From contig CATOTL010000001.1 in assembly GCA_951813545.1 (NCBI GenBank), positions 1 through 64,000 on the forward strand: a stretch of DNA of 64,000 nt, read 5' to 3'. This DNA is from an uncultured Poribacteria bacterium (GTDB lineage Bacteria > Poribacteria > WGA-4E > WGA-3G). Positions within the stretch are counted from its first letter, which is position 1. Every line of letters begins with the position of its first letter. The notes below the pieces were generated by a model. The model was not told the DNA's origin, did no database searches, and worked only from the letters and a program-made list of their open reading frames with translations. A program made the position numbers and the translations under genes. Below, piece by piece: positions 1 to 64,000 of this stretch.

Positions 1-132
1 AAGAGCAATGGGAAATGGCATCCACTTTCGGATCACGACCTCTACAGAATGCCGAAAGCGATCCGCCGAGATTTTGATATGGCGGTTGAAGTGAACCGCG
101 CAATTCTCAGCGCAAGTATGCACTTCTCATAG
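1..132 (+). CDS. C-terminal fragment of an unidentified protein, cut by the window edge
   Basis: Frame 1 is open from the first base to a TAG at 130-132 and encodes 43 residues, so the gene starts upstream of the window. The fragment is charged and ends in AILSASMHFS; I recognise no domain. The stop codon lies inside the first unit of a 21-bp tandem repeat, so the last few residues may be repeat-derived and the original end may have been different. It is only a possible gene end. Confidence 0.35.
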   Translation, partial: KSNGKWHPLSDHDLYRMPKAIRRDFDMAVEVNRAILSASMHFS

Positions 133-180
133 CGCGCACTGCACTTCTCATAGCGCGCACTGCACTTCTCATAGCGCGCA
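121..180. repeat. 21-bp tandem repeat, about 2.9 units
   Basis: The unit CACTTCTCATAGCGCGCACTG occurs at 121-141 and 142-162, followed by an 18-base partial unit at 163-180. It overlaps the end of the partial reading frame. No function is evident. Confidence 0.85.
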
Positions 181-650
181 GCGGGATTTTTCCACCCCTT
201 GCGAGCCTAAGTGTTACATGGGTTCGTGGGTAGGGCGGAATTGTGTAACAACTGTCTTTAAATAGTACAGTACATTTAACGGACCGCGGCTGATCTAAAT
301 TTACGGGCATTCGGGCGTAAAGCCCAACGCTTTAGCTTTGGGATATAAGCCGCTAAAGGCGTAATCCTTGTGAAATAAATCTGAAAAATAATCGCATGAC
401 TCTTACATTCCGCAAGTGGGATAAGGGTAAGTGGCGATTTGAGAAAGTGCCATATACGTTTCATAAGCACCGCCAGCGGCACGGATACCGCTTGAACTTT
501 AGATATGCCTTGAGTCCACCGTCTGAAAGCCAAAAACCTTTCTTATCATGCGTTTTGAACGCAAGCGAAACGGTTTTTGAGTAGATACGACCGCCCAGCC
601 TATTTATGATAGTCCACGTATCCCGTGTTGCATGGCATCGGAAAATCGGA
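181..650. other. Intergenic, no supported gene
   Basis: This stretch holds only short overlapping open frames without ribosome sites or recognisable domains, and some palindromic patches. The IS605-type element begins at about 651. Confidence 0.5.
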
Positions 651-667
651 TTGTCAACTACCCAAGC

Positions 668-1960
668 CTAAAGACTTGGGCTTGTGATGGCGTCAAACAA
701 CAAAAGTTGTGTTGCGTTCAGCAAGCCTTCGTCTTGTGCTTCGTTCTTGTTTCTCGCTTCATAGAGGGTGGAAACCCACCGCTCTCCACGAAGGGCAGCA
801 GCTGCCCGAAAAAGTATGTTTAATGCAGCGTTGTGGTCTCTGTCAAGGGAGTTGCCACAAAACTGACACTCAAAGGTGCGAATCGCCAAAGAGAGTTTCT
901 TTTGCGATTTCTCACCACAAGCGGAGCAAGTTTGCGAAGTGTTTTTGGGATCAACTTGGTGGAAGTGCAAGCCGTCTCTTTCGGCTATGCTCGCACACCA
1001 CTTAAAGAAGGTTGCCCAAGACGCATCGGAAATGCTCTGACTCAGGTGTTGGTTCTGAACCATATTTGATACGCTAAGGTCTTCAGCGACAAGGACGTTA
1101 TTTTCGTAATGATGAAAGAGTTTGTAGACGAGTTTCCCAATGAAATCTTTGCGTTTGTTGGCAGTGCGTTCATGGTGCAAGGCAGTCGTATGTACAGATT
1201 TTTGCCAGCGTTTACTCCCTTTTTTACGGCGTGCCATCGTCTGATTATGCTTATGAAGCAAACCTTCGGCTTCACGATACCAGCGTGGGTTATCTTCCTT
1301 TTCACCTTCAGAAGTCGTCAGATAGTGGGTCGTGCCAACGTCAACGGCAATCGCAGTCGTCGGTTCAACTTTCGGGGTATCTGGCAACTCACAGGTAATA
1401 TGGGCATACCACCCCGACGCTTTTTTGACGAGTATAACTTCTTTCGGGTCGCCTTGAAGCGGGCGGTGCATATATATCTTGACTTCACCAAGTTTCGGGA
1501 CTTTCAAGCGGTCGTGTTTCCATGCTGTTTCTCGGATAGGATTTTGGCGAACGCGAAGTCTCTGTTTGTCAGCGTCTTTTGTTTTTCGACGAACCACTTT
1601 GGTATATTTGCGAAGTTTCCATGTCAGAGACTTTATCCGTTTGCGGTGTCTTGGATAGCCTTTTTTTCCAGCACCCTTCTCCCAGCGTCTATAAAAACCT
1701 TCAAATGCTTTATCCGTGCGCTCCAAAGTACAGATTTGCATATCTTGTGGGACTTCGCGAAAGTCAGCGTATTTTTCACGAGCAACCTTCAACTTCTTTT
1801 CTTGGTCGTTGCAAGAGACGCGTTCGCCTTCAGCCTCCCAAGCAACCTTGCGATCATGGCGCGCAGAGTTCTGAAGTTCACACAGGTGGGAAAGCCACTT
1901 AAGCAATGTTCTTTCCTGTGTCTTTGTTGGATACACAGGGTATTTGAAGGTCAATTTCAT
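668..1960 (-). CDS. tnpB: TnpB, RNA-guided RuvC-type nuclease of an IS605-family element
   Basis: A 430-residue TnpB/OrfB protein. TnpB proteins are RNA-guided DNA nucleases that help retain the transposon. Counting from an upstream in-frame ATG seven codons earlier, the RuvC residues are Asp214 (AIAVDVG), Glu300 (LVAEDL) and the Asp380/Asp382 motif DRDHNAALNIL. The zinc finger is C352-x2-C355 and C372-x2-C375. I chose the ATG at 1960 (MKLTFKYPVYPTK) because it gives the usual TnpB N-terminus; the upstream codons come from the left-end DNA. All nuclease residues are present. No tnpA accompanies it, so movement would need a transposase in trans. Confidence 0.9.
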   Translation of the reverse strand: MKLTFKYPVYPTKTQERTLLKWLSHLCELQNSARHDRKVAWEAEGERVSCNDQEKKLKVAREKYADFREVPQDMQICTLERTDKAFEGFYRRWEKGAGKKGYPRHRKRIKSLTWKLRKYTKVVRRKTKDADKQRLRVRQNPIRETAWKHDRLKVPKLGEVKIYMHRPLQGDPKEVILVKKASGWYAHITCELPDTPKVEPTTAIAVDVGTTHYLTTSEGEKEDNPRWYREAEGLLHKHNQTMARRKKGSKRWQKSVHTTALHHERTANKRKDFIGKLVYKLFHHYENNVLVAEDLSVSNMVQNQHLSQSISDASWATFFKWCASIAERDGLHFHQVDPKNTSQTCSACGEKSQKKLSLAIRTFECQFCGNSLDRDHNAALNILFRAAAALRGERWVSTLYEARNKNEAQDEGLLNATQLLLFDAITSPSL

Positions 1961-2001
1961 GGTATATCGCGCATCGCGCATTTATCCCCTACACAGTGGG
2001 A

Positions 2002-2042
2002 GGCAAGCACATTGTCAAGCGACAATGCTGTGTATGCTTGCC
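2002..2042 (-). other. Nested left-end hairpin of IS-1
   Basis: The outer stem is GGCAAGCA/TGCTTGCC and the inner stem is CATTGTC-AAGC-GACAATG. The same two-storey fold lies before every tnpB in the window, which suggests recognition by an absent TnpA or folding of the tnpB leader RNA. Confidence 0.7.
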
Positions 2043-2056
2043 AACACGATACTAAT

Positions 2057-2085
2057 ATTATACCAAAATTTGATAGCAATGTCAA
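2057..2085 (-). promoter_or_regulatory. Sigma-70-type promoter of IS-1 tnpB
   Basis: On the minus strand TTGACA (2085-2080) and TATAAT (2062-2057) are both consensus and separated by 17 bases. It faces the hairpin and tnpB. Confidence 0.8.
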
Positions 2086-2151
2086 AGAAAAAACATAGGA
2101 GCGGGCATTCCTCCAAAGGCTAAAGCATTGGGCTTCCTGCCCGAAGATTAG

Positions 2152-2403
2152 GTGATAGCACCCAACGCCTAAAGGCGTGGGCTTCGGTTTCGTAGACAGT
2201 AGCAGTTTTCCCGAAGGTCAACCGTCTTACGTTGTCTCCACTCACAATAGCGGACACCTCCTACACAAAGGTATGTGCAGGGTGAAAGCGGTGTCCAAAG
2301 TGTTAGATATAGGATACCATATTTCTCGTGCAATGTCAACTCCTTTTTGACTTCGCACGAAACATCAATTTAGACCCAAAGCTAAAGCATTGGACTTTTT
2401 AAG
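2152..2403 (-). mobile_element. tnpB-less IS605-type relic (relic A)
   Basis: Both ends of an IS605-type element are present without a gene between them. The right-end hairpin CCCACGCC-TTTA-GGCGTTGGG is followed by TGCTATCAC. The left end has a CCCAATGC/GCTTTGGG hairpin, a promoter and a GGACACC/GGTGTCC stem. A close copy, carrying about 215 extra bases in the middle, is at 62300-62769. Confidence 0.7.
2311..2339 (-). promoter_or_regulatory. Promoter within relic A
   Basis: Minus strand: TTGACA (2339-2334), a 17-base spacer, then TATCCT (2316-2311). It has the same position and spacing as the promoters of the complete elements. Confidence 0.65.
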
Positions 2404-2606
2404 GGAGTCCCGTAAATGATCGCTGTAATCACAAAAATCGCAGTCCACGCCCGTTTCGATGGGTTCCACGTCCGAATCGCGAGATATAGCAACGATACAC
2501 AGCAGACCCATCTAAGTGCCATATAATACGCATAAGGGTTTCCGCGCTGGAAGCCCCACAGAAGCACCAAAATTATAATAATCTGAGCTACCCAAATCCT
2601 TCTCAA
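2382..2606 (-). CDS. Small membrane protein, DUF6804-like, 3' end cut by a mobile element
   Basis: A 74-residue, three-segment hydrophobic protein with the YAYYMALRWVCC and AIRTWNPSKRAW pattern that I associate with small DUF6804-type membrane proteins of unknown function. The start is a TTG at 2606, supported by GGAGG seven bases upstream and by overlap with the stop of the preceding minus-strand ORF. The last residues (PLKSPML) are read from relic A, so the natural C-terminus has been lost. The family assignment is from memory of the motif and is uncertain. Confidence 0.5.
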   Translation of the reverse strand: MRRIWVAQIIIILVLLWGFQRGNPYAYYMALRWVCCVSLLYLAIRTWNPSKRAWTAIFVITAIIYGTPLKSPML

Positions 2607-2609
2607 TCG

Positions 2610-2690
2610 TTATCCTCCGTTAGCAATCAGTAGGTAGAGGACGGAAATGAATGATATAATAAACGTCCCCCATAAGGTAAGGATAGCCAT
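2610..2690 (-). CDS. Possible 26-residue membrane peptide upstream of the DUF6804-like gene
   Basis: The ATG at 2690 opens a 26-codon frame encoding a single hydrophobic helix (MAILTLWGTFIISFISVLYL...). Its TAA abuts the Shine-Dalgarno of the next gene, as in translationally coupled pairs. It has only a weak ribosome site of its own and could be a shortened gene end or chance. Confidence 0.3.
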   Translation of the reverse strand: MAILTLWGTFIISFISVLYLLIANGG

Positions 2691-3001
2691 AGCCTCTATG
2701 TGCCATCCCTACAAGTCTATTAAAAACGAAAAGCGTAAGCAGCACGGAGTTGCCATCCACTCATCCCTTGCCTGCCAAGATTCAACTCCGGGAGTTTGAA
2801 ACCGACGACAGGTGCAGGGATAGGCATTGACACTCGGTTGAATAAATTGCGAGTAGAGACCCGGTCGTACGCTGGCGAGGATTGTATCCTCGTCTCTTTC
2901 TACTGTTGTATAGGTAATTGCAAAATCCACTATAATTTCTGTCCGGCCAGAGTGCGTATATGCCGAATCATAAAATAGCACACCGGAGACCAACATCAAA
3001 C

Positions 3002-3142
3002 TATAGTAAAACCCGAAAATAAGAGAGCACTTTGGAAAACACAAAACACCTCACCACCGCTGGCGAGGGGGTTTTTGCTTGGGTGTTTCCGCTAGTATCC
3101 TCGCCTCTTTGGAGTGTCTAATTAATTCTAAACTTTACTATA
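3002..3142. mobile_element. 141-bp MITE, copy 1
   Basis: The unit starts TATAGTAAAACCCGAAAAT, ends AAACTTTACTATA, and has a GC-rich core around CGCTGGCGAGGGGG. The outer bases form a terminal inverted repeat. Near-identical 141-bp copies are at 10143-10283 and 61284-61424, and shorter variants at 13187-13303 and 49959-50079. There is no coding capacity. Confidence 0.85.
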
Positions 3143-3291
3143 AACGCTATAAGTGCTTTTCTAAACATAATCTTCTGCTTTGGGAAGTTGAACTTTCCTT
3201 TTCTGAAATTTCTGAAGGATAATACTTAACAATCCCAAGCATTTATGCTTGGGTCAAATCAAGTAGTGTTCGTTCTGGTATAAAAAAAGAT

Positions 3292-3320
3292 TTGACATTT
3301 AGGGGATAAGGTGGTATAAG
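3292..3320 (+). promoter_or_regulatory. Promoter of IS-2a
   Basis: TTGACA (3292-3297), a 17-base spacer and TATAAG (3315-3320), followed directly by the nested hairpin and tnpB. Confidence 0.75.
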
Positions 3321-3333
3321 TATAGTATCTCGT

Positions 3334-3376
3334 AGACAGGCATGACAAGCGTAGTCGCAAGACTACGTGCCTGTCT
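3334..3376 (+). other. Nested left-end hairpin of IS-2a
   Basis: Outer stem AGACAGGCA/TGCCTGTCT and inner stem CGTAGTC-GCAA-GACTACG, the same architecture as at 2002-2042 and 45921-45963 but of different sequence. Confidence 0.7.
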
Positions 3377-3420
3377 CCCACTTGTCAGGGGATAAGATAC
3401 GAGATGCGAGATATACCCAA

Positions 3421-4497
3421 ATGGCACTTAATTCACATAAGATAGCATTAGACGTAACCGACGAGCAACGCGTATGGTTTTCCCAACAATGTGGTTATGC
3501 TCGTTTTGCGTATAATTGTGCGTTATCAGATTACAAGAATGACCCGCAGCATTGGCAAGAGTTGAATAAGCGATTCAATATAGCAAAGCGTGATATTGAC
3601 TGGACACGGGGCATGGATCAGCGTGCTGCGTTGTTTGGTATCAAGAACTTCGGTGACGCAATAAGTCGTTGGCGTAAGGGTCAAAATAGGTTTCCGAAGA
3701 AAAAAAGACGCAGAGATCGCCAATCTTATAGCACAGACCCAAGCAGTGTTAGTATAAAAGGTAAACGTATCCGCCTCCCTAAAATAGGTTGGGTAGGCAT
3801 GTTTGAGAAGTTGAGATTTAAGGGTGAACTGATAAAGGTAACAATATCAAGAACAGCACACCGTTGGTTTGTTTCTATAACCATAGATACAGGTAAACCG
3901 AATGCTCCACGAGACACGCGTGGACTCCCTGTAGTCGGTATAGACGTAGGTATAAACTCACTTGCGACACTTGATAAGGGTAAACAGTATCCTAACCCAA
4001 GACCGCTGAAAAGGTATGAACGCAAGCTAAAGCGTGAGCAACGTAAAATGAGCCGTAAAGTATTTCTATCTAACAACTGGTATAAGCAAAAACGTATAGT
4101 AGAACGTATCCACTATAGGATTGCTTGTATCAGATTAGACGCACAGCATAAGGCAACGACAGAGATTGTAAATATGGCAAGTGCTATCGGGATAGAAACG
4201 CTAAAGGTTACGAACCTACTCAAGAATAAGAAACTGGCGAAAGCACTCTCTGATTCAGCACTCGGTGGGTTTCTTGCTAAACTCAAGTCTAAAGCAGAAG
4301 TGCTTGGGATACCTATTGTAGAAGCACCGCACTTCTATGCGTCGAGTAAAACCTGTAGTAGTTGTGGACACAAGAAAAAAGAACTCTCATTATCAGAGAG
4401 ACAGTATCATTGTAGTAGTTGTGGTGTCTCTATAGACAGAGACCAAAACGCTGCAATAAATCTAAAGAACCTCGCCGTAGGGCATACGGAGAGATAA
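3421..4497 (+). CDS. tnpB: TnpB nuclease of IS-2a
   Basis: A 358-residue TnpB. The start at 3421 gives the standard N-terminus (HKIALDVTDEQ...FAYNCAL); an upstream in-frame start would lie inside the left-end hairpin. RuvC residues are Asp175 (GIDVG), Glu259 (GIETLKV) and Asp339/Asp341 (DRDQNAAINL). The zinc finger is C312-x2-C315 and C331-x2-C334. It differs from the copy at 35160 by only a handful of substitutions, so one copy arose recently. All key residues are kept in both. Confidence 0.92.
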   Translation: MALNSHKIALDVTDEQRVWFSQQCGYARFAYNCALSDYKNDPQHWQELNKRFNIAKRDIDWTRGMDQRAALFGIKNFGDAISRWRKGQNRFPKKKRRRDRQSYSTDPSSVSIKGKRIRLPKIGWVGMFEKLRFKGELIKVTISRTAHRWFVSITIDTGKPNAPRDTRGLPVVGIDVGINSLATLDKGKQYPNPRPLKRYERKLKREQRKMSRKVFLSNNWYKQKRIVERIHYRIACIRLDAQHKATTEIVNMASAIGIETLKVTNLLKNKKLAKALSDSALGGFLAKLKSKAEVLGIPIVEAPHFYASSKTCSSCGHKKKELSLSERQYHCSSCGVSIDRDQNAAINLKNLAVGHTER

Positions 4498-4597
4498 AAC
4501 GCTTGTGGAGTTTGTGTAAGACCTTCACAAGTGGAGGCTACAAACTATGAAACAAGAACGAAAGAATCCCACTCCTTTAGGTGTGGGAGAAGTCAAA
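4400..4597 (+). ncRNA. Candidate right-end guide RNA (reRNA/omegaRNA) of IS-2a
   Basis: In IS605-family elements the TnpB guide RNA overlaps the 3' end of tnpB and runs through the right end, taking its guide from the flank. This position is inferred by that rule. The RE hairpin at about 4569-4587 and the conserved non-coding tail (4498-4597, nearly identical in the second copy) are consistent. The RNA itself cannot be shown from sequence. Confidence 0.3.
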
Positions 4598-4645
4598 ATC
4601 GAACCATACTATTTGTCAAATGAACATGATGCGTTATTAAAACTA

Positions 4646-4909
4646 TTAAAGACCATTTTTTTAAGTCGATTTCGTGCATAAAATGCAAAAAATGTCATAA
4701 ACACATAAAAAAAAATGTCATAAACGGCATTTTAGACAAAAAAAAATAATTTTTTTTATTTTAACAGAAAAGGGTCCTAAACCCTTGTAATATAAGGGTT
4801 TTATGGGCAGACAAACTGCAATTATCCGTCTCTGTGGAGCGAAAAATAAAAAATAAATTTTACATTTTTTGCATTTTATGCACGAAATCGAAAAAAAAAA
4901 TGGTCTTAA
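4646..4909. repeat. Pair of ~48-bp inverted repeats flanking 166 bp of AT-rich DNA
   Basis: Arm 1 (4646-4695) and arm 2 (4862-4909) are near-perfect reverse complements built around GCACGAAATCG and ATTTTTTGCATTTTATGC. Between them are poly-A/T runs and a small hairpin, AAACCCTT-N7-AAGGGTTT. A related single arm is at about 21949-21997 after the phosphohexomutase gene, so this may be a MITE-like element. It fills most of the gap before the first PqqD-glycosyltransferase gene. Confidence 0.75.
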
Positions 4910-4960
4910 GGTGTAACGAATTGCGAAACTCTATTAAAAACGGAAGGTAAAAAACAAAAA

Positions 4961-6676
4961 GTGATCGATTTTCCAAAAACATTGCACCAACTTCATTTTT
5001 TTCAAGAAGACGGTGTCCCTTATGCCGCAGACCTCGACAAAGCACGCGTCGTCGAACTCTCGGCTGCGATGCTGGACATCCTAAGGCTCGCCGAGACACA
5101 GACCGATGATGCAATCATCGAAACGCTGAGTGCTTCTTACGAAGCGGACGACATCTCTGAGGCGTTTGAAAGATTCGCCGAACTTGAGAAAGAAGGTTTA
5201 CTCTTCAATCGCGGTGAAGACTTACAGCGGAGCCTCGAGACGGAGAGTAAGTGGCGGAAGTTGCTCGTCGTGATACCCGGCATTGACGTGGATTCGTTTT
5301 TCGATATTGAAACGTTGTCCGCCGGCACGAACATGGCACTTGCCCACATGATTCAGCACCTCACCCAATACGCCGATCTCCATTTTACAGGTTCCCGAAA
5401 CCGGAAGATCGCAGACGGCGTGTATGAAGTCGATATCGGCATTGAGGACTTGGTCCGTCTTCGCTCGAAAATCGCGGAAACCTACTACGGCATCCTGACC
5501 TTACATCAAGAGCACGAACGGTGGCTCCTTCCGCTTTACCGATACCCCGAATTCCCGCCGATTCTCGTTCAGAATCACGCGCCGCGCGGACACGGTGGGC
5601 ATGCGATCAATTCGATGCTCCGACACTACGCCGCCATGCGGGATTATGACGGGTTTACAGCACCTTCGGATTATGTCCGAGACTTTTATTCACAGTATGT
5701 CTGGGATCCGAGTTTCTTCAATACCTTGCCGAACGGTGTCGATGCCACGCTGTTTAAGCCCATGGAGAAGATGGTCGCAAAAAAAGAAATCGCTGCAGAG
5801 GTCGGAGATGAGCGGATTGAAGAAGTCCCGACCGTCGGGTATCTCTCGCGGGTGCAATCGGAAAAAGGCGCATCTGTCTACTTGAAGTTAGCAGAACTGA
5901 ATCCGGATCTGATCTTTTTGATCGCCGGACCGAATCTCGGCAGATATGCCTCACGGAAACTCCCGGACAATCTCGTCTATATCGGGTTCCATCCACGCGA
6001 GAGGCTACCGCTCATCTACAACGCCTTTGATGTCTACTGTTTTATGTCCATGTCAGGTGAGGAGACGTTCGGGTTAACCGTGCTTGAAGCGATGGCGTGT
6101 GGTGTGCCGCCCGTCGTGTCGAACTTCGATGGCGTGCCTTCCGTTGTCGCAGACGCTGGTTTGGTTGCCGATGCCGAGAACTTTGACCGAGACATCGCAA
6201 CGCTTGTGAGTTATCCGTGCCCGGTGGATTTTTCTGAGAAGATTAACATGCTGCTGAATAACACAGAAATGTGGCAGATACTTTCTCAGGCAGCGAGGAA
6301 CCGAGCGGTATCCTTCACGTGGGATAAGACAGCAAACCGGATTGTTCGGATATTTGAGGAACTTCATCGGAAAAAGAAGCTTGTCAATCCGAACAGACTG
6401 CTAAATGTGTTCGCACCGACGCAACCCGTAGAAAGGGAAGCCGAGCAAGGACTAAAATACAGGTCACTCGTGCTGAGTATGAATGAACGCTACGAGCGGT
6501 GTCTCATGCGGGATTCGGTGTATCCGCTGAGCGTTGAGGATGGAGTCGCACTCAGCATCTTGAAAAACCACACGACCAGAGAAGCAGAGACAATCCTCGC
6601 TGACTTAGTCGCAGACGAAACAGAAGCACGGGCGACTCTCAAAAGGGTTCGAGGTTTAATTGATGGAACGGCATGA
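4961..6676 (+). CDS. PqqD-like domain fused to GT4-type glycosyltransferase (PqqD-GT 1)
   Basis: A 571-residue protein. Residues 1-85 resemble PqqD: a leader-binding winged fold with the YAADLDKARVVELSAAMLDIL pattern shortened here to YAADLD...VELS. Residues about 100-480 are a GT-B glycosyltransferase of the GT4 type, with GYLSRVQSEKG (293-303), the nucleotide-sugar EX7E motif Glu368...Glu376 (EETFGLTVLEAMACG) and an acceptor-side HAPRGHGGH segment (207-214). The start is GTG at 4961; an AAGG lies about 13 bases upstream, so the ribosome site is weak, but the N-terminus lines up with the other two copies. PqqD domains bind peptide leaders, so the likely acceptor is one of the Cys-rich peptides nearby. 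Sugar and linkage are unknown. Confidence 0.8.
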   Translation: MIDFPKTLHQLHFFQEDGVPYAADLDKARVVELSAAMLDILRLAETQTDDAIIETLSASYEADDISEAFERFAELEKEGLLFNRGEDLQRSLETESKWRKLLVVIPGIDVDSFFDIETLSAGTNMALAHMIQHLTQYADLHFTGSRNRKIADGVYEVDIGIEDLVRLRSKIAETYYGILTLHQEHERWLLPLYRYPEFPPILVQNHAPRGHGGHAINSMLRHYAAMRDYDGFTAPSDYVRDFYSQYVWDPSFFNTLPNGVDATLFKPMEKMVAKKEIAAEVGDERIEEVPTVGYLSRVQSEKGASVYLKLAELNPDLIFLIAGPNLGRYASRKLPDNLVYIGFHPRERLPLIYNAFDVYCFMSMSGEETFGLTVLEAMACGVPPVVSNFDGVPSVVADAGLVADAENFDRDIATLVSYPCPVDFSEKINMLLNNTEMWQILSQAARNRAVSFTWDKTANRIVRIFEELHRKKKLVNPNRLLNVFAPTQPVEREAEQGLKYRSLVLSMNERYERCLMRDSVYPLSVEDGVALSILKNHTTREAETILADLVADETEARATLKRVRGLIDGTA

Positions 6677-6815
6677 GGAATAGGCATCAGCCATCGGCTG
6701 TCAGTCATCAGCAAGAATAGCCGTCAGCCATCGGCAGTCAGCAAAGAGAAGATTCACAAGCAACTTCTTTCTTTGCCGAGAGCCGAGAGCCGATAGCCAT
6801 TAAAGGAACAAAATT
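6677..6815. repeat. Palindromic intergenic repeat
   Basis: Variants of AGCCATCGGCTGTCAG on the left are repeated in inverted form on the right as TTTGCCGAGAGCCGATAGCC, so the whole spacer between the two glycosyltransferase genes can fold on itself. A partial copy is at about 23898-23925. It resembles the dispersed palindromes of poribacterial and cyanobacterial genomes. Confidence 0.6.
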
Positions 6816-8513
6816 ATGGTATCTCGCACGCATTACCAATTAAAACAGCATCATAAATTTGAACAGGACGACCAAAAATATGTCGCGGACCTTGAAACAG
6901 GCGACATCGTTGAAATAAACGACGTAGAATGGGAGATCCTATCACGTTATGCGTCGCAGACGCGACATCAGATCGTAGAGGGACTGAAGGAGGAACACAA
7001 GTTAACCTCTATTTTTGACGGGATTGAACGTTTAGAACGACTTGGGCAGCAGGGTATCCTTCTAAGCCCGATAGTTGAAGCAGCGGAGTTAATGACTTCA
7101 GACCGAAAGCCGAAGTTATTGGTTCCCTTCCATTTTACGAAAGAGAAATCCGCGTTAGACTACCTCACGAACGTGAACCGCTATCAGTTTCTGACGCATC
7201 TCGCTGAGTTCGCCGAGTTGGAAACCTTAGCTTTCCCTGAGGAAAAGAAAGAAAACGTTCAGGACTTCGACAAGGTTCAGGTTCGGAACATAGAGGACTC
7301 AAAAAACAGTGCCTTAGTATCGCCTTGGTATGCACTTGATGGCTATGACGGCATCCTGCTCCTATCGCAATTCACAACAGACGATTTGCTATACTATGGA
7401 GTGCCAGATGTCCCGATCGTCCACTGCATAGAAGGTGCGCAGCAGCTGCAACACGTGCTGCTGAAAACGCTGCTGACGCTCGGTGCATTCCAAAGTTCAA
7501 AAGATACACTCGTCGTCAAAGCCTCCTGGATGAAGGCGTGGCTCGCCGAATTGGGAGTGCCAGTCGAAAACGTGCAGGTAATCCCTGACGGTATAGATGT
7601 CGTTGAACCGATCAACGATAAGGCATTAGCAAAGCAGCACACCGCCGCCATTTTTGACAAGCCGATGTTTACGAAGCAACCCGTCGTCGGACTGATCTCT
7701 GGATTTGAACCGAATCGTGGCGTGGCGTGGATTTCTGAATTCGCGCGCGCCAACCCGCACCTCGCGATTTTCGTCTATGATGCGATGTTAGTAGGGGTTA
7801 GGTCACCTAACCCCTACCATCCGCCGGAGAATGTCGTTATCTTCAGTGCCGATGATGACGAGACCCGTGCCATTTTACCCGTATTCTTTCAGGCACTCGA
7901 CCTTGTGTGCTTCCCCGCAATGCCGGGCACCCCGCTCTCGGTTGTCTTAGAGGCGATGGCGTCCGGTGTCTCGTGTGTTGCGATGACGAAATACGAGATA
8001 CCCCCGGAAGTCGTAGGTGCTGGGATTGCTGTGGAGGCGGACTGGGATAACTTCGGAAACTTCCATGTCTCGATGGCGAAACTATCGGAGACAATCAACA
8101 AATGGCTGCAGCCCTCCGATGCACGCGCCCAATGCGAAGATTTCGCGAAAGAAGTCGCTCAGCGATATACCCGCAAAAACGCTGCACAAACACTCATCCA
8201 CGTATTTGAAGAAGGCTTTCAACGAAGGACAAGCGATTTCCGGACAGCGCGCGCCCTGTTCCCACCGATCTTCTGTCGTCGGTATGAACCCGACACAGGA
8301 ACACTCAGGTCCAGTGTGTATCGGTTGGGAACGAACAGATATGATAGCCTTGAAGACGCTTTAGCAGAGGTATTAGCTGAAGGGCATACACCCGCTGAAG
8401 TTGCATCCGTTTTCAAGCATTTCCAGCGGAAGCACTCTACTCCCGTTTGCGAGATAACTCGTGCTGGAAATGGGTTTCCTGACAATAATAAGGAAACCAA
8501 CCCCGCTGGGTGA
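6816..8513 (+). CDS. PqqD-like domain fused to a diverged GT4-type glycosyltransferase (PqqD-GT 2)
   Basis: A 565-residue paralogue of the preceding protein. The PqqD-like domain is at 1-85 (KYVADLETGDIVEINDVEWEIL region) and the GT-B fold at about 100-480. The start ATG follows AAGGA at good spacing. The EX7E motif is degenerate: Glu379 is kept (VVLEAMASG) but the first Glu is Gly371. The HAPRGHGGH segment of PqqD-GT 1 is replaced by HCIEGAQQL. This copy may therefore have another donor, be a non-catalytic partner of PqqD-GT 1, or act mainly as a leader-binding chaperone. A palindromic repeat has inserted in frame at codons 326-334. The last ~55 codons and the following leader are duplicated at 10288-10482. 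Confidence 0.75.
   Translation: MVSRTHYQLKQHHKFEQDDQKYVADLETGDIVEINDVEWEILSRYASQTRHQIVEGLKEEHKLTSIFDGIERLERLGQQGILLSPIVEAAELMTSDRKPKLLVPFHFTKEKSALDYLTNVNRYQFLTHLAEFAELETLAFPEEKKENVQDFDKVQVRNIEDSKNSALVSPWYALDGYDGILLLSQFTTDDLLYYGVPDVPIVHCIEGAQQLQHVLLKTLLTLGAFQSSKDTLVVKASWMKAWLAELGVPVENVQVIPDGIDVVEPINDKALAKQHTAAIFDKPMFTKQPVVGLISGFEPNRGVAWISEFARANPHLAIFVYDAMLVGVRSPNPYHPPENVVIFSADDDETRAILPVFFQALDLVCFPAMPGTPLSVVLEAMASGVSCVAMTKYEIPPEVVGAGIAVEADWDNFGNFHVSMAKLSETINKWLQPSDARAQCEDFAKEVAQRYTRKNAAQTLIHVFEEGFQRRTSDFRTARALFPPIFCRRYEPDTGTLRSSVYRLGTNRYDSLEDALAEVLAEGHTPAEVASVFKHFQRKHSTPVCEITRAGNGFPDNNKETNPAG
7791..7817. repeat. Palindromic repeat inserted within the PqqD-GT 2 coding sequence
   Basis: Thirteen-base arms GTAGGGGTTAGGT/ACCTAACCCCTAC surround one central base. 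The same palindrome, or parts of it, is intergenic at 22442, 23641 and 23731. Here it adds nine codons (VGVRSPNPY) without breaking the frame. Confidence 0.85.
8473..8498 (+). promoter_or_regulatory. Leader hairpin upstream of peptide A1
   Basis: GGTTTCCT-N10-AGGAAACC, inside the last codons of PqqD-GT 2 and about 45 bases before the peptide start. Similar hairpins precede A2 (10413-10438) and, with sequence TTCCCAA/TTGGGAA, A3 (16702-16721), A4 (18394-18413) and A5 (20017-20036). Each is followed by a CACCRGCAGAAAGGAG ribosome site, so this is a shared translation or mRNA-stability leader. Confidence 0.55.
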
Positions 8514-8541
8514 GAGCACCGGCAGAAAGGAGAAAACATAG

Positions 8542-8796
8542 ATGAAAACTAACATTCGCGGTAAAATTACGCGATTCCTTGAATCCGAAGACGGACGCGT
8601 CAGTGCGAAGACACCCCTCGCACTGGGTGTCGCAACAGGCGGTCTCCTGTTGGCACATGCCATTGTCGGAACACCACAAGCAGAGGCAGGGTGGTGCAGA
8701 CCTGATGTTGAGGATCCATGCCCTCCTGGTCGGGACTGTCTTGGTCCTTTCATTTTGGTTGACAATATAGTGTGGGGTACATGTATACCGCATTAA
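8542..8796 (+). CDS. Cys-rich precursor peptide A1
   Basis: An 84-residue exported peptide. The basic N-terminus is followed by FLESEDGRV (12-20), a hydrophobic stretch (25-41) and a likely signal-peptidase site AEA|G after residue 49. That leaves a 35-residue core with four Cys, rich in Pro and aromatic residues. AAAGGAG precedes the ATG. The leader is nearly the same in A2-A5 while the cores differ, the pattern expected of RiPP precursors. Residue -1 to Phe12 is Arg, not the Gly of true type IV prepilins. It directly follows a PqqD-GT gene and precedes a propeller gene. Confidence 0.8.
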   Translation: MKTNIRGKITRFLESEDGRVSAKTPLALGVATGGLLLAHAIVGTPQAEAGWCRPDVEDPCPPGRDCLGPFILVDNIVWGTCIPH

Positions 8797-8845
8797 CATT
8801 GTCAAGAGAGGCTGCGGTGTAAACCGCCGCCGTCTCGTTGCCTTT

Positions 8846-8877
8846 TGAGCGTGTGGTGGCTTTTGCCGCCATACGCT
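8846..8877 (+). terminator. Stem-loop between peptide A1 and propeller 1
   Basis: GAGCGTGTGGTGGC-TTTTG-CCGCCATACGCTC forms a strong stem with one mismatch. No T-run follows, so it is more likely a 3' stabiliser or partial attenuator that favours peptide mRNA over the propeller. Every peptide gene in locus 1 has one. Confidence 0.5.
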
Positions 8878-8970
8878 CCTAAACACTTTACATAATGATG
8901 GCTTTTGAATCATTGAGGACGGACGGGACGTGTGCGGTCGGACTGAAAAATGACGATAGGAGAAATAGGT

Positions 8971-9990
8971 ATGAGAGTGGTGTTTATTTTTTGTATAATC
9001 CTGTTGCTGGTGATGTTTTGGGGTGTATATGGGGTTTTAGCCGAAGCGCCGACAACGCCGAAAATCCTGTTTACCTCTGCACGTGATGGCAATTACGAAA
9101 TCTACATGATGAATCCGGATGGCTCCGAACAGGTGAACCTCACGCAGCATCCTGCGACTGATCTGGGTGCGGTGTGGTCTCCGACGGGTGAGCAGATACT
9201 TTTCGTCTCGGATCGCCAAGGCACACGGGTGCGTGATTTGTATTTGATGGACCCTGATGGGGCGAATGTCCAGCGCGTCTTCAAGCGAAAAATAAGGGCT
9301 TGGAGAGGAGATGCGACGTGGTCTCCCGATGGCAAACAGTTTGCTTACTGGTTAGCGGACTGGGATCGTCTCAAGTTCGGTCTCTATCTTGGGACGTTTG
9401 CCGAAGAAGATGCCGAACGCATCGGGAATTATAGTTCCCCGGCGTGGTCTCCTGATGGTTCAGAAATCGCCTGCTCTATAAGTCACGAACAAGAGGCTCG
9501 ACTGACATTTATCAACGTTCGCACACGAGCGGTGGAACAACCGCTACCCAAGAAAGCACTCCGCTGGCAATTCGGTCCGTCCTGGTCTGCTGCGGGAGAC
9601 AGACTTGCGATTTCTGGGAACAAGCATCTGTTGCCGGTGATCTTGGAGAGGGAGCTGCACAACGCATGGGCCGATAAACTGAGTATCTACATTGTCAACC
9701 GCGACGGCACGGGTCTCCGTCAACTTGTTGAGGAAGCCGGTCCCCGTGCAGTTTCTCCTGTATTATCGCCAGACGGCTCGGAAGTGCTTTATACACAAGA
9801 GATCAACGGACAGATCCAAATCTTCAAGATTGATGTGAACACCGGGCTTCGGACGCAGTTGACGCATGTTGGCGGTCCTTTTCGTCAAGCGAATGCTGGC
9901 GGGGATTGGTTTGATCCGGCGTATGCCTTGCCGGTGTCGCCCCAACCGGCGTTGCTAACAACTACTTGGGGGCAACTGAAAAAGAAATAG
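8971..9990 (+). CDS. Secreted TolB/PD40-type beta-propeller 1
   Basis: A 339-residue protein with a signal peptide or anchor (MRVVFIFCIILLLVMFWG...) and repeated WSPDG-type PD40 blades (WSPTG, WSPDG twice, WSAAG, LSPDG), as in TolB and the propeller part of prolyl oligopeptidases. The start at 8971 is chosen because AGGAG lies eight bases upstream; the in-frame ATG 21 bases earlier has none. It is the most diverged propeller of the set. It ends TTTWGQLKKK, a variant of the TTLWGRLK tail of the others. Probable periplasmic or surface binding protein paired with peptide A1; no enzymatic motif seen. Confidence 0.8.
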   Translation: MRVVFIFCIILLLVMFWGVYGVLAEAPTTPKILFTSARDGNYEIYMMNPDGSEQVNLTQHPATDLGAVWSPTGEQILFVSDRQGTRVRDLYLMDPDGANVQRVFKRKIRAWRGDATWSPDGKQFAYWLADWDRLKFGLYLGTFAEEDAERIGNYSSPAWSPDGSEIACSISHEQEARLTFINVRTRAVEQPLPKKALRWQFGPSWSAAGDRLAISGNKHLLPVILERELHNAWADKLSIYIVNRDGTGLRQLVEEAGPRAVSPVLSPDGSEVLYTQEINGQIQIFKIDVNTGLRTQLTHVGGPFRQANAGGDWFDPAYALPVSPQPALLTTTWGQLKKK

Positions 9991-10036
9991 GTTCGGCACC
10001 GCAGTTAGGAAATAGTTATGGCGCATAAGGTTGTTG

Positions 10037-10084
10037 GAGAAGCAGACAACCCTCTGGAGCAAACTCAAGCAAACTGACAAGTAA
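10037..10084 (+). pseudogene. Remnant of a propeller C-terminus
   Basis: Sixteen codons read EKQTTLWSKLKQTDK then stop, matching the C-terminal tail of propeller 2 (EKQTTLWSKLKQSEK). No blades precede it. It is the scar of a lost or displaced peptide-propeller cassette. Confidence 0.75.
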
Positions 10085-10142
10085 AGGCACCTTGCCAATG
10101 ACAGTAGATTCATGAACAGAAGCCAATATCTTTTAACAAATA

Positions 10143-10283
10143 TATAGTAAAACCCGAAAATAAGAGAGCACTTTGGAAAACACAAAACACCTCACCACCG
10201 CTGGCGAGGGGGTTTTTGCTTGGGTGTTTCCGCTAGTATCCTCGCCTCTTTGGAGTGTCTAATTAATTCTAAACTTTACTATA
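10143..10283. mobile_element. 141-bp MITE, copy 2
   Basis: Base for base almost identical to 3002-3142, with the same TATAGTAAA...TTTACTATA ends. It sits between the propeller remnant and the duplicated PqqD-GT 2 tail. Confidence 0.85.
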
Positions 10284-10287
10284 AATA

Positions 10288-10482
10288 CCTTGAAACCGAT
10301 TTGGCAGAGGTATTAGCTGAAGGGCATACACCCGCTGAAGTTGCATCCGTTTTCAAGCATTTCCAGCGGAAGCACTTTACTCCGACTTGCGAGATAACTC
10401 GTGCTGGAAATGGGTTTCCCACGAATAACGAGGAAACCAACCCCGCTGGAAAAGGGCACCAGCAGAAAGGAGAAACCTATAG
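10288..10482 (+). pseudogene. Duplicated 3' end of PqqD-GT 2 plus peptide leader region
   Basis: This 195-bp block matches 8348-8541, covering the last ~55 codons of PqqD-GT 2 and the untranslated leader with hairpin. It encodes no complete protein. It shows that peptide A2 arose by duplication of a segment starting inside the glycosyltransferase gene. Confidence 0.85.
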
Positions 10483-10779
10483 ATGAAGAAAAACATACGC
10501 AGTAAAATTAGTGGCTTCCTCACATCCGAAGAGGGACGTGTCAGCACCAAAGCACCCCTCGCACTTGGGGTCGCAACGGGGAGTGTGTTGTTAGCACAAG
10601 CGATGGTCCCATCCCCAGCTCAGGCTGAGATAGTCTGGGATTTCAGTAACGTTACATGTTTATGGAACTGGCAATGCGATGACGATGCCGGTGAGGTCTG
10701 TGCATTTTGGGATTTTACACATCAGCCAGGCCCAACTATAGAAGTGCATTCCGCTTGCATCATCCCACCGGATGATTGA
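10483..10779 (+). CDS. Cys-rich precursor peptide A2
   Basis: A 98-residue peptide with the shared leader: basic 1-9, GFLTSEEGRV (11-20), hydrophobic 24-42, and AQA|E cleavage after 48. The 50-residue core has four Cys and several Trp and Phe residues. AAAGGAG precedes the ATG. The residue before Phe12 is Gly and Glu16 is at +5, which matches the type IV prepilin cleavage pattern, but this Gly is not kept in A1 or A5. It is followed by a strong hairpin and propeller 2. Confidence 0.8.
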   Translation: MKKNIRSKISGFLTSEEGRVSTKAPLALGVATGSVLLAQAMVPSPAQAEIVWDFSNVTCLWNWQCDDDAGEVCAFWDFTHQPGPTIEVHSACIIPPDD

Positions 10780-10799
10780 TACCAGTGATTCATCCATTT

Positions 10800-10833
10800 C
10801 GGTCAGTCCCGATTTTTTGAGCGGGACTGACCG
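10800..10833 (+). terminator. Stem-loop between peptide A2 and propeller 2
   Basis: Perfect 12-bp stem CGGTCAGTCCCG/CGGGACTGACCG around a T-rich loop of ten bases. No T-run follows, so full termination is not assured. Confidence 0.6.
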
Positions 10834-10910
10834 ACAGCAAATCGTGCAGAAAATCTGTGGAACTCGTTTCTTTCACTTTTTATTAACTGAGATAGGAGGG
10901 ATTTGTTAAT

Positions 10911-11924
10911 ATGAAACGCACCCGCACTTATGTGGTGTTAGGAGTAGCGTTCTTGCTAAATAGCAGTCTGTTCGTCAGTAACGGTTGGGCGATTGAAAGG
11001 GATGTCCTCTCTTTTGTTACGAGAAAAGACAGGGGACGTTCTATCCAACTCATAAATACCCAAGGCGAATTCCTTCAAACACTGATGGTAGAAGGACCTA
11101 TAGCCCACTTCACTTGGTCCCCTGACGGACGCTCGATTGCCTACAGTTCCAATCGCAATGGGGATCCTGATATTTATGTAATGGATGTAAAAACGGATAC
11201 ACATCGGCGGTTAACCTTTGATGATGGGAGGGATTGGTGGCCCTCGTGGTCGCCGAATGGGAAATGGATCGCATTCGCCTCAAATCGCGCAGGGGAGATA
11301 GACCTCTACAGAATGGATGCGAATGGAGAAAACGTCAAGCGGCTGACGAACCAAGGCGACTGCAAAGAACCTGCCTGGTCCCCGGACAGTCAACGGATCG
11401 CCTTTATTTCAAAATCTGCTCTTTTTGTGATGACTGCTGAGGGAAAAGGGGTGCGGCGGCTCGCAGATACATTTTCTACCGGATGCGCGTGGTCCCCTGA
11501 CGGTAAAGAGATTGCTTTTGTTCCACGAGGAGATGCTGTCGGAGGGAAGGCTCTTTTTAGTATTAACAGAGATGGCAAAAACATGCGGCAACTTACCCAG
11601 TTGTATAAAGGACTCGTAGCAATCTTTGAACCTACATGGTCGCCGAGTGGAAAATGGATCGCCTATCTTTTAGTTCAACCACCAGAAAAACTCCTTGAGG
11701 GGCAAGTGGTTCTGGCAGAAGAGTTTTTTGCTAACTCAGTCATTTGTATCGCGAATACAGCAGACCGTGGCGGTGGAGAACCAATTGAAGCCACGAGAAG
11801 ATTGGTAGCTAGTCTTAAGTGGGCACCGGAGGGATTTCTCTCAGTATCACCGAGCGCGGAGAAGCAGACAACCCTCTGGAGCAAACTCAAGCAATCTGAA
11901 AAGTATAGTAAAACCAAAAAATAA
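10911..11924 (+). CDS. Secreted TolB/PD40-type beta-propeller 2
   Basis: A 337-residue protein with a signal peptide ending near NGWA (residue 27) and about five to six PD40 blades (WSPDGRSIAY, WSPNGKWIAF, WSPDSQRIAF, WSPDGKEIAF, WSPSGKWIAY). AGGAGGG precedes the ATG. The C-terminus carries SVSPSAEKQTTLWSKLKQ followed by a basic tail. It pairs with peptide A2 and is followed by a GGCGGGGTT hairpin with a short T-run. Probably a periplasmic or outer-surface binding module; the ligand is unknown. Confidence 0.85.
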   Translation: MKRTRTYVVLGVAFLLNSSLFVSNGWAIERDVLSFVTRKDRGRSIQLINTQGEFLQTLMVEGPIAHFTWSPDGRSIAYSSNRNGDPDIYVMDVKTDTHRRLTFDDGRDWWPSWSPNGKWIAFASNRAGEIDLYRMDANGENVKRLTNQGDCKEPAWSPDSQRIAFISKSALFVMTAEGKGVRRLADTFSTGCAWSPDGKEIAFVPRGDAVGGKALFSINRDGKNMRQLTQLYKGLVAIFEPTWSPSGKWIAYLLVQPPEKLLEGQVVLAEEFFANSVICIANTADRGGGEPIEATRRLVASLKWAPEGFLSVSPSAEKQTTLWSKLKQSEKYSKTKK

Positions 11925-11960
11925 GTTACATTTTAGAGAACGACAAACCTTTCCTTCGCT

Positions 11961-11985
11961 GGCGGGGTTTGGAACCCCGCCTTTT
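11961..11985 (+). terminator. Probable terminator after propeller 2
   Basis: GGCGGGGTT-TG-GAACCCCGCC followed by TTTTAT. The same palindrome without the T-run occurs at 56306-56326 before the second methyltransferase gene, so it is also a dispersed repeat. Confidence 0.6.
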
Positions 11986-12036
11986 ATAGGTGTATCGTTA
12001 AATTGTAGGTTTTGTTTATAAATGGAAGACATCTCA

Positions 12037-12933
12037 ATGCTATACACCGATTTTGAAAAAACACTCGAATCACGCCTTGAAACCCGTGCGGACCTGTATC
12101 CACACGCATCAGAATACCATCGCGTCCGACTTGAGCAAACGATTCACCATCTGTTGAACTCCATCTTGGCACAGACAGATGCCCTTATGCAACAACCTGA
12201 TGGGAGTTGGACACACACCGAAGAGATTGTCAGCGATATTCTCTACTGTGGGGAGATGGATGTAGACCAGCTCTTCGCACTCGAAATTCCGAACGAATTG
12301 ACGGCGGATAGAGATTTTGAGGCAATCAAAACAAAACTCTACGAAACGAAGTATTATCCTATCGGTGAACACCTGAATTATATCTCATTTCCGCCGGCTC
12401 TGGAACGGAAGGCGTTCATTGAGAAGCACTTCAGCCGTTTCAAAGAGAAATCGCATTTCTGCGATCTCGGTTTCGGTCCCGGCGTGCTAACGGCGTTTAT
12501 TTTGGAGCAGGACACTTCGTGGCGTGTGGAGGGTGTTGATATTAGCAGGGACTGCCTTCACCACGCCCAGAGGCTTCTGGAGAAAAAGAAGGTTTTGGCA
12601 AGGAGCGAATTGTCAGTTGCCGATGTCCGTAGTTTACCCTATCCTGACGACACCTTTGATGTCGTTATCGCCGTTGAAGTGCTTGAGCATATCCCAGACC
12701 CTGAAGCCGGTTTAGCCGAAGCGATGCGCGTGCTGAAACCCGGCGGATACGCGATGACCGCACTCCCGGTGCAACTCCCAATGTTAATGCATCTCTACGA
12801 CTTTGATACGCCCGACGAAGTCTTAGCACTCTATGAAAAAGTCGGGCTTCAGGTCATTGACTTTGAAACGAAGGAGTTCCAGCGTCAAGCGGGTCCCTTC
12901 ATGGATACGTTCGCGTTGAGCGTCAATCCTTAA
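12037..12933 (+). CDS. SAM-dependent class I methyltransferase (locus 1)
   Basis: A 298-residue protein. Residues 1-135 form a helical N-terminal domain found only in this pair of paralogues here. Residues about 138-290 are a Rossmann methyltransferase with motif I DLGFGPG (143-149), Asp168 for ribose binding, Asp196, LEHIPDP (216-222) and LKPGG (233-237), close to the Methyltransf_11 type. I chose the ATG at 12037 because GGAAG lies eight bases upstream and it aligns with the copy at 56368. Its place in both peptide loci suggests that it methylates the peptide or its sugar; this is an inference. Confidence 0.82.
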   Translation: MLYTDFEKTLESRLETRADLYPHASEYHRVRLEQTIHHLLNSILAQTDALMQQPDGSWTHTEEIVSDILYCGEMDVDQLFALEIPNELTADRDFEAIKTKLYETKYYPIGEHLNYISFPPALERKAFIEKHFSRFKEKSHFCDLGFGPGVLTAFILEQDTSWRVEGVDISRDCLHHAQRLLEKKKVLARSELSVADVRSLPYPDDTFDVVIAVEVLEHIPDPEAGLAEAMRVLKPGGYAMTALPVQLPMLMHLYDFDTPDEVLALYEKVGLQVIDFETKEFQRQAGPFMDTFALSVNP

Positions 12934-13186
12934 AAAACGTGAGTTCGATTAATTTCAAGAAATCCCTATTTTTCTGCGAGTTTGACACAGGTACCCAACG
13001 CCCAAAAAAGGGACCAAAGACACTAAAAACGCAGCCCCAGCGGGGCGATATGTTTATAGATACATTATACACCCGAAGACCTAAGCCCCAGCGGGGCGGC
13101 ATCTGTAAGAGCATCTGAAAAGAATCTTCAGATATTTCTATCAATGCCAATCGATTACAAGAGAGCTCTTAACAGCATCCAACGTT
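12934..13186. other. Intergenic with GCCCC-AGC-GGGGC palindromes
   Basis: Two copies of AGCCCCAGCGGGGCG, near 13033 and 13085, lie in an otherwise featureless spacer. No gene is seen. Confidence 0.5.
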
Positions 13187-13303
13187 TATAGTAAAATCCA
13201 AAAATATGTGGACGGTTGTTCGGTGAACGAACCTCCACAGCCGCTGGCGAGGATTGTATCCTCGCCTCCCCGCGGTGTCCAAGTAATTGTGGATTTTACC
13301 ATA
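13187..13303. mobile_element. MITE variant, 117 bp
   Basis: It has TATAGTAAAATCC at the left, GGATTTTACCATA at the right, and the core palindrome GGCGAGGAT-TGT-ATCCTCGCC. It is a diverged relative of the 141-bp MITE and extends the open frame upstream of the peptidase gene artificially. Confidence 0.7.
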
Positions 13304-13332
13304 GTATATCAACGAAAGGTTTTTATTATACG

Positions 13333-14469
13333 ATGTCGGTTTACGAATACTTTCTTATCTTTTTAGCACTTATTTTCTGCGGTTATGCCAGTTATACTGA
13401 CCTGAAAACGCAGAAAATCCGCAACGTCTGTTCGCTCGGACTCCTTTACGGTGGGACGCTGAGCCAACTGATGGCGTGGTATCTCGGCACAACAACGCCG
13501 CTCTACATCTTAGCACTTTTCTTCGGGAGCGGACTCATCGCCTTTGCGTTCTATTGGTTCGGTATCTTCTCACCCGGAGATTCCAAACTCTTTTGGGGAC
13601 TGTGCCTCATTTTCCCGCTATCACTTTTCAGCAACCTGAGCGGAACGTTAAGTTTTCCGCCGTTGATACTCACGCTGAATATCATCATTCCGTATTCAGT
13701 CGGCGTGTTTGGGTATCTGATTTTTAAGTTTGTGTTGATGCCAAACAAACTGGCACTCCTTCAAGCGTTCTTTACCGCAAACTTCCAGAAAACAGCACTC
13801 CTCGAAAAACTTTTCAACCTGCTCTTCTTCATCGGTATCGGGACCGCCCTGACATTTCTTTTTCAATGGATCGGGTGGCAGCCCGATCAGGTGCTGCGTC
13901 TGATTCTGGTTTTGGGGGCGTTCGCCTTAGTTCAGAAGTTGCTCTCGCCGATCCCGAAAACGCCGGTCTATTACGCGATTGTTGGATTCGCGTGTGTATG
14001 GCTCTCGGTGCAGTCGGCACCCTCTGTGCCGGCACTGCTCTCCGGTTTCGCCCTTTTCTTAGGACTCTATCTCGTCGTTTTTGTTATTGCCAAGCAGTTG
14101 GTGCTCGGTTTAGCAAGTATAATGTTCGACAATCCCGTTGACGTGAATGGGCTACAGGTCGGTATGATTCCCGCCGAGCAGATTATTCGGGTGCCGCAAC
14201 CAGACGGCTCTGTCCGCTATGAAAGAAAGCAGGTCGGATTTTCAAGCGGTTGGGACGACAACGTTATTGTTTCACCGGATCCAGCAGGGCTTGACGCAGA
14301 GGAGATCGCACAATTACAGCACCTTGCGGCACGCGGTGCACTTGCGGAATTTGAGAATCAGATAAGGATTCAACCCTCTATCCGCTTCGCACCGGTGATC
14401 GCTATCGGGGCACTTCTCACGGTTCTCTGTCAAGGACCCTTCTATCTGAAGTTGATGCAGCTATTTTAA
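13333..14469 (+). CDS. A24-type prepilin peptidase-like aspartic protease
   Basis: A 378-residue polytopic membrane protein. The N-terminal part has both prepilin-peptidase aspartates: Asp23 in YTDLKTQKIRN and Asp83 in SPGDSKLFW (canonical GxGDxK). About eight hydrophobic segments follow. The C-terminal region contains GMIPAEQII and a soluble portion before a last membrane helix; archaeal-type A24 peptidases have a similar extension. The start at 13333 gives a normal N-terminus; upstream codons come from the MITE. A24 peptidases cut short basic leaders in the inner membrane. Here the substrate could be the A peptides, whose basic segment ends before Phe12 with Glu at +5. A truncated paralogue lies at 46086. 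Confidence 0.75.
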   Translation: MSVYEYFLIFLALIFCGYASYTDLKTQKIRNVCSLGLLYGGTLSQLMAWYLGTTTPLYILALFFGSGLIAFAFYWFGIFSPGDSKLFWGLCLIFPLSLFSNLSGTLSFPPLILTLNIIIPYSVGVFGYLIFKFVLMPNKLALLQAFFTANFQKTALLEKLFNLLFFIGIGTALTFLFQWIGWQPDQVLRLILVLGAFALVQKLLSPIPKTPVYYAIVGFACVWLSVQSAPSVPALLSGFALFLGLYLVVFVIAKQLVLGLASIMFDNPVDVNGLQVGMIPAEQIIRVPQPDGSVRYERKQVGFSSGWDDNVIVSPDPAGLDAEEIAQLQHLAARGALAEFENQIRIQPSIRFAPVIAIGALLTVLCQGPFYLKLMQLF

Positions 14470-14725
14470 GAGTTATCAGTTGTCAGTACGATTTTTCTGC
14501 GAAAAATCTTTCAGTTATCAGTGGTTATCAGTTATCAGTTATCGGTTATCAGTTAAAGAGGTTTGTTCCGGTATTCCGTCAACCTATAGACTTCACCAGA
14601 AACCTTGACACCCCAAGACATCTCTGTAAGGGCGAGGTCACCTCGCCCCTACAACTGACAACTGACAACCGACAACTATTCCACGAAAGGATTACAAATC
14701 AACAGATTTTGATTTAATTTATTTT
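14470..14725. repeat. Intergenic repeats: TTATCAGTTATCAG arrays and a GTAAGGGCGAGGT palindrome
   Basis: Imperfect tandem TTATCAG/TGTCAGT units occupy 14473-14560, with inverted counterparts (ACTGACAACTGACAACC) at about 14652-14680. The palindrome GTAAGGGCGAGGT-C-ACCTCGCCCCTAC lies between. Similar arrays occur at 22010-22095. No gene. Confidence 0.6.
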
Positions 14726-16588
14726 ATGAAACGAGCAATCTTAGTTTTAACACTTTTAACGGTGGCGGTAACGCTACCGCCCCTTTACTCCCAATGGTCG
14801 GAGTCTCGGAGAATCAAACAGATACAAGAAATGAAACAACAAGCACGAACAGTCTTCGGAGATCGGCTGGAGACGGTCCTCTCAAAACTCGAAAACGGCG
14901 AACCGCCTTCTGTGGTGATTCTGTATACCGGCGGCACGCAGAGCCATCTGGAGCCGTGTGGGTGTTATCAAGAACAGTCCGGTGGACTCCCAAGACGTGC
15001 CTACGCCGTGGAACAGATTCGGAAGCGCGGATTCCCAACCCTCTTGGTGGATGCCGGTAACATCTTTGATGGGAAAGCGGAAATTGATGCGAAGCGATGC
15101 AAGGTCAACCTCAAGGCGATGTCCATAATGGGATACGATGCCGTCGCACTCAGTCCATCGGATCTCATCTATGATGATGCGTATCTACGTCGGCAGCGCG
15201 CCGTTTCGACGTTTCCCTTTTTAGCACCCGATGCGGCGCGCGATAACCTCACACAGCCATTCGTCATTGAACAAGCCGGACAACACACCATCGCTTTTGT
15301 TGCAGATGCAGCGTATGATAAAGCAGTGTCGCAGGCGAATGTTGTTGTGGCTTTAGCGGATCCTAGAGGCTCCGAACATATTGATGTCGTCATCCGACCC
15401 GACGAGATTGAGGCGACGGAGTCTGAAGACGGAACGCTTTACATCGGCTGTCCATCTGAAGGCAAAACGTTAGGAATGCTAGCACTCTGGATAGATGTAG
15501 ATGGGAAACTCGCACGCTACAACGCCGCACAACTCGCATTGACAGGAGAAGTCAGTGAGTCCGAACCGATCCGCCAACTCCTGACAGATTTCTATCAAAG
15601 TACCGCTGCGGAGAACAGCACACAAGGTGCCGTTCTTTTCACTGAACAACTGTTAGAGCAACAGCAGGAAAACGGATACGCCTCAGCGACAGCGTGTCAG
15701 CAATGCCATGAACAGGAGTATCTCCAATGGTCCGCAACGCGCCACGCCTTCGCCTACCAAACGCTTCAGAAAAAGGAGCGATACTTCAATGCAGGGTGTG
15801 TCTCCTGCCATACCACTGGGTTCGGGTATCCAACAGGTTTCCAGATCGGAGAGCAAAACACGGCACTCGAAGGCGTGCAGTGTGAGACGTGTCACGGTCC
15901 CGGCAAACAGCACGTCGGCAACCCGAAAAAGAGCAATATCCGCAGCAGTAATGACACCTCGCTCTGTTTGCAATGCCACGACACGAAACATTCACCCGGA
16001 TTCGCCGAAGTGGTCGCACTCCATACCAAGGATGTTGACCACAGCCGCCAACCGATGAACTTAGAGGAACTTTTAACATCCCGCATCGCACGGGTGGGGA
16101 AACCGACGCTCGAACTCTTTGTGATGAGTTATTGCCCCTATGGCGTGCAGGCGGAAGAGAAACTCATTCCGATCGTCAAGGAATTTGGTGATAAAATCGA
16201 CTTCAAACTCCAGTTTATCGCCCAAGAGAACGAGGAGACTTCCGCACAAGATATAACACCGTTTACGAGTCTCCACGGCTACCCCGAAGTCGCAGAAAAT
16301 ATCCGGCAGCTCCTCATCGCACAGGAGTATCCTGATCGGTATCTCGACTATATTCTCTGCCGCGGCAAAAAACTCGACAAAAGTTGGGAGGACTGCGCAC
16401 AGAGACTCGGTATTGATGTCGCGAAGATTCAGGAATTATTTGACAGTCCGGAGGCAGAACAACTCTTCCGAGAAAACATCAAGCGCGCCGCAGAACTCGG
16501 CGTTAGAGCCTCTCCGACGATCTTCGTCGATGGACATAAGTTCCGTGCAACTCAACTCTTACGGGCGAGTGGAACGCCCTGTCAATAA
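14726..16588 (+). CDS. Tetrahaem cytochrome c with 5'-nucleotidase-like N-terminus and thioredoxin/GILT-like C-terminus
   Basis: A 620-residue protein anchored by one N-terminal helix. Residues 60-290 resemble the UshA/5'-nucleotidase-like domain often found ahead of cytochrome c554-type domains (LYTGGTQSHLEPCGC, QSGGLPRRA). Four CxxCH haem sites follow: 324-328, 358-362, 386-390 and 414-418. The C-terminus (461-620) is thioredoxin-like: MSYCPYG with one active Cys (470), a LCRGK...WEDC pair as in GILT proteins, and a cis-Pro ASPT. It probably works in the periplasm, coupling thiol-disulfide exchange to haem electron transfer, and is a candidate oxidant for the peptide cysteines. A paralogue is at 54231. 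Confidence 0.82.
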   Translation: MKRAILVLTLLTVAVTLPPLYSQWSESRRIKQIQEMKQQARTVFGDRLETVLSKLENGEPPSVVILYTGGTQSHLEPCGCYQEQSGGLPRRAYAVEQIRKRGFPTLLVDAGNIFDGKAEIDAKRCKVNLKAMSIMGYDAVALSPSDLIYDDAYLRRQRAVSTFPFLAPDAARDNLTQPFVIEQAGQHTIAFVADAAYDKAVSQANVVVALADPRGSEHIDVVIRPDEIEATESEDGTLYIGCPSEGKTLGMLALWIDVDGKLARYNAAQLALTGEVSESEPIRQLLTDFYQSTAAENSTQGAVLFTEQLLEQQQENGYASATACQQCHEQEYLQWSATRHAFAYQTLQKKERYFNAGCVSCHTTGFGYPTGFQIGEQNTALEGVQCETCHGPGKQHVGNPKKSNIRSSNDTSLCLQCHDTKHSPGFAEVVALHTKDVDHSRQPMNLEELLTSRIARVGKPTLELFVMSYCPYGVQAEEKLIPIVKEFGDKIDFKLQFIAQENEETSAQDITPFTSLHGYPEVAENIRQLLIAQEYPDRYLDYILCRGKKLDKSWEDCAQRLGIDVAKIQELFDSPEAEQLFRENIKRAAELGVRASPTIFVDGHKFRATQLLRASGTPCQ

Positions 16589-16769
16589 TCCGAGCGTATG
16601 AAACACCATTTGAAATTATGATCTTTTGAAAAGCCATTAGAAAGTATGTCCAAGAGGAGAGCTTCACTTCGACAACAATAGTATTCGTCCTGGAGATGGT
16701 GTTCCCAACACTGTTTGGGAATCCAATCTTGCTGGAACAGAAGCACCGGCAGAAAGGAGATAAACCGAT
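16559..16769 (+). promoter_or_regulatory. Peptide A3 leader, founder of a duplicated block
   Basis: The block starts inside the last codons of the cytochrome gene (TTACGGGCGAGTGGAACGCC) and runs through the TTCCCAA/TTGGGAA hairpin (16702-16721) to the peptide start. It is repeated before A4 from 18251 (almost identical) and before A5 from 19904 (partly diverged). No clear -35/-10 promoter is visible. Confidence 0.6.
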
Positions 16770-17036
16770 ATGAAAAACAACGTCCGTAGTAAAATCAGTG
16801 GCTTCCTCAAGTCTGAGGAGGGACGCGTTGGTGTTAAATCACCCTTGACAGTGGGTGTCGCAAGCGCAGGTTTGTTGCTCGCACATACAATGATTGCCCC
16901 CTCCGCGCAGGCACATATAGAATGTGATCCTGATAAGCCTAATTCTTGTGAAGGGAGTTTCGTTTGTAAAGGATGGTGTGTCCATTGGGTTGACGACACT
17001 TGTATAGTGAAGGAAGCTCATTGCGAATGGGCTTAG
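16770..17036 (+). CDS. Cys-rich precursor peptide A3
   Basis: An 88-residue peptide with shared leader (GFLKSEEGRV at 11-20, hydrophobic 24-42, AQA|H after 48). The 40-residue core has six Cys spaced C-x7-C-x5-C-x3-C-x7-C-x6-C, with two Trp in a GWCVHW stretch. AAAGGAG precedes the ATG. The even number of cysteines suits disulfide bonding or S-linked modification. It is followed by a hairpin and propeller 3. Confidence 0.82.
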   Translation: MKNNVRSKISGFLKSEEGRVGVKSPLTVGVASAGLLLAHTMIAPSAQAHIECDPDKPNSCEGSFVCKGWCVHWVDDTCIVKEAHCEWA

Positions 17037-17071
17037 GTTAAGGATATGTTGATTTATTGACTATCCATTTC

Positions 17072-17104
17072 TGGCGGTTCACTGTCTCTGACACAGAACC
17101 GCCA
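17072..17104 (+). terminator. Stem-loop after peptide A3
   Basis: TGGCGGTTC/GAACCGCCA stem of nine bases around a 15-base loop; a near copy follows A5 (20395-20427). No T-run. Confidence 0.5.
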
Positions 17105-17292
17105 TTCCAGAAGCCTTGAAAGAAATATCAAAGAAGCAGATAACTCTCTTAGCTCTTAGGCAGAAAATTTGAAACGTTGAGTTTCTAAAATAAAATCTGA
17201 AAATGTGTTGACACTTTACGAAACAATGGCCTTTCTATCGCTGATAGGGTTGCTAACCGCGGTCCCCAACCGAAATAGGAGGATTTGTGAAC

Positions 17293-18228
17293 ATGAAACG
17301 CACGCGAACTTACGAGGTATTAGGGATGGCGATATTGCTAGGTAGTTGTCTATTCATCAGCAGTAACTGGGCAGCTACGCGGGATGTCCTCTCTTTTGTT
17401 TCTTTAAAAAAAGATAAAACGCGCCCCATTATTCTTATGGATACCCAAGAGAAGATCCTCCAAAGACTCGTTATCCCTGGTCTGAGACCACTATCTTTCA
17501 GTTGGTCCCCTGATGGACGCTCATTTACTTATCACACCAACGAAGGCGGGAACTTTGACATTTATGTGATGGATGTGGAAACGCAGACGCACCGTCAATT
17601 GACTTTTGATGGTGGCAGAGATATATGGCCCGCCTGGTCTCCGAATGGAAAATGGATTTCGTTCGCCTCAAACCGCGCTGGAACGTCCGACTTTTATAGA
17701 ATAGATATAGATGGCGGAAATTTGATGAAATTGACAGACGGACAAGACTATGATAAAACCGCTTGGTCCCCAGACAGTCAATGGATCGCATTTACTTCAA
17801 GAGGCTCCCTTTTTGTGATGAATGCTGAAGGGAAAAGGTTAAGAAGGCTCGCGGGGAGTGCCAACAGTGTTGACTGCACATGGTCCCCGGATGGCAAACA
17901 GATCGCTTTCTCCTCAAACAGGGATATTTTCAGCATTGACCTAAATGGAAGGAACCTCCGCCAACTCACGCCGATTGATCAACGAGCATGGGATCTTGAG
18001 TGGTCGCCGAGTGGAGAATGGATCGCCTATCGTGTGAGAGATATATTGGGTGATTTGGTCATCGGGGTCGTAAACACAATAGATAATAAGCGTGGAGGAG
18101 TGCTTGAAACAACAAGAGGATTGGTGCCTAGTCATCTTGATTGGGTGCCGGAGGGATTCCTCTCTGTATCACCGAGTGCAGAGAAGCAGACAACACTCTG
18201 GGGTAGACTCAAACAAAAAGTAGATTAA
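17293..18228 (+). CDS. Secreted TolB/PD40-type beta-propeller 3
   Basis: A 311-residue propeller with an N-terminal signal (MKRTRTYEVLGMAILLGSCLF...) closely related to that of propeller 2. The PD40 blades are WSPDGRSFTY, WSPNGKWISF, WSPDSQWIAF, WSPDGKQIAF and WSPSGEWIAY. AGGAGG precedes both a GTG and the ATG at 17293; I prefer the ATG because spacing and N-terminus then match propeller 2. The tail is SVSPSAEKQTTLWGRLKQKVD. It pairs with peptide A3. Confidence 0.85.
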   Translation: MKRTRTYEVLGMAILLGSCLFISSNWAATRDVLSFVSLKKDKTRPIILMDTQEKILQRLVIPGLRPLSFSWSPDGRSFTYHTNEGGNFDIYVMDVETQTHRQLTFDGGRDIWPAWSPNGKWISFASNRAGTSDFYRIDIDGGNLMKLTDGQDYDKTAWSPDSQWIAFTSRGSLFVMNAEGKRLRRLAGSANSVDCTWSPDGKQIAFSSNRDIFSIDLNGRNLRQLTPIDQRAWDLEWSPSGEWIAYRVRDILGDLVIGVVNTIDNKRGGVLETTRGLVPSHLDWVPEGFLSVSPSAEKQTTLWGRLKQKVD

Positions 18229-18250
18229 TAGATTCCGCGCGAGTCAGTTG

Positions 18251-18461
18251 TTACGGGCGAGTGGAACGCCCTGTCAATAATCCGAGCGTATGAAACACCA
18301 TTTGAAATTATGATCTTTTGAAAAGCCATTAGAAAGTATGTCCAAGAGGAGAGCTTCACTTCGACAACAATAGTATTCGTCCTGGAGATGGTGTTCCCAA
18401 CACTGTTTGGGAATCCAATCTTGCTGGAACAGAAGCACCGGCAGAAAGGAGATAAACCGAT
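18251..18461 (+). promoter_or_regulatory. Duplicated leader before peptide A4
   Basis: Nearly identical to 16559-16769, including the stray end of the cytochrome coding sequence (LRASGTPCQ codons) and the TTCCCAA/TTGGGAA hairpin at 18394-18413. The identity continues into the first ~20 codons of the peptide, showing a recent duplication. Confidence 0.75.
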
Positions 18462-18731
18462 ATGAAAAACAACGTCCGTAGTAAAATCAGTGGCTTCCTC
18501 AAGTCTGAGGAGGGACGTGTAAGTGTCAAGGCACCCCTCGCAATAGGTGTCGCAAGTGGGAGTTTGTTGTTAGCACAAGCAATGTCGCCCACCAATGCGC
18601 AGGCACATTTTGAGTGTTTCTGGGATCTTGATTGCGATGAGGGAGAAATCTGTCTATTTTGGTGTGATGACTGGTCTCCATTTGTTAATATGTGTATGGG
18701 AGACTGGCACTCAGCGTGTGTTGCTCACTAA
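18462..18731 (+). CDS. Cys-rich precursor peptide A4
   Basis: An 89-residue peptide whose first 20 residues are identical to A3. The AQA|H cleavage after 48 leaves a 41-residue core with six Cys (C-x5-C-x5-C-x3-C-x9-C-x7-C) and three Trp. The core is unlike A3 except for the cysteine frame, so leader conservation with core divergence is very clear in this pair. It pairs with propeller 4. Confidence 0.82.
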   Translation: MKNNVRSKISGFLKSEEGRVSVKAPLAIGVASGSLLLAQAMSPTNAQAHFECFWDLDCDEGEICLFWCDDWSPFVNMCMGDWHSACVAH

Positions 18732-18753
18732 ATTCATCAACCCATCTATTGTC

Positions 18754-18785
18754 GTCGGTCCTGCTGTTTCTTCAGCGGGATCGAC
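18754..18785 (+). terminator. Stem-loop after peptide A4
   Basis: GTCGGTCCTGCTG-TTTCTT-CAGCGGGATCGAC forms a 13-bp stem with G-U pairs, a few bases before the propeller ribosome site; a CTTTC follows. Confidence 0.5.
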
Positions 18786-18813
18786 CTTTCAGTATTTTTT
18801 CAAGGAGCTTACT

Positions 18814-19881
18814 ATGAAGTTTCCAACGATTGATACTTTCCCCGTTTTGATAAAACGGAATCTTGCATGTACAATGCTTGGGATTGTGCTGATGTTTGGT
18901 TATAGTCTATTCTTTATAAATACTTGGACACAAGCCGCTGAGTTTGGAACTCTGGCGTTTGCTTCCAATCAAATGGGGAACACTGATATCTATATCCTAA
19001 ACAAAGATGATGAAAATCTCCATAGACTCACAAATGATCCGGCACGTGAGTCCGAGCCAGCGTGGTCGCCTGATGGTCGTTTTTTAGCGTATACCTACAA
19101 CTCAGATATCTATGTGATAAACACAAGAACAAAAGAACACCGTCAACTGACACATAATCTCGTTGATGATTATTTTCCTGCCTGGTCGCCCAATGGCAAA
19201 TGGATTGCGTTTGTTTCTGGCAGTCACGGACAGAACATGGACATCTACAGAATGGATATTGATGGCACAAATCTGAGGCGATTGACCGATCGCGGAAAAA
19301 ACGGACGGCCCACTTGGTCTCCAGACAGCCAATGGATTGCCTTTACCTCTTACCAGCGCGGTGCTGATAGAAAAGGTATTTATGTGATGGATGCCGATGG
19401 GAGAAGATTGAGGCGAATTAATGATAAAGAGGTACAGGCACTCAAGGGTATCTTTCAAGGTGAGTGTGCCTGGTCGCCCGATGGAAAACAGATCGCTTTT
19501 GGTCTCCATATCCCTGATCAGAAGCGAATGCACCTATGTACCATTGACGTAGATGGCAAAAACTTTCGCCAACTCACACAAGGCGGTCCCATAGTGAGAC
19601 CTATGAAGGTATTGGGCTTTCCGAATCCCGCCATTTATTATCCTGCTTGGTCACCTGATAGTAAATGGATCGCTTATGTTTTTTCAGATGATCCATCGCC
19701 GCTCCAATCTGCTGACATCTATGTTATAGACGCGAAGGGAAACGGACGCGGGACACCGCTTGTAAAGGAGGCAGGACAGGATCTATCTCCAGCATGGGCT
19801 CCAGAAGGGTTTCTCTCTATATCACCGAGTGCAGAGAAGCAGACAACACTCTGGGGTAGACTCAAACAAAAAGTAGATTAA
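18814..19881 (+). CDS. Secreted TolB/PD40-type beta-propeller 4
   Basis: A 355-residue propeller. The start at 18814 is taken because AAGGAG lies seven bases upstream; the open frame upstream overlaps peptide A4 and is not coding. The N-terminal signal anchor is followed by six PD40 blades (WSPDGRFLAY, WSPNGKWIAF, WSPDSQWIAF, WSPDGKQIAF, WSPDSKWIAY and others). The tail SISPSAEKQTTLWGRLKQKVD is the same as in propeller 3, and the next 60 bases are also shared, in line with cassette duplication. Confidence 0.85.
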   Translation: MKFPTIDTFPVLIKRNLACTMLGIVLMFGYSLFFINTWTQAAEFGTLAFASNQMGNTDIYILNKDDENLHRLTNDPARESEPAWSPDGRFLAYTYNSDIYVINTRTKEHRQLTHNLVDDYFPAWSPNGKWIAFVSGSHGQNMDIYRMDIDGTNLRRLTDRGKNGRPTWSPDSQWIAFTSYQRGADRKGIYVMDADGRRLRRINDKEVQALKGIFQGECAWSPDGKQIAFGLHIPDQKRMHLCTIDVDGKNFRQLTQGGPIVRPMKVLGFPNPAIYYPAWSPDSKWIAYVFSDDPSPLQSADIYVIDAKGNGRGTPLVKEAGQDLSPAWAPEGFLSISPSAEKQTTLWGRLKQKVD

Positions 19882-20084
19882 TAGATTCCGCGCGAGTCAG
19901 TTGTTACGGGCGAGTGGAACGCCCTGTCAGTAGTTTCAGATCGAAAATCCATTAGAGAGCATGTCCAGGGGGAGGGCTTCACTCCCGCAACGATAGTATT
20001 CGTCCTGGAGATGGTGTTCCCAACACTGTTTGGGAATCCAATCTTGCCGGAACAGAAGCACCGGCAGAAAGGAGAAACCCATAG

Positions 20085-20351
20085 ATGAAAAATAACATCC
20101 GCGGTAAAATCAGCGACTTCCTCACATCTGAAGAAGGACATGTTGGTGTCAAACCACCGTTGGTATTGGGTGCAGCAAGCGCAGGTTTGTTGCTCGCTCA
20201 GGCAATGGTTACGTCCTCCGCGCAAGCACATTACAAGTGTTATCCTGGTGGTTGCCCGGAGGGTAAGTATTGTCATATCTTCTGTGACAAGTGGCGTGTC
20301 GGCACCTGTATAGGGACCTGGCACAGCCACTGCAGACCACTTGATTCTTGA
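20085..20351 (+). CDS. Cys-rich precursor peptide A5
   Basis: An 88-residue peptide with the shared leader (DFLTSEEGHV at 11-20, AQA|H after 48) and a 40-residue core with six Cys (C-x4-C-x5-C-x3-C-x7-C-x7-C). The core frame resembles A3 and A4. It has no propeller downstream; the phosphohexomutase gene follows after a hairpin. The residue before Phe12 is Asp, against cleavage by a standard prepilin peptidase at that point. Confidence 0.8.
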   Translation: MKNNIRGKISDFLTSEEGHVGVKPPLVLGAASAGLLLAQAMVTSSAQAHYKCYPGGCPEGKYCHIFCDKWRVGTCIGTWHSHCRPLDS

Positions 20352-20394
20352 TCGGATTGTCTAAGGATTCATTAATTTATTGACAATCCGTTTC

Positions 20395-20427
20395 TGGCGG
20401 TTCGCCGTCTCTGACAGGGAACCGCCA
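20395..20427 (+). terminator. Stem-loop after peptide A5
   Basis: TGGCGGTTC...GGAACCGCCA stem-loop, near copy of 17072-17104, about 20 bases before the phosphohexomutase start. Confidence 0.5.
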
Positions 20428-20447
20428 TTTCCAAAATAGAGTTTCCT

Positions 20448-21908
20448 ATGAATCTTGAAATCTTCAAAGCGTATGATATCCGTGGTATCTTCGGTGTGGA
20501 TTTTGAACCGAAAGACTTTTACGGAATCGCCTGTGCGTATGCCAACTGCTTTCACCCGAAAACCGTCGCAGTTGGACACGATGTCCGAGAGAGTTCACCA
20601 CAATTGTGGCAGCAGGTCGCTGCGGGTTTTCAGGATTCAGGGGTCAATGTCCTGAATCTCGGTCAGATTTCAACAGATATGCTCTATTTCGCCGTGGCGC
20701 ATTACCAGGCAGATGGCGGAGTTACAATCTCGGCATCTCATAATCCAGCTATGTATAACGGTATGAAATTAGTCCGCCAGCATGGCGTACCACTCTCTGC
20801 TGATACGGGAATCTTTAAGGTGCGCGACGCTGTTAAAAACGGGATCGCATTTGAGAAACAGAATGGACACGACTCGGGAACCTGTCGGTCAATACAGTTC
20901 CTGGATGCCTACCTATCACACCTCCGCTCGTTTGTGGATTTAGGGCAGCTGTCTAAAAATCGGATCGTTATCAACGCCAACGGTGGACTTGCGGGACAGA
21001 TTGCTGAACGTTTGTTGGCGGACACACCGATTCAGGTGTGCGAGCACCTGTTTGTAGAACCAGATGGGAGTTTCGCACAGATTCCGGCAGGGCGACCGGA
21101 CCCATTGCGACCAGAGAACCGAGAACTTACCACAGAAGCAGTTCGGCAGACAGGCGCGGACTTGGCAGTGGCATGGGATGCCGATGCTGATCGATGTTTC
21201 TTCTTTGATGAAACTGGGGCGTTTGTGGAAGGCTGCTATATCACCGCACTGCTCGCCGAGTGCCTCCTTCAGCGCGAAGATGGCGGTGGTGTCATCTTTG
21301 ATCCGAGAGCCGTCTGGGCAGTAGAGAACGCTGTCATCTCCGCTGGGGGCATACCAATTCTCAACCGGTGCGGACACTCATTTATCAAGGCACGCATGCG
21401 AAAGACGGGCGCGCTTTTCGCCGGAGAGGCGAGCGGGCACTACTATTTCCGAGACAACTTCTATGCCGATAACGGCATGATCCCCTTTCTGATGGTGCTT
21501 GAATATTTGAGTGTAATTAGGACTTCACTGGCTGAATCTGTCAACCACCTGCGCTCGGAATATCCCGTCTCCGGTGAAATCAACTTTTCATTTGAAACTG
21601 ATGAGCAAATCCGAGATGCATTGGATGCCATCAATGATACGCTACAGTGTTGGAGAAATCCGTGTATTGAAGCACCAATTGATGGTTTATCTATCAGGTT
21701 TCTATCAGGTGCTGGCAAGCCGGGACGTGACAGTTGGCGGTTTAATCTCCGGGAATCAAACACAGAACCGTTATTACGTCTGAACGTGGAAACTCTCGCG
21801 AACGAGGACCTTCTCATTGAAAAGACGGTGAAAATCAGTGAGAAACTCGAAGGCATCGGAGGCAAGCGAGAGACAAAATTCCGATGGGAATCCGAAAATT
21901 CTACATAA
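20448..21908 (+). CDS. Phosphomannomutase/phosphoglucomutase-type phosphohexomutase
   Basis: A 486-residue alpha-D-phosphohexomutase. It has AYDIRG at 8-13, the phosphoserine loop TISASHNP (Ser97), the metal loop DADADR (Asp244, 246, 248), the sugar loop GEASGHYYF and the phosphate loop RESNTEPLLRL. It interconverts hexose 6- and 1-phosphates, the first step to GDP-mannose or UDP-glucose. Its place after the peptide cassettes suggests that it feeds the glycosyltransferases, though housekeeping use is equally possible. Length is slightly above the usual 450-460. Confidence 0.88.
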   Translation: MNLEIFKAYDIRGIFGVDFEPKDFYGIACAYANCFHPKTVAVGHDVRESSPQLWQQVAAGFQDSGVNVLNLGQISTDMLYFAVAHYQADGGVTISASHNPAMYNGMKLVRQHGVPLSADTGIFKVRDAVKNGIAFEKQNGHDSGTCRSIQFLDAYLSHLRSFVDLGQLSKNRIVINANGGLAGQIAERLLADTPIQVCEHLFVEPDGSFAQIPAGRPDPLRPENRELTTEAVRQTGADLAVAWDADADRCFFFDETGAFVEGCYITALLAECLLQREDGGGVIFDPRAVWAVENAVISAGGIPILNRCGHSFIKARMRKTGALFAGEASGHYYFRDNFYADNGMIPFLMVLEYLSVIRTSLAESVNHLRSEYPVSGEINFSFETDEQIRDALDAINDTLQCWRNPCIEAPIDGLSIRFLSGAGKPGRDSWRFNLRESNTEPLLRLNVETLANEDLLIEKTVKISEKLEGIGGKRETKFRWESENST

Positions 21909-22551
21909 AACGCGAGAATTTGAACAATTTTCTTTGAATTTCTCTATTTTTTGTCATATTATGCACGAATTCAAAAAAAAATGGTCTTTAAAGGTCAAAT
22001 TATTAACTATCAGTCTTCAGTTATCAGTTAAGGGGAAATTTGATTAAACAGAACATCTATTAACTGACCACCGAGTACTGATAACTGACAACGAATACCT
22101 ACTTTAGACGTGTGTTTGATATATAGCAAATTCTAAACATAAACAGGCATTTTCGTAGGGGTGTTTTTGATGGGGTATTTCTTATAGGTCACCATAGGTG
22201 TCAATTTAGAGGTTTTTCGCCTTATTTCGTCGTGGCTCTTCTACAGATGCCGCCCCTACGGGGCTTGGGTCTGTGAGGTCCTGTTTTTTTACACAGATGT
22301 CGTCCCTACGGGACTAAAGAAGGTTTCTGGCATGTACAAAGTTTATGGCTAAAACCCGGCGCAGTTGGAAACAGCGCCTACCGGATCTGGGACTACAACG
22401 GTTATTTTTTCTAAAATTGACACTTATGGGGTATTTCTTATAGGTCACCTAACCCTACGGGCTTACCCTAAAAAAATACGTTGGTTAAAATTATGCAACA
22501 TACCCTGACTCTAATTTTTAACGGAAAATAGGTCGGAGATGCAGGAGACAA
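21909..22551. repeat. Intergenic repeats, no gene
   Basis: Contents in order: one arm of the 4646-4909 inverted repeat (about 21949-21997); TTATCAGTTA/ACTGATAACTGACAAC repeats (22010-22095); a direct repeat of TGGGGTATTTCTTATAGGTCACC (22172 and 22432); palindromes of the GCCGCCCCTACGGGGC and CCGGCGCAGTT-N-AACAGCGCCTACCGG types. I see no coding sequence. Confidence 0.65.
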
Positions 22552-23583
22552 ATGAAAATTCTAATTGCTGGGTTGGGCTCTATCGGGCGACGCCATCTGC
22601 GAAACTTGCGGGATCTGAATATTGAAGAGTTGGTGCTATTACGCTCTGGACGCGCCACACTTTCTGACGATGAACTCGCAGGGTTTCCAACTGAACGAGA
22701 CATCACAGAGGCACTTCAACGGCACCAGCCTGATGCTGTGGTTGTTTCCAATCCGACCTCACTTCATCTTGATGTTGCTATTCCTGCGGCGGAAGTTGGC
22801 TGTCATCTGTTATTAGAGAAACCGATTTCCCATACAATGGAGCGGGTCCCTATTTTGGCGAACATTGTACAACAGAAAAATCTCAAGGTACTCACCGGTT
22901 TCCAATTTCGATTTCACCCAGGTTTACAACACATCAAGCAACTTCTTGACAGTGACGGAATCGGTGCCGTGACATCTGTAGAGGCACACTGGGGTGAATA
23001 TCTACCCGGATGGCATCCTTGGGAAGACCATCGCGCAGGGTATGCCGCACGCGAAGACCTCGGCGGCGGAGTCCTACTGACACTTTGCCACCCTTTTGAC
23101 TACCTCCGATGGCTCATTGGGGAGATTCAGAGCGTCTCGGCAATGACAGCACAACAGGGCGGTTTAAACATCCAAGTCGAGGACACAGCGAACACGATGT
23201 TTCGATTTGAAAATGGCGCACTCGGCACGGTGCATCTTGATTATATCCAACGTCCACCGACACACACCTTGCAGATTACGGGGCAACACGGACGTATCCT
23301 GTGGGATAACACCGACGGTGAAGTCCACTGGTACCAGGACAAAACAGAAACATGGCAAACGGAGACTTTTCACAAGGGACCGAACGGTTTTGATCGCAAC
23401 ACACTTTTCCTTCAAGAGATGAAACATTTCATCGACTGCATTGAAAATGATACCGACCCATGCGTTAATCTCACAGACGGAATTGCTGCGCTTCAACTTG
23501 TACTTGCTGCGAAAGCATCATCCTCTCAACAGAGAGAGATCACTTATCCTCACGCTGAGCGTAAAAAAGATGGGGTGGGCTAA
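22552..23583 (+). CDS. Gfo/Idh/MocA-family NAD(P)-dependent sugar oxidoreductase
   Basis: A 343-residue protein with the Rossmann motif GLGSIG (7-12), SNPTSLH and the catalytic-type EKP (89-91), then the C-terminal alpha/beta domain with GGGVLLTLCHPFDYLRWL. AGGAG precedes the ATG. The family oxidises or reduces sugars and cyclitols, often in nucleotide-sugar or inositol pathways. It could modify the sugar used by locus 1, but 640 bp of repeats separate it from the mutase, so it may be an independent gene. Confidence 0.85.
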   Translation: MKILIAGLGSIGRRHLRNLRDLNIEELVLLRSGRATLSDDELAGFPTERDITEALQRHQPDAVVVSNPTSLHLDVAIPAAEVGCHLLLEKPISHTMERVPILANIVQQKNLKVLTGFQFRFHPGLQHIKQLLDSDGIGAVTSVEAHWGEYLPGWHPWEDHRAGYAAREDLGGGVLLTLCHPFDYLRWLIGEIQSVSAMTAQQGGLNIQVEDTANTMFRFENGALGTVHLDYIQRPPTHTLQITGQHGRILWDNTDGEVHWYQDKTETWQTETFHKGPNGFDRNTLFLQEMKHFIDCIENDTDPCVNLTDGIAALQLVLAAKASSSQQREITYPHAERKKDGVG

Positions 23584-23757
23584 ACAACATTTCTCGTGAG
23601 TTTGATATATAGTAAATTCTAAACCTAAACGGACACTTTCGTAGGGGTTAGGTCACCTAACCCGACGGGCTAAACAACATTTCTCGTGAGTTTGATATAT
23701 AGTAAATTCTAAACCTAAACGGACACTTTCGTAGGGGTTAGGTCCCCTAACCCGGCG
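23578..23757. repeat. 90-bp tandem repeat, two units
   Basis: Units at about 23578-23667 and 23668-23757 share TAAACAACATTTCTCGTGAG...TAGTAAATTC...GTAGGGGTTAGG. The first unit includes the stop codon of the oxidoreductase gene. Each carries the GTAGGGGTTAGGTCACCTAAC palindrome, the second with one change. The rest of the spacer to 24009 has a GCCGACAGCCGACAGCCGATAGCC patch and no gene. Confidence 0.85.
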
Positions 23758-24009
23758 GACGAGAAGATCTCGTTCCTACGAGAAGTCCAATACCTTGTTT
23801 TTACCAAACTCACGTAATTTAAGAGTTTTCGTTTGCTACTGTATCTGGTATACTTTTTGCGAGAAAAGCAATGAATGGCAATGATTCTAACTCTTCTTCT
23901 TTGCCGACAGCCGACAGCCGATAGCCACTCTTATACCGATACATCGTTCATCTAAATTGAAAAACATGCTAACACAGCCAAATCTGTTCATTCACGATGG
24001 AGAATTCTA

Positions 24010-26946
24010 ATGCCAGAAAATGATATCCAACTCATCCACAAAGTTTTGTCAGGCAACGACGAAGCATTCACCGTTTTAATCCGAAAATATCAGAAGGGTG
24101 TTCACGCGCTTGCTTGGCGGAAGGTTGGTGACTTTCATTTTGCCGAAGAGATTACGCAGGACGCTTTCCTTCGGGCATACAAAGGACTCTCAAAACTAAA
24201 AGATCCGAGTCAGTTTTCTGGATGGCTTTATGTCATTACGAATCGACTTTGTAAGAATTGGCATAAACAGAAAAAATCGATGATAAAATCGGTGGAGGAT
24301 GTGCCAGTGGTAGAAATGCAGAGAATGTCTTACGAACGTTATGTATCCGATAAAAACGAAAAATCAGCGTGCGAGCGTCGTCATAAAATTGTCGAGAAAC
24401 TTCTGGAAAAATTGCCGGAGAGCGAACGCACCGTCATGACGCTCTACTACCTCGGCGAAATGTCGGCAAAGGAGATTGGAAATTTTTTAGGGGTGTCGGT
24501 GAACACGATCACGAGCCGACTCCAGCGGGCGCGAAAGCGTTTAAAAAAAGAGGAAGAACTCTTAGTTCAAGAGACACTTGGCGGTGTCCAGTTACCCGAT
24601 AGTCTCACGGAGACCATCGCTCAGAAAGTTTCTGATGTGAAATTGACACCTTCGCCGACAGGGAAACCGTTTCTACCGTGGGTGGCTTTTGGCGCAGTGG
24701 CAATTTTAGTGCTGCTCCTATTAAGTGCGAGCAATCAATACCTCGTCCGCTTTCAAAAACCGTATAGTTTTGAACTACAATCCGAACCGACGATTGAAAT
24801 TGTTGACACACCTATCGTTCTCAATATTGACGCGAAACCAGCGGTGCGAAATCAGGCGGGACGCGCCGATACAGCCAATCAGAGCGGCACTGCTGGCGTG
24901 CAGATTTCTGAATCCGTCACAGCCGCGAATGCACAGGGTGAATCGCTCGCACCTTCCGCGGCACAGTGGACACAAACAACAGGACCGCAAGGGGGTCCCG
25001 TGTCTGATATATTTGCGACATCTAAAGGCGTGCTTTACGCCTTCTCACCGACAGGGACCTATAGGTTGGCAGCAAACGCGACTGCGTGGGTGCCAGTTAA
25101 GGTTGATGCTTTGACCGAAGGGGTGCGGGTTCCTATGACAGAGCATCAAGGGACACTCTATATTGTCTCTAAGGATACGGTGTTTGCCTCAACCGATAAC
25201 GGCGAGACATGGCGCACATTCTGCTCCCGGCCTGAAGGAAATGCCATTGGATTTATCATTGTGGATGGAATACAAGGAACTGGTTCGGGTCCTACGATGT
25301 ATCTCGCCCTTGGGGATAAAGGCGTGTTCCGTTCTACGGATGCTGGCGCACAGTGGACTTCTCTTAACGATGGATTGAAGGACAGAACGATTTCCACGGT
25401 AGCAGCAATCGGAAACACGGTGTTTGCTGGCACAGACAGAGGTCTCTACCGACTTGATGCAGGCGCGTGGGAACGCTTGCTGGTGGATGTGCCCGGATCT
25501 ATCTACGCTTTGGTGGTTTCTGAAGACAATCTTTATGTCGGAACAGGTCCTAATTTTTTCACCTTACCACAGATTGGATCAGAACCAACGGAAGTATCAC
25601 AAATGATGTACGACAACAATTTGCGTTTGAGTAGGGTTTTCCATTCCGCTGACTTGGGAGCATCTTGGGTTGAGATAACACCTACGGGTATAATAGCACC
25701 CTCCGGTATAAGTTTGTTGATTGCCGGTAAGACGATCTTAGCACAGTCGTTCAACCAGTTCCGGTCAAAGGATGGTGGGCAGACGTGGACAGACCTTGGG
25801 CTTGAGATAGACTCGCTTAGACAAAATGTTTTTCCGTCTGTAGCAGTGAACGAGAATACTTTTTGCAAAACAGGTCCATCTGGTATCTACCGCACAACTG
25901 ATGCTGGTGAATCGTGGCATCTGTTTATGGACGGGATGGTGGGAACCGGAATACTGAATCTGGCTTTTGCCAATAACAGACTCTATGCGCATACCGAGGA
26001 AGGCATTGTCCAGTCTACAGACGGAGGCGAATCGTGGAAACCTATTCCGGTTGATGCGAATAAGTTTTCGCACAAGCCGGTCAAAGAGGGAAAATCTCAC
26101 CTTGATTTCTCTGCCGAGTCACAATTGGTGATTGCTGGTAATATTCTTTACGTAATTTCACCTGAAGAGAGTAATTCGTGTGTCTTTCGTATGTCCACTG
26201 ATGGTAATACTCTCATTCCGGTTCAAGGGGTTCCTGCTTTTGAAGGGGTCGGCCCGTCTACAAATAACAAGGAAGCGGAACAGACTCACTTATCTGAGGG
26301 GCGTGAAAGCGATGATTCGTATATGTTGTACCTGAGAGAACATGAGCGAATTGGGGCATTCGCTATCAGTGACGGGACGCTTTACGCAGAATACAAACGG
26401 CAGCTTTTCAAATGGCAACCCGGTGATTCAGAATGGAAAGACACGGGACTACTGGATACCGGTGAGTCGCCCGAAGGGGATTTGAAATGTGGATTCAGGT
26501 TAGCCGTTTCAGGAAAGACCGTCTACGTAGGCAAATGGAGTGGTAGGTTGTTCCAATCCAAGGATGCGGGAAGCAGTTGGAGAGACATCACACCGAACCT
26601 CCCATTTCGTTTTACCTGTTTCAAGGATATTGTGTTTGCGGGGTCAACAGTTTACGTCGCGACAGACAACGGCGTTTTAGCATCGCGAACCGGGAAACAC
26701 TGGCGCGTCCTCGCCGATAAAGTCGTTATAGACAGGTTTGCGGTGGACGGTGCAACCATCTACGGTGCCGGTGATACGGGTGTCTATCGCTTGGATATTC
26801 ATGACAAATGGGAACGGATTTCGCCGGGAGTTCCGGGTCAGGTGCTATCGCTTGTCGTCGATCGCGACAGACTTTACGTCGCCACCAAACACCGCGGAAT
26901 GTTCCACATCTCACTTGAAGAAAATAATTACATGGCAAGTGAATAG
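24010..26946 (+). CDS. ECF sigma factor fused to a membrane helix and BNR/YCF48-type beta-propeller
   Basis: A 978-residue fusion. Residues 10-85 are sigma region 2 (FAEEITQDAFLRAYKGL) and 125-180 region 4 (LPESERTVMTLYYLGEMSAKEIG, then an HTH). A single membrane helix spans 221-240. Residues about 300-975 are a propeller with repeated STDNGETW, STDAGAQW, SKDGGQTW and STDGGESW BNR-like motifs. The sigma part would be cytoplasmic and the propeller periplasmic, so the protein may act as its own sensor, released by proteolysis or held inactive at the membrane. Fusions of ECF sigma factors to C-terminal membrane and sensor domains are known. A sigma-54 activator gene follows 51 bases downstream. 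Confidence 0.85.
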   Translation: MPENDIQLIHKVLSGNDEAFTVLIRKYQKGVHALAWRKVGDFHFAEEITQDAFLRAYKGLSKLKDPSQFSGWLYVITNRLCKNWHKQKKSMIKSVEDVPVVEMQRMSYERYVSDKNEKSACERRHKIVEKLLEKLPESERTVMTLYYLGEMSAKEIGNFLGVSVNTITSRLQRARKRLKKEEELLVQETLGGVQLPDSLTETIAQKVSDVKLTPSPTGKPFLPWVAFGAVAILVLLLLSASNQYLVRFQKPYSFELQSEPTIEIVDTPIVLNIDAKPAVRNQAGRADTANQSGTAGVQISESVTAANAQGESLAPSAAQWTQTTGPQGGPVSDIFATSKGVLYAFSPTGTYRLAANATAWVPVKVDALTEGVRVPMTEHQGTLYIVSKDTVFASTDNGETWRTFCSRPEGNAIGFIIVDGIQGTGSGPTMYLALGDKGVFRSTDAGAQWTSLNDGLKDRTISTVAAIGNTVFAGTDRGLYRLDAGAWERLLVDVPGSIYALVVSEDNLYVGTGPNFFTLPQIGSEPTEVSQMMYDNNLRLSRVFHSADLGASWVEITPTGIIAPSGISLLIAGKTILAQSFNQFRSKDGGQTWTDLGLEIDSLRQNVFPSVAVNENTFCKTGPSGIYRTTDAGESWHLFMDGMVGTGILNLAFANNRLYAHTEEGIVQSTDGGESWKPIPVDANKFSHKPVKEGKSHLDFSAESQLVIAGNILYVISPEESNSCVFRMSTDGNTLIPVQGVPAFEGVGPSTNNKEAEQTHLSEGRESDDSYMLYLREHERIGAFAISDGTLYAEYKRQLFKWQPGDSEWKDTGLLDTGESPEGDLKCGFRLAVSGKTVYVGKWSGRLFQSKDAGSSWRDITPNLPFRFTCFKDIVFAGSTVYVATDNGVLASRTGKHWRVLADKVVIDRFAVDGATIYGAGDTGVYRLDIHDKWERISPGVPGQVLSLVVDRDRLYVATKHRGMFHISLEENNYMASE

Positions 26947-26997
26947 ACCCTCACCTTACTTATCTGCTCAGGAACCTAAAAATCGGATGGGAAAACG

Positions 26998-28260
26998 ATG
27001 AAGAACCCGATAGGAACAGAGGATTGCGGGAATCAGGTTTACGTCATCACTGTTGACGCTGCTGTCAATGGAGAATGTTTGCGCGACTTCCTTGAACAGC
27101 AGGGTTACACTTTCTTTACGGCTTCCGAGGACAGTGAATCCTTTCGCCACATTCAGGAGGCGATGCTGCGACCGCAAGGAGCCGCGCAGGAAAACGACAG
27201 TGCTCCTAACACTACAGGAGAATCAGGACCGAGAACAGGAGAGACGATACCACCGGAAACGGCACTCTCAAGATCGGATTTTCACGGGGATTACGCAGAC
27301 ATTCTCGGTGAGAGCGCAGCGCATCTTGAGGTGCTCGAATCTATTGAGACGTTTGCTAAATCTTCTCAAACGGTGCTAATTTCTGGCGAGACGGGGACCG
27401 GGAAAGAGTTGGTCGCCGCTGCCTTACACGCCCAGAGTCCTCGTGCCGGGAACGCCATAGCTGTCGTGAACTGTGGAGGGATTGCGGAGTACTTAATAGC
27501 AAGTGAGTTTTTTGGTCACGAGAAGGGGGCGTTTACCGGCGCGGATCAGCAAAAAATCGGGTTGTTTGAAACCGCATCGGGCGGCACACTGTTCCTTGAT
27601 GAAATCGCTGAACTTCCGATGCCCCTACAACCGACGCTGTTGCGGGTACTTCAGGAAGGCGAGATTCGGCGCGTCGGCGGAACGGAACAGATTCCGATAG
27701 ATGTGCGCGTCATAGCCGCTACCAACACCGACCTTGCCGAAGCCGTTGAAGCCGGTAGATTTCGCCGAGACCTTTATGAGCGATTAAAACCGCTGCATAT
27801 CTCGCTGCCCGCATTGCGCGAACGGCGAGGAGACATCCCCGCGTTAGCAATCCACTTCTTGGCGAAAGCACTCACAGATACCACTCAAAAGATAGAGGAC
27901 ATAAGCCCAGAAATCCTCTCATTATTTCACGACTATGCCTGGCCCGGGAATATCCGGGAGTTGGAAGGTGTCATCGGTCGAGCCGTCCTGTTAGCCAAAG
28001 GCGGTCTCATCTTACCCGAGCACTTACCCAAACCCGTTCAAAAATCCCATACACCGCCATTAGACCTCGCTTCAGACGATTCTACCGACCTCGGACGTTC
28101 CACGCTGCCTTTCCCGATCGGCACAACCCTGAAAGAGATAGAGAAGTCCGCCATCTTGATAACCTTAGCACGCGAGGACGGCAATCAATCAAAAACGGCA
28201 AAGATCCTCGGGATACATCGGCGGACCTTGCACAACAAACTACGCGACTACAACGTGTGA
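26998..28260 (+). CDS. Sigma-54-dependent transcriptional activator (NtrC-like)
   Basis: A 420-residue bacterial enhancer-binding protein. The N-terminus (1-95) is short and only weakly receiver-like, with no clear phosphoacceptor Asp. The AAA+ domain has Walker A GETGTGKE (130-137), the sigma-54 contact loop GAFTGA (177-182), Walker B GGTLFLDEI (195-203) and a downstream AATNTDL. The C-terminus has a Fis-type HTH (QSKTAKILGIHRRTLHNKL). Fragments of its 3' end recur at 42599-42862 and 57556-57693, just upstream of sigma-54 promoters. It probably controls the sigma-54 promoters of this window. Confidence 0.92.
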   Translation: MKNPIGTEDCGNQVYVITVDAAVNGECLRDFLEQQGYTFFTASEDSESFRHIQEAMLRPQGAAQENDSAPNTTGESGPRTGETIPPETALSRSDFHGDYADILGESAAHLEVLESIETFAKSSQTVLISGETGTGKELVAAALHAQSPRAGNAIAVVNCGGIAEYLIASEFFGHEKGAFTGADQQKIGLFETASGGTLFLDEIAELPMPLQPTLLRVLQEGEIRRVGGTEQIPIDVRVIAATNTDLAEAVEAGRFRRDLYERLKPLHISLPALRERRGDIPALAIHFLAKALTDTTQKIEDISPEILSLFHDYAWPGNIRELEGVIGRAVLLAKGGLILPEHLPKPVQKSHTPPLDLASDDSTDLGRSTLPFPIGTTLKEIEKSAILITLAREDGNQSKTAKILGIHRRTLHNKLRDYNV

Positions 28261-28365
28261 AGAAGGAAACTTGACATTGCCTTCCACTACCGACGCGCGG
28301 GTAGAAGCACCCCTCTTGGTTTCGTGTGCGACTGGGTACATTTTACCCAGTTCTATGGAAAAATG

Positions 28366-28379
28366 TTCACATGTGTGAA
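28366..28379. promoter_or_regulatory. Palindromic upstream site
   Basis: TTCACATGTGTGAA, about 55 bases upstream of the sigma-54 promoter, with another inverted repeat ACTGGGTA-CATTT-TACCCAGT at 28331-28351. Candidate activator site; it differs from the GGAAAGA-A-TCTTTCC sites at other copies. Confidence 0.45.
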
Positions 28380-28433
28380 AAATATGCCCAGTTGAAAAAA
28401 GGCGAGATCCTGTCACAGTGCGGTTTCTCACAT

Positions 28434-28449
28434 TGGCACGATACTTGCT
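28434..28449 (+). promoter_or_regulatory. Sigma-54 (-24/-12) promoter
   Basis: TGGCACG-ATAC-TTGCT is an almost perfect sigma-54 promoter. The same block, with the conserved stretch GGCGAGATCCTGTCACAG just upstream, occurs at 37617, 40246, 43005 and 57864. Here it lies between the activator gene and the Cys-rich peptide gene at 28834. Confidence 0.85.
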
Positions 28450-28454
28450 ATATA

Positions 28455-28730
28455 GGCATAATATAGAACTTACGCACAAAATGGATATTAAGGCTGAAAG
28501 GGAACCCGGATGCTTGGATGGACAAACGCCACAACGCTTCCAAGCTTCCAAACGCACAAGCCAACGAATCGATGGTGCGTAAGTCCTCATATAATAACTT
28601 GGCAGTCTCCTCTATTTTGAGAGGTGCGTCGAGGGTATCATGACTACCCATCGACGCGGCACTGCCATAATCGGACTATGACAGCGTTAGCCTAAGTATA
28701 CCACAAACATCCTGTTTTGTGAAACGCTTA
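28455..28730 (-). mobile_element. tnpB-less IS605-type left-end relic (relic B)
   Basis: On the minus strand TTCACA (28723-28718), a 17-base spacer and TATACT (28700-28695) are followed by a branched hairpin (28666-28601), the order seen at the left ends of the tnpB elements. An ACTTACGCAC/GTGCGTAAGT inverted repeat bounds the left part. No tnpB. It separates the sigma-54 promoter from the gene at 28834. Confidence 0.5.
28601..28666. ncRNA. Three-way-junction RNA fold
   Basis: Outer stem GGCAGT/ACTGCC encloses two hairpins, CCTCT-N6-AGAGG and GCGTCGA...TCGACGC. It may be an IS left-end structure or a structured leader of the peptide transcript read from the sigma-54 promoter. Confidence 0.4.
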
Positions 28731-28833
28731 GGTTAGCATCTTATATAACAACAATGGATTGCCAAGAACGCAAAACGCCTTACCGTTTGCATTCCCAAAG
28801 CAATCCACGAATACTAAAATAAAGGAGAATTAC

Positions 28834-29091
28834 ATGAATCGCTTTCAGGTCAAAACCCTCGCTGTTCTCGTACTCATCGCTTTTGCTTCAATGGGTGCGT
28901 TCGTACTCACAGATAATTTTGTGCCAAAAGCACATGCTAACGATGGATGTGCAGCGGCGGCAGCAGCATGTGGTGATGCAGTCGAACATGCATTAGAGAC
29001 ATGCGCAAATGCCATTGATTTGGCTTGTTTACTAGCTGCTATAAATGCGTGGAATCTGTGTGTGCACGCGGCCGAAGAGTGTTTTGGATAA
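28834..29091 (+). CDS. Small secreted Ala/Cys-rich peptide
   Basis: An 85-residue protein. The signal peptide ends AHA|N at about 35-36. The mature ~50 residues have six Cys spaced at helix-compatible intervals (CAAAAAACGDAVEHALETC and so on) and look amphipathic helical. AAAGGAG precedes the ATG; an upstream in-frame start is ignored. It could be a disulfide-stapled helical peptide. It is not related in sequence to the A or B peptides. Probably transcribed from the sigma-54 promoter at 28434. Confidence 0.7.
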   Translation: MNRFQVKTLAVLVLIAFASMGAFVLTDNFVPKAHANDGCAAAAAACGDAVEHALETCANAIDLACLLAAINAWNLCVHAAEECFG

Positions 29092-29159
29092 ATATCCATG
29101 CAGTCTTACAACATTAGCGAGCGAGGCTCATCTTAATGTATGAGTCAACGCCCGGTTAT

Positions 29160-29208
29160 GGCACCTGAGTCGATTCCGAATTCTCTATTGGGAATCGACT
29201 CGGGTGCC
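29160..29208 (+). terminator. Strong stem-loop after the small peptide gene
   Basis: GGCACC-T-GAGTCGATTCC paired with GGAATCGACTC-G-GGTGCC, a 17-bp stem with one internal mismatch, followed by TCTT. Likely terminator or attenuator before the lipoprotein gene. Confidence 0.6.
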
Positions 29209-29240
29209 TCTTCATCTATTCCATCTAAGGAGAAAGTCGG

Positions 29241-30191
29241 ATGCTCTATTTTCGATGTCAATATCAGTCTCTGTTGAATCTGTTGACGTTTTGTGTGTTT
29301 CTCGGGGTTGCAGCAGTTTGCGGTTGTTCGGAACCCGAGAACCGTAACGTGTTAGCCCCTACTTCTACAGTAGAAATAACACCGAACTCAATCTCCAAAG
29401 AAATGGTGGCAGAATTGCTGGCAAATATAGAGAAAAATATGTTTGCAGCAGAAATGGAGGTCGCACCCCAAGTCGCTGCCGCGCCAATGGCACCGATGCA
29501 AAGGCCCCCCACAATTGCGGAGATGATGGCAGCGTTGCGTCTGGAATTTCCCGGCAACGTTTTAGACGAAGACTTCACAAGGATTCGAGAAATCATCGAG
29601 TCAGAAACCTATGTAGACTTCTTGAAACGTACCTATCCGCAGGAAAATCAGTTTCGGACGTTTGATGCGTTTTGGGAGTTAGCGTCCGTAGATGAGGAAG
29701 GGTACATGGAGTTTTTGAACACACATTTTAAGCCACCGCTCGCTGAACCCACTGCTGAGGATGTTGAGGTCCTTCATTATATGACTTTGTTTCATCGTAA
29801 CCTCAATGTCCGAAGATACCACGACGAGTCAATCCAAGTAAATGACGCTCTGCTAGAAATGCTGATAAATGAGCCTGTGTACTCTTGGCTAAAGAAACGC
29901 TTTAGTAACGCTAATGGCGGATTAAATGTCCTTCTTTGGTTAAAGGTTTTTATGTATCATGACCTTTGGGTCAAGAAAATGCAAGAGGAAGATCGGAAAA
30001 AAATCCAAGCATTTTTTCTTGAACGGGGGGCTCAAAAAGGGTTTTTACGGTTCGCACTTCAAGAACCGGTGCGCCTCGGATACATCCTCAAAGATTTTCC
30101 CAATACTCAAGTGTTCCAGAGATGGGTGGATGGAGAATTTAGTAAAAATGGGGGTCAGCAGGGGCAACGCCCAGAAAACGAAAGACAGTGA
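29241..30191 (+). CDS. Predicted lipoprotein, paralogue of 30786-31583
   Basis: A 316-residue protein with a lipoprotein signal (hydrophobic 12-28, then CGCSEP near 29). AAGGAG precedes the ATG. The mature part shares with the protein at 30786 the stretches PPTI.E, F(P/E)...DEDF, TYVDFLKR, QF.TFDA(F/Y)W and IGYILKDF.-TQVFQRW; the last reads LGYILKDFPNTQVFQRW here. The family is unknown to me. It lies in the same apparent sigma-54 unit as the small peptide. Confidence 0.75.
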   Translation: MLYFRCQYQSLLNLLTFCVFLGVAAVCGCSEPENRNVLAPTSTVEITPNSISKEMVAELLANIEKNMFAAEMEVAPQVAAAPMAPMQRPPTIAEMMAALRLEFPGNVLDEDFTRIREIIESETYVDFLKRTYPQENQFRTFDAFWELASVDEEGYMEFLNTHFKPPLAEPTAEDVEVLHYMTLFHRNLNVRRYHDESIQVNDALLEMLINEPVYSWLKKRFSNANGGLNVLLWLKVFMYHDLWVKKMQEEDRKKIQAFFLERGAQKGFLRFALQEPVRLGYILKDFPNTQVFQRWVDGEFSKNGGQQGQRPENERQ

Positions 30192-30242
30192 CAAACGTCT
30201 ATTGTCCTACGATAGTGCAGACGGCGTGTTACTGAAGGGAAT

Positions 30243-30740
30243 TAAATGACAATCCCAAGCGTTTAGGCTTCGGGTCCAACCCCGTAACGCCCGTGCTGGA
30301 GTCAAAAAAGAGTTGACACAAGACAAAAAATTATGGTATACTATTCTCATAACCCGTGGCAGTCATACTGACTCTACCGCTTGGTAGAGTGACTGCCCGC
30401 CCTATCAGTATAATGGGTTAAGGTTATGGGTTGATACCATTTTTGATTATCTATCACCACTACAAGTGAGGTGATAGCCAAAATGTTCGTAAAACAACGG
30501 TAACGAATACATTGGGTATTGTTACGTATCAGGGGGCCACCCAAGCTATCTGTCCCTTGTAGTCGTGTCTGTGGTGCGCACCGCGGGTAAGTATAACCCG
30601 TGTAGGTTCGGTCTCAGAGTTACCAAAGCCGAACTCATACCGTTCCAGTCTACCCAGAGTTAGACGAAACGCTGCGCGAATACTGTTGGGAGTCGCGTCT
30701 TCAAAGAAGCCCACCGCTTTAGCTGTGGGAGTGCATCACA
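30243..30740 (+). mobile_element. ~500-bp tnpB-less IS605-type element (element C)
   Basis: Plus-strand order: left hairpin CCCAAGCG...GCTTCGGG; promoter TTGACA (30313)-18 bp-TATACT (30337); nested hairpin GGCAGTCA/TGACTGCC with inner CTCTACC-GCTT-GGTAGAG (30358-30397); about 300 bases of structured non-coding DNA; right hairpin CCCACCGC...GCTGTGGG and GTGCATCAC. Could be a passenger carrying an unlinked guide RNA. It separates the two lipoprotein genes. Confidence 0.65.
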
Positions 30741-30785
30741 GTACCCTCTCGGACAACATCCTAACCTTCTGAGGATATAACGAAC

Positions 30786-31583
30786 ATGCGATTCTTTAAG
30801 TGTGAGCGTTTTTTCAACCCACTGCAGATCTGTCTCCTTTTAGCCGGATCGCTATTTTTTGCGTGTCAATCAAGTCCCGATCCAAGCACTCTCAAACCCG
30901 AAAAAGCGGACATTGACACGGAAGATAGTATTGCGTCAATCGCACGACCGCCAACGATCGAGGAGACGTTTGAACACCTCAAACGTGAAAACCCTGGTGA
31001 CATTTTAGATGACGACTTCAAAACCCTCCGACGGCTTGTCACGTCCAAAACCTATTTAGACTTCCTCAGACATAACCATCCCATAGAAGATCAGTTTCAG
31101 ACGTTTGATGCGTACTGGCACATCGCAGCGTTAGATCCATCGCGATATATGCCATTTTTGAAGGAACATCTTGAGAAACCTGATGAAGAAGATGCCGCGA
31201 ATACACATCTTTTTGCGAAATATCATAGGCATGTTATGACCCGTGAATACCATGGCGAAAACCCTGAAAGGTTTCGAGATGAATGGGCGAAGTTGCTAGA
31301 TGGTCCCGGACTAGATATAGCAGTTAGGCATTTTGTAGACGATGATCGGAATGCTGTAGACGGGTTGGGTCTCCTTTTCTTTCTCGCGGAAGTCACCCTT
31401 TACGTTAAAGAAACTGAGCGGACAGATGCTACGAGTGCTGGAGAACTGCTTGGTGAACACGGTGAGCATGACGCACTTATTTGGATCGCCATCAAGGATC
31501 CCGTGTTAATCGGATATATTCTCAAAGATTTTACGGACGTTCAAGTGTTCCAAAGATGGATGGCTGGAGAATTTCATCAATAA
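30786..31583 (+). CDS. Predicted lipoprotein, paralogue of 29241-30191
   Basis: A 265-residue protein. The signal LLLAGSLFFAC|QSS (Cys about 27) is a standard lipobox. The mature domain shows PPTIEETFEHL, DILDDDF, TYLDFLRH, QFQTFDAYWHIA and IGYILKDFTDVQVFQRWMAGEF, clearly homologous to the first lipoprotein but about 50 residues shorter. The next gene begins 14 bases on, so the two are in one operon. Confidence 0.75.
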   Translation: MRFFKCERFFNPLQICLLLAGSLFFACQSSPDPSTLKPEKADIDTEDSIASIARPPTIEETFEHLKRENPGDILDDDFKTLRRLVTSKTYLDFLRHNHPIEDQFQTFDAYWHIAALDPSRYMPFLKEHLEKPDEEDAANTHLFAKYHRHVMTREYHGENPERFRDEWAKLLDGPGLDIAVRHFVDDDRNAVDGLGLLFFLAEVTLYVKETERTDATSAGELLGEHGEHDALIWIAIKDPVLIGYILKDFTDVQVFQRWMAGEFHQ

Positions 31584-31597
31584 GGAGAAATAACAGA

Positions 31598-32632
31598 ATG
31601 AACAAATTATTTTACCCTATTCTTGGTATTATGTTAATCCTAATAGGTGTTAGTGCCTTTTTGTGGATTTCAAAACCTGCTGATATGACCGAACCAAATC
31701 GTCAAACCGATGAGAAGGAGAAATCTATCAATAACGATCAGCCCTCTCAATCAAGCACGATTCCAACTGAGACAAACAAAACCGGACCAAGAGAGCAACT
31801 TGGTGCTTTCTTTTCTGAAGAACAACTCGCGAGTCCAGAGATGCAACGCATATTTGAGATTCTGGAGTCCTCCGAGGGGCAAGCGTTTTTGAAAAGCGAC
31901 TCGAATGGCTTAGCAGATACTTTCGCGTTCTTTGAATCCCAAGGTTTGAAAGTCAATCGCAATATGTTTACAGAACAATACCGCAGCGTCTTCCCAACCG
32001 GAGAACCAGAGGAATTTGAGCAGGAGATGCGCCAACGCTTAGTAGAAGTGGCGGGCTCGGCAGAACTTGATCCAAAGAATCAAGAAGAATTAGATCGTTT
32101 CATGGATCTTGTTATGAAATTCCGCAGGGATAAACGGAATTCCGCGTGGGTATCCGGCAAGTTTCAGGGAAATAATAAGGCATTCGGGAAGTGGGTTGTT
32201 CAAACCCTCCGAAACCCAGTTCCCTCACCTGTTGAACAAACGCCGGAGACTGTCGCCAGCGAAAGTGAATTCACCTTTGAGATGCCACCAGATGCACAAG
32301 ACACAGTGGAATTTTCAACAGAAGAAGCAGAACTATTACCCGAGCCGCCAACATTGGAGGCGGATATTCCCACAACCGAAACAGAGATGTTAGAACAGGT
32401 GACAGAGCAGCCCATCGAAATAGACGCAGAACAGTTAACACCTGAACTACCAACTGAAGCACAACTTGAGGCTTCCCTCCGAGAACAGTTTAAACCGGAA
32501 CGTTATCAAAAAGCGATCTCCACTTTGAACCGCTATGGACCCCAAGAAGGGCTCCGTCGCTTAAAATCTGACGATCCAGAGATTGCTAAGCGGATTGAAC
32601 CTCTGCTGAAAAGAAAGGAGAACTCTCAATGA
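31598..32632 (+). CDS. Membrane-anchored acidic protein of unknown function
   Basis: A 344-residue protein with one N-terminal helix (MNKLFYPILGIMLILIGVSAF), then a charged helical region and a Glu/Thr/Pro-rich linker (about 210-285) before a C-terminal ~50-residue domain. AAGGAG precedes the ATG at 31598; upstream in-frame codons overlap the previous gene. The stop overlaps the next start by four bases. Architecture suggests a periplasmic scaffold; no family recognised. Confidence 0.65.
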   Translation: MNKLFYPILGIMLILIGVSAFLWISKPADMTEPNRQTDEKEKSINNDQPSQSSTIPTETNKTGPREQLGAFFSEEQLASPEMQRIFEILESSEGQAFLKSDSNGLADTFAFFESQGLKVNRNMFTEQYRSVFPTGEPEEFEQEMRQRLVEVAGSAELDPKNQEELDRFMDLVMKFRRDKRNSAWVSGKFQGNNKAFGKWVVQTLRNPVPSPVEQTPETVASESEFTFEMPPDAQDTVEFSTEEAELLPEPPTLEADIPTTETEMLEQVTEQPIEIDAEQLTPELPTEAQLEASLREQFKPERYQKAISTLNRYGPQEGLRRLKSDDPEIAKRIEPLLKRKENSQ

Positions 32633-32940
32633 AACAAAAAAGTATAACGCTTGCGATAAAAACATTGCTCTGTATCGGTGTGATTGCCGTGTGTTTTATC
32701 GTCTACACACTCGTCAGTCCCGTTGCGATGACGGACCAACAGACACCAACACTCACGAATCAGCCGAAGGATGCGACGCAATCTGCGGTAAAAGCGAAAT
32801 CCAAAAAGAAATCGTGTGGGTGTTGTGCAGAGCGGATGGAACGTCTCCGCAAAGCCATAAAACAGCAGACGGTTTCCCCGGAACCGGAATCCGCAGAGCA
32901 AGAAACCGAGGATCAAGAGGTTGCCAAAAAGCCTCAATGA
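32629..32940 (+). CDS. Small membrane protein with CGCCAER motif
   Basis: A 103-residue protein with an N-terminal helix (10-32) and a basic stretch leading to SCGCCAERMERLRKA, then an acidic tail. The start overlaps the upstream stop (ATGA). A second protein with the same CGCCAER core is at 36286. Three adjacent thiols beside a basic helix could bind a metal or take part in disulfide exchange; function unknown. Confidence 0.65.
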   Translation: MKQKSITLAIKTLLCIGVIAVCFIVYTLVSPVAMTDQQTPTLTNQPKDATQSAVKAKSKKKSCGCCAERMERLRKAIKQQTVSPEPESAEQETEDQEVAKKPQ

Positions 32941-33097
32941 TTCCAGTCAGGCATTAGCTCCCACGGGGTTGGAGATTATCAACCGGTGGTTCAACACATT
33001 TGCATACCACATACTGCTGTGTAGGAGTGACCTTCGCTCAACATCTTTCATTCCGTCAGAAAAAAGGTAGTAGGACGCAACCCTTGCCCTCTGCTAT

Positions 33098-33164
33098 CTT
33101 TTTTCAATCTGAAGAAAGCAGGACAGCAGAGACCCCTAAACCTCAATCCCAGACCTGCACTAAA
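33098..33164 (+). pseudogene. Remnant of a GspC/PilP-like 3' end
   Basis: GAAAGCAGGACAGCAGAGAC and the following bases match the coding end of the intact gene at 41441-41986 (KAGQQRPLTLNPGPWLK) with base changes and a frame slip. The rest is gone; the ECF sigma gene still follows it as in the intact cassette. Confidence 0.7.
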
Positions 33165-33761
33165 ATGAAAGGAAACACAAGGTTGCCCCACTTCAACGAA
33201 AGACACTGCATCGAGCGCACCCAACACGGCGACACCGAAGCGTTCACCCCACTTGTCACCACATACCAGCCCCGTCTCTATACGCACATCTTGGGACGCA
33301 TCAAAGATACCGAGACCGCAAAAGACCTCACACAAGACACGTGGCTAAAAGCACTTCGCGCCATCAACACCTTCCGCGCAGACGCTTCGTTTTACAGCTG
33401 GCTCTACCGCATCGCTGAAAACGTCTGTATCGACTACTACCGAAAACAGAAAGTCGCACGCATCATCGAACCCATCCACGACATCGACGAACGCCGCATC
33501 ACAGACACACACACCTGTCCGAGCCAAGACATTACACGTCAGGAACTCCGACAGCAACTTCAAGAAGCCGTCAAGCACCTGACACCAACACGCAAACGCG
33601 TCTTTCTCCTATACTACCTCCACGAAATGCCCATCAAAACCATCGCAACCCTTATGAAACGCTCCGAAGGCACCATCAAAACACACCTCCGCAACGCACG
33701 CCTCCAGCTCCGAGAATTGCTCACACCCTATCTACAAAACCAAGACGCAACGTTATCGTAA
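33165..33761 (+). CDS. ECF-type sigma factor, copy A
   Basis: A 198-residue sigma-70 family protein with region 2 (AKDLTQDTWLKALRAINTFR...FYSWLYRIAENVCIDYYRK) and region 4 (LTPTRKRVFLLYYLHEMPIKTIATLMKRSEGTIKTHLRNAR, split here by an HTH). The ATG at 33165 is the position that overlaps the GspC-like stop in the intact cassette; a TTG at 33183 preceded by AAAGGAA is an alternative. About 95% like copy B at 41983. No anti-sigma gene is visible. Confidence 0.85.
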   Translation: MKGNTRLPHFNERHCIERTQHGDTEAFTPLVTTYQPRLYTHILGRIKDTETAKDLTQDTWLKALRAINTFRADASFYSWLYRIAENVCIDYYRKQKVARIIEPIHDIDERRITDTHTCPSQDITRQELRQQLQEAVKHLTPTRKRVFLLYYLHEMPIKTIATLMKRSEGTIKTHLRNARLQLRELLTPYLQNQDATLS

Positions 33762-33868
33762 AGCCCAAAAATATGCAGGCAGTTGGACAGCAAACCACCG
33801 CGTGGAAGACTTATTTACGAAATTTGTAATTTCCCTATTTTTGTGATATACTATTCAAACCAGTTTGG

Positions 33869-33911
33869 GTGGCACTGCTACGAACGGCACTTGTCGTTTC
33901 TGCCACCCTCT
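33869..33911 (+). other. GGGTGGCA/TGCCACCC hairpin in the leader of the next gene
   Basis: An eight-base stem with an inner ACGA/TCGT pairing lies just after a GATATACTATTC -10-like sequence. It is probably in the 5' leader of the amber-interrupted gene and HicAB. Confidence 0.35.
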
Positions 33912-33954
33912 GACCATAGCAGTGGGATAAATTAAATTGGCACTGGAACACCCG

Positions 33955-34266
33955 ATGAAAACGATACTCGTGCTCCCAATACTCTTTTCTGTGATCGCTT
34001 GGCTTCCAGTCCATGCCGAACTCACGGAGACGGATTTAGAGAAGAACCGTCAGATATTTCGAGAGGAATTGGGAAAACCGCCATAGATCCTATAGACACG
34101 AGTTTGGGAGAGAGAAGCGACAGTTGTTGAGATAAACACGCACCTCAATAGCATCAATGGGCGCCTTGATCGGATGAAAATGATGCTTTGGATCGTTATC
34201 GTTCTGGTAGGGGTTGCGGGGATTGTCAATTGGATGTCCATTTTAACTTCAAAGGAACAGCACTGA
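33955..34266 (+). pseudogene. Small exported coiled-coil/TM protein interrupted by two in-frame TAG codons
   Basis: The 104-codon frame starts with a signal peptide ending VHA, then ELTETDLEKNRQIFREELGKPP, then TAG at 34084 and again three codons later, and continues in the same frame with VVEINTHLNSINGRLDRMKMM, a membrane helix (WIVIVLVGVAGIVNW) and TGA. Such proteins (LTE.DLEKIRQI..., coiled coil, C-terminal helix) are common in this type of genome. Most likely a recent nonsense pair; amber readthrough is a less likely alternative. Confidence 0.6.
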
Positions 34267-34515
34267 ATGGCTGCTCAAAGACGACGCTCCGATAAACTCC
34301 TCGAAAGGATGAAGAACAATCCGCGTGGCGACTGGAAACTGGCTGATGTTGAGACGTTAGCAAAACGATATGGGTTTTCAATACGACGCCCGCGAGGGGG
34401 CGGCAGTCATGTCACACTCCTGCACGCATCGCATCAGAATTTGAGCATTCCCGCCCGCCGTCCGATAAAGTCTGTCTATATTCGGAAACTTGTGCGGATG
34501 ATTGAAGGGCTCTGA
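34267..34515 (+). CDS. hicA: HicA-family toxin (mRNA interferase)
   Basis: An 82-residue protein with the HicA core GGGSHVTLLH (catalytic His48) and SIPARRPIKSVYIRKLVRMIE. HicA toxins cleave mRNA and are neutralised by HicB. The usual HicA is about 60 residues; here about 20 extra basic residues precede it. The ATG follows the preceding stop immediately and has no clear ribosome site, so it may start a little downstream or be coupled. The hicB-like gene follows after 30 bases. Confidence 0.85.
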   Translation: MAAQRRRSDKLLERMKNNPRGDWKLADVETLAKRYGFSIRRPRGGGSHVTLLHASHQNLSIPARRPIKSVYIRKLVRMIEGL

Positions 34516-34545
34516 GCCGATAATGCGTAGAAAGGAAAAGAATCA

Positions 34546-34887
34546 ATGGAAAAACTGATGTATCCATTCATGACACGCGTCTTACGACCAGAAGAAGGGG
34601 GCGGGTATTTAATCGAGTTTCCGGACCTTCCGGGTTGTATGTCCGATGGCGAAACACTTGAAGAAGCCATTGAAAATGGAAAGGATGCCCTGCAGTGCTG
34701 GATTGAAGCTGCAGCAGAAGATGGACAGGAGATACCTGAGCCGGGTTCATCGCCAACGTGGGTTCAACAGGTTCCCACCGATGTTCATATACAACTCTCC
34801 AAACGTGCAGCCGCAGAAGGCATGAGTCTCTCTGAACTCGTTGCCTCGATATTGGATCAAGCCATAGACGCTCGCGTAAAAGGATGA
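34546..34887 (+). CDS. hicB: HicB-family antitoxin
   Basis: A 113-residue protein. The N-terminal RNase-H-like HicB fold shows YLIEFPDLPGCMSDGETLEEAIENGKDAL, split here by normal family positions, and the C-terminal part (QLSKRAAAEGMSLSELVASIL) is a ribbon-helix-helix DNA-binding domain. GAAAGGA precedes the ATG. HicB binds HicA and usually represses the operon. Order toxin then antitoxin is normal for hicAB. An IS605-type element begins about 65 bases downstream. Confidence 0.88.
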   Translation: MEKLMYPFMTRVLRPEEGGGYLIEFPDLPGCMSDGETLEEAIENGKDALQCWIEAAAEDGQEIPEPGSSPTWVQQVPTDVHIQLSKRAAAEGMSLSELVASILDQAIDARVKG

Positions 34888-35030
34888 CATCATGAAAGGC
34901 ACAAGACCCCTTAATAACACCGAAATCCGTTGCTGAATCTTACACAAACAGTGAAGGATAATACTTAACAATCCCAAGCATTTATGCTTGGGTCAAATCA
35001 AGTAGTGTTCGTTCTGGTATAAAAAAAGAT

Positions 35031-35059
35031 TTGACATTTAGGGGATAAGGTGGTATAAG
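35031..35059 (+). promoter_or_regulatory. Promoter of IS-2b
   Basis: TTGACA (35031-35036), 17-base spacer, TATAAG (35054-35059), identical to IS-2a. Confidence 0.75.
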
Positions 35060-35159
35060 TATAGTATCTCGTAGACAGGCATGACAAGCGTAGTCGCAAG
35101 ACTACGTGCCTGTCTCCCACTTGTCAGGGGATAAGATACGAGATGCGAGATATACCCAA

Positions 35160-36236
35160 ATGGCACTTAAGTCACATAAGATAGCATTAGACGTAACCGA
35201 CGAGCAACGCGTATGGTTTTCCCAACAATGTGGTTATGCTCGTTTTGCGTATAATTGTGCGTTATCAGATTACAAGAATGACCCGCAGCATTGGCAAGAG
35301 TTGAATAAGCGCTTCAATATAGCAAAGCGTGATATTGACTGGACACGGGGCATGGATCAGCGTGCTGCGTTGTTTGGTATCAAGAACTTCGGTGACGCAA
35401 TAAGTCGTTGGCGTAAGGGTCAAAATAGGTTTCCGAAGCAAAAAAGACGCAGAGATCGCCAATCTTATAGCACAGACCCAAGCAGTGTTAGTATAAAAGG
35501 TAAACGTATCCGCCTCCCTAAAATAGGTTGGGTAGGCATGTTTGAGAAGTTGAGATTTAAGGGTGAACTGATCAAGGTAACAATATCAAGAACAGCACAC
35601 CGTTGGTTTGTTTCTATAACCATAGATACAGGTAAACCGAAGGCTCCACGAGACATGCGTGGACTCCCTGTAGTCGGTATAGACGTAGGTATAAACTCAC
35701 TTGCGACACTTGATAAGGGTAAACAGTATCCTAACCCAAGACCGCTGAAAAGGTATGAACGCAAGCTAAAGCGTGAGCAACGTAAAATGAGCCGTAAAGT
35801 ATTTCTATCTAACAACTGGTATAAGCAAAAACGTATAGTAGAACGTATCGACTATAGGATTGCTTGTATCAGATTAGACGCACAGCATAAGGCAACGACA
35901 GAGATTGTAAATATGGCAAGTGCTATCGGGATAGAAACGCTAAAGGTTACGAACCTACTCAAGAATAAGAAACTGGCGAAAGCACTCTCTGATTCAGCAC
36001 TCGGTGGGTTTCTTGCTAAACTCAAGTCTAAAGCAGAAGTGCTTGGGATACCTATTGTAGAAGCACCGCACTTCTATGCGTCGAGTAAAACCTGTAGTAG
36101 TTGTGGACACAAGAAAAAAGAACTCTCATTATCAGAGAGACAGTATCATTGTAGTAGTTGTGGTGTCTCTATAGACAGAGACCAAAACGCTGCAATAAAT
36201 CTAAAGAACCTCGCCGTAGGGCATACGGAGAGATAA
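35160..36236 (+). CDS. tnpB: TnpB nuclease of IS-2b
   Basis: A 358-residue TnpB, same start logic as IS-2a. RuvC residues Asp175, Glu259 and Asp339/341 and the four zinc cysteines are intact. Visible differences from IS-2a include Asn3 to Lys, Lys94 to Gln, Asn161 to Lys, Thr166 to Met and His231 to Asp. No tnpA is linked. Confidence 0.92.
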   Translation: MALKSHKIALDVTDEQRVWFSQQCGYARFAYNCALSDYKNDPQHWQELNKRFNIAKRDIDWTRGMDQRAALFGIKNFGDAISRWRKGQNRFPKQKRRRDRQSYSTDPSSVSIKGKRIRLPKIGWVGMFEKLRFKGELIKVTISRTAHRWFVSITIDTGKPKAPRDMRGLPVVGIDVGINSLATLDKGKQYPNPRPLKRYERKLKREQRKMSRKVFLSNNWYKQKRIVERIDYRIACIRLDAQHKATTEIVNMASAIGIETLKVTNLLKNKKLAKALSDSALGGFLAKLKSKAEVLGIPIVEAPHFYASSKTCSSCGHKKKELSLSERQYHCSSCGVSIDRDQNAAINLKNLAVGHTER

Positions 36237-36285
36237 AACGCTTGTGGAGTTTGTGTAAGACCTTCACAAGTGGAGGCTACGAACT

Positions 36286-36630
36286 ATGAAACAAGAACGA
36301 AAGAATCCCACTCCTTTAGGTGTGGGAGAAGTCAAAAAAATACATTTTGTATACGGTATTGCCACCCTAATTGTTATTGCCATTCTCTCGGTCGTTATCA
36401 GTCCCGCGAACGAAACGCACCGTACGCAGGTACCTGTTCAACAAGAAACAGTTGAGACACCCACAGCCACAGAAAAAAATGCTTACAAGGCAACAACCGT
36501 CACAGGAAAGAAAAAAGCCTGTGGATGCTGCGCCGAGCGCAAGGCACGCGCAAGAGAACTGCTTCTCAAAGCAAGGCAACGCAAGAACGCAACACGGCAG
36601 GCAGAGCCGACAGTTTCCGCTTCACAGTAG
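36286..36630 (+). CDS. CGCCAER membrane protein with an IS-derived N-terminus
   Basis: A 114-residue frame. The first 16 codons (MKQERKNPTPLGVGEV) lie inside the IS-2b right end and follow GGAGG at good spacing. From codon 17 the host part begins (KKIHFVYGIATLIVIAILSVVI, a membrane helix), followed by KKACGCCAERKARARELL as in the gene at 32629. The insertion apparently removed the native start and supplied another in frame. Whether the hybrid is stable is unknown. Confidence 0.65.
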   Translation: MKQERKNPTPLGVGEVKKIHFVYGIATLIVIAILSVVISPANETHRTQVPVQQETVETPTATEKNAYKATTVTGKKKACGCCAERKARARELLLKARQRKNATRQAEPTVSASQ

Positions 36631-36664
36631 ACACCTTGAAGGCCAGAGCGGTTTCTAAAAATTG

Positions 36665-36695
36665 GCAGTGTCACTTCGCGTGGCACTGCTTTTTG
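36665..36695 (+). terminator. Rho-independent terminator
   Basis: GCAGTGTCAC-TTCGC-GTGGCACTGC followed by TTTTT; one mismatch in a ten-base stem. Ends the unit containing the CGCCAER gene. Confidence 0.75.
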
Positions 36696-36721
36696 ACCAC
36701 CACAGCGATAACAGAAATACC

Positions 36722-37228
36722 ATGACACCCAAATTACCTCTGAAACACACCGCTATTGCCGTCGGGATCGGTATTGTCCTGCTTGGTTTAACCTTGCTGA
36801 CACACGCCCTTCTGACCACCCCCGTTCGTGATAAAACGGTTATGGTCAATACGCCGAAAAGCAAACCGGTCACACGCGCTGGCGGACACCTACAGACCGC
36901 TACACCCGCTTCCCACATAGGTGATTTTCAAGACTCAGATTTCTACCGCACCATCATAGACAACAACCTGTTCCGTCCACTCGGCTGGTGACCACCACGA
37001 CCAAAAGAACCCTACCGCTTGCTCGGCACACTCATCCCCAAAGACGGAAAATCACCGCCACAAGCCATTCTCCAAACGACCGCGGGAAACAAAACATATA
37101 TCGTCTCCACCGGTGACAAACTTGACGCAGACACAACCCTCACCGACATCCAACCAAAGCAGGTAACCCTCGAAAAAGCAGGACAGCAGAGACCCCTAAC
37201 CCTCAATCCCGGACCTTGGCTAAAATGA
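36722..37228 (+). pseudogene. GspC/PilP-like gene copy 1, with premature TGA
   Basis: The 169-codon frame is colinear with the intact copy at 41441: an N-terminal helix (16-36), linker, FYRTIIDNNLFRPLGW, then TGA where the intact copy has CGA (Arg), followed in frame by PPRPKEPYRLLGT through KAGQQRPLTLNPGPWLK. A single C-to-T change accounts for the stop. The intact protein resembles the homology region of type II secretion GspC or pilus protein PilP. Confidence 0.8.
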
Positions 37229-37508
37229 AAGGAGACACAAGATTGCCTCACTTTGAGGTGCTTATTTTTTCGTCTGGGATATGCGGGATGTCGGCAACAG
37301 TGAAAAAAGGGACATCGCTCTTTTTCGTTTGACGTTTTTGACGCTTTGTGGTATTCTGTTGAGAGTTGATTGCAAAGGGTTTTTCGCCACTTCTGCAACA
37401 GCCTTGGTTCGTTAAAACTCTCCACGCTTCATTCCCCTACGCAATACTCTATTTTAAAAAATGCAGCGAAAACGACTGAAGCCATTCACTTATAGGTGAA
37501 AGTTGAAT

Positions 37509-37570
37509 TTGGAAAGAATCTTTCCAATTCAGTGGAAAAAATCTTTCCAACTGGAAAGAATCTTTCCAAT
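37509..37570. promoter_or_regulatory. Tandem activator sites GGAAAGA-A-TCTTTCC
   Basis: Two 15-base palindromes with 43-base spacing, joined by half-sites (TGGAAAAAATCTTTCC), 50-110 bases upstream of a sigma-54 promoter: the expected place for enhancer-binding protein sites. The same set lies at about 40138-40200, 42903-42962 and 57732-57795. Confidence 0.7.
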
Positions 37571-37616
37571 TCAGTGGAAAAAAGGCGAGATCCTGTCACA
37601 GCGCGGTTTCTCACAG

Positions 37617-37632
37617 TGGCACGATACTTGCT
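37617..37632 (+). promoter_or_regulatory. Sigma-54 promoter of the cassette at 37729
   Basis: TGGCACG-ATAC-TTGCT, about 100 bases before the ATG at 37729. Confidence 0.85.
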
Positions 37633-37728
37633 ACTCTGTAGGTGAGCACCTTACAGAGATAGATGGTTTTCAGGTTCTGTTAAGGCATCCATCAATCTGT
37701 GTAAGGCATACTCATAAGGAGGTCTGGT

Positions 37729-38499
37729 ATGTTCCGTAATATCCTCTCAAGCCGATTGATCCAAGTTGGACTCGTTTTCTTTGTTGTGATTGTCGGGGGC
37801 AGCTGGCTCTATAGTTGGCACGTCCACCGCACGACTGATACTGAATTCACACGGACAGATGTTGCGCTGCACGAGACGCGTTCCGAACAGAACACCGTTG
37901 ATACAAGCACGGTGGACTTTCAACAAACCGGAACCGACCTTGAAACCGACGAGACGCAACCGATGTCTGACGACACGGACGTGTCCCCGATAGATGAGAC
38001 TTCCGAAGTGCTCGACATGGCGGATGCCTTCCTACCGGATGATTTCGTTGCAGAGGAGGAAACCGCTGAAGAGGTTCCAGTCTCGCCGTTTGGATTCGGA
38101 CCCTACCCAGAGATACCGGCGGATTATGCTGCCCACCACGGACAAACCGTTTGGCAGTACCCCGGTAGCTTGCCACGATCCAACCAGAGGAACATAGAGT
38201 TAATTCACCGCGTTATGATCGCATCATGGAATGAAGGCGATACTCAATTTATAAGTGCCACGCTTGAGGACGGTAAAGTCTACTTACAATACCCAAACAC
38301 CATGTATGTTCGTTATACAGTGCATGAAGGTGCAGATGGAACAGTTCAACGGCGTATCGGAGAGTGGACTTCTGGAGAACACAATCAATCAGCAATAGAT
38401 CAGATACTGGAAGGTAACATTCCAACCGGTGTCACTTTAATTGACATGGATTCCGAAGATGTTGGAATAGATCCATACACATTTTTAGGATTAGAGTAA
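37729..38499 (+). CDS. Single-pass membrane protein, cassette copy 1
   Basis: A 256-residue protein with an N-terminal helix (10-30: IQVGLVFFVVIVGGSWLYSW), an acidic Thr/Asp/Glu-rich stalk (35-120) and a C-terminal domain (125-256) starting PFGFGPYPEIPADY and ending IDPYTFLGLE. GGAGG precedes the ATG. The first ~115 residues are almost identical in the copies at 40358 and 57976, while the C-terminal domains differ, so the copies look like an invariant anchor with exchanged heads. Function unknown; followed by a small secreted protein. Confidence 0.75.
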   Translation: MFRNILSSRLIQVGLVFFVVIVGGSWLYSWHVHRTTDTEFTRTDVALHETRSEQNTVDTSTVDFQQTGTDLETDETQPMSDDTDVSPIDETSEVLDMADAFLPDDFVAEEETAEEVPVSPFGFGPYPEIPADYAAHHGQTVWQYPGSLPRSNQRNIELIHRVMIASWNEGDTQFISATLEDGKVYLQYPNTMYVRYTVHEGADGTVQRRIGEWTSGEHNQSAIDQILEGNIPTGVTLIDMDSEDVGIDPYTFLGLE

Positions 38500-38514
38500 A
38501 CAAAGGAGACAAAA

Positions 38515-39012
38515 ATGTTGATTCTCAGACTCACAGTCACGTGCGCTTTCTTAATTGTTTTCAGTTTTTTTATCACTTCTAGTTCAGCACACAACCCTAC
38601 TGTCGTAATAGACTCTACAGTCGGCGGGGAATTTCCCAGCAGACAAGTAGCACTTACTGATAGTCATTCTGCCCATCCATCCATCACAGCGAGGGCCGGT
38701 GGTAAAAAGAAGATGAAAAGTAGTGGCGTAGAAGCACGGGCAAATGGTTATGTTAGTGCAGCTCAAACACTCGTCCTCCCTAATGGTGCCGTAGGTACGC
38801 CGTACGGACATTGGCAAATATATGCTAGAGTTACAGACGGAGTCTCTCCTGATGATGATTGTGGTGATTACTCAGGATATCTGTCTAAGGGAGGCGCTGA
38901 CTATACACAGTACGACATTGATACAAGCAGTCTGTCTAACGTAAGTGCTTCAGGGTCTGGTAATGTTTACAATCAAATCTCACAGACTGCTAGTTGTAGT
39001 GTATCACTATAA
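38515..39012 (+). CDS. Small secreted protein, cassette copy 1
   Basis: A 165-residue protein with a signal peptide ending near SSAH (24-26) and a Gly/Ser-rich mature part with two Cys (CGDYSGY and the TASCSVSL end). AAAGGAGA precedes the ATG, 15 bases after the membrane protein. Position, export signal and size match the product at 41125, though I see little direct sequence similarity; the pair may be variable partners of the variable heads. Confidence 0.65.
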   Translation: MLILRLTVTCAFLIVFSFFITSSSAHNPTVVIDSTVGGEFPSRQVALTDSHSAHPSITARAGGKKKMKSSGVEARANGYVSAAQTLVLPNGAVGTPYGHWQIYARVTDGVSPDDDCGDYSGYLSKGGADYTQYDIDTSSLSNVSASGSGNVYNQISQTASCSVSL

Positions 39013-39363
39013 GTCGTCACAATCGTATAAACTGCTACAATAGTCAAGTCCATGGGGTGCTCTTTTTGTTTTTTCGATAAAACACTATAAAGGGTATCCC
39101 ATGGGTTTACAATTATCAATTTGGGTTAGTGTATAGTCAATAAAAGGGTCTGGATACTGTCAAGTCAGGGGAACTCCGCAGGTGGTTCAAACGCTTCTGT
39201 AGAGGATGATGATTCTTGTCATATCCATCTCTAACGCAGAGACCGCGGGAATCTGAAAACCGCTCGGGTTATTAGATGACAAATCACCAACCTAACAAGG
39301 TTTCCGTCCACATGCCTCCCTTGACGCTGGACGGAAACCTTTTCGATTTCAGAGAGTCTACTT
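39013..39363. other. Intergenic, terminator at the right end
   Basis: No gene is seen. The only clear structure is the hairpin at 39297-39343, listed separately. Confidence 0.5.
39297..39343 (+). terminator. Probable terminator
   Basis: AAGGTTTCCGTCCA/TGGACGGAAACCTT, a perfect 14-bp stem around a 17-base loop, with TTT after the stem. It lies just before GspC-like copy 2. Confidence 0.65.
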
Positions 39364-39857
39364 TTGAAAAAGCACCTCAAACAGATCGCGCTTATAAGCG
39401 TTCTATCTTGCGCGATCCTTTTTTCCCGCTACAAACCACTGGACCCACAACCGCAACACACGATAAAAACAACTACTGTCGGACCGTCGGACGAAACGCA
39501 CTCGAGTTCTGAAGCACCCCCGACTTCAACAAAGGCTCTTATCCTTTTCGCACCCGTCCAAACGTCACCTGACTTTTATCAAATCATCGTCAACAACAAC
39601 CTGTTCCGTCCACTGGGGTGGCGACCACCGCGTCCGAACCCTATCGCCTGCTCGGCACGCTCATCCCTAAAGACGGAAAATCACCGCCAAATGCCATTAT
39701 CCAAACGACCGCGGGAAACAAAACATATATCGTCTCCACCGGTGCCAAACTTGACACAGACACAACCCTCACCGACATCCAAGCCAAACAAGTAACCCTC
39801 GAAAAAGCAGGGCAGCAAAGGACCCTAAAATTCAATCCTTCCGTTTGGCTAAAATAA
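39364..39857 (+). pseudogene. GspC/PilP-like gene copy 2, with a 4-base deletion
   Basis: From a TTG at 39364 the frame encodes an N-terminal helix and FYQIIVNNNLFRPLGWRPPRP, then shifts because four bases are missing relative to the intact copy. The remaining sequence (PYRLLGTLIPKDGKSPPNA through FNPSVWLK) is open in another frame from about 39618. The sigma gene expected downstream is absent; the control region follows. Confidence 0.8.
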
Positions 39858-40357
39858 AAACAAACACAAGATTGCCTCACTTTGAGGTGCTTATTTTTTC
39901 GTCTGGGATATGCGGGATGTCGGCAACAGTGAAAAAAGGGACATCGCTCTTTTTCGTTTGACGTTTTTGACGCTTTGTGGTATTCTGTTGAGAGTTGATT
40001 GCAAAGGGTTTTTCGCCACTTCTGCAACAGCCCTGGTTCGTTAAAACTCTCCCCGCGTCATTCCCCTACGCAATACTCTATTTTAAAAAATGCAGCGAAA
40101 ACGACTGAAGCCATTCACTTATAGGTGAAAGTTGAATTTGGAAAGAATCTTTCCAATTCAGTGGAAAAAATCTTTCCAGTTGGAAAGAATCTTTCCAATT
40201 CAGTGGAAAAAAGGCGAGATCCTGTCACAGTGCGGTTTCTCACAGTGGCACGATACTTGCTACTCTGTAGGTGAGCACCTTACAGAGATAGATGGTTTTC
40301 AGGTTCTGTTAAGGCATCCATCAATCTGTGTAAGGCATACTCATAAGGAGGTCTGGT
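39858..40357 (+). promoter_or_regulatory. Control region copy 2
   Basis: Near-identical to 37229-37728, offset 2629 bases, with the same -35/-10-like pair, tandem GGAAAGA-A-TCTTTCC sites and sigma-54 promoter. It documents a tandem duplication of about 2.6 kb. Confidence 0.75.
40246..40261 (+). promoter_or_regulatory. Sigma-54 promoter of the cassette at 40358
   Basis: TGGCACG-ATAC-TTGCT, identical to the one at 37617. Confidence 0.85.
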
Positions 40358-41110
40358 ATGTTCCGTAATATCTTCTCAAGCCGATTGATCCAAGTTGGAC
40401 TCGTTTTCTTTGTTGTGATTGTCGGGGGCAGCTGGCTCTATAGTTGGCACGTCCACCGCACGACTGATACTGAATTCACACGGACAGATGTTGCGCTGCA
40501 CGAGACGCGTTCCGAACAGAACACCGTTGATACAAGCACGGTCGACTTTCAACAAACCGGAACCGACCTTGAAACCGACGAGACGCAACCGATGTCTAAC
40601 GACACGGATGCATCACCGATAGATGAAACTTCCGAAGTGCTCGACATGGCGGATGCGTTCTTACCGGATGATTTCGTTTCAGAAGAAGTCCCCGCCGAAG
40701 AGGTACCCGTCTCGCCTTACGGTTTTGGTCCCTTCCCAGAAATCCCTTCAGGTTATCCTGATCAGGGTGTTTGGAGTGAAACTGCACTACGCTCAATGGA
40801 ACCGGATCATGAGTTAATATCAAGGGTGCGGATAGAATTATGGAATCAAGGCGTTCGCACTATTGGTGGCGTATATGATAACGGGCATCGCCTGATTTAC
40901 CCCATTATCGATGATGTGGTCTACATTGAATGGGCGGATAATCCGGGTATAGGTGGTAAACCGTATGTTCGACGTCAACTCACTACTCCAGCAGTTAGCG
41001 ATCAATATTACGATGACATCCAGAAAGGTATATTTCCGCCTCATTTAACGATTCATGAATTCCCAGATGGGGGCATTGACCCCTACGAATTTCTCGGACT
41101 TTCGAGATAA
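40358..41110 (+). CDS. Single-pass membrane protein, cassette copy 2
   Basis: A 250-residue paralogue of 37729-38499. The anchor and stalk (1-115) are almost identical; the head (from PYGFGPFPEIPSGY) is different in sequence but ends alike (GIDPYEFLGLS). GGAGG precedes the ATG. The invariable anchor beside a divergent head suggests diversifying selection or recombination on the exposed part. Confidence 0.75.
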   Translation: MFRNIFSSRLIQVGLVFFVVIVGGSWLYSWHVHRTTDTEFTRTDVALHETRSEQNTVDTSTVDFQQTGTDLETDETQPMSNDTDASPIDETSEVLDMADAFLPDDFVSEEVPAEEVPVSPYGFGPFPEIPSGYPDQGVWSETALRSMEPDHELISRVRIELWNQGVRTIGGVYDNGHRLIYPIIDDVVYIEWADNPGIGGKPYVRRQLTTPAVSDQYYDDIQKGIFPPHLTIHEFPDGGIDPYEFLGLSR

Positions 41111-41124
41111 AAAAGGAGATTAAC

Positions 41125-41484
41125 ATGAAATTTTTGAGTGTTTTTTTCGTTCTGATGTTTTTATTGATGAGTTTCACCGTCTTCACTGACGCTGTATGGC
41201 ATGGTCCTTATTATGCGTACGCCGATGTTAGTGTAAGCGGGAATTGGCTTATCGCTGAGACGAAGGCGCGCGGCACAGCGGTTGTTCGGAACGGTTCCTA
41301 CATGTGTTCTATTGGAATGGCAGTCCAACCGGTTAGCGGTAATAATATCAATGGATCCTTTTCTGATGGTGTGAGTCACATGAGGTTAAGAAACGGGCAG
41401 CAGATGTGTGCAGATTCGAGTTCTTGGGGCTCTGATAACAATGGAAACCATTGGTCCGCAACTGATACATCTTGTGCAACTTAG
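41125..41484 (+). CDS. Small secreted protein, cassette copy 2
   Basis: A 119-residue protein. The signal peptide ends near FTDA (23-24); the mature part is Gly/Ser/Asn-rich with YYAYADVSVSGNW and three Cys. AAAGGAG precedes the ATG. The gene ends just before a strong terminator. Its place matches 38515-39012, and a fragment at 57330-57473 may be the third member. Confidence 0.65.
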   Translation: MKFLSVFFVLMFLLMSFTVFTDAVWHGPYYAYADVSVSGNWLIAETKARGTAVVRNGSYMCSIGMAVQPVSGNNINGSFSDGVSHMRLRNGQQMCADSSSWGSDNNGNHWSATDTSCAT

Positions 41485-41986
41485 TTTACAGAAAAACAAT
41501 GCCAAAAAAGTGCTTTCCTTTTTGGCATTGTTTTTTTCTGTCCTTGCGGTCTACTTCGCTCTCTATGCCTCGATGTTTGCCTCATCTGAAAAATCGGCGG
41601 TAAATGCCATCCGAGAAAGAAAAGTTTCCCAGACCCGCAACATTATGCCGCCTGCCTCCCTCTACACGTCCACTACCTCATCCTTCGAGTCTGTCCCCTT
41701 CTACCGCACCATCATAGACAACAACCTGTTCCGTCCACTCGGCTGGCGACCACCACGACCAAAAGAACCCTACCGCCTTATCGGAACGATCCTGCCAAAA
41801 AACGCTGACGTATCACCAAATGCCATTCTCCAAACGACCGCGGGAAATAAAACATATATCGTCTCCACCGGTGATAAACTTGATACAGACACCACCGTCA
41901 CCGACATCCAACCAAAGCAGGTAACCCTCGAAAAAGCAGGACAGCAGAGACCCCTAACCCTCAATCCCGGACCTTGGCTAAAATGA
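41441..41986 (+). CDS. GspC/PilP-like periplasmic protein, intact copy
   Basis: Residues after the N-terminal helix (VLSFLALFFSVLAVYFALY) match both pseudogene copies, with FYRTIIDNNLFRPLGWRPPRP, a beta-rich domain (YRLIGTILPK...AILQTTAGNKTYIVSTGDKL) and the end LTLNPGPWLK. This resembles the GspC homology region or PilP of secretin-based systems. The start is uncertain: the ATG at 41441 lies within the preceding gene, and a terminator hairpin (41495-41538) falls inside the frame. A GTG near 41510 is another option. The stop overlaps the sigma factor start by four bases. Confidence 0.65.
   Translation: METIGPQLIHLVQLSLQKNNAKKVLSFLALFFSVLAVYFALYASMFASSEKSAVNAIRERKVSQTRNIMPPASLYTSTTSSFESVPFYRTIIDNNLFRPLGWRPPRPKEPYRLIGTILPKNADVSPNAILQTTAGNKTYIVSTGDKLDTDTTVTDIQPKQVTLEKAGQQRPLTLNPGPWLK
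41495..41538 (+). terminator. Rho-independent terminator overlapping the GspC-like 5' end
   Basis: AACAATGCCAAAAA/TTTTTGGCATTGTT, a perfect 14-bp stem with a ten-base loop and seven T after it. It also encodes part of the membrane helix of the GspC-like protein. Confidence 0.8.
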
Positions 41987-42567
41987 AAGGAGACACAAGG
42001 TTGCCCCACTTCAACGAAAGACACTGCATCGAGCGCACCCAACACGGCGACACCGAAGCGTTCACCCCACTTGTCACCACATACCAACACCGCCTCTATA
42101 CCCATATTTTGGGACGCATCAAAGATACCGAGACCGCTAAAGACCTCACACAAGACACGTGGCTAAAAGCACTTCGCGCCATCAACACCTTCCGCGCAGA
42201 CGCTTCGTTTTACAGTTGGCTCTACCGCATCGCTGAAAACGTCTGTATCGACTACTACCGAAAACAGAAAGTCGCACGCATCGCCGAACCCATTCACGAC
42301 ATCGACGAACGCCGCATCACAGACACACACACCTGTCCGAGCCAAGACATCGAACGTCAGGAACTCCGAGAGCAACTTCACGGCGCCGTCAAACACCTGA
42401 CCCCAACACGCAAACGCGTCTTTCTCCTATACTACCTCCATGAAATGCCCATCAAAACCATCGCAACCCGTTTGAAACGTTCCGAAGGCACCATCAAAAC
42501 GCATCTCCGTAACGCACGCCTCCAGCTCCAAGGATTGCTCACACCCTATCTACAAACCGAGGTTTAA
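41983..42567 (+). CDS. ECF-type sigma factor, copy B
   Basis: A 194-residue sigma factor nearly identical to copy A, with the same regions 2 and 4 and no fused sensor domain. The ATG at 41983 overlaps the GspC-like stop (ATGA). A TTG six codons on, behind AAAGGAG, is a possible alternative start. Coupling to a GspC-like gene suggests that it controls the secretion or pilus-like genes; its target promoter is not identified. Confidence 0.85.
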   Translation: MKGDTRLPHFNERHCIERTQHGDTEAFTPLVTTYQHRLYTHILGRIKDTETAKDLTQDTWLKALRAINTFRADASFYSWLYRIAENVCIDYYRKQKVARIAEPIHDIDERRITDTHTCPSQDIERQELREQLHGAVKHLTPTRKRVFLLYYLHEMPIKTIATRLKRSEGTIKTHLRNARLQLQGLLTPYLQTEV

Positions 42568-42598
42568 CATTAAGTCCCTCAACCCCCTGATAAGGGAA

Positions 42599-42862
42599 TA
42601 AGGCGGTCTCATCTTACCCCAGCACTTACCCGAAACCCTTCGGAAATCTCACGCACCCCCATTAGACCTCGCTTCGGAGGATTCTACCGACCTCGGACGT
42701 TCCATACTGCCCTTCCCTATCGGCACAACCTTGAAAGAGATAGAGAAGTCAGCCATCTTGATAACCTTAGCACGGGAGAACGGCAATCAATCAAAAACGG
42801 CGACGGTTTTGGGGATTAGCCGACCCACCTTGCGCGCCAAGTTACACACCTATAATGCGTAG
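42599..42862 (+). pseudogene. 3' fragment of the sigma-54 activator gene
   Basis: The frame encodes GGLILPQHLPETLRKSH through the Fis-type HTH (QSKTATVLGISRPTLRAKL), matching the last 88 residues of the activator at 26998 with changes in the recognition helix. No AAA+ domain precedes it. It was copied with the adjacent upstream sites and promoter. Confidence 0.85.
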
Positions 42863-43004
42863 CGACTTTTGTCAAAGCGCGCTTATAGGTGAAAGTTGAC
42901 TTTGGAAAGAATCTTTCCAATTCAGTGGAAAAAATCTTTCCAGTTGGAAAGAATCTTTCCAGTTGAAAAAAGGCGAGATCCTGTCACAGCGCGGTTTCTC
43001 ACAT

Positions 43005-43020
43005 TGGCATGATACTTGCT
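43005..43020 (+). promoter_or_regulatory. Orphan sigma-54 promoter
   Basis: TGGCATG-ATAC-TTGCT, with the GGAAAGA-A-TCTTTCC sites upstream (42903-42962). A mobile element begins 50 bases downstream, so no gene follows directly. Confidence 0.75.
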
Positions 43021-43073
43021 ATATAAGCATAAGTTAGAACTTACGCATAAAACGGATAATAATTGAAAGATAT

Positions 43074-43600
43074 CATATGTGATGCACTCCCAACGACTAA
43101 AGTCGTGGGCTTCTCTAAGAAAAGACTCGCCTCCACAAGGCATACGAGCAGCGTTTTATCGCTTATAGCGACTCCAAAGGTTTGGGTTCTCTAAGAGTAA
43201 CCGCTTACCTAAGTTACGTAGGGGAAATGCAACGCCTACGGGACGCACCACTTATCCGACTACAAGGTGAGTTTTGAGTTGTGGAACACCTTGATACGTG
43301 ACCGCTCAATTAGCGAGTATCACGGAGACTCTAAAAGTCTCAATTGTGTTTAGGCGATATACAACTCTATAATGTATATCGGTATCTAAATCGGAGTTTC
43401 CAGCAAACAGCAAAGTCCTTTATGCAACTTGGACGGGGAGGCACTTTATCAAAGTTGATAAAGGTTGCATTGCCTCCCACTGCTGATACTCCAATTATAT
43501 CATATTTTTCTGTTTTGTGTCAACACTTTTTAACTTCGCACGAATCAACTGGGACTGACCCGAAGTCTAAAGACTTGGGATTGTTAAGGGAGTCCCTTCA
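43074..43600 (-). mobile_element. ~500-bp tnpB-less IS605-type element (element D)
   Basis: Minus-strand order: left hairpin CCCAAGTC-TTTA-GACTTCGGG; promoter TTGACA (43523-43518)-18 bp-TATAAT (43499-43494); nested hairpin GGGAGGCA/TGCCTCCC with inner CTTTATC-AACTT-GATAAAG; about 300 bases of non-coding DNA; right hairpin CCCACGAC-TTTA-GTCGTTGGG and GTGCATCAC. Same layout as element C in the opposite orientation. Confidence 0.65.
43494..43523 (-). promoter_or_regulatory. Promoter in element D
   Basis: Consensus TTGACA and TATAAT with an 18-base spacer on the minus strand, directed into the element's non-coding interior. Confidence 0.7.
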
Positions 43601-43632
43601 CTATGAAACGCTCAATACGAAATTGGGATAGG

Positions 43633-44624
43633 ATGACGAAAAATAGCGCACCGATATAAACTTATAGAATACCAAGAAAACGCTTATTTAGCAGATTTAG
43701 ATTACCATCGGCTTTTGCCTGTTGATGGATTGGTTCAAGATGTATTTGATCGAATTGAATCGGATACTGAAGATATCGTTTCTGACTTAGCAGACAAGTA
43801 TACTGAATCTGAAATCCGCAATTGTCTCCATTACCTTCATTGGCCTCAGATACAAAGCTTCTCAAGGGCTTTGGAGACACCTCCCTTAAAAATCCTCGCG
43901 CCCAGACTGCATTCAACCCATGATCAATTGAGATGGAACACCTTGGGTGCCTCTGTTGCCCATACTGAATTGCTCAAGGCTTTGTCGAAGCATGCCACAA
44001 TTCATGTAACTCAGGAATTTGAGGAGATGGATAATATGGTTCTGACGCCTTTCAATATTCATGAGAAATCATCTATTTATAGCGTTATCAAGGAAAATTA
44101 TGACGGCGTTTTATTGTGGTATCTTGACGAAGTTGAGATGATGTCCTTACTCAATTATCTGCACGTTCCTGTCGTGTTACCGGTTTACACTGCACGTGGG
44201 GGGAACGGACGAATCATCAATGGAATGCTGCGCTGGTATGCTTCAATGCGGAATTTTGATGCTTTCATGACACTCAGTCAGCCTACCATTGATTTGTATT
44301 CGACATTCATTCATGATCCCTCATTGTTTCACATTGTTCCCTGTGGTGTAGATACCAAATTCTTCCAGCCCAAAGATAAGACAGAGGCAAAACAGGAGAT
44401 TGCGGAATTATTAGATAAACCTGAAATTACCGAGAAGCCGCTCGTTGGATACATATCGAGGTTTCAGGTTGAAAAGGGTGCGGGTGTTTTTGTGGATGTC
44501 GCTCGATTAATGCCGGAGATTCTCTTTTTGGCAGCGGGTTCGATAGAAGAGAGTTATCGCCACGATTTTCCAGAGAATTTTCTTCACATCGGGAGACGAC
44601 CGCGAGAGGAATTACCTATTTTAT
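43633..44624 (+). pseudogene. PqqD-glycosyltransferase 3, frameshifted and truncated by IS-3
   Basis: The reading frame encodes a PqqD-like start (HRYKLIEYQENAYLADLDYH) and the first two thirds of the GT4 protein (VYTARGGNGRIINGML, GYISRFQVEKG), ending at RREELPILCD-type sequence where IS-3 has inserted. An ATG at 43633 would start it, but one extra A in the run at about 43639-43643 shifts the frame, and a TTG at 43715 gives only a partial PqqD domain. The EX7E part is lost. It retains the acceptor-side RGGNG segment of PqqD-GT 1. Confidence 0.85.
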
Positions 44625-44664
44625 GTGATAGACCCCGCCCTAAAGGGCGAGGCTTCTGCAATCG

Positions 44665-45879
44665 TTAGGCAGAAGCGTTTGTGGAATTCAGCAACGGATA
44701 GGACGATGCAACGGAGATGCCGAGAATCTTGTTGAACAGGACAATCGGTCTTACTTCTCCTAACCCAAAGGAAGCTACCCCTTCCTTAAGAATGTTGATA
44801 GCAGCGTTATGGTCTCGATCTAAGTGTGTATGACACTTTGGACAGATCCATACTCTATCTGCTAACGTCAGCGTATCATTTTTATGGTCACAAACAGAGC
44901 AGCACTTTGTGGTGGGAGTCCACCGCCGAATCTTCAGCACGGAGCGGATACGCTTATGAGACTGATGTTTGAGTTTCCGCATAAACTCACCGAAGCCGAG
45001 GTCAGAGACCTGTTTGCCCCACAAGCGTTTCATACCCTCAAGGTTCAGGTCTTCAAAGAACAGGATGTCAAAATCACGGCAGAGGTCTATCGCCAGTTTC
45101 CAGTGGTGATCTGTTCGTTGATTTGCCGTCTTTTTATGAAGACGTGCGAGGTTCTTGCGTTCGCGCTCCTGATTGTTAGAGCCTTTGACCTTGCGAGAAT
45201 ACACCTTTTGTGCTGCTGCCAACTGCTTGGCATTGCGTTTGTAAAACATCGGAGACGGGTAGGTTTTCCCATTACTGCCTATCAGGAAATCTTCTGTGAT
45301 ACCAAAATCAAACCCTTCAGCTTTACCTGTCTTGGGTTCATATTTGATTTCCGAGTAGTCTTCAGTAAGGGTAATATACACATCTCCAAGTGCGTCTCTG
45401 GTAACTTGAACGCGCGTAATTTCACCTTGTATCTCACGGTGCAAGGCAAAACGATACCAACGTCCATTCAAGCGGATTTTATACGTCGGATGATTTCTAT
45501 GGTGTTTCTGTTTCTCCAAAACTTTCTCAAGCGGGGCTTGGGTTCCGTCAAACGTCATTCCCTTATGTTTCTTGCAGGACTTGAATTGTGGGTGTCCACG
45601 TTCAAGGGTTCGCATTTCTCTAAAGGATTGTGTCAAGCGTTTGAGCATATTTTGCAATGACCACGAGTAAGGGATATTCCAATGCTGATATTTCTCAAGT
45701 TTCTTGAGTTTCGTCAAGTGCTTAGACATTTTCGCATACGACAAGCCTTTACCATAGCGGCGGTAATATCGCATAGAAAGCGCAATGAAATGATTCCGCA
45801 CAACGCCACAGATGTTTAGGGCATCGTGCAAATGTCGCAACGTCTTATCATGAAAAAGTTTATGTTTCGTGTTTCGCAT
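44665..45879 (-). CDS. tnpB: TnpB nuclease of IS-3
   Basis: A 404-residue TnpB of a different subgroup. RuvC residues: Asp191 (GFDFGITEDF), Glu276 (LFFEDLNLEGM) and Asp354/356 (DRDHNAAINIL). Zinc cysteines: C327-x2-C330 and C346-x2-C349. The start ATG lies directly after the left-end sequence GATATACC, as in the other copies. All catalytic positions are present; no tnpA is linked. Confidence 0.9.
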   Translation of the reverse strand: MRNTKHKLFHDKTLRHLHDALNICGVVRNHFIALSMRYYRRYGKGLSYAKMSKHLTKLKKLEKYQHWNIPYSWSLQNMLKRLTQSFREMRTLERGHPQFKSCKKHKGMTFDGTQAPLEKVLEKQKHHRNHPTYKIRLNGRWYRFALHREIQGEITRVQVTRDALGDVYITLTEDYSEIKYEPKTGKAEGFDFGITEDFLIGSNGKTYPSPMFYKRNAKQLAAAQKVYSRKVKGSNNQERERKNLARLHKKTANQRTDHHWKLAIDLCRDFDILFFEDLNLEGMKRLWGKQVSDLGFGEFMRKLKHQSHKRIRSVLKIRRWTPTTKCCSVCDHKNDTLTLADRVWICPKCHTHLDRDHNAAINILKEGVASFGLGEVRPIVLFNKILGISVASSYPLLNSTNASA

Positions 45880-45920
45880 GGTATATCCGTTATCCGTCTT
45901 TTCACCCTATTTAGTGGGTG

Positions 45921-45963
45921 GGACCGACACACAATCAAGCGATTGTGCTAAATATGTCGGTCC
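45921..45963 (-). other. Nested left-end hairpin of IS-3
   Basis: Outer stem GGACCGACA/TGTCGGTCC and inner CACAATC-AAGC-GATTGTG, the same fold as before the other tnpB genes. A weaker TTGGTT-16-TATCAT promoter-like pair lies upstream of it. Confidence 0.7.
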
Positions 45964-46085
45964 AACGGATACTTTAATGATACCACATTTTTACGGAAAA
46001 CCAAATCAAATCTTTTTTACACGACAAAGGTTTGGTCCTTTCCACGAAACCGAGACTGTATCCCCGACCTGAAGGGCGAGGTTTT

Positions 46086-46814
46086 AGTCTCGGAAGGGTT
46101 GATAAAACGTTTCCACTTCCCAAGGAGTTTCCCGTTAAAGAATTCGTCCAACAACTTCCAGAAAATCTATTGTCCCTACTCCGTTTTTTAGCGATTCTAC
46201 TCTGTGTCGAATTCTTCGCATATCAATCGAAAAGTCCATTCACTTTTTTTCATCTGGTGCTGGCAATTATTTTGTCATACACGCTTGATCGGATCACGAA
46301 AAAATTCAAAATCAAAGCGTATATTTCTTATCCGGTATATTTCATTCCTGTCGCTGCCATTTTAATATTTAATCCAATCCTCCTATTAGCGTATTGGGAA
46401 AAGTTTCTGTTTTTTGCAGTGGTCTATCGTTTGATTTTACCCATCATCAGCACCTACATGCTTAATTTGGACATGTCGTGCCTCAGCACGTTGGTGCCGA
46501 TTGCGCAGCTCCAACCGGGTATGATTCCGGCAGAGAAAATCATAGGCACTCAGACAGATGAAGGGGTTTCCTATAGGAAAGAGTCTGCGGTTGTTTCAGA
46601 TGCCTTTAATAAAAATGTGCTTGTTTCACCTGTCCCGGAAGGGTTGTCTGATGAAAACGTTCAAGAACTCAAAGAATTAGCGAAGTCAGGGAGTTTTGAA
46701 GCATTCGGGGGCACCTTGGCGATTCAACATTCTGTACATTTCGCACCGATAATTCTAACGGGGACACTTGTGACAATTCTGTGTGGCGGTATATTTTATG
46801 CCCCGATAATTTAA
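46086..46814 (+). pseudogene. C-terminal part of an A24-type peptidase, 5' end lost
   Basis: About 240 residues match the second half of the peptidase at 13333: four or more membrane helices, then GMIPAEKIIG, NVLVSPVPEGLS and a final helix. Both catalytic-Asp regions (YTDL and GDSK) are missing, so it cannot be an active protease. The open frame continues upstream into IS-3. The 3' end of PqqD-GT 3 and the 5' end of this gene were deleted together at the IS site. Confidence 0.8.
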
Positions 46815-47172
46815 GGAGGATAGACACCTCACCAGTACTATCGCTGTGTTAATTCTGCCCTATTTTGTGCAATCCGGAACTCAGGTATGCCCAATTTCGT
46901 GCAGAACTTTATGGCTATTCTGTAGAGAGTCCTATCCACGCGGTATTAGCGAAATCGGCACGAAACTTGCTACCACAGTTATTGGCAATCGGAGCCTTTT
47001 CTCCCGTAATTCCGATTTTCGCGTGAAATTCTTCGCTATAGGCGCGACTTCGGGAAACCTCATTGGCGCGGTTTGAAACCTCATCTACCGATGACTGACT
47101 GCTGAGGGAGAACCGAGAACTGAATGCCTCTGAAACTGGAAAATCTGAATGGCATACATGGAGGCTATAAAA
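46815..47172. other. Intergenic, no gene seen
   Basis: The spacer between the peptidase fragment and propeller 5 shows no coding potential; GGAGG at about 47160 serves the next gene. Confidence 0.5.
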
Positions 47173-48168
47173 ATGAAAGGAAAACTTGCCCATATTGTAT
47201 TGGGAACGACAATACTATTCGTGTATTTCTTACTGGCGGCGAACCTTTATGTCTACGCATCCGATGCTCCGTCCATTGCTTTCAGTTCCAACCGAGATGG
47301 AGATTATGACATCTACATCATGGATATAAAAGGAAAGAATCTCCAGAACCTAACAAACAGCCCAACGCATGAGTTTAAACCAGCGTTTTCGCCGGACGGA
47401 CATCGGATGGCTTATGTTTCCTCTCGGCATGATGGCTATCTCGAAATCTATGTGATGAATCTCAATACAAAGGTATCCTACCGCTTGACGAACCATCCGG
47501 GGCATGACGATAATCCCGCATGGTCCCCAGACGGACGATGGATTGCGTTTGACTCCAATAGAGAAGCGACGTATGACATCTATAAAATCCAACCCAACGG
47601 CGAGAATCTACAACGCTTGACGCACGAGGTGGCGGATAGAAACTACAACGCGGCTTGGTCCCCTAATAGTCAATCAATCGCTTTTGCTTCTTTCAGAGAG
47701 GCTCCTGGCATCTACATCATGGATGCCGATGGCGGAAATCAAAGACGACTCGAAAACCAACCGCAGTCGGGACACATGCCCTCATGGTCGCCGGATGGAA
47801 AACAGATCGCTTTTAGTGATATAATTTTAGGCGGACATCGGGATCCCCTTTTCGGAGGAAGTCGGGATATCTACACGCTAAACGTTGACGGGAGTAATCT
47901 CAGGCGGCGGACACGCCATCCATCTATGGACATATTTCCGGATTGGAGTCCTGATGGACGATCGATTGTTTACTATTCCAGGTGGAATCAGAAAACTGAC
48001 ATTTATCTTATAGAAGGTGGGCTTGGACAACGTACCGGCCGATTGACGCGCCATCCAGCGGATGATAAGTATCCAACGTGGGTGCCAAAAGGTTCTCTTT
48101 CCGTCTCTCCAACTGCGGAGACACAAACAACTCTCTGGGGCAGACTCAAGCAGCCTATCCATGACTAA
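47173..48168 (+). CDS. Secreted TolB/PD40-type beta-propeller 5 (locus 2)
   Basis: A 331-residue propeller with a signal ending YVYA|SD (about 30). Six PD40 blades carry FSPDGHRMAY, WSPDGRWIAF, WSPNSQSIAF, WSPDGKQIAF and WSPDGRSIVY. GGAGG lies eight bases before the ATG at 47173; the upstream in-frame ATG is less likely. The tail is SVSPTAETQTTLWGRLKQPIHD. Most similar to propeller 9, with which it shares long identical stretches; it has seven extra residues (DPLFGGS region) in one blade. Confidence 0.85.
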   Translation: MKGKLAHIVLGTTILFVYFLLAANLYVYASDAPSIAFSSNRDGDYDIYIMDIKGKNLQNLTNSPTHEFKPAFSPDGHRMAYVSSRHDGYLEIYVMNLNTKVSYRLTNHPGHDDNPAWSPDGRWIAFDSNREATYDIYKIQPNGENLQRLTHEVADRNYNAAWSPNSQSIAFASFREAPGIYIMDADGGNQRRLENQPQSGHMPSWSPDGKQIAFSDIILGGHRDPLFGGSRDIYTLNVDGSNLRRRTRHPSMDIFPDWSPDGRSIVYYSRWNQKTDIYLIEGGLGQRTGRLTRHPADDKYPTWVPKGSLSVSPTAETQTTLWGRLKQPIHD

Positions 48169-48296
48169 ATGAGGCGCATCGGATAACGGAAGATTGAATC
48201 TATAGAACGGAAGCATCAAGACGCTGTTCGGACGGATGGTTTCGGCTTTCGTGCCCATCCGAAATCTGCTGTGCCTCACATTACTGGATTACGAAC

Positions 48297-48355
48297 TTCC
48301 AACTTTTATGAAGTTGGAAACCAAGGATTCCTGCCTATCCATTCAGGGTAGGCGG
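48297..48355 (+). promoter_or_regulatory. Leader hairpins before peptide B1
   Basis: TTCCAACTT-N5-AAGTTGGAA (48297-48319) and GCCTA...TAGGC (48333-48353), ending 30 bases before the ATG. An almost identical leader precedes peptide B2 (50159-50219). Confidence 0.6.
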
Positions 48356-48387
48356 AAAATTGAAAAAACAAAGGAGGTGAGATCGAT

Positions 48388-48714
48388 ATGAGAAGTCATT
48401 TACACACACAGGTGAACCGTAAAGTTTCTCGCTTTATCATGGGTGAAGAAGGCAAAGTGGGGAGCCAAAGCGCGTTTACCGCCGCCGCCTTCATCGGTGC
48501 GACATCCTTAGCAGGTGTCTTCCTCGGTGCTCCTAATGCGTCAGCAGAGGGAAACGGCTGGTGCGGAATCAACTGTGACGACGATGTCTTGTGTTGTGGA
48601 TGTTGGAGTGAGGAGTTGAACAAATTTTTTGAAAAATGTGTCCAAGGCACGTATGACTGCCAGCCCCTGGATTATGTTCCGGGCGACGGTATCTCCTGCT
48701 GGACAAAGCCGTAA
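48388..48714 (+). CDS. Cys-rich precursor peptide B1
   Basis: A 108-residue exported peptide. The leader is basic 1-15, then FIMGEEGKV (16-24), a hydrophobic stretch (30-47) and ASA|E cleavage after 53. The 55-residue core has eight Cys including a CC-x-C cluster, and ends SCWTKP. AGGAGGTGA precedes the ATG. The leader is almost identical in B2 and shares the F-x3-E-(E/D)-G-x-V pattern with the A family despite no other similarity. It follows propeller 5 and precedes propeller 6. Confidence 0.82.
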   Translation: MRSHLHTQVNRKVSRFIMGEEGKVGSQSAFTAAAFIGATSLAGVFLGAPNASAEGNGWCGINCDDDVLCCGCWSEELNKFFEKCVQGTYDCQPLDYVPGDGISCWTKP

Positions 48715-48798
48715 TATCGGGGTTACAGCATGGTAAATGTTCAGGTTGCTAATCACCCGTTTGAAAACGACTTGATATTTGCCGTGCTTGTGTAAACT

Positions 48799-48870
48799 GG
48801 GAGATGTGGGATGACAGAGATTATGGTTTATACCTACTTTCCCTCTGTGTCAATGCCCTATCTCCCTTTT
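48799..48870 (+). terminator. Stem-loop after peptide B1
   Basis: GGGAGAT...GACAGAG paired with CTCTGTGTC...ATCTCCC, followed by TTTT. A similar but weaker structure follows B2 at about 50614-50681. Confidence 0.6.
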
Positions 48871-48984
48871 ACCAAGAATCGCGAGGTCTGATAACCTATT
48901 TATTGAGTTTCTAAGTGGGCAGAGCGGTAAAGCAAGTGATTGCCAAATCTGCTACTTCTGAATGGCATACGTGGAGGAAATAAA

Positions 48985-49926
48985 ATGAAGGATAAATTTG
49001 CCTATATTGCGTGCTTCTTGCTTGTGGTAGCCTTTTATGCAGAAGCGTCCGATGTTCCGTATATTGCCTTTAGTTCCAATCGGAGCGGAAATTATGACAT
49101 CTACATGATGGATATAAACGGCAAGAATCTCCAGCAGCTGACAGACCACTTAGGGGATGAGACTTATCCTACGTTTTCGCCGGACGGACAGTGGATGGCT
49201 TATGGTTCCTCTCGAGACGGCAATGATGACATTTATGTGATGAACCTCAAGACAAAGGTATCCCACCGGTTGACGAACCATCCAGCACGGGACCTTAATC
49301 CAGCATGGTCTCCAGACGGACGATGGATTGCGTTTACCTCCGAGAGAGCAGGGACGTTTGACATCTACAAAATCCAACCCAGTGGTGCGAATCTCCAACA
49401 GTTGACGCAGGGAGATGAGATGAACAACGCCCCGGCTTGGTCCCCTGATAGCCAATTCATTGCTTTTCGTGCTTTCAGAGATCCGCCTGGCATTTATATC
49501 ATGGATGCCGATGGCGGAAATCCGAGCAGGCTCAAAAACCAACCTGAACCCGGATGGACACCCGCGTGGTCTCCGGATGGCAAACGGATTGCCTTTGGTG
49601 TCGTTTTAGGTGGAAATCATGACATCTACACCCTAAGCGTTGACGGGAATGATCTCAGACGGATAACACGCAATATAGTGGGTGATGGGTTGCCCGCCTG
49701 GCACCCTGATGGACGCAGGATTGCTTTCATGTCCTGGTGGGCTAGGAATTCTGACATCTATCACATAGATGTCAATGGTGTCATAGACAATCGCCGCAGA
49801 TTGACACGCCATCCGGAGATAGATATGGGGCCGACATGGATGCCAACAGGTCCTTTACCTGTTGCTCCGACCACGGAGACACAAACAACACTCTGGGGCA
49901 GACTCAAGCAATCTGTACACGACTAA
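48985..49926 (+). CDS. Secreted TolB/PD40-type beta-propeller 6 (locus 2)
   Basis: A 313-residue propeller with a short signal ending YAEA|SD (about 21). Blades include FSPDGQWMAY, WSPDGRWIAF, WSPDSQFIAF, WSPDGKRIAF and WHPDGRRIAF. GGAGG lies seven bases before the ATG at 48985. The tail is PVAPTTETQTTLWGRLKQSVHD. Closest relative is propeller 8. It pairs with B1. Confidence 0.85.
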   Translation: MKDKFAYIACFLLVVAFYAEASDVPYIAFSSNRSGNYDIYMMDINGKNLQQLTDHLGDETYPTFSPDGQWMAYGSSRDGNDDIYVMNLKTKVSHRLTNHPARDLNPAWSPDGRWIAFTSERAGTFDIYKIQPSGANLQQLTQGDEMNNAPAWSPDSQFIAFRAFRDPPGIYIMDADGGNPSRLKNQPEPGWTPAWSPDGKRIAFGVVLGGNHDIYTLSVDGNDLRRITRNIVGDGLPAWHPDGRRIAFMSWWARNSDIYHIDVNGVIDNRRRLTRHPEIDMGPTWMPTGPLPVAPTTETQTTLWGRLKQSVHD

Positions 49927-49958
49927 ATGAAGTCCATCGGAGAGGGGAAGATTGAATC

Positions 49959-50079
49959 TATGGTAAAACCTGAAAATATGTAGACAGTTGTTTAGCAATC
50001 AGAACTCTCACGGTTTCCGCTGGTGAGGATTGTATCCTCGCCCTTCCACAATGTCTAATTAATTGTAGGTTTTACTATA
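49959..50079. mobile_element. MITE variant, 121 bp
   Basis: TATGGTAAAACCTGAAAATATG at the left (here 20 bases shown: TATGGTAAAACCTGAAAATA), GTAGGTTTTACTATA at the right, and the GAGGATTGTATCCTC core. Related to 13187-13303. Confidence 0.7.
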
Positions 50080-50158
50080 AATAGGTTGGCGTAAGTGCGT
50101 TGTGGGTTGAAATTGGAATATCAAAAATCTGCAGTGCCTCATATTACAAGATTATGAG

Positions 50159-50219
50159 TTTCCAACTTTTGTGAAGTTGGAAACCAAGGATTCCTGCCTA
50201 TCCATTCAGGGTAGGCGGA
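50159..50219 (+). promoter_or_regulatory. Leader hairpins before peptide B2
   Basis: TTTCCAACTT...AAGTTGGAA and GCCTA...TAGGC, nearly identical to the leader of B1. Confidence 0.6.
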
Positions 50220-50250
50220 AAATTGAAAAAAGAAAGGAGGTGATATTAAG

Positions 50251-50574
50251 ATGCGAACTCATTTACACCAACAGGTGAACCGTAAAGTATCTCGCTTTAT
50301 CATGGGTGAAGAAGGTAAAGTCGGAAGCCAAAGCGCGTTTACCGCCGCCGCCTTCATCGGTGCAACATCATTAGCAGGCATACTCCTCAACACTCCTAAT
50401 GCAGCAGCAGATGGATGGTGTGGAGGACTTGACTGTCATCCGGACGACTGGTGTTGCTACTGTTATAACGCTGCATGGAATGCAGATTATCAAGGTTGTA
50501 ATCAGGGCGAATATGACTGCAGGTCTGTTGATCTGTCGGAATTTCCAGGTATCTCTTGCTGGACAAAACCGTGA
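50251..50574 (+). CDS. Cys-rich precursor peptide B2
   Basis: A 107-residue peptide. Residues 1-45 are almost the same as in B1; AAA|D cleavage after 53 is likely. The 54-residue core keeps all eight cysteines, the GWCG start, the CC-x-C cluster and the ISCWTKP end, but most other residues have changed. AAAGGAGGTGA precedes the ATG. It is followed by propellers 7, 8 and 9. Confidence 0.82.
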   Translation: MRTHLHQQVNRKVSRFIMGEEGKVGSQSAFTAAAFIGATSLAGILLNTPNAAADGWCGGLDCHPDDWCCYCYNAAWNADYQGCNQGEYDCRSVDLSEFPGISCWTKP

Positions 50575-50855
50575 TATTTGGGATTACAACATGGTAAATG
50601 TTTAGGGTAAACTCGGAGATGAGGGATGATGGAGATTATGGTGTATATTTATTTCTCATCTCTGTCAATGCCTCGTCTCCCTTATTACCAAAAGTTGGAA
50701 GGTTGCTATCATTTAGGTGTGCTGATGTTGGAGAATACTCGTTTTCTATATCTTGAGACAGAATAGATTTCCCTGCCTGAGAAGGTGTTTATCAATTTTC
50801 TGAGTGGGCAAAGCAATAAAACCAATGCTGAATGACATCCATGGAGGGTATAAAA

Positions 50856-51806
50856 ATGAAACGGCACCTGACTTATATTGTGTTTGGAACGATACTGCTT
50901 TTGGGGCACTTTGTGTTTTCGGGAAACCTATATGTCTACGCATCCGATGTGCCGTCCATTGCCTTTAGTTCTACCAGAGGTGGAAAAGATGACATCTACA
51001 TCATGGATATAAACGGCAAGAATCTCCAGAAGTTGACAGACCATCCAGGTTATGAGTTTGATCCCTCGTTTTCGCCGGATGGACAGCAGATGGCTTATGT
51101 TTCCACTCGGGATGGCAATCTGGAAATTTACGTGTTGAACCTTACGACAAAAGTATCCCACCGGTTGACGCATCATCCGGGGCATGACGATAATCCTGCA
51201 TGGTCTCCAGATGGGCGGTGGATTGCGTTTGAATCCAATAGAGAAGAGACGTATGACATCTATAAAATCGAACCTGATGGAACGAATCTCCACCGGTTGA
51301 CGCACGAGTGGGATAAAAACTACAATCCGACTTGGTCTCCAGATAATCAATTCATCGCTTTCTCTTCCAAGGGTGGCACCCATATCATGGATGCGGATGG
51401 AGGAAAATCGAGACGCCTCGCAAATCCACCGTTATTGGGAAATACGCCCTCATGGTCGCCGGATGGGAAGCAGATCGCCTTTAGTACTGCGCTATTGGGA
51501 AATACAGACATCTATACCATGGATACGGACGGTGGAAATATCAAGAGATTGACACACCATCCAGCAGTGGATGAGTCCCCGGTCTGGGGACCTAATGGAC
51601 AATGGATGGTTTTCCATTCCAGATGGGAGGAAAATTATGACATCTATCGCATAGATATGGACGGCACCAATCGCCGCAGATTGACACACCATCTGGCGAG
51701 GGATGTGGGTCCGACGTGGGTGCCAACAGGTACTTTATCTGTTGCTCCGACTGCGGAGACACAAACAACTCTTTGGGGCAGACTCAAGCAATCTATCGGT
51801 GACTAA
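50856..51806 (+). CDS. Secreted TolB/PD40-type beta-propeller 7 (locus 2)
   Basis: A 316-residue propeller with a signal ending YVYA|SD. Blades: FSPDGQQMAY, WSPDGRWIAF, WSPDNQFIAF, WSPDGKQIAF and the altered WGPNGQWMVF. GGAGG is seven bases before the ATG at 50856. The tail is SVAPTAETQTTLWGRLKQSIGD. It pairs with B2 and heads a run of three propeller genes about 60-70 bases apart. Confidence 0.85.
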   Translation: MKRHLTYIVFGTILLLGHFVFSGNLYVYASDVPSIAFSSTRGGKDDIYIMDINGKNLQKLTDHPGYEFDPSFSPDGQQMAYVSTRDGNLEIYVLNLTTKVSHRLTHHPGHDDNPAWSPDGRWIAFESNREETYDIYKIEPDGTNLHRLTHEWDKNYNPTWSPDNQFIAFSSKGGTHIMDADGGKSRRLANPPLLGNTPSWSPDGKQIAFSTALLGNTDIYTMDTDGGNIKRLTHHPAVDESPVWGPNGQWMVFHSRWEENYDIYRIDMDGTNRRRLTHHLARDVGPTWVPTGTLSVAPTAETQTTLWGRLKQSIGD

Positions 51807-51940
51807 ATGAAGGGCATCTGAGTGGACAAAGTGGTAAAGCCAATTCTGAATGATGTGAATGGAGGAGATAAAAATGAACCGGCACCTGACTTATATCACG
51901 TTTGGAACGATACTACTTTTAGGGCATTTCTTGCTTGTGG
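51807..51940 (+). repeat. 134-bp direct repeat, first copy (second at 52840-52973)
   Basis: Two almost identical stretches cover the spacer between propeller genes, the ribosome site and the first ~22 codons. This points to a very recent duplication or gene conversion of a propeller gene start. Confidence 0.85.
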
Positions 51941-52839
51941 CGAACCTTTATGTCTACGCATCCGATGCTCCGTCCATTGCTTTTAGTTCCAACCGAGATG
52001 GAGATTATGATATCTACATGATGGATATAAACGGCAAGAATCTTCAGCAGCTGACAGACCATCCAGCACATGATTCTGCTCCTACGTTTTCGCCGGACGG
52101 ACAGTGGATGGCTTATAATTCCTCTCAGGACGGCAATGATGACATTTATGTGATGAACCTCAATACAAAGGTATCCCACCGGTTGACGAACCATCCGAGA
52201 GACGACCTTAATCCCGCATGGTCTCCAGACGGACGATGGATCGCGTTTGTCTCCGAGAGAGCAGGGATGCTTGACATCTACAAAATCCAACCCAGCGGTG
52301 CGAATCTCCAACAGTTGACGCATGGGGATGAGAAGAACAACACCCCGGTTTGGTCCCCTGATGGTCAATTCATCGCTTATCGTGCTTTCAAAGACCCCGC
52401 TGGCATCTATATCATGGATGCCGATGGCGGAAATCAGAGCCGGCTCAAAAACCAACCCGAACCCGGATGGACACCCGCGTGGTCTCCCGATGGGAAACGG
52501 ATTGCCTTTACTGTAGTTTTAGGCGGAAATTATGACATCTATACCCTAAACGTTGACGGGAGGGATCTCAGACGGATAACACGCAATATAGCGAGTGATT
52601 ATTCGCCAGCCTGGTCCCCTGATGGACACACGATGGTTTTCTGGTCCCTGTGGGCGAGAAATTATGACATCTATCGCATAGATGTCAATGGTGCCGTAGA
52701 TAATCGCCGCAGATTGACGCGCCATCCGGCAATGGATATAACTCCAACGTGGGTGCCAACAGGTACTTTATCTGTTGCTCCGACGGCGGAGACACAAACA
52801 ACTCTCTGGAGCAGACTCAAGCAATCTATCGGTGACTAA
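51874..52839 (+). CDS. Secreted TolB/PD40-type beta-propeller 8 (locus 2)
   Basis: A 321-residue propeller, signal ending YVYA|SD, blades FSPDGQWMAY, WSPDGRWIAF, WSPDGQFIAY, WSPDGKRIAF and WSPDGHTMVF. GGAGG precedes the ATG at 51874. The tail is SVAPTAETQTTLWSRLKQSIGD. The blades resemble propeller 6, while the 5' region is identical to that of propeller 9, so it looks like a recombinant. No peptide gene lies directly before it. Confidence 0.85.
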   Translation: MNRHLTYITFGTILLLGHFLLVANLYVYASDAPSIAFSSNRDGDYDIYMMDINGKNLQQLTDHPAHDSAPTFSPDGQWMAYNSSQDGNDDIYVMNLNTKVSHRLTNHPRDDLNPAWSPDGRWIAFVSERAGMLDIYKIQPSGANLQQLTHGDEKNNTPVWSPDGQFIAYRAFKDPAGIYIMDADGGNQSRLKNQPEPGWTPAWSPDGKRIAFTVVLGGNYDIYTLNVDGRDLRRITRNIASDYSPAWSPDGHTMVFWSLWARNYDIYRIDVNGAVDNRRRLTRHPAMDITPTWVPTGTLSVAPTAETQTTLWSRLKQSIGD

Positions 52840-52906
52840 ATGAAGGGCATCTGAGTGGACAAAGTGGTAAAGCCAATTCTGAATGATGTGAATGGAGGAG
52901 ATAAAA

Positions 52907-53875
52907 ATGAACCGGCACCTGACTTATATCACGTTTGGAACGATACTACTTTTAGGGCATTTCTTGCTGGCGGCGAACCTATATGTCTACGCATCCGATG
53001 TTCCCCATATTGCTTTCAGTTCCAACCGAGATTGGAATTATGACATCTACATGATGGATATAAAAGGAAAGAATCTCCAGAACCTAACAAACAGCCCAAC
53101 GCATGAGTTTAAACCAGCGTTTTCGCCGGACGGACAGCAGATGGCTTATGTTTCCTCTCGGCATGATGGCTATCTCGAAATCTATATAATGGCTCTCAAT
53201 ACGAAGATATCCCACCGGTTGACGCACCATCCGAAACATGACGCTAATCCCGCATGGTCTCCAGATGGGCAATGGATTGCGTTTGACTCCAATAGAGAAG
53301 CGACGTATGACATCTATAAAATCCAACCCAACGGCGAGAATCTACAACGTTTGACGCAGGGGGGGGATAGAAACTACGACGCGGCTTGCTCCCCTGATAG
53401 TCAATCAATCGTTTTTTTTTCTTCCAGAAAGGTTCCTGGCATCTACATCATGGATGCCGATGGCGGAAATCAAAGACGACTCGAAAACCAACCGCGACGG
53501 GGACACATGCCCTCATGGTCGCCGGATGGAAAACAGATCGCTTTTAGTGATATAATTTTAGGCGGACATCGGGATATCTACACGCTAAACGTTGACGGGA
53601 GTAATCTCAGGCGGCGGACACGCCATCCGGCGGATGATTTTGCTCCGGATTGGAGTCCTGATGGACGATCGATTGTTTACTATTCCAGGTGGAATCAGAA
53701 ATATGACATTTATCTTATAGAAGGTGGACTTGGGCGACGTGCCGGCCAATTGACGCGCCATCCGGCGCAGGACAAGGATCCGACGTGGGTGCCTGCGGGT
53801 TATTTCTCGGTTTCTCCGACGGCGGAGACACAAGCAACACTCTGGGGCAGACTCAAGCAATCTGTCCAGAACTAA
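52907..53875 (+). CDS. Secreted TolB/PD40-type beta-propeller 9 (locus 2)
   Basis: A 322-residue propeller; signal ending YVYA|SD. Its body matches propeller 5 and its 5' end matches propeller 8. One blade is altered (CSPDSQSIVF instead of WSP...). A run of eight T (about 53412) and of seven G (about 53361) lie in this degenerate blade but do not break the frame. The tail is SVSPTAETQATLWGRLKQSVQN. Confidence 0.85.
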   Translation: MNRHLTYITFGTILLLGHFLLAANLYVYASDVPHIAFSSNRDWNYDIYMMDIKGKNLQNLTNSPTHEFKPAFSPDGQQMAYVSSRHDGYLEIYIMALNTKISHRLTHHPKHDANPAWSPDGQWIAFDSNREATYDIYKIQPNGENLQRLTQGGDRNYDAACSPDSQSIVFFSSRKVPGIYIMDADGGNQRRLENQPRRGHMPSWSPDGKQIAFSDIILGGHRDIYTLNVDGSNLRRRTRHPADDFAPDWSPDGRSIVYYSRWNQKYDIYLIEGGLGRRAGQLTRHPAQDKDPTWVPAGYFSVSPTAETQATLWGRLKQSVQN

Positions 53876-53889
53876 ATGAGGTATATCTA

Positions 53890-54174
53890 ATGTCACAACA
53901 TGGCACTTTCTATGTCATTACAGCAAAACAGGGGGTTAGACCCAACCGTTTGAAGAAGTTTCTTCTAACAGAATGGTTTACCGCCCTTCAGTCCGCTTCA
54001 GGCTGTCTCGATGTAGAACTTTGGGAAAGCCAACGGAGTCGCGGACGTTATTTGGTGTGTGAACTCTGGGAGAATAAAGAAATCTATCTCCAGAATTCCG
54101 AGAAACTCTGGAATGAGGAAAAGAAGGATGTCTTTGAAAAACTTGACTTATACGGAACGACTAAATCTGATTAG
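53890..54174 (+). CDS. Small ABM-like (dimeric alpha/beta barrel) protein
   Basis: A 94-residue protein with the pattern of antibiotic biosynthesis monooxygenase-type proteins: YVITAKQGVRPNRLKKFL at the start, GCLDVELWES in the middle and RYLVCELWENKEIYLQNS near the end. ABM proteins are small dimers, some of which oxygenate aromatic substrates without cofactor; many have no known activity. The ATG at 53890 lies 14 bases after propeller 9 and has a weak AGG ribosome site. It has no counterpart in locus 1. Confidence 0.55.
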   Translation: MSQHGTFYVITAKQGVRPNRLKKFLLTEWFTALQSASGCLDVELWESQRSRGRYLVCELWENKEIYLQNSEKLWNEEKKDVFEKLDLYGTTKSD

Positions 54175-54230
54175 GACAGCAACGCTCCAAAAGTGATGCT
54201 CCAAAAAATCAGAGTGTATGAAAGGTCCTA

Positions 54231-56249
54231 ATGAAGAAAAAACATATCTTGTGGGTATTTCTGTTAACCCTTCTTGTTGCAACACTCCCTATCTATCAAT
54301 GGCTGAGCGAGGCACATCGATTAAAACAGATTAAAGCAGTAAAACACGAGGCATCTCAAATCAACGCCATACGGCTGAACGATTTTCTGGGGCAGTTGAA
54401 GGGGACCTCACCGCAAGAGACGTTGCTCGTGCTGTATACGGGCAGCACCCAAGGACATCTTGAGCCGTGTGGTTGCTTCATTGGTCAATCCGGTGGACTG
54501 CCAAGGCGTGCAACCGCGATTTCATCTATTCGAGCACAAGGGTTTTCACCGCTGTTGGTTGATCTTGGCGGTATTCTCCCCACCAAGGAATCCAAGATGA
54601 AGGAGAGTGTGATCTCGATGACGGCTTCTCCCAACGATGCCGTAGCCGAAACACTGCCCGTCAATGCTGTGCACCCGTTGGATCAATTGAGAACACAGAA
54701 GGTGCTGGAATCCATGCGATTGTTGAAATATGAGGCACTCGTCCCCGATAAAACAGATATGAACTTTGGCGAGGATTTTGTGACGGACACGCTGGATCGT
54801 CAAGAGTTTCCGATCCTCACTGCCAATAGTGAGGAAGTAGGGGACAATGCGCAATCTGTTCTGATGAGAACGGTAGGTGATAAAAAAGTCGCGGTGTTGG
54901 GACTTTCATCGTTGCTGCTTCAAGACACGAACTTCGCTGTTCTGGATCGTCTTTTGCCGGAAATACAGAAGCAAGCCGACTTTATCGTCATCCTGAGCAA
55001 TCTGTCACCGGAACTGAACCGGACGATTGCTGAGAATTATCAAGACATCTCAGCGATTTTGAGCCATGGGACCGGCGAGCCAGAGGAAATTGGGAATGTG
55101 CTGCTAACTTATAGCGGTTCTAATGGAGAAACTTTGGGGGCTCTACTGCTGAACGCTGATGATACCCTTGGTGTCTCCGCACAGCAAATCGCGCTCACCG
55201 AGGAAGTGGCAGATGACACACAAATCAGGGAACTTTTACAGGACTTCTACAAGCAAGTCGCAGACGATCCGAAATTACAAGCCGGTGGAGAACGCTTATT
55301 TTCTGATGAAGCATTGGAACAGGATGCCTTGAGTGGTTACGTTGGTTCTCAAGCGTGTGCGACATGTCACCAAAAAGAGTTTGATCAGTGGGCGTACACG
55401 TCCCATGCGACTGCCTTTAATACCTTGTTGACGGTAGGGAAACAGTTTTATCCGGAATGCGTCTCCTGCCATGTCACTGGATTTAGGTATGAGACCGGTT
55501 ATCAAATCGGCAATGAAGAAAAAGAACACTTGGCAGACGTTGGCTGTGAAACCTGCCACGGTCCAGGTAAACAGCATATCACGACCCCATTGACGACAAA
55601 CGTTCGTGGAGAAGTGAAGCAGCAGGTTTGCATGGAATGCCATACGCCTTCCCATTCGCCCGGATTTGAGCAGATTGTTGCGCATGTTATGCCGGAAGTC
55701 GATCATAGCCGAACAGAGCCGAGCCTCAAAGAGATTCTCGAACAACGGATGCGCGGACCGATGAAGCCGCAAGTCGAGTTGTTCGTGATGTCGTTTTGTC
55801 CTTTTGGTGTACAGGCGGAAGAGGAATTACTACCGTTCATTGAAAAGTACGGAGAGGCTGTTGATTTTAACCTACGATTCATAGCGAACTTAGTAGAGGA
55901 GGCTGACTCAGATGAGTCAAAGTTCACCAGTTTGCATGGCGAAGTCGAAGTGATTGAAAATCTGCGCCAAATTGCTGTTTCCCAACTCTATCCCGATCAG
56001 TTCTTTGATTACCTGTTATGTCGTGCGAAGCATCTGGAGTCAGCGTGGACGCAGTGCGCCGAGAAGGTCGGATTGGATATTGATAAGGTTAACCAAGAAA
56101 TGGCATCAGAACGGACGAAACAGATTTTTGAGGCTGATATTCAACGCTCCAATGCGTTAAAAATTAGATCCTCACCGACTTTGGTCGTTGATGGAAAAGT
56201 AATTTCTGGCGGTCTCTGGAGAGGGAAAGTATCAGGTATTTGCCGTTAA
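54231..56249 (+). CDS. Tetrahaem cytochrome c with 5'-nucleotidase-like and thioredoxin/GILT-like domains (locus 2)
   Basis: A 672-residue paralogue of the protein at 14726. N-terminal helix 7-22; the LYTGSTQGHLEPCGC...QSGGLPRRA region at 69-93; an insertion of about 40 residues after it that the locus 1 copy lacks; haem sites at 376-380, 410-414, 439-443 and 467-471; C-terminal thioredoxin-like domain with MSFCPFG (Cys523), the LCRAK...WTQC pair and SSPTLVVDG. Same role proposed: periplasmic thiol oxidation linked to c-type haem. Confidence 0.82.
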   Translation: MKKKHILWVFLLTLLVATLPIYQWLSEAHRLKQIKAVKHEASQINAIRLNDFLGQLKGTSPQETLLVLYTGSTQGHLEPCGCFIGQSGGLPRRATAISSIRAQGFSPLLVDLGGILPTKESKMKESVISMTASPNDAVAETLPVNAVHPLDQLRTQKVLESMRLLKYEALVPDKTDMNFGEDFVTDTLDRQEFPILTANSEEVGDNAQSVLMRTVGDKKVAVLGLSSLLLQDTNFAVLDRLLPEIQKQADFIVILSNLSPELNRTIAENYQDISAILSHGTGEPEEIGNVLLTYSGSNGETLGALLLNADDTLGVSAQQIALTEEVADDTQIRELLQDFYKQVADDPKLQAGGERLFSDEALEQDALSGYVGSQACATCHQKEFDQWAYTSHATAFNTLLTVGKQFYPECVSCHVTGFRYETGYQIGNEEKEHLADVGCETCHGPGKQHITTPLTTNVRGEVKQQVCMECHTPSHSPGFEQIVAHVMPEVDHSRTEPSLKEILEQRMRGPMKPQVELFVMSFCPFGVQAEEELLPFIEKYGEAVDFNLRFIANLVEEADSDESKFTSLHGEVEVIENLRQIAVSQLYPDQFFDYLLCRAKHLESAWTQCAEKVGLDIDKVNQEMASERTKQIFEADIQRSNALKIRSSPTLVVDGKVISGGLWRGKVSGICR

Positions 56250-56305
56250 CTACCATTTATTGCGGAAGGAACAGCGTTTTATGATTTTGTCCTCTCTGCT
56301 TCGCT

Positions 56306-56326
56306 GGCGGGGTTTGTAACCCCGCC
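56306..56326 (+). terminator. GGCGGGGTT hairpin before methyltransferase 2
   Basis: GGCGGGGTT-TGT-AACCCCGCC, the same palindrome as at 11961 but followed by TTCC. Found just before the methyltransferase gene in both loci. Confidence 0.5.
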
Positions 56327-56367
56327 TTCCACGGGTGTATAGGACTATAAGAAGGAAATAACCTTTT

Positions 56368-57294
56368 ATGGCTTTTGAAGCATTTGAACAGCAATTTGAG
56401 ATACTTCTTGAAGAGAAATTGAGAAAATATCCAAACTCATCTGACTATCTCCGGCACGCTTTTTTGCGTTCAATCGCATCTCAGATCGAATTGATGGTGG
56501 CACGTCTAAGGACCGAGATTGATAAAGATGACGCTTATTGGGAGAATTATGAACAGGTCGTTTCAGATGTTCTTTCCGTGATGGGAATGGAGTCTGACCA
56601 ACTGTTAAGCATAGTGGTGTCTGACTTACCTCACGGGGTGCGTGATTTTGAAACTATCAAAGAAAAGTTGTACGACACGACGGCTTATCCAAGCCAGGAG
56701 CATCTGTATTATCGCAACTTTGAGCCTGCATTGGAAAGGCTGCGTTTTATCTCAAAGCAGCTGAAGAAACTGGATGAACGCGATATGCAATTTTGCGATT
56801 TAGGGTTCGGACCTGGAGTCTTGACGCAATTTATCCTTGAAGAGAAGCCAGCATGGACAGCGTGTGGTGTAGATATCAGCCCAGAGTGCGTCCGTTATGC
56901 CGAAAAATTGATGAAACTCAAGGGTGTCAATGAAAGCGTTCAATTCACAACTGGAGATGTCAGAAACCTTCCTTATGCAGATAACACTTTTGATTTGGTT
57001 CTTGCTATGGAGGTCTTGGAACACATTCCAGATCCGCTGAAAGGGCTTCTGGAGGTGGTCAGAGTGCTAAAACCCGGCGGATACGCGATAACATCTATAC
57101 CGGTTCGATTGCCGATTCCGATGCATTTGTATGTCCCTCAAAATCCGCGCGAGGTATTAGACTTATATGAACGCGCGAATCTGGAGGTGCTTGATTTTTC
57201 GGCAAAGGAATTCAAGATGGAGACGGGTTCGTTTGTAGCGACTTTCGCGTTAAGTATGACCGCTCCCACACCTAAAGGAGTAGATTTCCGTTAG
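56368..57294 (+). CDS. SAM-dependent class I methyltransferase (locus 2)
   Basis: A 308-residue paralogue of the protein at 12037. Motif I is DLGFGPG (144-150), with VDISPECV, LEHIPDP and LKPGG following. The helical N-terminal domain (1-135) is conserved between the two (KLY.T..YP..EHL.Y..F.PALER). AAGGAAA precedes the ATG. Its recurrence at the end of locus 2 supports a role in peptide or sugar modification. Confidence 0.82.
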   Translation: MAFEAFEQQFEILLEEKLRKYPNSSDYLRHAFLRSIASQIELMVARLRTEIDKDDAYWENYEQVVSDVLSVMGMESDQLLSIVVSDLPHGVRDFETIKEKLYDTTAYPSQEHLYYRNFEPALERLRFISKQLKKLDERDMQFCDLGFGPGVLTQFILEEKPAWTACGVDISPECVRYAEKLMKLKGVNESVQFTTGDVRNLPYADNTFDLVLAMEVLEHIPDPLKGLLEVVRVLKPGGYAITSIPVRLPIPMHLYVPQNPREVLDLYERANLEVLDFSAKEFKMETGSFVATFALSMTAPTPKGVDFR

Positions 57295-57329
57295 ATGCTC
57301 GTCCTATTTCAGGTTCGTACCACGTATAG

Positions 57330-57473
57330 GCACATGCAGATTCTGGTGGACCCGATATAGAGGGTGGAAATTATTCAGGGGACTTCAATGCTTATGCTTC
57401 TTTACTGCATATAACAAGTCTTGGCGATCCGAATCCACCGAGTCCGTTTATAGCAAGAAAGTCAATTAGTTAA
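57330..57473 (+). pseudogene. Fragment of a small secreted protein
   Basis: After a TAG the frame reads AHADSGGPDIEGGNYSGDF and continues to FIARKSIS, 47 residues, ending just before a terminator. It resembles the Gly/Ser/Asn-rich secreted proteins that follow the cassette membrane proteins. The 5' end is missing. Confidence 0.45.
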
Positions 57474-57489
57474 ATCTTTTTCTCAGCAC

Positions 57490-57526
57490 AAAAGGGTGTC
57501 TGTTTCATCACAGATACCCTTTTTTA
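57490..57526 (+). terminator. Rho-independent terminator
   Basis: AAAGGGTGTCTG-N8-CAGATACCCTTT with one G-T pair, followed by a run of T. It ends the locus 2 segment. Confidence 0.75.
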
Positions 57527-57555
57527 GAACAGGTTAATTGAACGCCTACCGCGCT

Positions 57556-57693
57556 ACAACCTTGAAAGAGATAGAGAAGTCCGCCATCTTGATAACCTTA
57601 GCACGCGAGGACGGCAATCAATCAAAAACAGCGGCGGTTTTGGGGATGAGCCGGCCCACCCTGCGCGCCAAGTTACGTGCCTATAATGCGTAG
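57556..57693 (+). pseudogene. Second 3' fragment of the sigma-54 activator gene
   Basis: Forty-five codons, TTLKEIEKSAILITLARED through the Fis-type HTH (KTAAVLGMSRPTLRAKL) and stop, matching the activator C-terminus. The same fragment-plus-promoter arrangement is at 42599-43020. Confidence 0.85.
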
Positions 57694-57731
57694 CGGCTTT
57701 TGTCAAAGCGCGCTTATAGTTGAAAGTTGAA

Positions 57732-57795
57732 TTTGGAAAGAATCTTTCCAATTCAGTGGAAAAAATCTTTCCAACTGGAAAGAATCTTTCCAATT
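57732..57795. promoter_or_regulatory. Activator sites of the third cassette
   Basis: GGAAAGA-A-TCTTTCC palindromes occur twice (57736 and 57778 regions) with half-sites between and after, as at 37509-37570 but with one additional half-site repeat. Confidence 0.65.
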
Positions 57796-57863
57796 CAGTG
57801 GAAAAAATCTTTCCAATTCAGTGGAAAAAAGGCGAGATCCTGTCACAGTGCGGTTTCTTACAT

Positions 57864-57879
57864 TGGCATGATACTTGCT
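57864..57879 (+). promoter_or_regulatory. Sigma-54 promoter of the cassette at 57976
   Basis: TGGCATG-ATAC-TTGCT, about 100 bases before the ATG. Confidence 0.8.
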
Positions 57880-57975
57880 ACTCTGTAGGTGAGCACCTTA
57901 CAGAGATAGATGGTTTTCAGGTTCTGTTAAGGCATCCATCAATCTGTGTAAGGCATACTCATAAGGAGGTCTGGT

Positions 57976-58552
57976 ATGTTTCGTAATATCCTCTCAAGCC
58001 GATTGATCCAAGTTGGACTCGTTTTCTTTGTTGTGATTGTCGGGGGCAGCTGGCTCTATAGTTGGCACGTCCACCGCACGACTGATACTGAATTCACACG
58101 GACAGATGTTGCGCTGCACGAGACGCGTTCCGAACAGAACACCGTTGATACAAGCACGGTGGACTTTCAACAAACCGGAACCGACCTTGAAACCGACGAG
58201 ACGCAACCGATGTCTGACGACACGGACGTGTCCCCGATAGATGAGACTTCCGAAGTGCTCGACATGGCGGATGCGTTCTTACCGGATGACTTCGTTTCAG
58301 AGGAAGAAATCGCCGAAGATGTCCCCATCTCGCCGTTTGGGTTTGGTCCGTATCCTGAAGTGCCTGCAGACTATCCATTGTCAATACCATGGCATTGGAG
58401 CGAAGAATTCATTCCGACGCTTAGGCGCGGAACTCAAAAACACCGCAGACGAAACGCCGTTCTTAGAACTCGCACGCCGCGGGTACGACCTCTCCAAACT
58501 CCGAGAGAATGACGAGACGGAAACATCAGCAGAGATCGTTAAGATCGGATAA
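57976..58552 (+). pseudogene. Single-pass membrane protein, cassette copy 3, head frameshifted
   Basis: The anchor and stalk (first ~115 codons) are almost identical to the copies at 37729 and 40358. After FGPYPEVPADYPLSIPWHW the frame seems to shift: the remaining sequence makes better sense one frame over (LGAELKNTADETPFLELARR to the stop at 58552) than in the frame ending at 58512. The downstream secreted protein is missing. Alternatively the head was replaced by unrelated DNA. Confidence 0.6.
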
Positions 58553-58855
58553 CGTTTGGCAACCACCATTCCCTGTTAATGAACCGCGGCGGCGCGTGCT
58601 TTTAGCGACCGCTACAGGCAGTCAGGACATTCCGCATCACTACAAGGTTCCCTCCACTCGCCACACCTTCACACCACACCCCCACAAACGCAGGACTTCG
58701 CGGGAAACCTGTCTCCGCTCGCTTGCCGAGGCTTGAAGCACCCAGTCAAAAGAAGTGGATCGGCAAGCCGACGCACACGAACTGGAACGGCTCGGCTCCG
58801 GTGCTGCACACTGCATCAACGGCGACGACCACCGCTGGCAGAAGGAAGGTGTCAA
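58553..58855. other. No supported gene
   Basis: Short overlapping frames occur here but none has a ribosome site or recognisable features. The composition is richer in G+C than the preceding cassettes, which fits a change of origin. Confidence 0.4.
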
Positions 58856-59092
58856 ATGATACGAAAATCTGACGGACACCTCTATGAAAGGGTCTGGACC
58901 GCGCAGGGGTGGCAAGAACGACGCATCGGGGATGTCAACTGGCATCCCCCCTGCCAATGCGGTGTCATGGTCAAACCACCAAACAAGGCGGTCAAAACAC
59001 TCAACGGCGCAATCCTTCAATGTCGGGAATGCGAAAAGTTGATCCGGAATCTTTCAAAGCAGTTATGCAGTCTATGGAGAAACGCTACTTGA
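58856..59092 (+). CDS. Small zinc-finger-like protein
   Basis: A 78-residue protein with CQCGVM (residues 33-38) and a CRECEK pair about 25 residues later, a spacing that suits a zinc ribbon. AAGGAAGGTG lies just upstream of the ATG at 58856. Such small CxC/CxxC proteins are typical of phage or plasmid DNA. The 3' part overlaps the next gene in another frame. Confidence 0.5.
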   Translation: MIRKSDGHLYERVWTAQGWQERRIGDVNWHPPCQCGVMVKPPNKAVKTLNGAILQCRECEKLIRNLSKQLCSLWRNAT

Positions 59093-59244
59093 TTCTTGAC
59101 GAAATCCTTTTCATCGCAACGACGGAATTCGGCATCACTGCAAACCACACAACAATTAAAGAAGCACTGCGGCAACTCTGGAACAACGGGCATGTCAAAT
59201 ACCGCAAAAACCCGTTCGGTCAAGATTGCTTCTCGCTTATCTGA
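59029..59244 (+). CDS. Small winged-helix-like protein
   Basis: A 71-residue frame whose C-terminal 60 residues (MEKRYLILDEILFIATTEFG...IKEALRQLWNNGHVKYRKNPF) look like a winged helix. The start could be 59029 or 59065. It overlaps the zinc-finger-like gene by about 60 bases, so one of the two may be shorter than given. Confidence 0.45.
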   Translation: MRKVDPESFKAVMQSMEKRYLILDEILFIATTEFGITANHTTIKEALRQLWNNGHVKYRKNPFGQDCFSLI

Positions 59245-59313
59245 TTGTTTCCTCCTCACCCAAAAGCGCATCGGTTCACCACCGGTGCGCACGACCCCAC
59301 AGGAGAACAACCC

Positions 59314-59559
59314 ATGCAATCGCACACAGCACGGGCAATCAGACAAGCAGAACGACGCGCAACGAAACCCCGACGCATTGTGAAACTCACCGCCCATTAT
59401 GCACGCTTGAAAAAAGAAGGGAAATTCAACATGCAATGGGCAATCATCAACTGCTACTGGCGACAAGGCTTCACACTCGAAGAATGCGCACAAGTGCTTG
59501 GCATCTCTGAAGAAGAAGCAAAATTCGCAAGAGACCTCGCCACCCAGAGAGCCGAATAA
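59314..59559 (+). CDS. Small HTH protein
   Basis: An 81-residue basic protein with a probable helix-turn-helix near the C-terminus (FTLEECAQVLGISEEEAKFA). AGGAG lies eight bases before the ATG at 59314. Likely a small DNA-binding regulator of the integrated element. Confidence 0.6.
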   Translation: MQSHTARAIRQAERRATKPRRIVKLTAHYARLKKEGKFNMQWAIINCYWRQGFTLEECAQVLGISEEEAKFARDLATQRAE

Positions 59560-59673
59560 ACCAAACGGCAGGCATCGCAATCGCGGTGCTTGCCACCACC
59601 ACAGGAGAAACAGACGTGAACCACTTTACACTTTTTCACAACCTCGCCTTGCCTAAAAACACACGGTAGGAGG

Positions 59674-59871
59674 GAACTCCGATTCCCGACTTCTTCTGCG
59701 GAACTCCGATTCCCGACTCCCCGTCTTGGTAGGAGGAAACTCCGATTCCCGATGCCTATCTTGGTAGGAGGGAACTCCGATTCCCGATGCCTATCTTGGT
59801 AGGAGGGAACTCCGATTCCCGACTTCTTCTGCGGAACTCCGATTCCCGACTCCCCGTCTTGGTAGGAGGGT
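59674..59871. repeat. Tandem repeats of GGAACTCCGATTCCCGA
   Basis: Six copies of a 17-base motif alternate with CTTCTTCTGC, CTCCCCGTCTTGGTAGGAGG and TGCCTATCTTGGTAGGAG linkers. The spacing is irregular (about 24-36 bases) and the linkers repeat too, so this is not a CRISPR array. Downstream (59885-60280) are MITE-core and other palindromes but no gene. Confidence 0.85.
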
Positions 59872-60282
59872 TGAGAGAACTCCGAACCATCGCTGGCGAG
59901 GATTGCATCCTCGTCCTCTGTGTTCTGTACGAGCGATCTCCTGATCGCGGCTTATCCCATAGAATCAACAGAAAACCGAAAACTGAATAGCTCTGCCGAA
60001 ATAGCAAGGCATCTGGACAACAAACCCAAAAACATGTATTATAACCCAAGTTGCCACTAACAAATTTTGATGTTTTGCTTGGGTATTTCTGCCTATTTCA
60101 ACAACACTTTTCAAGTATTTTCCTCACCCCGTAGGGGTGCTATGTCTATAGAAACGGTGTATTTAAGGGACCGCACTCCGTAGGAGTGCTATGTCTATAA
60201 AAAGGTGGCAACTTGCGTTATTATATGGGCATTGACGGCAGGGGCAGCACCCCGCCTACGCGACTTTTTAAAGGAGACACAC

Positions 60283-60666
60283 ATTATACCACAACGCCTA
60301 CCCATCGAGAAGATTCACGCCGCCGCGTGGTTCTTCACCAAACACAACCGACACCTCAACGCCATCGCAACCGAGTTTTCCGTCTCACCCGATGCCGTCC
60401 GGAAATGGTCGAAAACGCCCGAGTGGGACGCTGCCCTCGATGCGTTCAAGTATACCGGCGACCGCTCGTTCGCGAAACAACCGACACGCGACGCAGCGCG
60501 CGACACCGGCGATCTGCTCTATCAAGCACAAGATACATATACCAAACTCATACAAGAAGGCACCCCTGACCATAAACTCGTCTCAATGACCGCAGAAGCC
60601 ACAGCACTCACAGACAGACGCATCCGTGACTGGGCAAAACGCTACAACTGGGCAGACCAGCACTAA
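60283..60666 (+). CDS. HTH protein resembling a phage terminase small subunit
   Basis: About 127 residues. The N-terminal half has HLNAIATEFSVSPDAVRKW and TPEWDAALDAF, a helix-turn-helix of the kind in phage terminase small subunits; the C-terminal half is helical. AAAGGAG lies nine bases before an in-frame ATT (60283), with no ATG, GTG or TTG at a suitable place, so the start is either a rare ATT/ATA or has mutated. An upstream ATG at 60205 gives a longer frame without a ribosome site. Confidence 0.5.
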   Translation: MIPQRLPIEKIHAAAWFFTKHNRHLNAIATEFSVSPDAVRKWSKTPEWDAALDAFKYTGDRSFAKQPTRDAARDTGDLLYQAQDTYTKLIQEGTPDHKLVSMTAEATALTDRRIRDWAKRYNWADQH

Positions 60667-61283
60667 AACCGCACCATAACTGTCACTTTTAGAGCAAACA
60701 ACCATCGTGGTTTCAGGACCGGTAGGCGCTGTTTCAAACTGCGCCGGATTCTACACAGAAACCCCAAAAACTTCAAAAACCCTTGAATCCCGTAGGGGCG
60801 GAAACCTCTCTGTAGACTTTTAGAGCAAACAACCGTTGTAGTTTCAGGACCGGTAGGCGCTGTTTCAAACTGCGCCGGATTCTACAATTCTACACAGGAA
60901 CCCTAAAAACTTCAAAACCTCTTGAATCCCGTAGGGTTTATTTGCTTGGGGTTTTTGCTTGGGTGTTTCTGCCGATTTCTTCAGCATCTGTGTAGAAAAC
61001 CGTTCACGTCTCCCAATCAAGCCCCGTAGGGGCGGCATCTCTGTAGAAAAACAGGCACCTCCACCCCTAAGCCCCGTAGGGGCGGCATCTGTAAAAAACT
61101 CTCTCCGATCAACGAAACCATATAATTGGAATTTAGCCCCAATCTCTGCTAAAATTGGAAGCATACTTAAATCGGAAGAGGGTTTTCTATTTGATAATGA
61201 TCGCACCCAGATTCCCAGATTTTTCAGACAAGAAGCATTGGTAGCATGGGTTTCCAATCACAAAGATACCCCATATCATTATT
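60667..61283. repeat. Intergenic palindromes, no gene
   Basis: A ~65-base unit containing CCGGTAGGCGCTGTTTCAAA and CTGCGCCGG occurs twice (near 60719 and 60848); a related palindrome is at 22357. Two GCCCCGTAGGGGC units are at about 61023 and 61073. Reading frames across these units are artefacts of the repeats. Confidence 0.7.
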
Positions 61284-61424
61284 TATAGTAAAACCCGAAA
61301 ATAAGAGGGCACTTTGGAAAACACAAAACACCTCACCACCGCTGGCGAGGGGGTTTTTGCTTGGGTGTTTCCGCTAGTATCCTCGCCTCTTTGGAGTGTC
61401 TAATTAATTCTAAACTTTACTATA
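61284..61424. mobile_element. 141-bp MITE, copy 3
   Basis: One visible base change (AGAGGGC for AGAGAGC) from the copies at 3002 and 10143. Ends TATAGTAAA and TTTACTATA. Confidence 0.85.
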
Positions 61425-61519
61425 AAGGAAAACCCTCATTTCACGAAGTTACACCCTAATTCTGTAATATGTGATAAGATTCCACATGTATTACACTTTT
61501 GCAATAAGGAGAATCCCCG

Positions 61520-62202
61520 ATGAAAAAATTTGCTTTTACCGCCATTTTTTTATTCATTTTGGGTACGGCAGGCACGTTGTATTTAGAACAGAGCAACAAA
61601 CGTTTTCTGGAGAGCCTCCCGAAAGCCCCTCCTACTGATGAGCAAACTGTTAACACTACGAACGCACCCATTATTACTGAAGATGAAGACATTATCTCTT
61701 TGAAGTCTATGCCTTCAGAAACCATCGAGAGGCACACAGCCCACGAGAGTGAACATGCACATCCGCACCCATTAGATCAAACAGAAGCAGCTGTGAACTT
61801 TGAAGATCCCATCCCTGAGCCGAGTGCTGACGCTACCCTGGAACCTTCCCTTGAGGATCGTTTACAAGAAGATCACAAGAAGATACCCATATCTTAGAAG
61901 AATTTGAAAAACGGGTCACCGCAACGGAGACGCTTACAAAAATTATATATGATCCTAATAATTGGGTTAAAGGAGAGCCCGGAGAGGTAGGTTTTGGTTT
62001 CGTCCTATCAAGTGAGGACGCTGAGGCGTTCCTCGGAGCAAATGCCTTTTTGAATCCAACTCCAGCAAATCTGCGGGCACTTGAATTTCTGAGAAATCCT
62101 CCACCACCACCGAGTGAGAATACCGGTCAGGAGACTGAAGAGTTTATAGAATATAATGGCGGAAAACTCTACCCGCCAATATGGCTCTGGACTGCTGATT
62201 GA
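61520..62202 (+). pseudogene. Single-pass membrane protein with one frameshift
   Basis: The first frame (to 61897, 125 residues) has an N-terminal helix (4-22) and an acidic stalk, as in the cassette membrane proteins but without sequence identity. A second open frame from about 61882 to TGA at 62202 continues naturally (THILEEFEKRVTATETLTKI to IWLWTAD). A one-base slip near CACAAGAAGATACC would join them into about 227 residues. AAGGAG precedes the ATG. Sequencing error or real decay cannot be told apart. Confidence 0.6.
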
Positions 62203-62242
62203 ATTGACAGGAAAATGTATAGAGTGTATTGTATATAAAAGA

Positions 62243-62268
62243 GAAGCCCGCGCGGGAAACGCGGGCTA
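62243..62268 (+). terminator. Probable terminator hairpin
   Basis: AGCCCGCG-CGGGAAA-CGCGGGCT followed by four TAAC repeats instead of a T-run. Confidence 0.5.
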
Positions 62269-62299
62269 ACTAACTAACTAACAGGGATCTATCAATAGG

Positions 62300-62769
62300 G
62301 TGATAGCACCCAACGCCTAAAGGCGTGGGCTTCGGTTTCGTAGACAGTAGCAGTTTTCCCGAAGGTCAACCGTCTTACGTTGTCTCCACCAGCAGGCGAT
62401 TCCCCGTATCCTGAAGTAAGCCGATACTGGGCATATCATGCGGAAACTTTCATGGCTATCCCCGCCTGCCTCGGTCTAATAGACCCAAAAATTGAAAAAG
62501 AGGGCAGCAATACAACGTGCGAGATTTCACCTTCGCTCCGAAACTTACGCGCTAACTGCCCAAATACTTTTAGAGTGGTATTGACACTTAACACTTTTTG
62601 ACTACCTTTCACAATAGCGGACACCTCCTACACAAAGGTATGTGCAGGGTGAAAGCGGTGTCCAAAGTGTTAGATATAGGATACCACATTTCTCGTGCAA
62701 TGTCAACTCCTTTTTGACTTCGCACGAAACATCAATTTAGACCCAAAGCTAAAGCATTGGGCTTTTTAA
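62300..62769 (-). mobile_element. tnpB-less IS605-type relic (relic E)
   Basis: Near-identical to relic A at both ends, including the promoter (TTGACA 62706-62701, 17 bases, TATCCT 62683-62678) and GGACACC/GGTGTCC hairpin. It carries about 215 additional bases (62388-62607) that relic A lacks; a short stretch there reads GDSPYPEVSRYWAYH, vaguely like the heads of the cassette membrane proteins. Confidence 0.7.
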
Positions 62770-62973
62770 GGGAGTCCCGTAATCCTGAAAGCGAATCGGC
62801 AACTTGTAATTGCCACTTTAAGTGTACCCTCTGACAAGAAAAAAGTCAAGCATTTTTTTCAAGACAGATGTAAACACCGCTAACGCTCGTTAGCAGTGGC
62901 AATTAGAGATCGAATGCGCCGCCTCACTTTCCTCCCTTTGATTGATTCCTACAACTTGATAAAGGAATTTATC

Positions 62974-63132
62974 ATGACGTTAGTAGCCGTCCATAAGGAC
63001 ACCGATGCTCCGCTTTTCAAGAAAAGAGGAGACCGTCCAATCAAAAACAGGAAGGCATTTAACCTCTACAGGCAGCACATGTGCTGTTGCAGCACACGCA
63101 CACATGAGCGAATATCGCACACGCACACATGA
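62974..63132 (+). CDS. Possible small basic protein upstream of the iterons
   Basis: A 52-codon frame starting at an ATG behind AAAGGAA: MTLVAVHKDTDAPLFKKRG and a basic continuation. The last ~15 codons are read from the iteron-like repeats, so the true end is doubtful. No family recognised. Confidence 0.25.
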   Translation: MTLVAVHKDTDAPLFKKRGDRPIKNRKAFNLYRQHMCCCSTRTHERISHTHT

Positions 63133-63180
63133 GCGAATATCGCACACGCACACATGTACGACAGCAGCACATTCGCACAT
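63070..63180. repeat. Iteron-like repeats and GCACATGTGC palindromes upstream of parA
   Basis: A 25-base unit with CGCACACGCACACATGAGCG occurs about three times between 63100 and 63160, flanked by the palindrome CAGCACATGTGCTG (63073-63086) and followed by GCACATTCGCACATGG. Further GCACATGTGC and TAGCACATGG motifs lie at 63390-63420, directly before the ParA-like gene. Suggests a replication origin, a partition site or operators. Confidence 0.7.
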
Positions 63181-63432
63181 GGGTGTCTTGTGCGATCAGA
63201 TTATGCACGATTTTCGGAGGACACCCAAAGAGTATTAGAACTCTTAGACCTATATCGGGGCGGTGGCTCCTTTCCGTTCCGAGTAACAGGACGGCACGTA
63301 CCCCCGAACCACCACGAGGTTCTTTTACTGACAATCGGTCTGTAACGAATCCTGAAATCCAACGTTTTATCTCTATGAGCAATAGCAGCACATGTGCGAA
63401 AGCTGCACAATAGCACATGGAGGTATTATTCC

Positions 63433-64000
63433 ATGAAAACAGTAGCGATCCTGTCCCGGAAAGGCGGGACAGGGAAAACAACCCTCGCCGTGCATCTATC
63501 GGTTGCGGCGGAACGTGCGGGACACACCACCGCTTTGATAGACCTCGATCCGCAGGCGAGCGCGGTCAGCTGGAGCGATAAACGTGAGGGTGGGACCCCA
63601 GCCGTTATTTCCGCGCACTCATCGCGACTCCCCGACCTTTTGGCGACCGCCGAACAAAGCGGCGTGGACTTGGCGATTATCGATACCGCCGCGCACGCCG
63701 AAACATCTGCCCTCGCTGCGGCGCGCGCCGCCACCCTCGCCTTGATCCCCTGCAGACCCGCGAGTCTGGATCTATTAGCAATCGGAGCCACCGTCGATGT
63801 CGTGAAGCTTGCGAAGGTCCCAGCGTATGTCGTCTTCAACGGTGCCCCCGCACGTGGGAATCTAACGAACGAAGCGCGCCGCGCCGTAGAGGCTTACGAT
63901 GTCCCCTGTGCTCCGTGTTCAATCGGACAGCGGATAGCGTTCGTTCACGCCTTGATAGATGGATTGACCGTCCAAGAAGCCGAACCGACTGGGAAAGCCA
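63433..64000 (+). CDS. parA: ParA/Soj-like partition ATPase, cut by the window edge
   Basis: The 189 visible codons encode a ParA-type ATPase with the deviant Walker A KGGTGKTT (10-17), DLDPQASAVSW and AIIDTAA Walker B. ParA-type ATPases move plasmids or chromosomal origins with a ParB partner. GAGGT lies just before the ATG. The frame is open at the window end. With the iteron-like repeats upstream it suggests an integrated plasmid-like element. Confidence 0.85.
   Translation, partial: MKTVAILSRKGGTGKTTLAVHLSVAAERAGHTTALIDLDPQASAVSWSDKREGGTPAVISAHSSRLPDLLATAEQSGVDLAIIDTAAHAETSALAAARAATLALIPCRPASLDLLAIGATVDVVKLAKVPAYVVFNGAPARGNLTNEARRAVEAYDVPCAPCSIGQRIAFVHALIDGLTVQEAEPTGKA

Follow-up and report, generated by a model that had tools for sequence, protein, structure and literature searches.

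A putative leader-guided glycosylation system pairing RRE-glycosyltransferase fusions with Cys-rich peptides in Poribacteria

In a 64,000-nucleotide stretch of DNA from an uncultured Poribacteria bacterium (hereafter the window), we found that two tandem glycosyltransferases (GT1 and GT2), each preceded by a domain of the RRE family, lie beside five small peptides with one shared leader (Table 1). This pair probably grips the leader and adds a sugar, possibly mannose, to the Cys-rich cores of the adjoining peptides. The reading that we favour predicts that the core is O-glycosylated, perhaps mannosylated, under RRE guidance ahead of Sec export, with disulfide formation and leader removal to follow. 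The first-pass annotation had reported PqqD-like/GT4 fusions beside Cys-rich peptides, and these open reading frames were confirmed at their positions; of its interpretation, the RRE-family/GT4 fusion and a phylum-wide tie to peptides with an EEGxV leader held up, while core glycosylation remains a prediction and, by residue pattern, only the first glycosyltransferase can be catalytic. The domains, the residue pattern, the linkage and the leader/core pattern are established here.

Table 1. Features of the main and second loci, in window coordinates.
Feature	Coordinates	Strand	Remarks
GT1, RRE (about residues 9-85) + GT4	4961..6676	+	R297, K302, E368, E376 kept
GT2, RRE (about residues 10-85) + GT4-fold pseudo-glycosyltransferase	6816..8513	+	residue losses
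Peptide A1, leader + AxA + 4-Cys core	8542..8796	+	
PD40 beta-propeller 1, predicted secreted	8950..9990	+	PF07676 E 2.3e-20; visually assigned signal peptide
GT2 3'-end remnant ahead of A2	10285..10482	+	trace of cassette duplication
Peptide A2	10483..10779	+	
PD40 beta-propeller 2, predicted secreted	10911..11924	+	Pfam
Class I SAM methyltransferase	12022..12933	+	PF08241 E 5.1e-22
A24 prepilin-peptidase-family membrane protein	13333..14469	+	both catalytic-type Asp kept; start from relatives
UshA-like / cytochrome c554 / DsbA-like multidomain protein	14726..16588	+	Pfam, NCBIfam
Peptide A3	16770..17036	+	
PD40 beta-propeller 3, predicted secreted	17287..18228	+	Pfam
Peptide A4	18462..18731	+	
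PD40-like beta-propeller 4	18814..19881	+	start revised from 18595
Peptide A5	20085..20351	+	
Phosphomannomutase-family enzyme	20448..21908	+	closest model CpsG, E 1e-111, under model's cut-off
Gfo/Idh protein	22552..23583		window; real by Pfam
Second locus GT1-family protein, cut short, then TnpB-like gene	43646..44668	+	TnpB-like by eye
Second locus A24-family C-terminal part	46032..46814	+	without Asp motifs
Second locus peptide B1, 8 Cys	48388..48714	+	
Second locus peptide B2, 8 Cys	50251..50574	+	
Second locus UshA-like / cytochrome / DsbA-like protein	54231..56249	+	
Second locus methyltransferase	56368..57294	+	

The family profiles of GT1 and GT2 match the N-terminus of 5wgg/5why, the leader-binding RRE of CteB (E 3.5e-10 and E 2.8e-9, respectively), and the two N-termini are homologous to each other (hhalign, probability 98). 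The profile search for PqqD/RRE kinship was thus positive for both proteins, and the PqqD-like leader-binding domain proposed ahead of the GT4 region is present on both as an RRE-family domain, with PqqD PF05402 itself matching weakly, in 21 of 83 aligned family members (best E 0.012). The N-terminal domain models contain three strands and three helices with a block pLDDT of 76-92, and residues 10-82 of GT2 match the radical SAM maturase model NF040492 (E 8.6e-5, far under its cut-off). Judged by domain presence, the putative enzymes carry an RRE as in RiPP systems. Like CteB and the radical SAM/SPASM RRE-dependent maturases, the system combines an N-terminal RRE (by profile homology) with an adjacent precursor, a conserved leader and a variable core; here, however, the RRE is on a GT4-fold protein rather than on a radical SAM enzyme, and the leader is continued by a hydrophobic segment and an AxA site. 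As the first-pass annotation had stated, no radical SAM enzyme, YcaO, LanM or peptidase-containing ABC transporter was found among the locus proteins searched (ten against Pfam, ten against NCBIfam).

Two further candidates were set aside. A second RRE at the C-terminus of GT1, where the domain has a beta-beta-alpha-alpha-alpha arrangement compared with two strands and two helices in GT2, gave an hhalign probability of <1% against the N-terminal domains, with shallow alignments. A PqqD over the cut-off, encoded in a short open frame, was taken as unrelated, since 8 of the 9 genomes tested have it whether or not they carry the system.

GT1 is a clear GT4 (Pfam PF00534, E 1.7e-24) and GT2 a weak match (PF00534, E 3.4e-5, below the curated cut-off); both have GT4 structural neighbours, as for a GT-B fold, from two predicted models whose mean pLDDT values (69.8 and 71.5) indicate moderate confidence. 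The donor-site Arg and Lys and the EX7E residues have recognised roles in GT4 enzymes. In GT2 the donor-site Arg is replaced by Gly, the Lys is gone and the first EX7E Glu is lost with a two-column gap. Across 34 tandem pairs, a tally that includes L036 (a near-identical duplicate of the window pair) and leaves out six solo GTs and one middle GT, these three residues are retained in the first glycosyltransferase of all 34 and missing altogether from the second of all 34. Because of these losses the second protein reads as a pseudo-glycosyltransferase, so that of the two glycosyltransferases initially claimed the GT4 fold stands for both but, by residue pattern, only the first can be catalytic. 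On the same pattern, every pair would comprise a catalytic and a non-catalytic member, a division absent from the first-pass annotation, and looks like the active and pseudo partners of GtfA/GtfB, the O-GlcNAc transferase of serine-rich repeat adhesins, in which, before export, one glycosyltransferase transfers the sugar and the other is an acceptor-binding chaperone (PMC6973325). The passages of that source covered here mention no RRE and describe a Ser/Thr-rich adhesin repeat as acceptor, whereas the present candidate acceptor is a small Cys-rich peptide; furthermore, a Pfam scan of GT1 and GT2 found no match to DUF1975.

The five peptides A1-A5 do share one leader and carry divergent Cys-rich cores, as first noticed, with K-x3-F-x3-E-x-G-x-V as the common leader motif. 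Mean identity is 63.4% for type I leaders and 36.2% for type I cores, and the leader is more conserved than the core in 1806 of 1830 type I pairs. Beside the enzyme there is thus a precursor whose leader is conserved and whose core varies, the arrangement that marks a RiPP. After collapsing type I cores at 70% similarity, with cleavage sites assigned by pattern, a Ser or Thr immediately precedes a Cys in 68/72 cores, compared with 0/4 in loci lacking a GT, a pattern that speaks for the favoured reading but could be structural. Core peptides are mostly, not always, Cys-rich: type III cores have no Cys in three GT-bearing loci, and in the GT-bearing L072 one type III core (13691) lacks Ser, Thr and Cys altogether past the presumed cleavage site, which counts against the O-glycosylation that we favour.

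The Cys-rich cores, together with the odd Cys counts in 7/72 collapsed type I cores, would fit S-glycosylation of core Cys, as in some glycocins. This is disfavoured because counts are mostly even (65/72) and because of the Cys-free type III cores just described. Moreover, glycocin glycosyltransferases belong to family GT2 (SunS/GccA-type), and the proteins here are GT4 by PF00534 and structural neighbours; we regard S-glycosylation as very improbable.

Among 84 genomes of the phylum, in searches that count matches with internal stops, the GT was found in 33 and the peptides in 40. All 33 GT genomes have peptides, while of the 51 genomes without a GT match 7 have peptides and 44 have neither (Fisher p 7.6e-17, treating genomes as independent although they are not), an overlap indicating that the association is not due to chance. 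The neighbourhood survey for such fusions next to EEGxV-leader peptides proposed beforehand was thus positive. In G038, which is among these seven, part of GT2 is present where a contig ends. At the level of loci, for which 40 neighbourhoods were picked from matches and are not a random sample, a peptide gene is present in the examined stretch of 33/34 pairs, always on the same strand (33/33), and lies within 3 kb of the pair in 27/34; in L054 the locus scan found no peptide, though the genome search places one on its contig. GT clade follows leader type with one exception, and does so even where two types share a contig (L074). Among the best 79 of 426 confirmed loci, matches that extend into the RRE, to query residue 50 or below, were always Poribacteria-titled, and one Latescibacterota locus matched residues 115-570, its ORFs giving no peptide match better than E 2.6.

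We considered whether the pair instead acts on another substrate, such as a propeller, the UshA-like protein or a surface glycan, with the RRE-like domain binding a ligand other than the leader. Peptide loci without a GT exist, and a propeller lies directly downstream of 46 of the 88 peptide genes scored for their downstream neighbour (the window A4, dropped by the ORF-overlap rule, is absent from these tallies). Nor did we find covariation specific to the RRE. The comparison covered 17 loci in which a complete 41-residue leader lies no more than 6.5 kb away, L036 being left out. Leader distance rises with RRE distance (r 0.82, p 0.0005), but once GT-domain distance is controlled for the relation is no longer significant (partial r 0.10, p 0.23); with RRE distance controlled for, leader distance keeps a descriptive partial r of 0.42 with GT-domain distance. 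The coevolution signal sought is thus not independent of GT-domain divergence, which also weighs against the favoured reading. Against another substrate stand the peptides in every GT genome, the start of A1 29 bases past the end of GT2 and a peptide within 1 kb in 23/34 pairs, as well as the GT-bearing type III loci L072, L073 and L078, where peptides are present with no propeller match. Since the structurally known relative CteB also binds a leader with its RRE, we find this alternative unlikely.

Four loci encode peptides with the EEGKVG leader, a propeller, the A24 protein and the UshA-like protein but lack GT, methyltransferase and mutase genes. The leader must therefore have some use besides the GT, which weighs against the favoured reading. 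These four loci (4/4), the A24 variant in 35 of the 40 peptide genomes, the even Cys counts and a loose AxA pattern in 72/86 peptides are what one would see if the products were plain Sec-exported disulfide miniproteins, their leader kept for A24 and export, with glycosylation an optional later addition in some lineages. This explanation, which leaves the conservation of the RRE on both GTs and the 33/33 association unexplained, is in our view about as unlikely as action on another substrate.

The A24 protein also invites a pilin-like scheme, in which a class III (prepilin/Flp-like) signal is cut after EEG to yield glycosylated surface structures. Both Asp motifs are kept in 36/40 A24 copies, including that of the window, A24 tracks the peptides across genomes, and the seven window leaders (A1-A5, B1, B2), which we take to resemble Flp leaders, all have an invariant Gly. 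However, they have no Glu at +5 past this Gly, the hydrophobic stretch begins well after it, AxA sites precede the core, and no pilus assembly gene was found among the locus proteins scanned with Pfam. Pilins, in addition, are unlike Cys-rich cores, and this scheme is the one to which we give least credence. The A24 profile match of the window copy is weak (E 0.024), and the copies of both tested relatives (L059 and L069) are above the Pfam cut-off.

Of the companion genes, those for the methyltransferase, the cytochrome c554/DsbA-like protein and the phosphomannomutase-family protein are real, as is Gfo/Idh. The last is nevertheless not a conserved part: among 44 stretches surveyed, just two gave a match, namely the window and the duplicate of it. 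The methyltransferase occurs in only 18/34 and the phosphomannomutase-family gene in only 17/34 GT-bearing stretches, a patchiness that weighs against the favoured reading.

Returning to RRE-guided O-glycosylation, we infer every chemical step, the donor, the acceptor and the order of events as follows. The precursor would first be captured in the cytoplasm by way of its K-x3-F-x3-E-x-G-x-V leader, and GT1 would transfer the sugar with GT2 as a non-catalytic substrate holder, like GtfB for GtfA. The donor would come from the phosphomannomutase, together with a sugar-1-phosphate nucleotidyltransferase whose gene is present in seven loci, and the methyltransferase may cap the sugar or the peptide. 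The glycosylated precursor would be exported through Sec. Signal peptidase, cutting at AxA, the A24 peptidase, cutting close to the invariant Gly, or both would remove the leader, and the DsbA-like/multihaem protein would oxidise the cysteines, with the propellers as likely extracellular partners of the mature peptide.

We tentatively advance a broader hypothesis, possible though less probable than its core: a new glycosylated RiPP class, in which one active and one dead GT4, both with an RRE of their own, form a heterodimer that glycosylates hypervariable cystine-rich peptides ahead of Sec export. The leader would be at once RRE tag, export signal and A24 substrate, the peptides would be paired with their own extracellular propellers, and peptide-propeller cassettes would have multiplied by duplication into large arsenals across Poribacteria. 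If true, leader-guided glycosylation by a two-protein GT4 machine would join RiPP biosynthesis as a novel means by which exported peptides receive sugars. Glycosylated cystine-rich miniproteins whose cores can be exchanged would then be accessible by a route open to testing, and the system would exemplify a pseudo-glycosyltransferase with its own leader-binding-type domain.

RRE-glycosyltransferase fusions were mentioned in 2020 by RRE-Finder (PMC7470986), and RREs fused to PF00535 were flagged in 2025 (PMC12710340), in both cases as possible new RiPP enzymes; the latter family differs from the PF00534 fusions here. A term search of the two sources found no Poribacteria, with overlap with the 2020 figure S7 being possible, and the passages covered describe no such GT pair or peptide family. 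Glycosyltransferases are also reported in Bacteroidales RiPP clusters, with no RRE-GT fusion in the passages covered (PMC10352776). Glycocins likewise combine a small Cys-rich leader-bearing peptide, a dedicated GT and disulfides, and their leader is removed by a C39 peptidase-ABC transporter, according to the portion of the source covered (PMC12457901); in contrast, no such transporter was found among the locus proteins scanned here, and the present system has a GT4 pair with RREs and an AxA export-type leader. Our literature searches found no description of this GT pair with these peptides, and no described RiPP of this sort from Poribacteria.

Duplication is visible in the window itself. 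Positions 10285-10608 are 84% identical to 8344-8667, and a decayed second copy of the locus lies at 43.6-57.3 kb, where the A24-family part has lost the Asp motifs that define the family. Furthermore, a near-identical copy of the main locus, with ~1% divergence and one extra cassette, has its match end at window position 33921 and contig position 272031. Given where the match stops, the divergence and the extra cassette, a duplication is more likely than a contig-end artefact, with merged haplotypes being a possible source.

We found that tandem glycosyltransferases carrying an N-terminal RRE (a PqqD-like domain of the leader-binding type), represented in the window by GT1 and GT2, accompany a family of leader-bearing peptides across the phylum. 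The window covers the opening 64 kb of a contig of 288,641 bases, one of three that make up a 6.1 Mb genome; the organism given for close relatives, where the source states one, is Candidatus Poribacteria. Every gene of the first locus, which holds peptides A1 to A5, lies on the forward strand. In addition, we found a second, damaged copy of the system that is absent from the first-pass annotation. Another contig of the genome carries a near-identical copy of the first 34 kb, reflecting either a segmental duplication or merged haplotypes.

Coordinates and content of features in the window and in two further stretches
Feature	Coordinates	Strand	Content or remark
Locus 1	4961-21908	+	GT1, GT2, peptide A1, propeller, A2, propeller, methyltransferase, A24 peptidase; then UshA-like/cytochrome c554/DsbA-like protein, A3, propeller, A4, propeller, A5, phosphomannomutase-family enzyme
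Second copy	43646-57294		truncated glycosyltransferase adjoining TnpB-like gene; C-terminal part of A24 protein; five propellers; two 8-Cys peptides (B1, B2) with related leader RFIMGEEGKVGSQ; UshA-like protein; methyltransferase
ECF sigma factor fused to large BNR/sortilin-like propeller	24010-26946
Propeller C-terminal tails	19800-19881; 48100-48168		such as SAEKQTTLWGRLKQ
TnpB-like gene, by eye	668-1981	-
TnpB-like gene, by eye	3367-4497		nearly identical to that at 35106
TnpB-like gene, by eye	35106-36236
TnpB-like gene, by eye	44665-45879	-
Three related proteins, by eye	37729-38499; 40358-41110; 57976-58512		N-terminal halves almost identical, C-terminal halves differ
Two similar sigma-factor-like ORFs	33000; 41974
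Copy on contig C2	C2:235349-272031		~99% identical to window 1-33921; one extra peptide-propeller cassette
Latescibacterota stretch L108	L108:764-3568		253-aa protein with RRE-like N-terminus (by eye), upstream of a GT1-related transferase ORF without RRE, then an ABC-transporter-like gene (by eye)

Among 84 genomes of the phylum, GT1 (E 1e-20) is present in 33 and the peptides (E 1e-3) in 40, with neither in 44, and all 33 GT1 genomes contain peptides (Fisher p 7.6e-17, which assumes independent genomes, and these are not). Seven peptide genomes have no glycosyltransferase match, one of them, G038, carrying part of GT2 at the end of a contig. A peptide is encoded on the same strand of the fetched stretch for 33/34 glycosyltransferase pairs and at most 3 kb away for 27, while in L077 (2945) the nearest lies 11.4 kb from the pair; the first-pass annotation's expectation that such fusions recur beside these peptides is thus borne out. 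Using leader types I, II, III, V and VI, defined by our own patterns, we found that glycosyltransferase clade and leader type match even where a single contig (L074) carries two types next to each other, the sole exception being a 36%-identical pair beside type I leaders (L040). The correlation between RRE and leader distances is accounted for by glycosyltransferase-domain distance, so the association shows modules that are co-inherited rather than a co-adapted RRE-leader interface.

The N-termini had been called PqqD-like. The Pfam PqqD model itself matched weakly (21 of the 83 sequences in alignment A3, with E no better than 0.012), and was outperformed by family profiles of the N-termini, with which residues 9-96 of GT1 (E 3.5e-10) and 11-95 of GT2 (E 2.8e-9) match the N-terminus of 5wgg/5why; the assignment holds with respect to the RRE of CteB (5wgg), to which the leader binds by contributing an extra strand (PMC6231123). 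Profile comparison also shows homology between the N-termini of GT1 and GT2 (probability 98), which in the predicted models comprise three main strands and three helices (block pLDDT 76-92; overall model confidence moderate, 69.8 and 71.5). Among the best 50 matches of each Foldseek search, every one fell on the glycosyltransferase part and none on the RRE, so that the RRE assignment rests on sequence profiles and secondary structure.

In these same best 50 matches both models resemble the GT4 enzymes MshA, PimA, BshA and GlgM, with GtfA at rank 45 for GT1. We surveyed five residues, which we take to have roles in GT4 enzymes, across 34 tandem pairs drawn from the window and from the loci fetched; one pair is a near-identical duplicate of that in the window. 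R297, K302, E368, G371 and E376 are present in the first member of all 34 pairs. In the second member R297 is replaced by Gly, Lys is missing at 302, E368 has become Pro or Ser and G371 falls in a gap, each in 34/34, while E376 is kept in 31, suggesting a pairing of one live and one dead transferase. The arrangement recalls GtfA/GtfB, in which GtfA is the transferring partner and GtfB a chaperone of the acceptor (PMC6973325), but differs from it in that a Pfam scan of GT1 and GT2 gave no match to DUF1975.

In the seven window peptides K8, F12, E16, G18 and V20 are invariant, a hydrophobic stretch is common and, by inspection, an AxA site closes the leader; a profile search gave 639 protein clusters at E 0.01. 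The initial description of five peptides sharing one conserved leader ahead of divergent cores agrees with the 61 type I peptides of the loci, whose mean identity is 63.4% in the leader versus 36.2% in the core. After collapsing, the Cys count is even in 65/72 type I cores, and 68/72 have a Ser or Thr immediately N-terminal to a Cys. CCGGCAGAAAGGAGA lies upstream of all five locus-1 peptides (<=1 mismatch), with 7 matches across the window at <=2 mismatches against 0.13 expected. Since DNA repeats place a duplicate of the 3' end of GT2 plus the leader upstream of A2 (84% identity over 326 columns), with the flanks of A3 and A4 likewise copied (92%), the cassettes multiply while their cores diverge.

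Glycosylation of the peptides by the pair is, as chemistry, a prediction, and two observations speak against it. Four loci (L059-L062) keep peptide, propeller, A24 and UshA-like genes and lack glycosyltransferase, methyltransferase and mutase; their 4-Cys cores have [ST]C in 0/4, which is compatible with acceptor loss but comes from four related sequences. Likewise, in L072, L073 and L078 the glycosyltransferases stand beside five type III peptides with short Cys-free cores and low match scores. A transglutaminase-like protein is also encoded in L072, as is an ABC-2 permease.

Sugar-phosphate enzymes were initially assigned to the locus, and the phosphomannomutase-family gene stands (closest model CpsG, E 1e-111, score under the model cut-off). 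The Gfo/Idh gene 3' of it is not conserved in our survey of fetched stretches. A nucleotidyltransferase cluster is present in seven stretches, and the two members tested are closest to mannose-1-phosphate and D-manno-heptose-1-phosphate guanylyltransferases. As these scores too fall under the cut-offs, a GDP-manno-type donor is a guess. The A24 protein, found in 38/84 genomes (35 of these with peptides) and retained in the four loci that lack the glycosyltransferases, has both Asp in 36/40 copies, the remaining four, including that of the second locus, being N-terminally short; it is, alongside the ordinary signal peptidase, a candidate for removing the leader. Oxidative folding of cysteines after export would be a fitting role for the DsbA-like/multihaem protein.

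RRE-Finder names fusions of an RRE to a glycosyltransferase among its possible new clusters (PMC7470986), and RREs joined to PF00535 glycosyltransferases are noted in a paper from 2025 (PMC12710340). Our literature searches, with most subscription journals outside their scope, returned no match for Poribacteria with PqqD; in the text they covered, work on Poribacteria RiPPs and peptide glycosyltransferases does not describe the system, and fusion names led to PMC7470986 (2020) alone, without this system. We therefore consider it RiPP-like with a new enzyme arrangement, as a prediction where the chemistry is concerned.

A propeller is the immediate downstream neighbour of 46/88 peptide genes scored; at other loci, kelch, laminin-G or 3-keto-disaccharide-hydrolase-like proteins are encoded close by. 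Propellers share a C-terminal tail that may be a sorting signal, a related form occurring in 31/75 (regular expression, which misses TTTWG forms). The single-linkage cluster of the ECF-propeller fusion has members in 24/43 stretches fetched by place, all four GT-less ones included.
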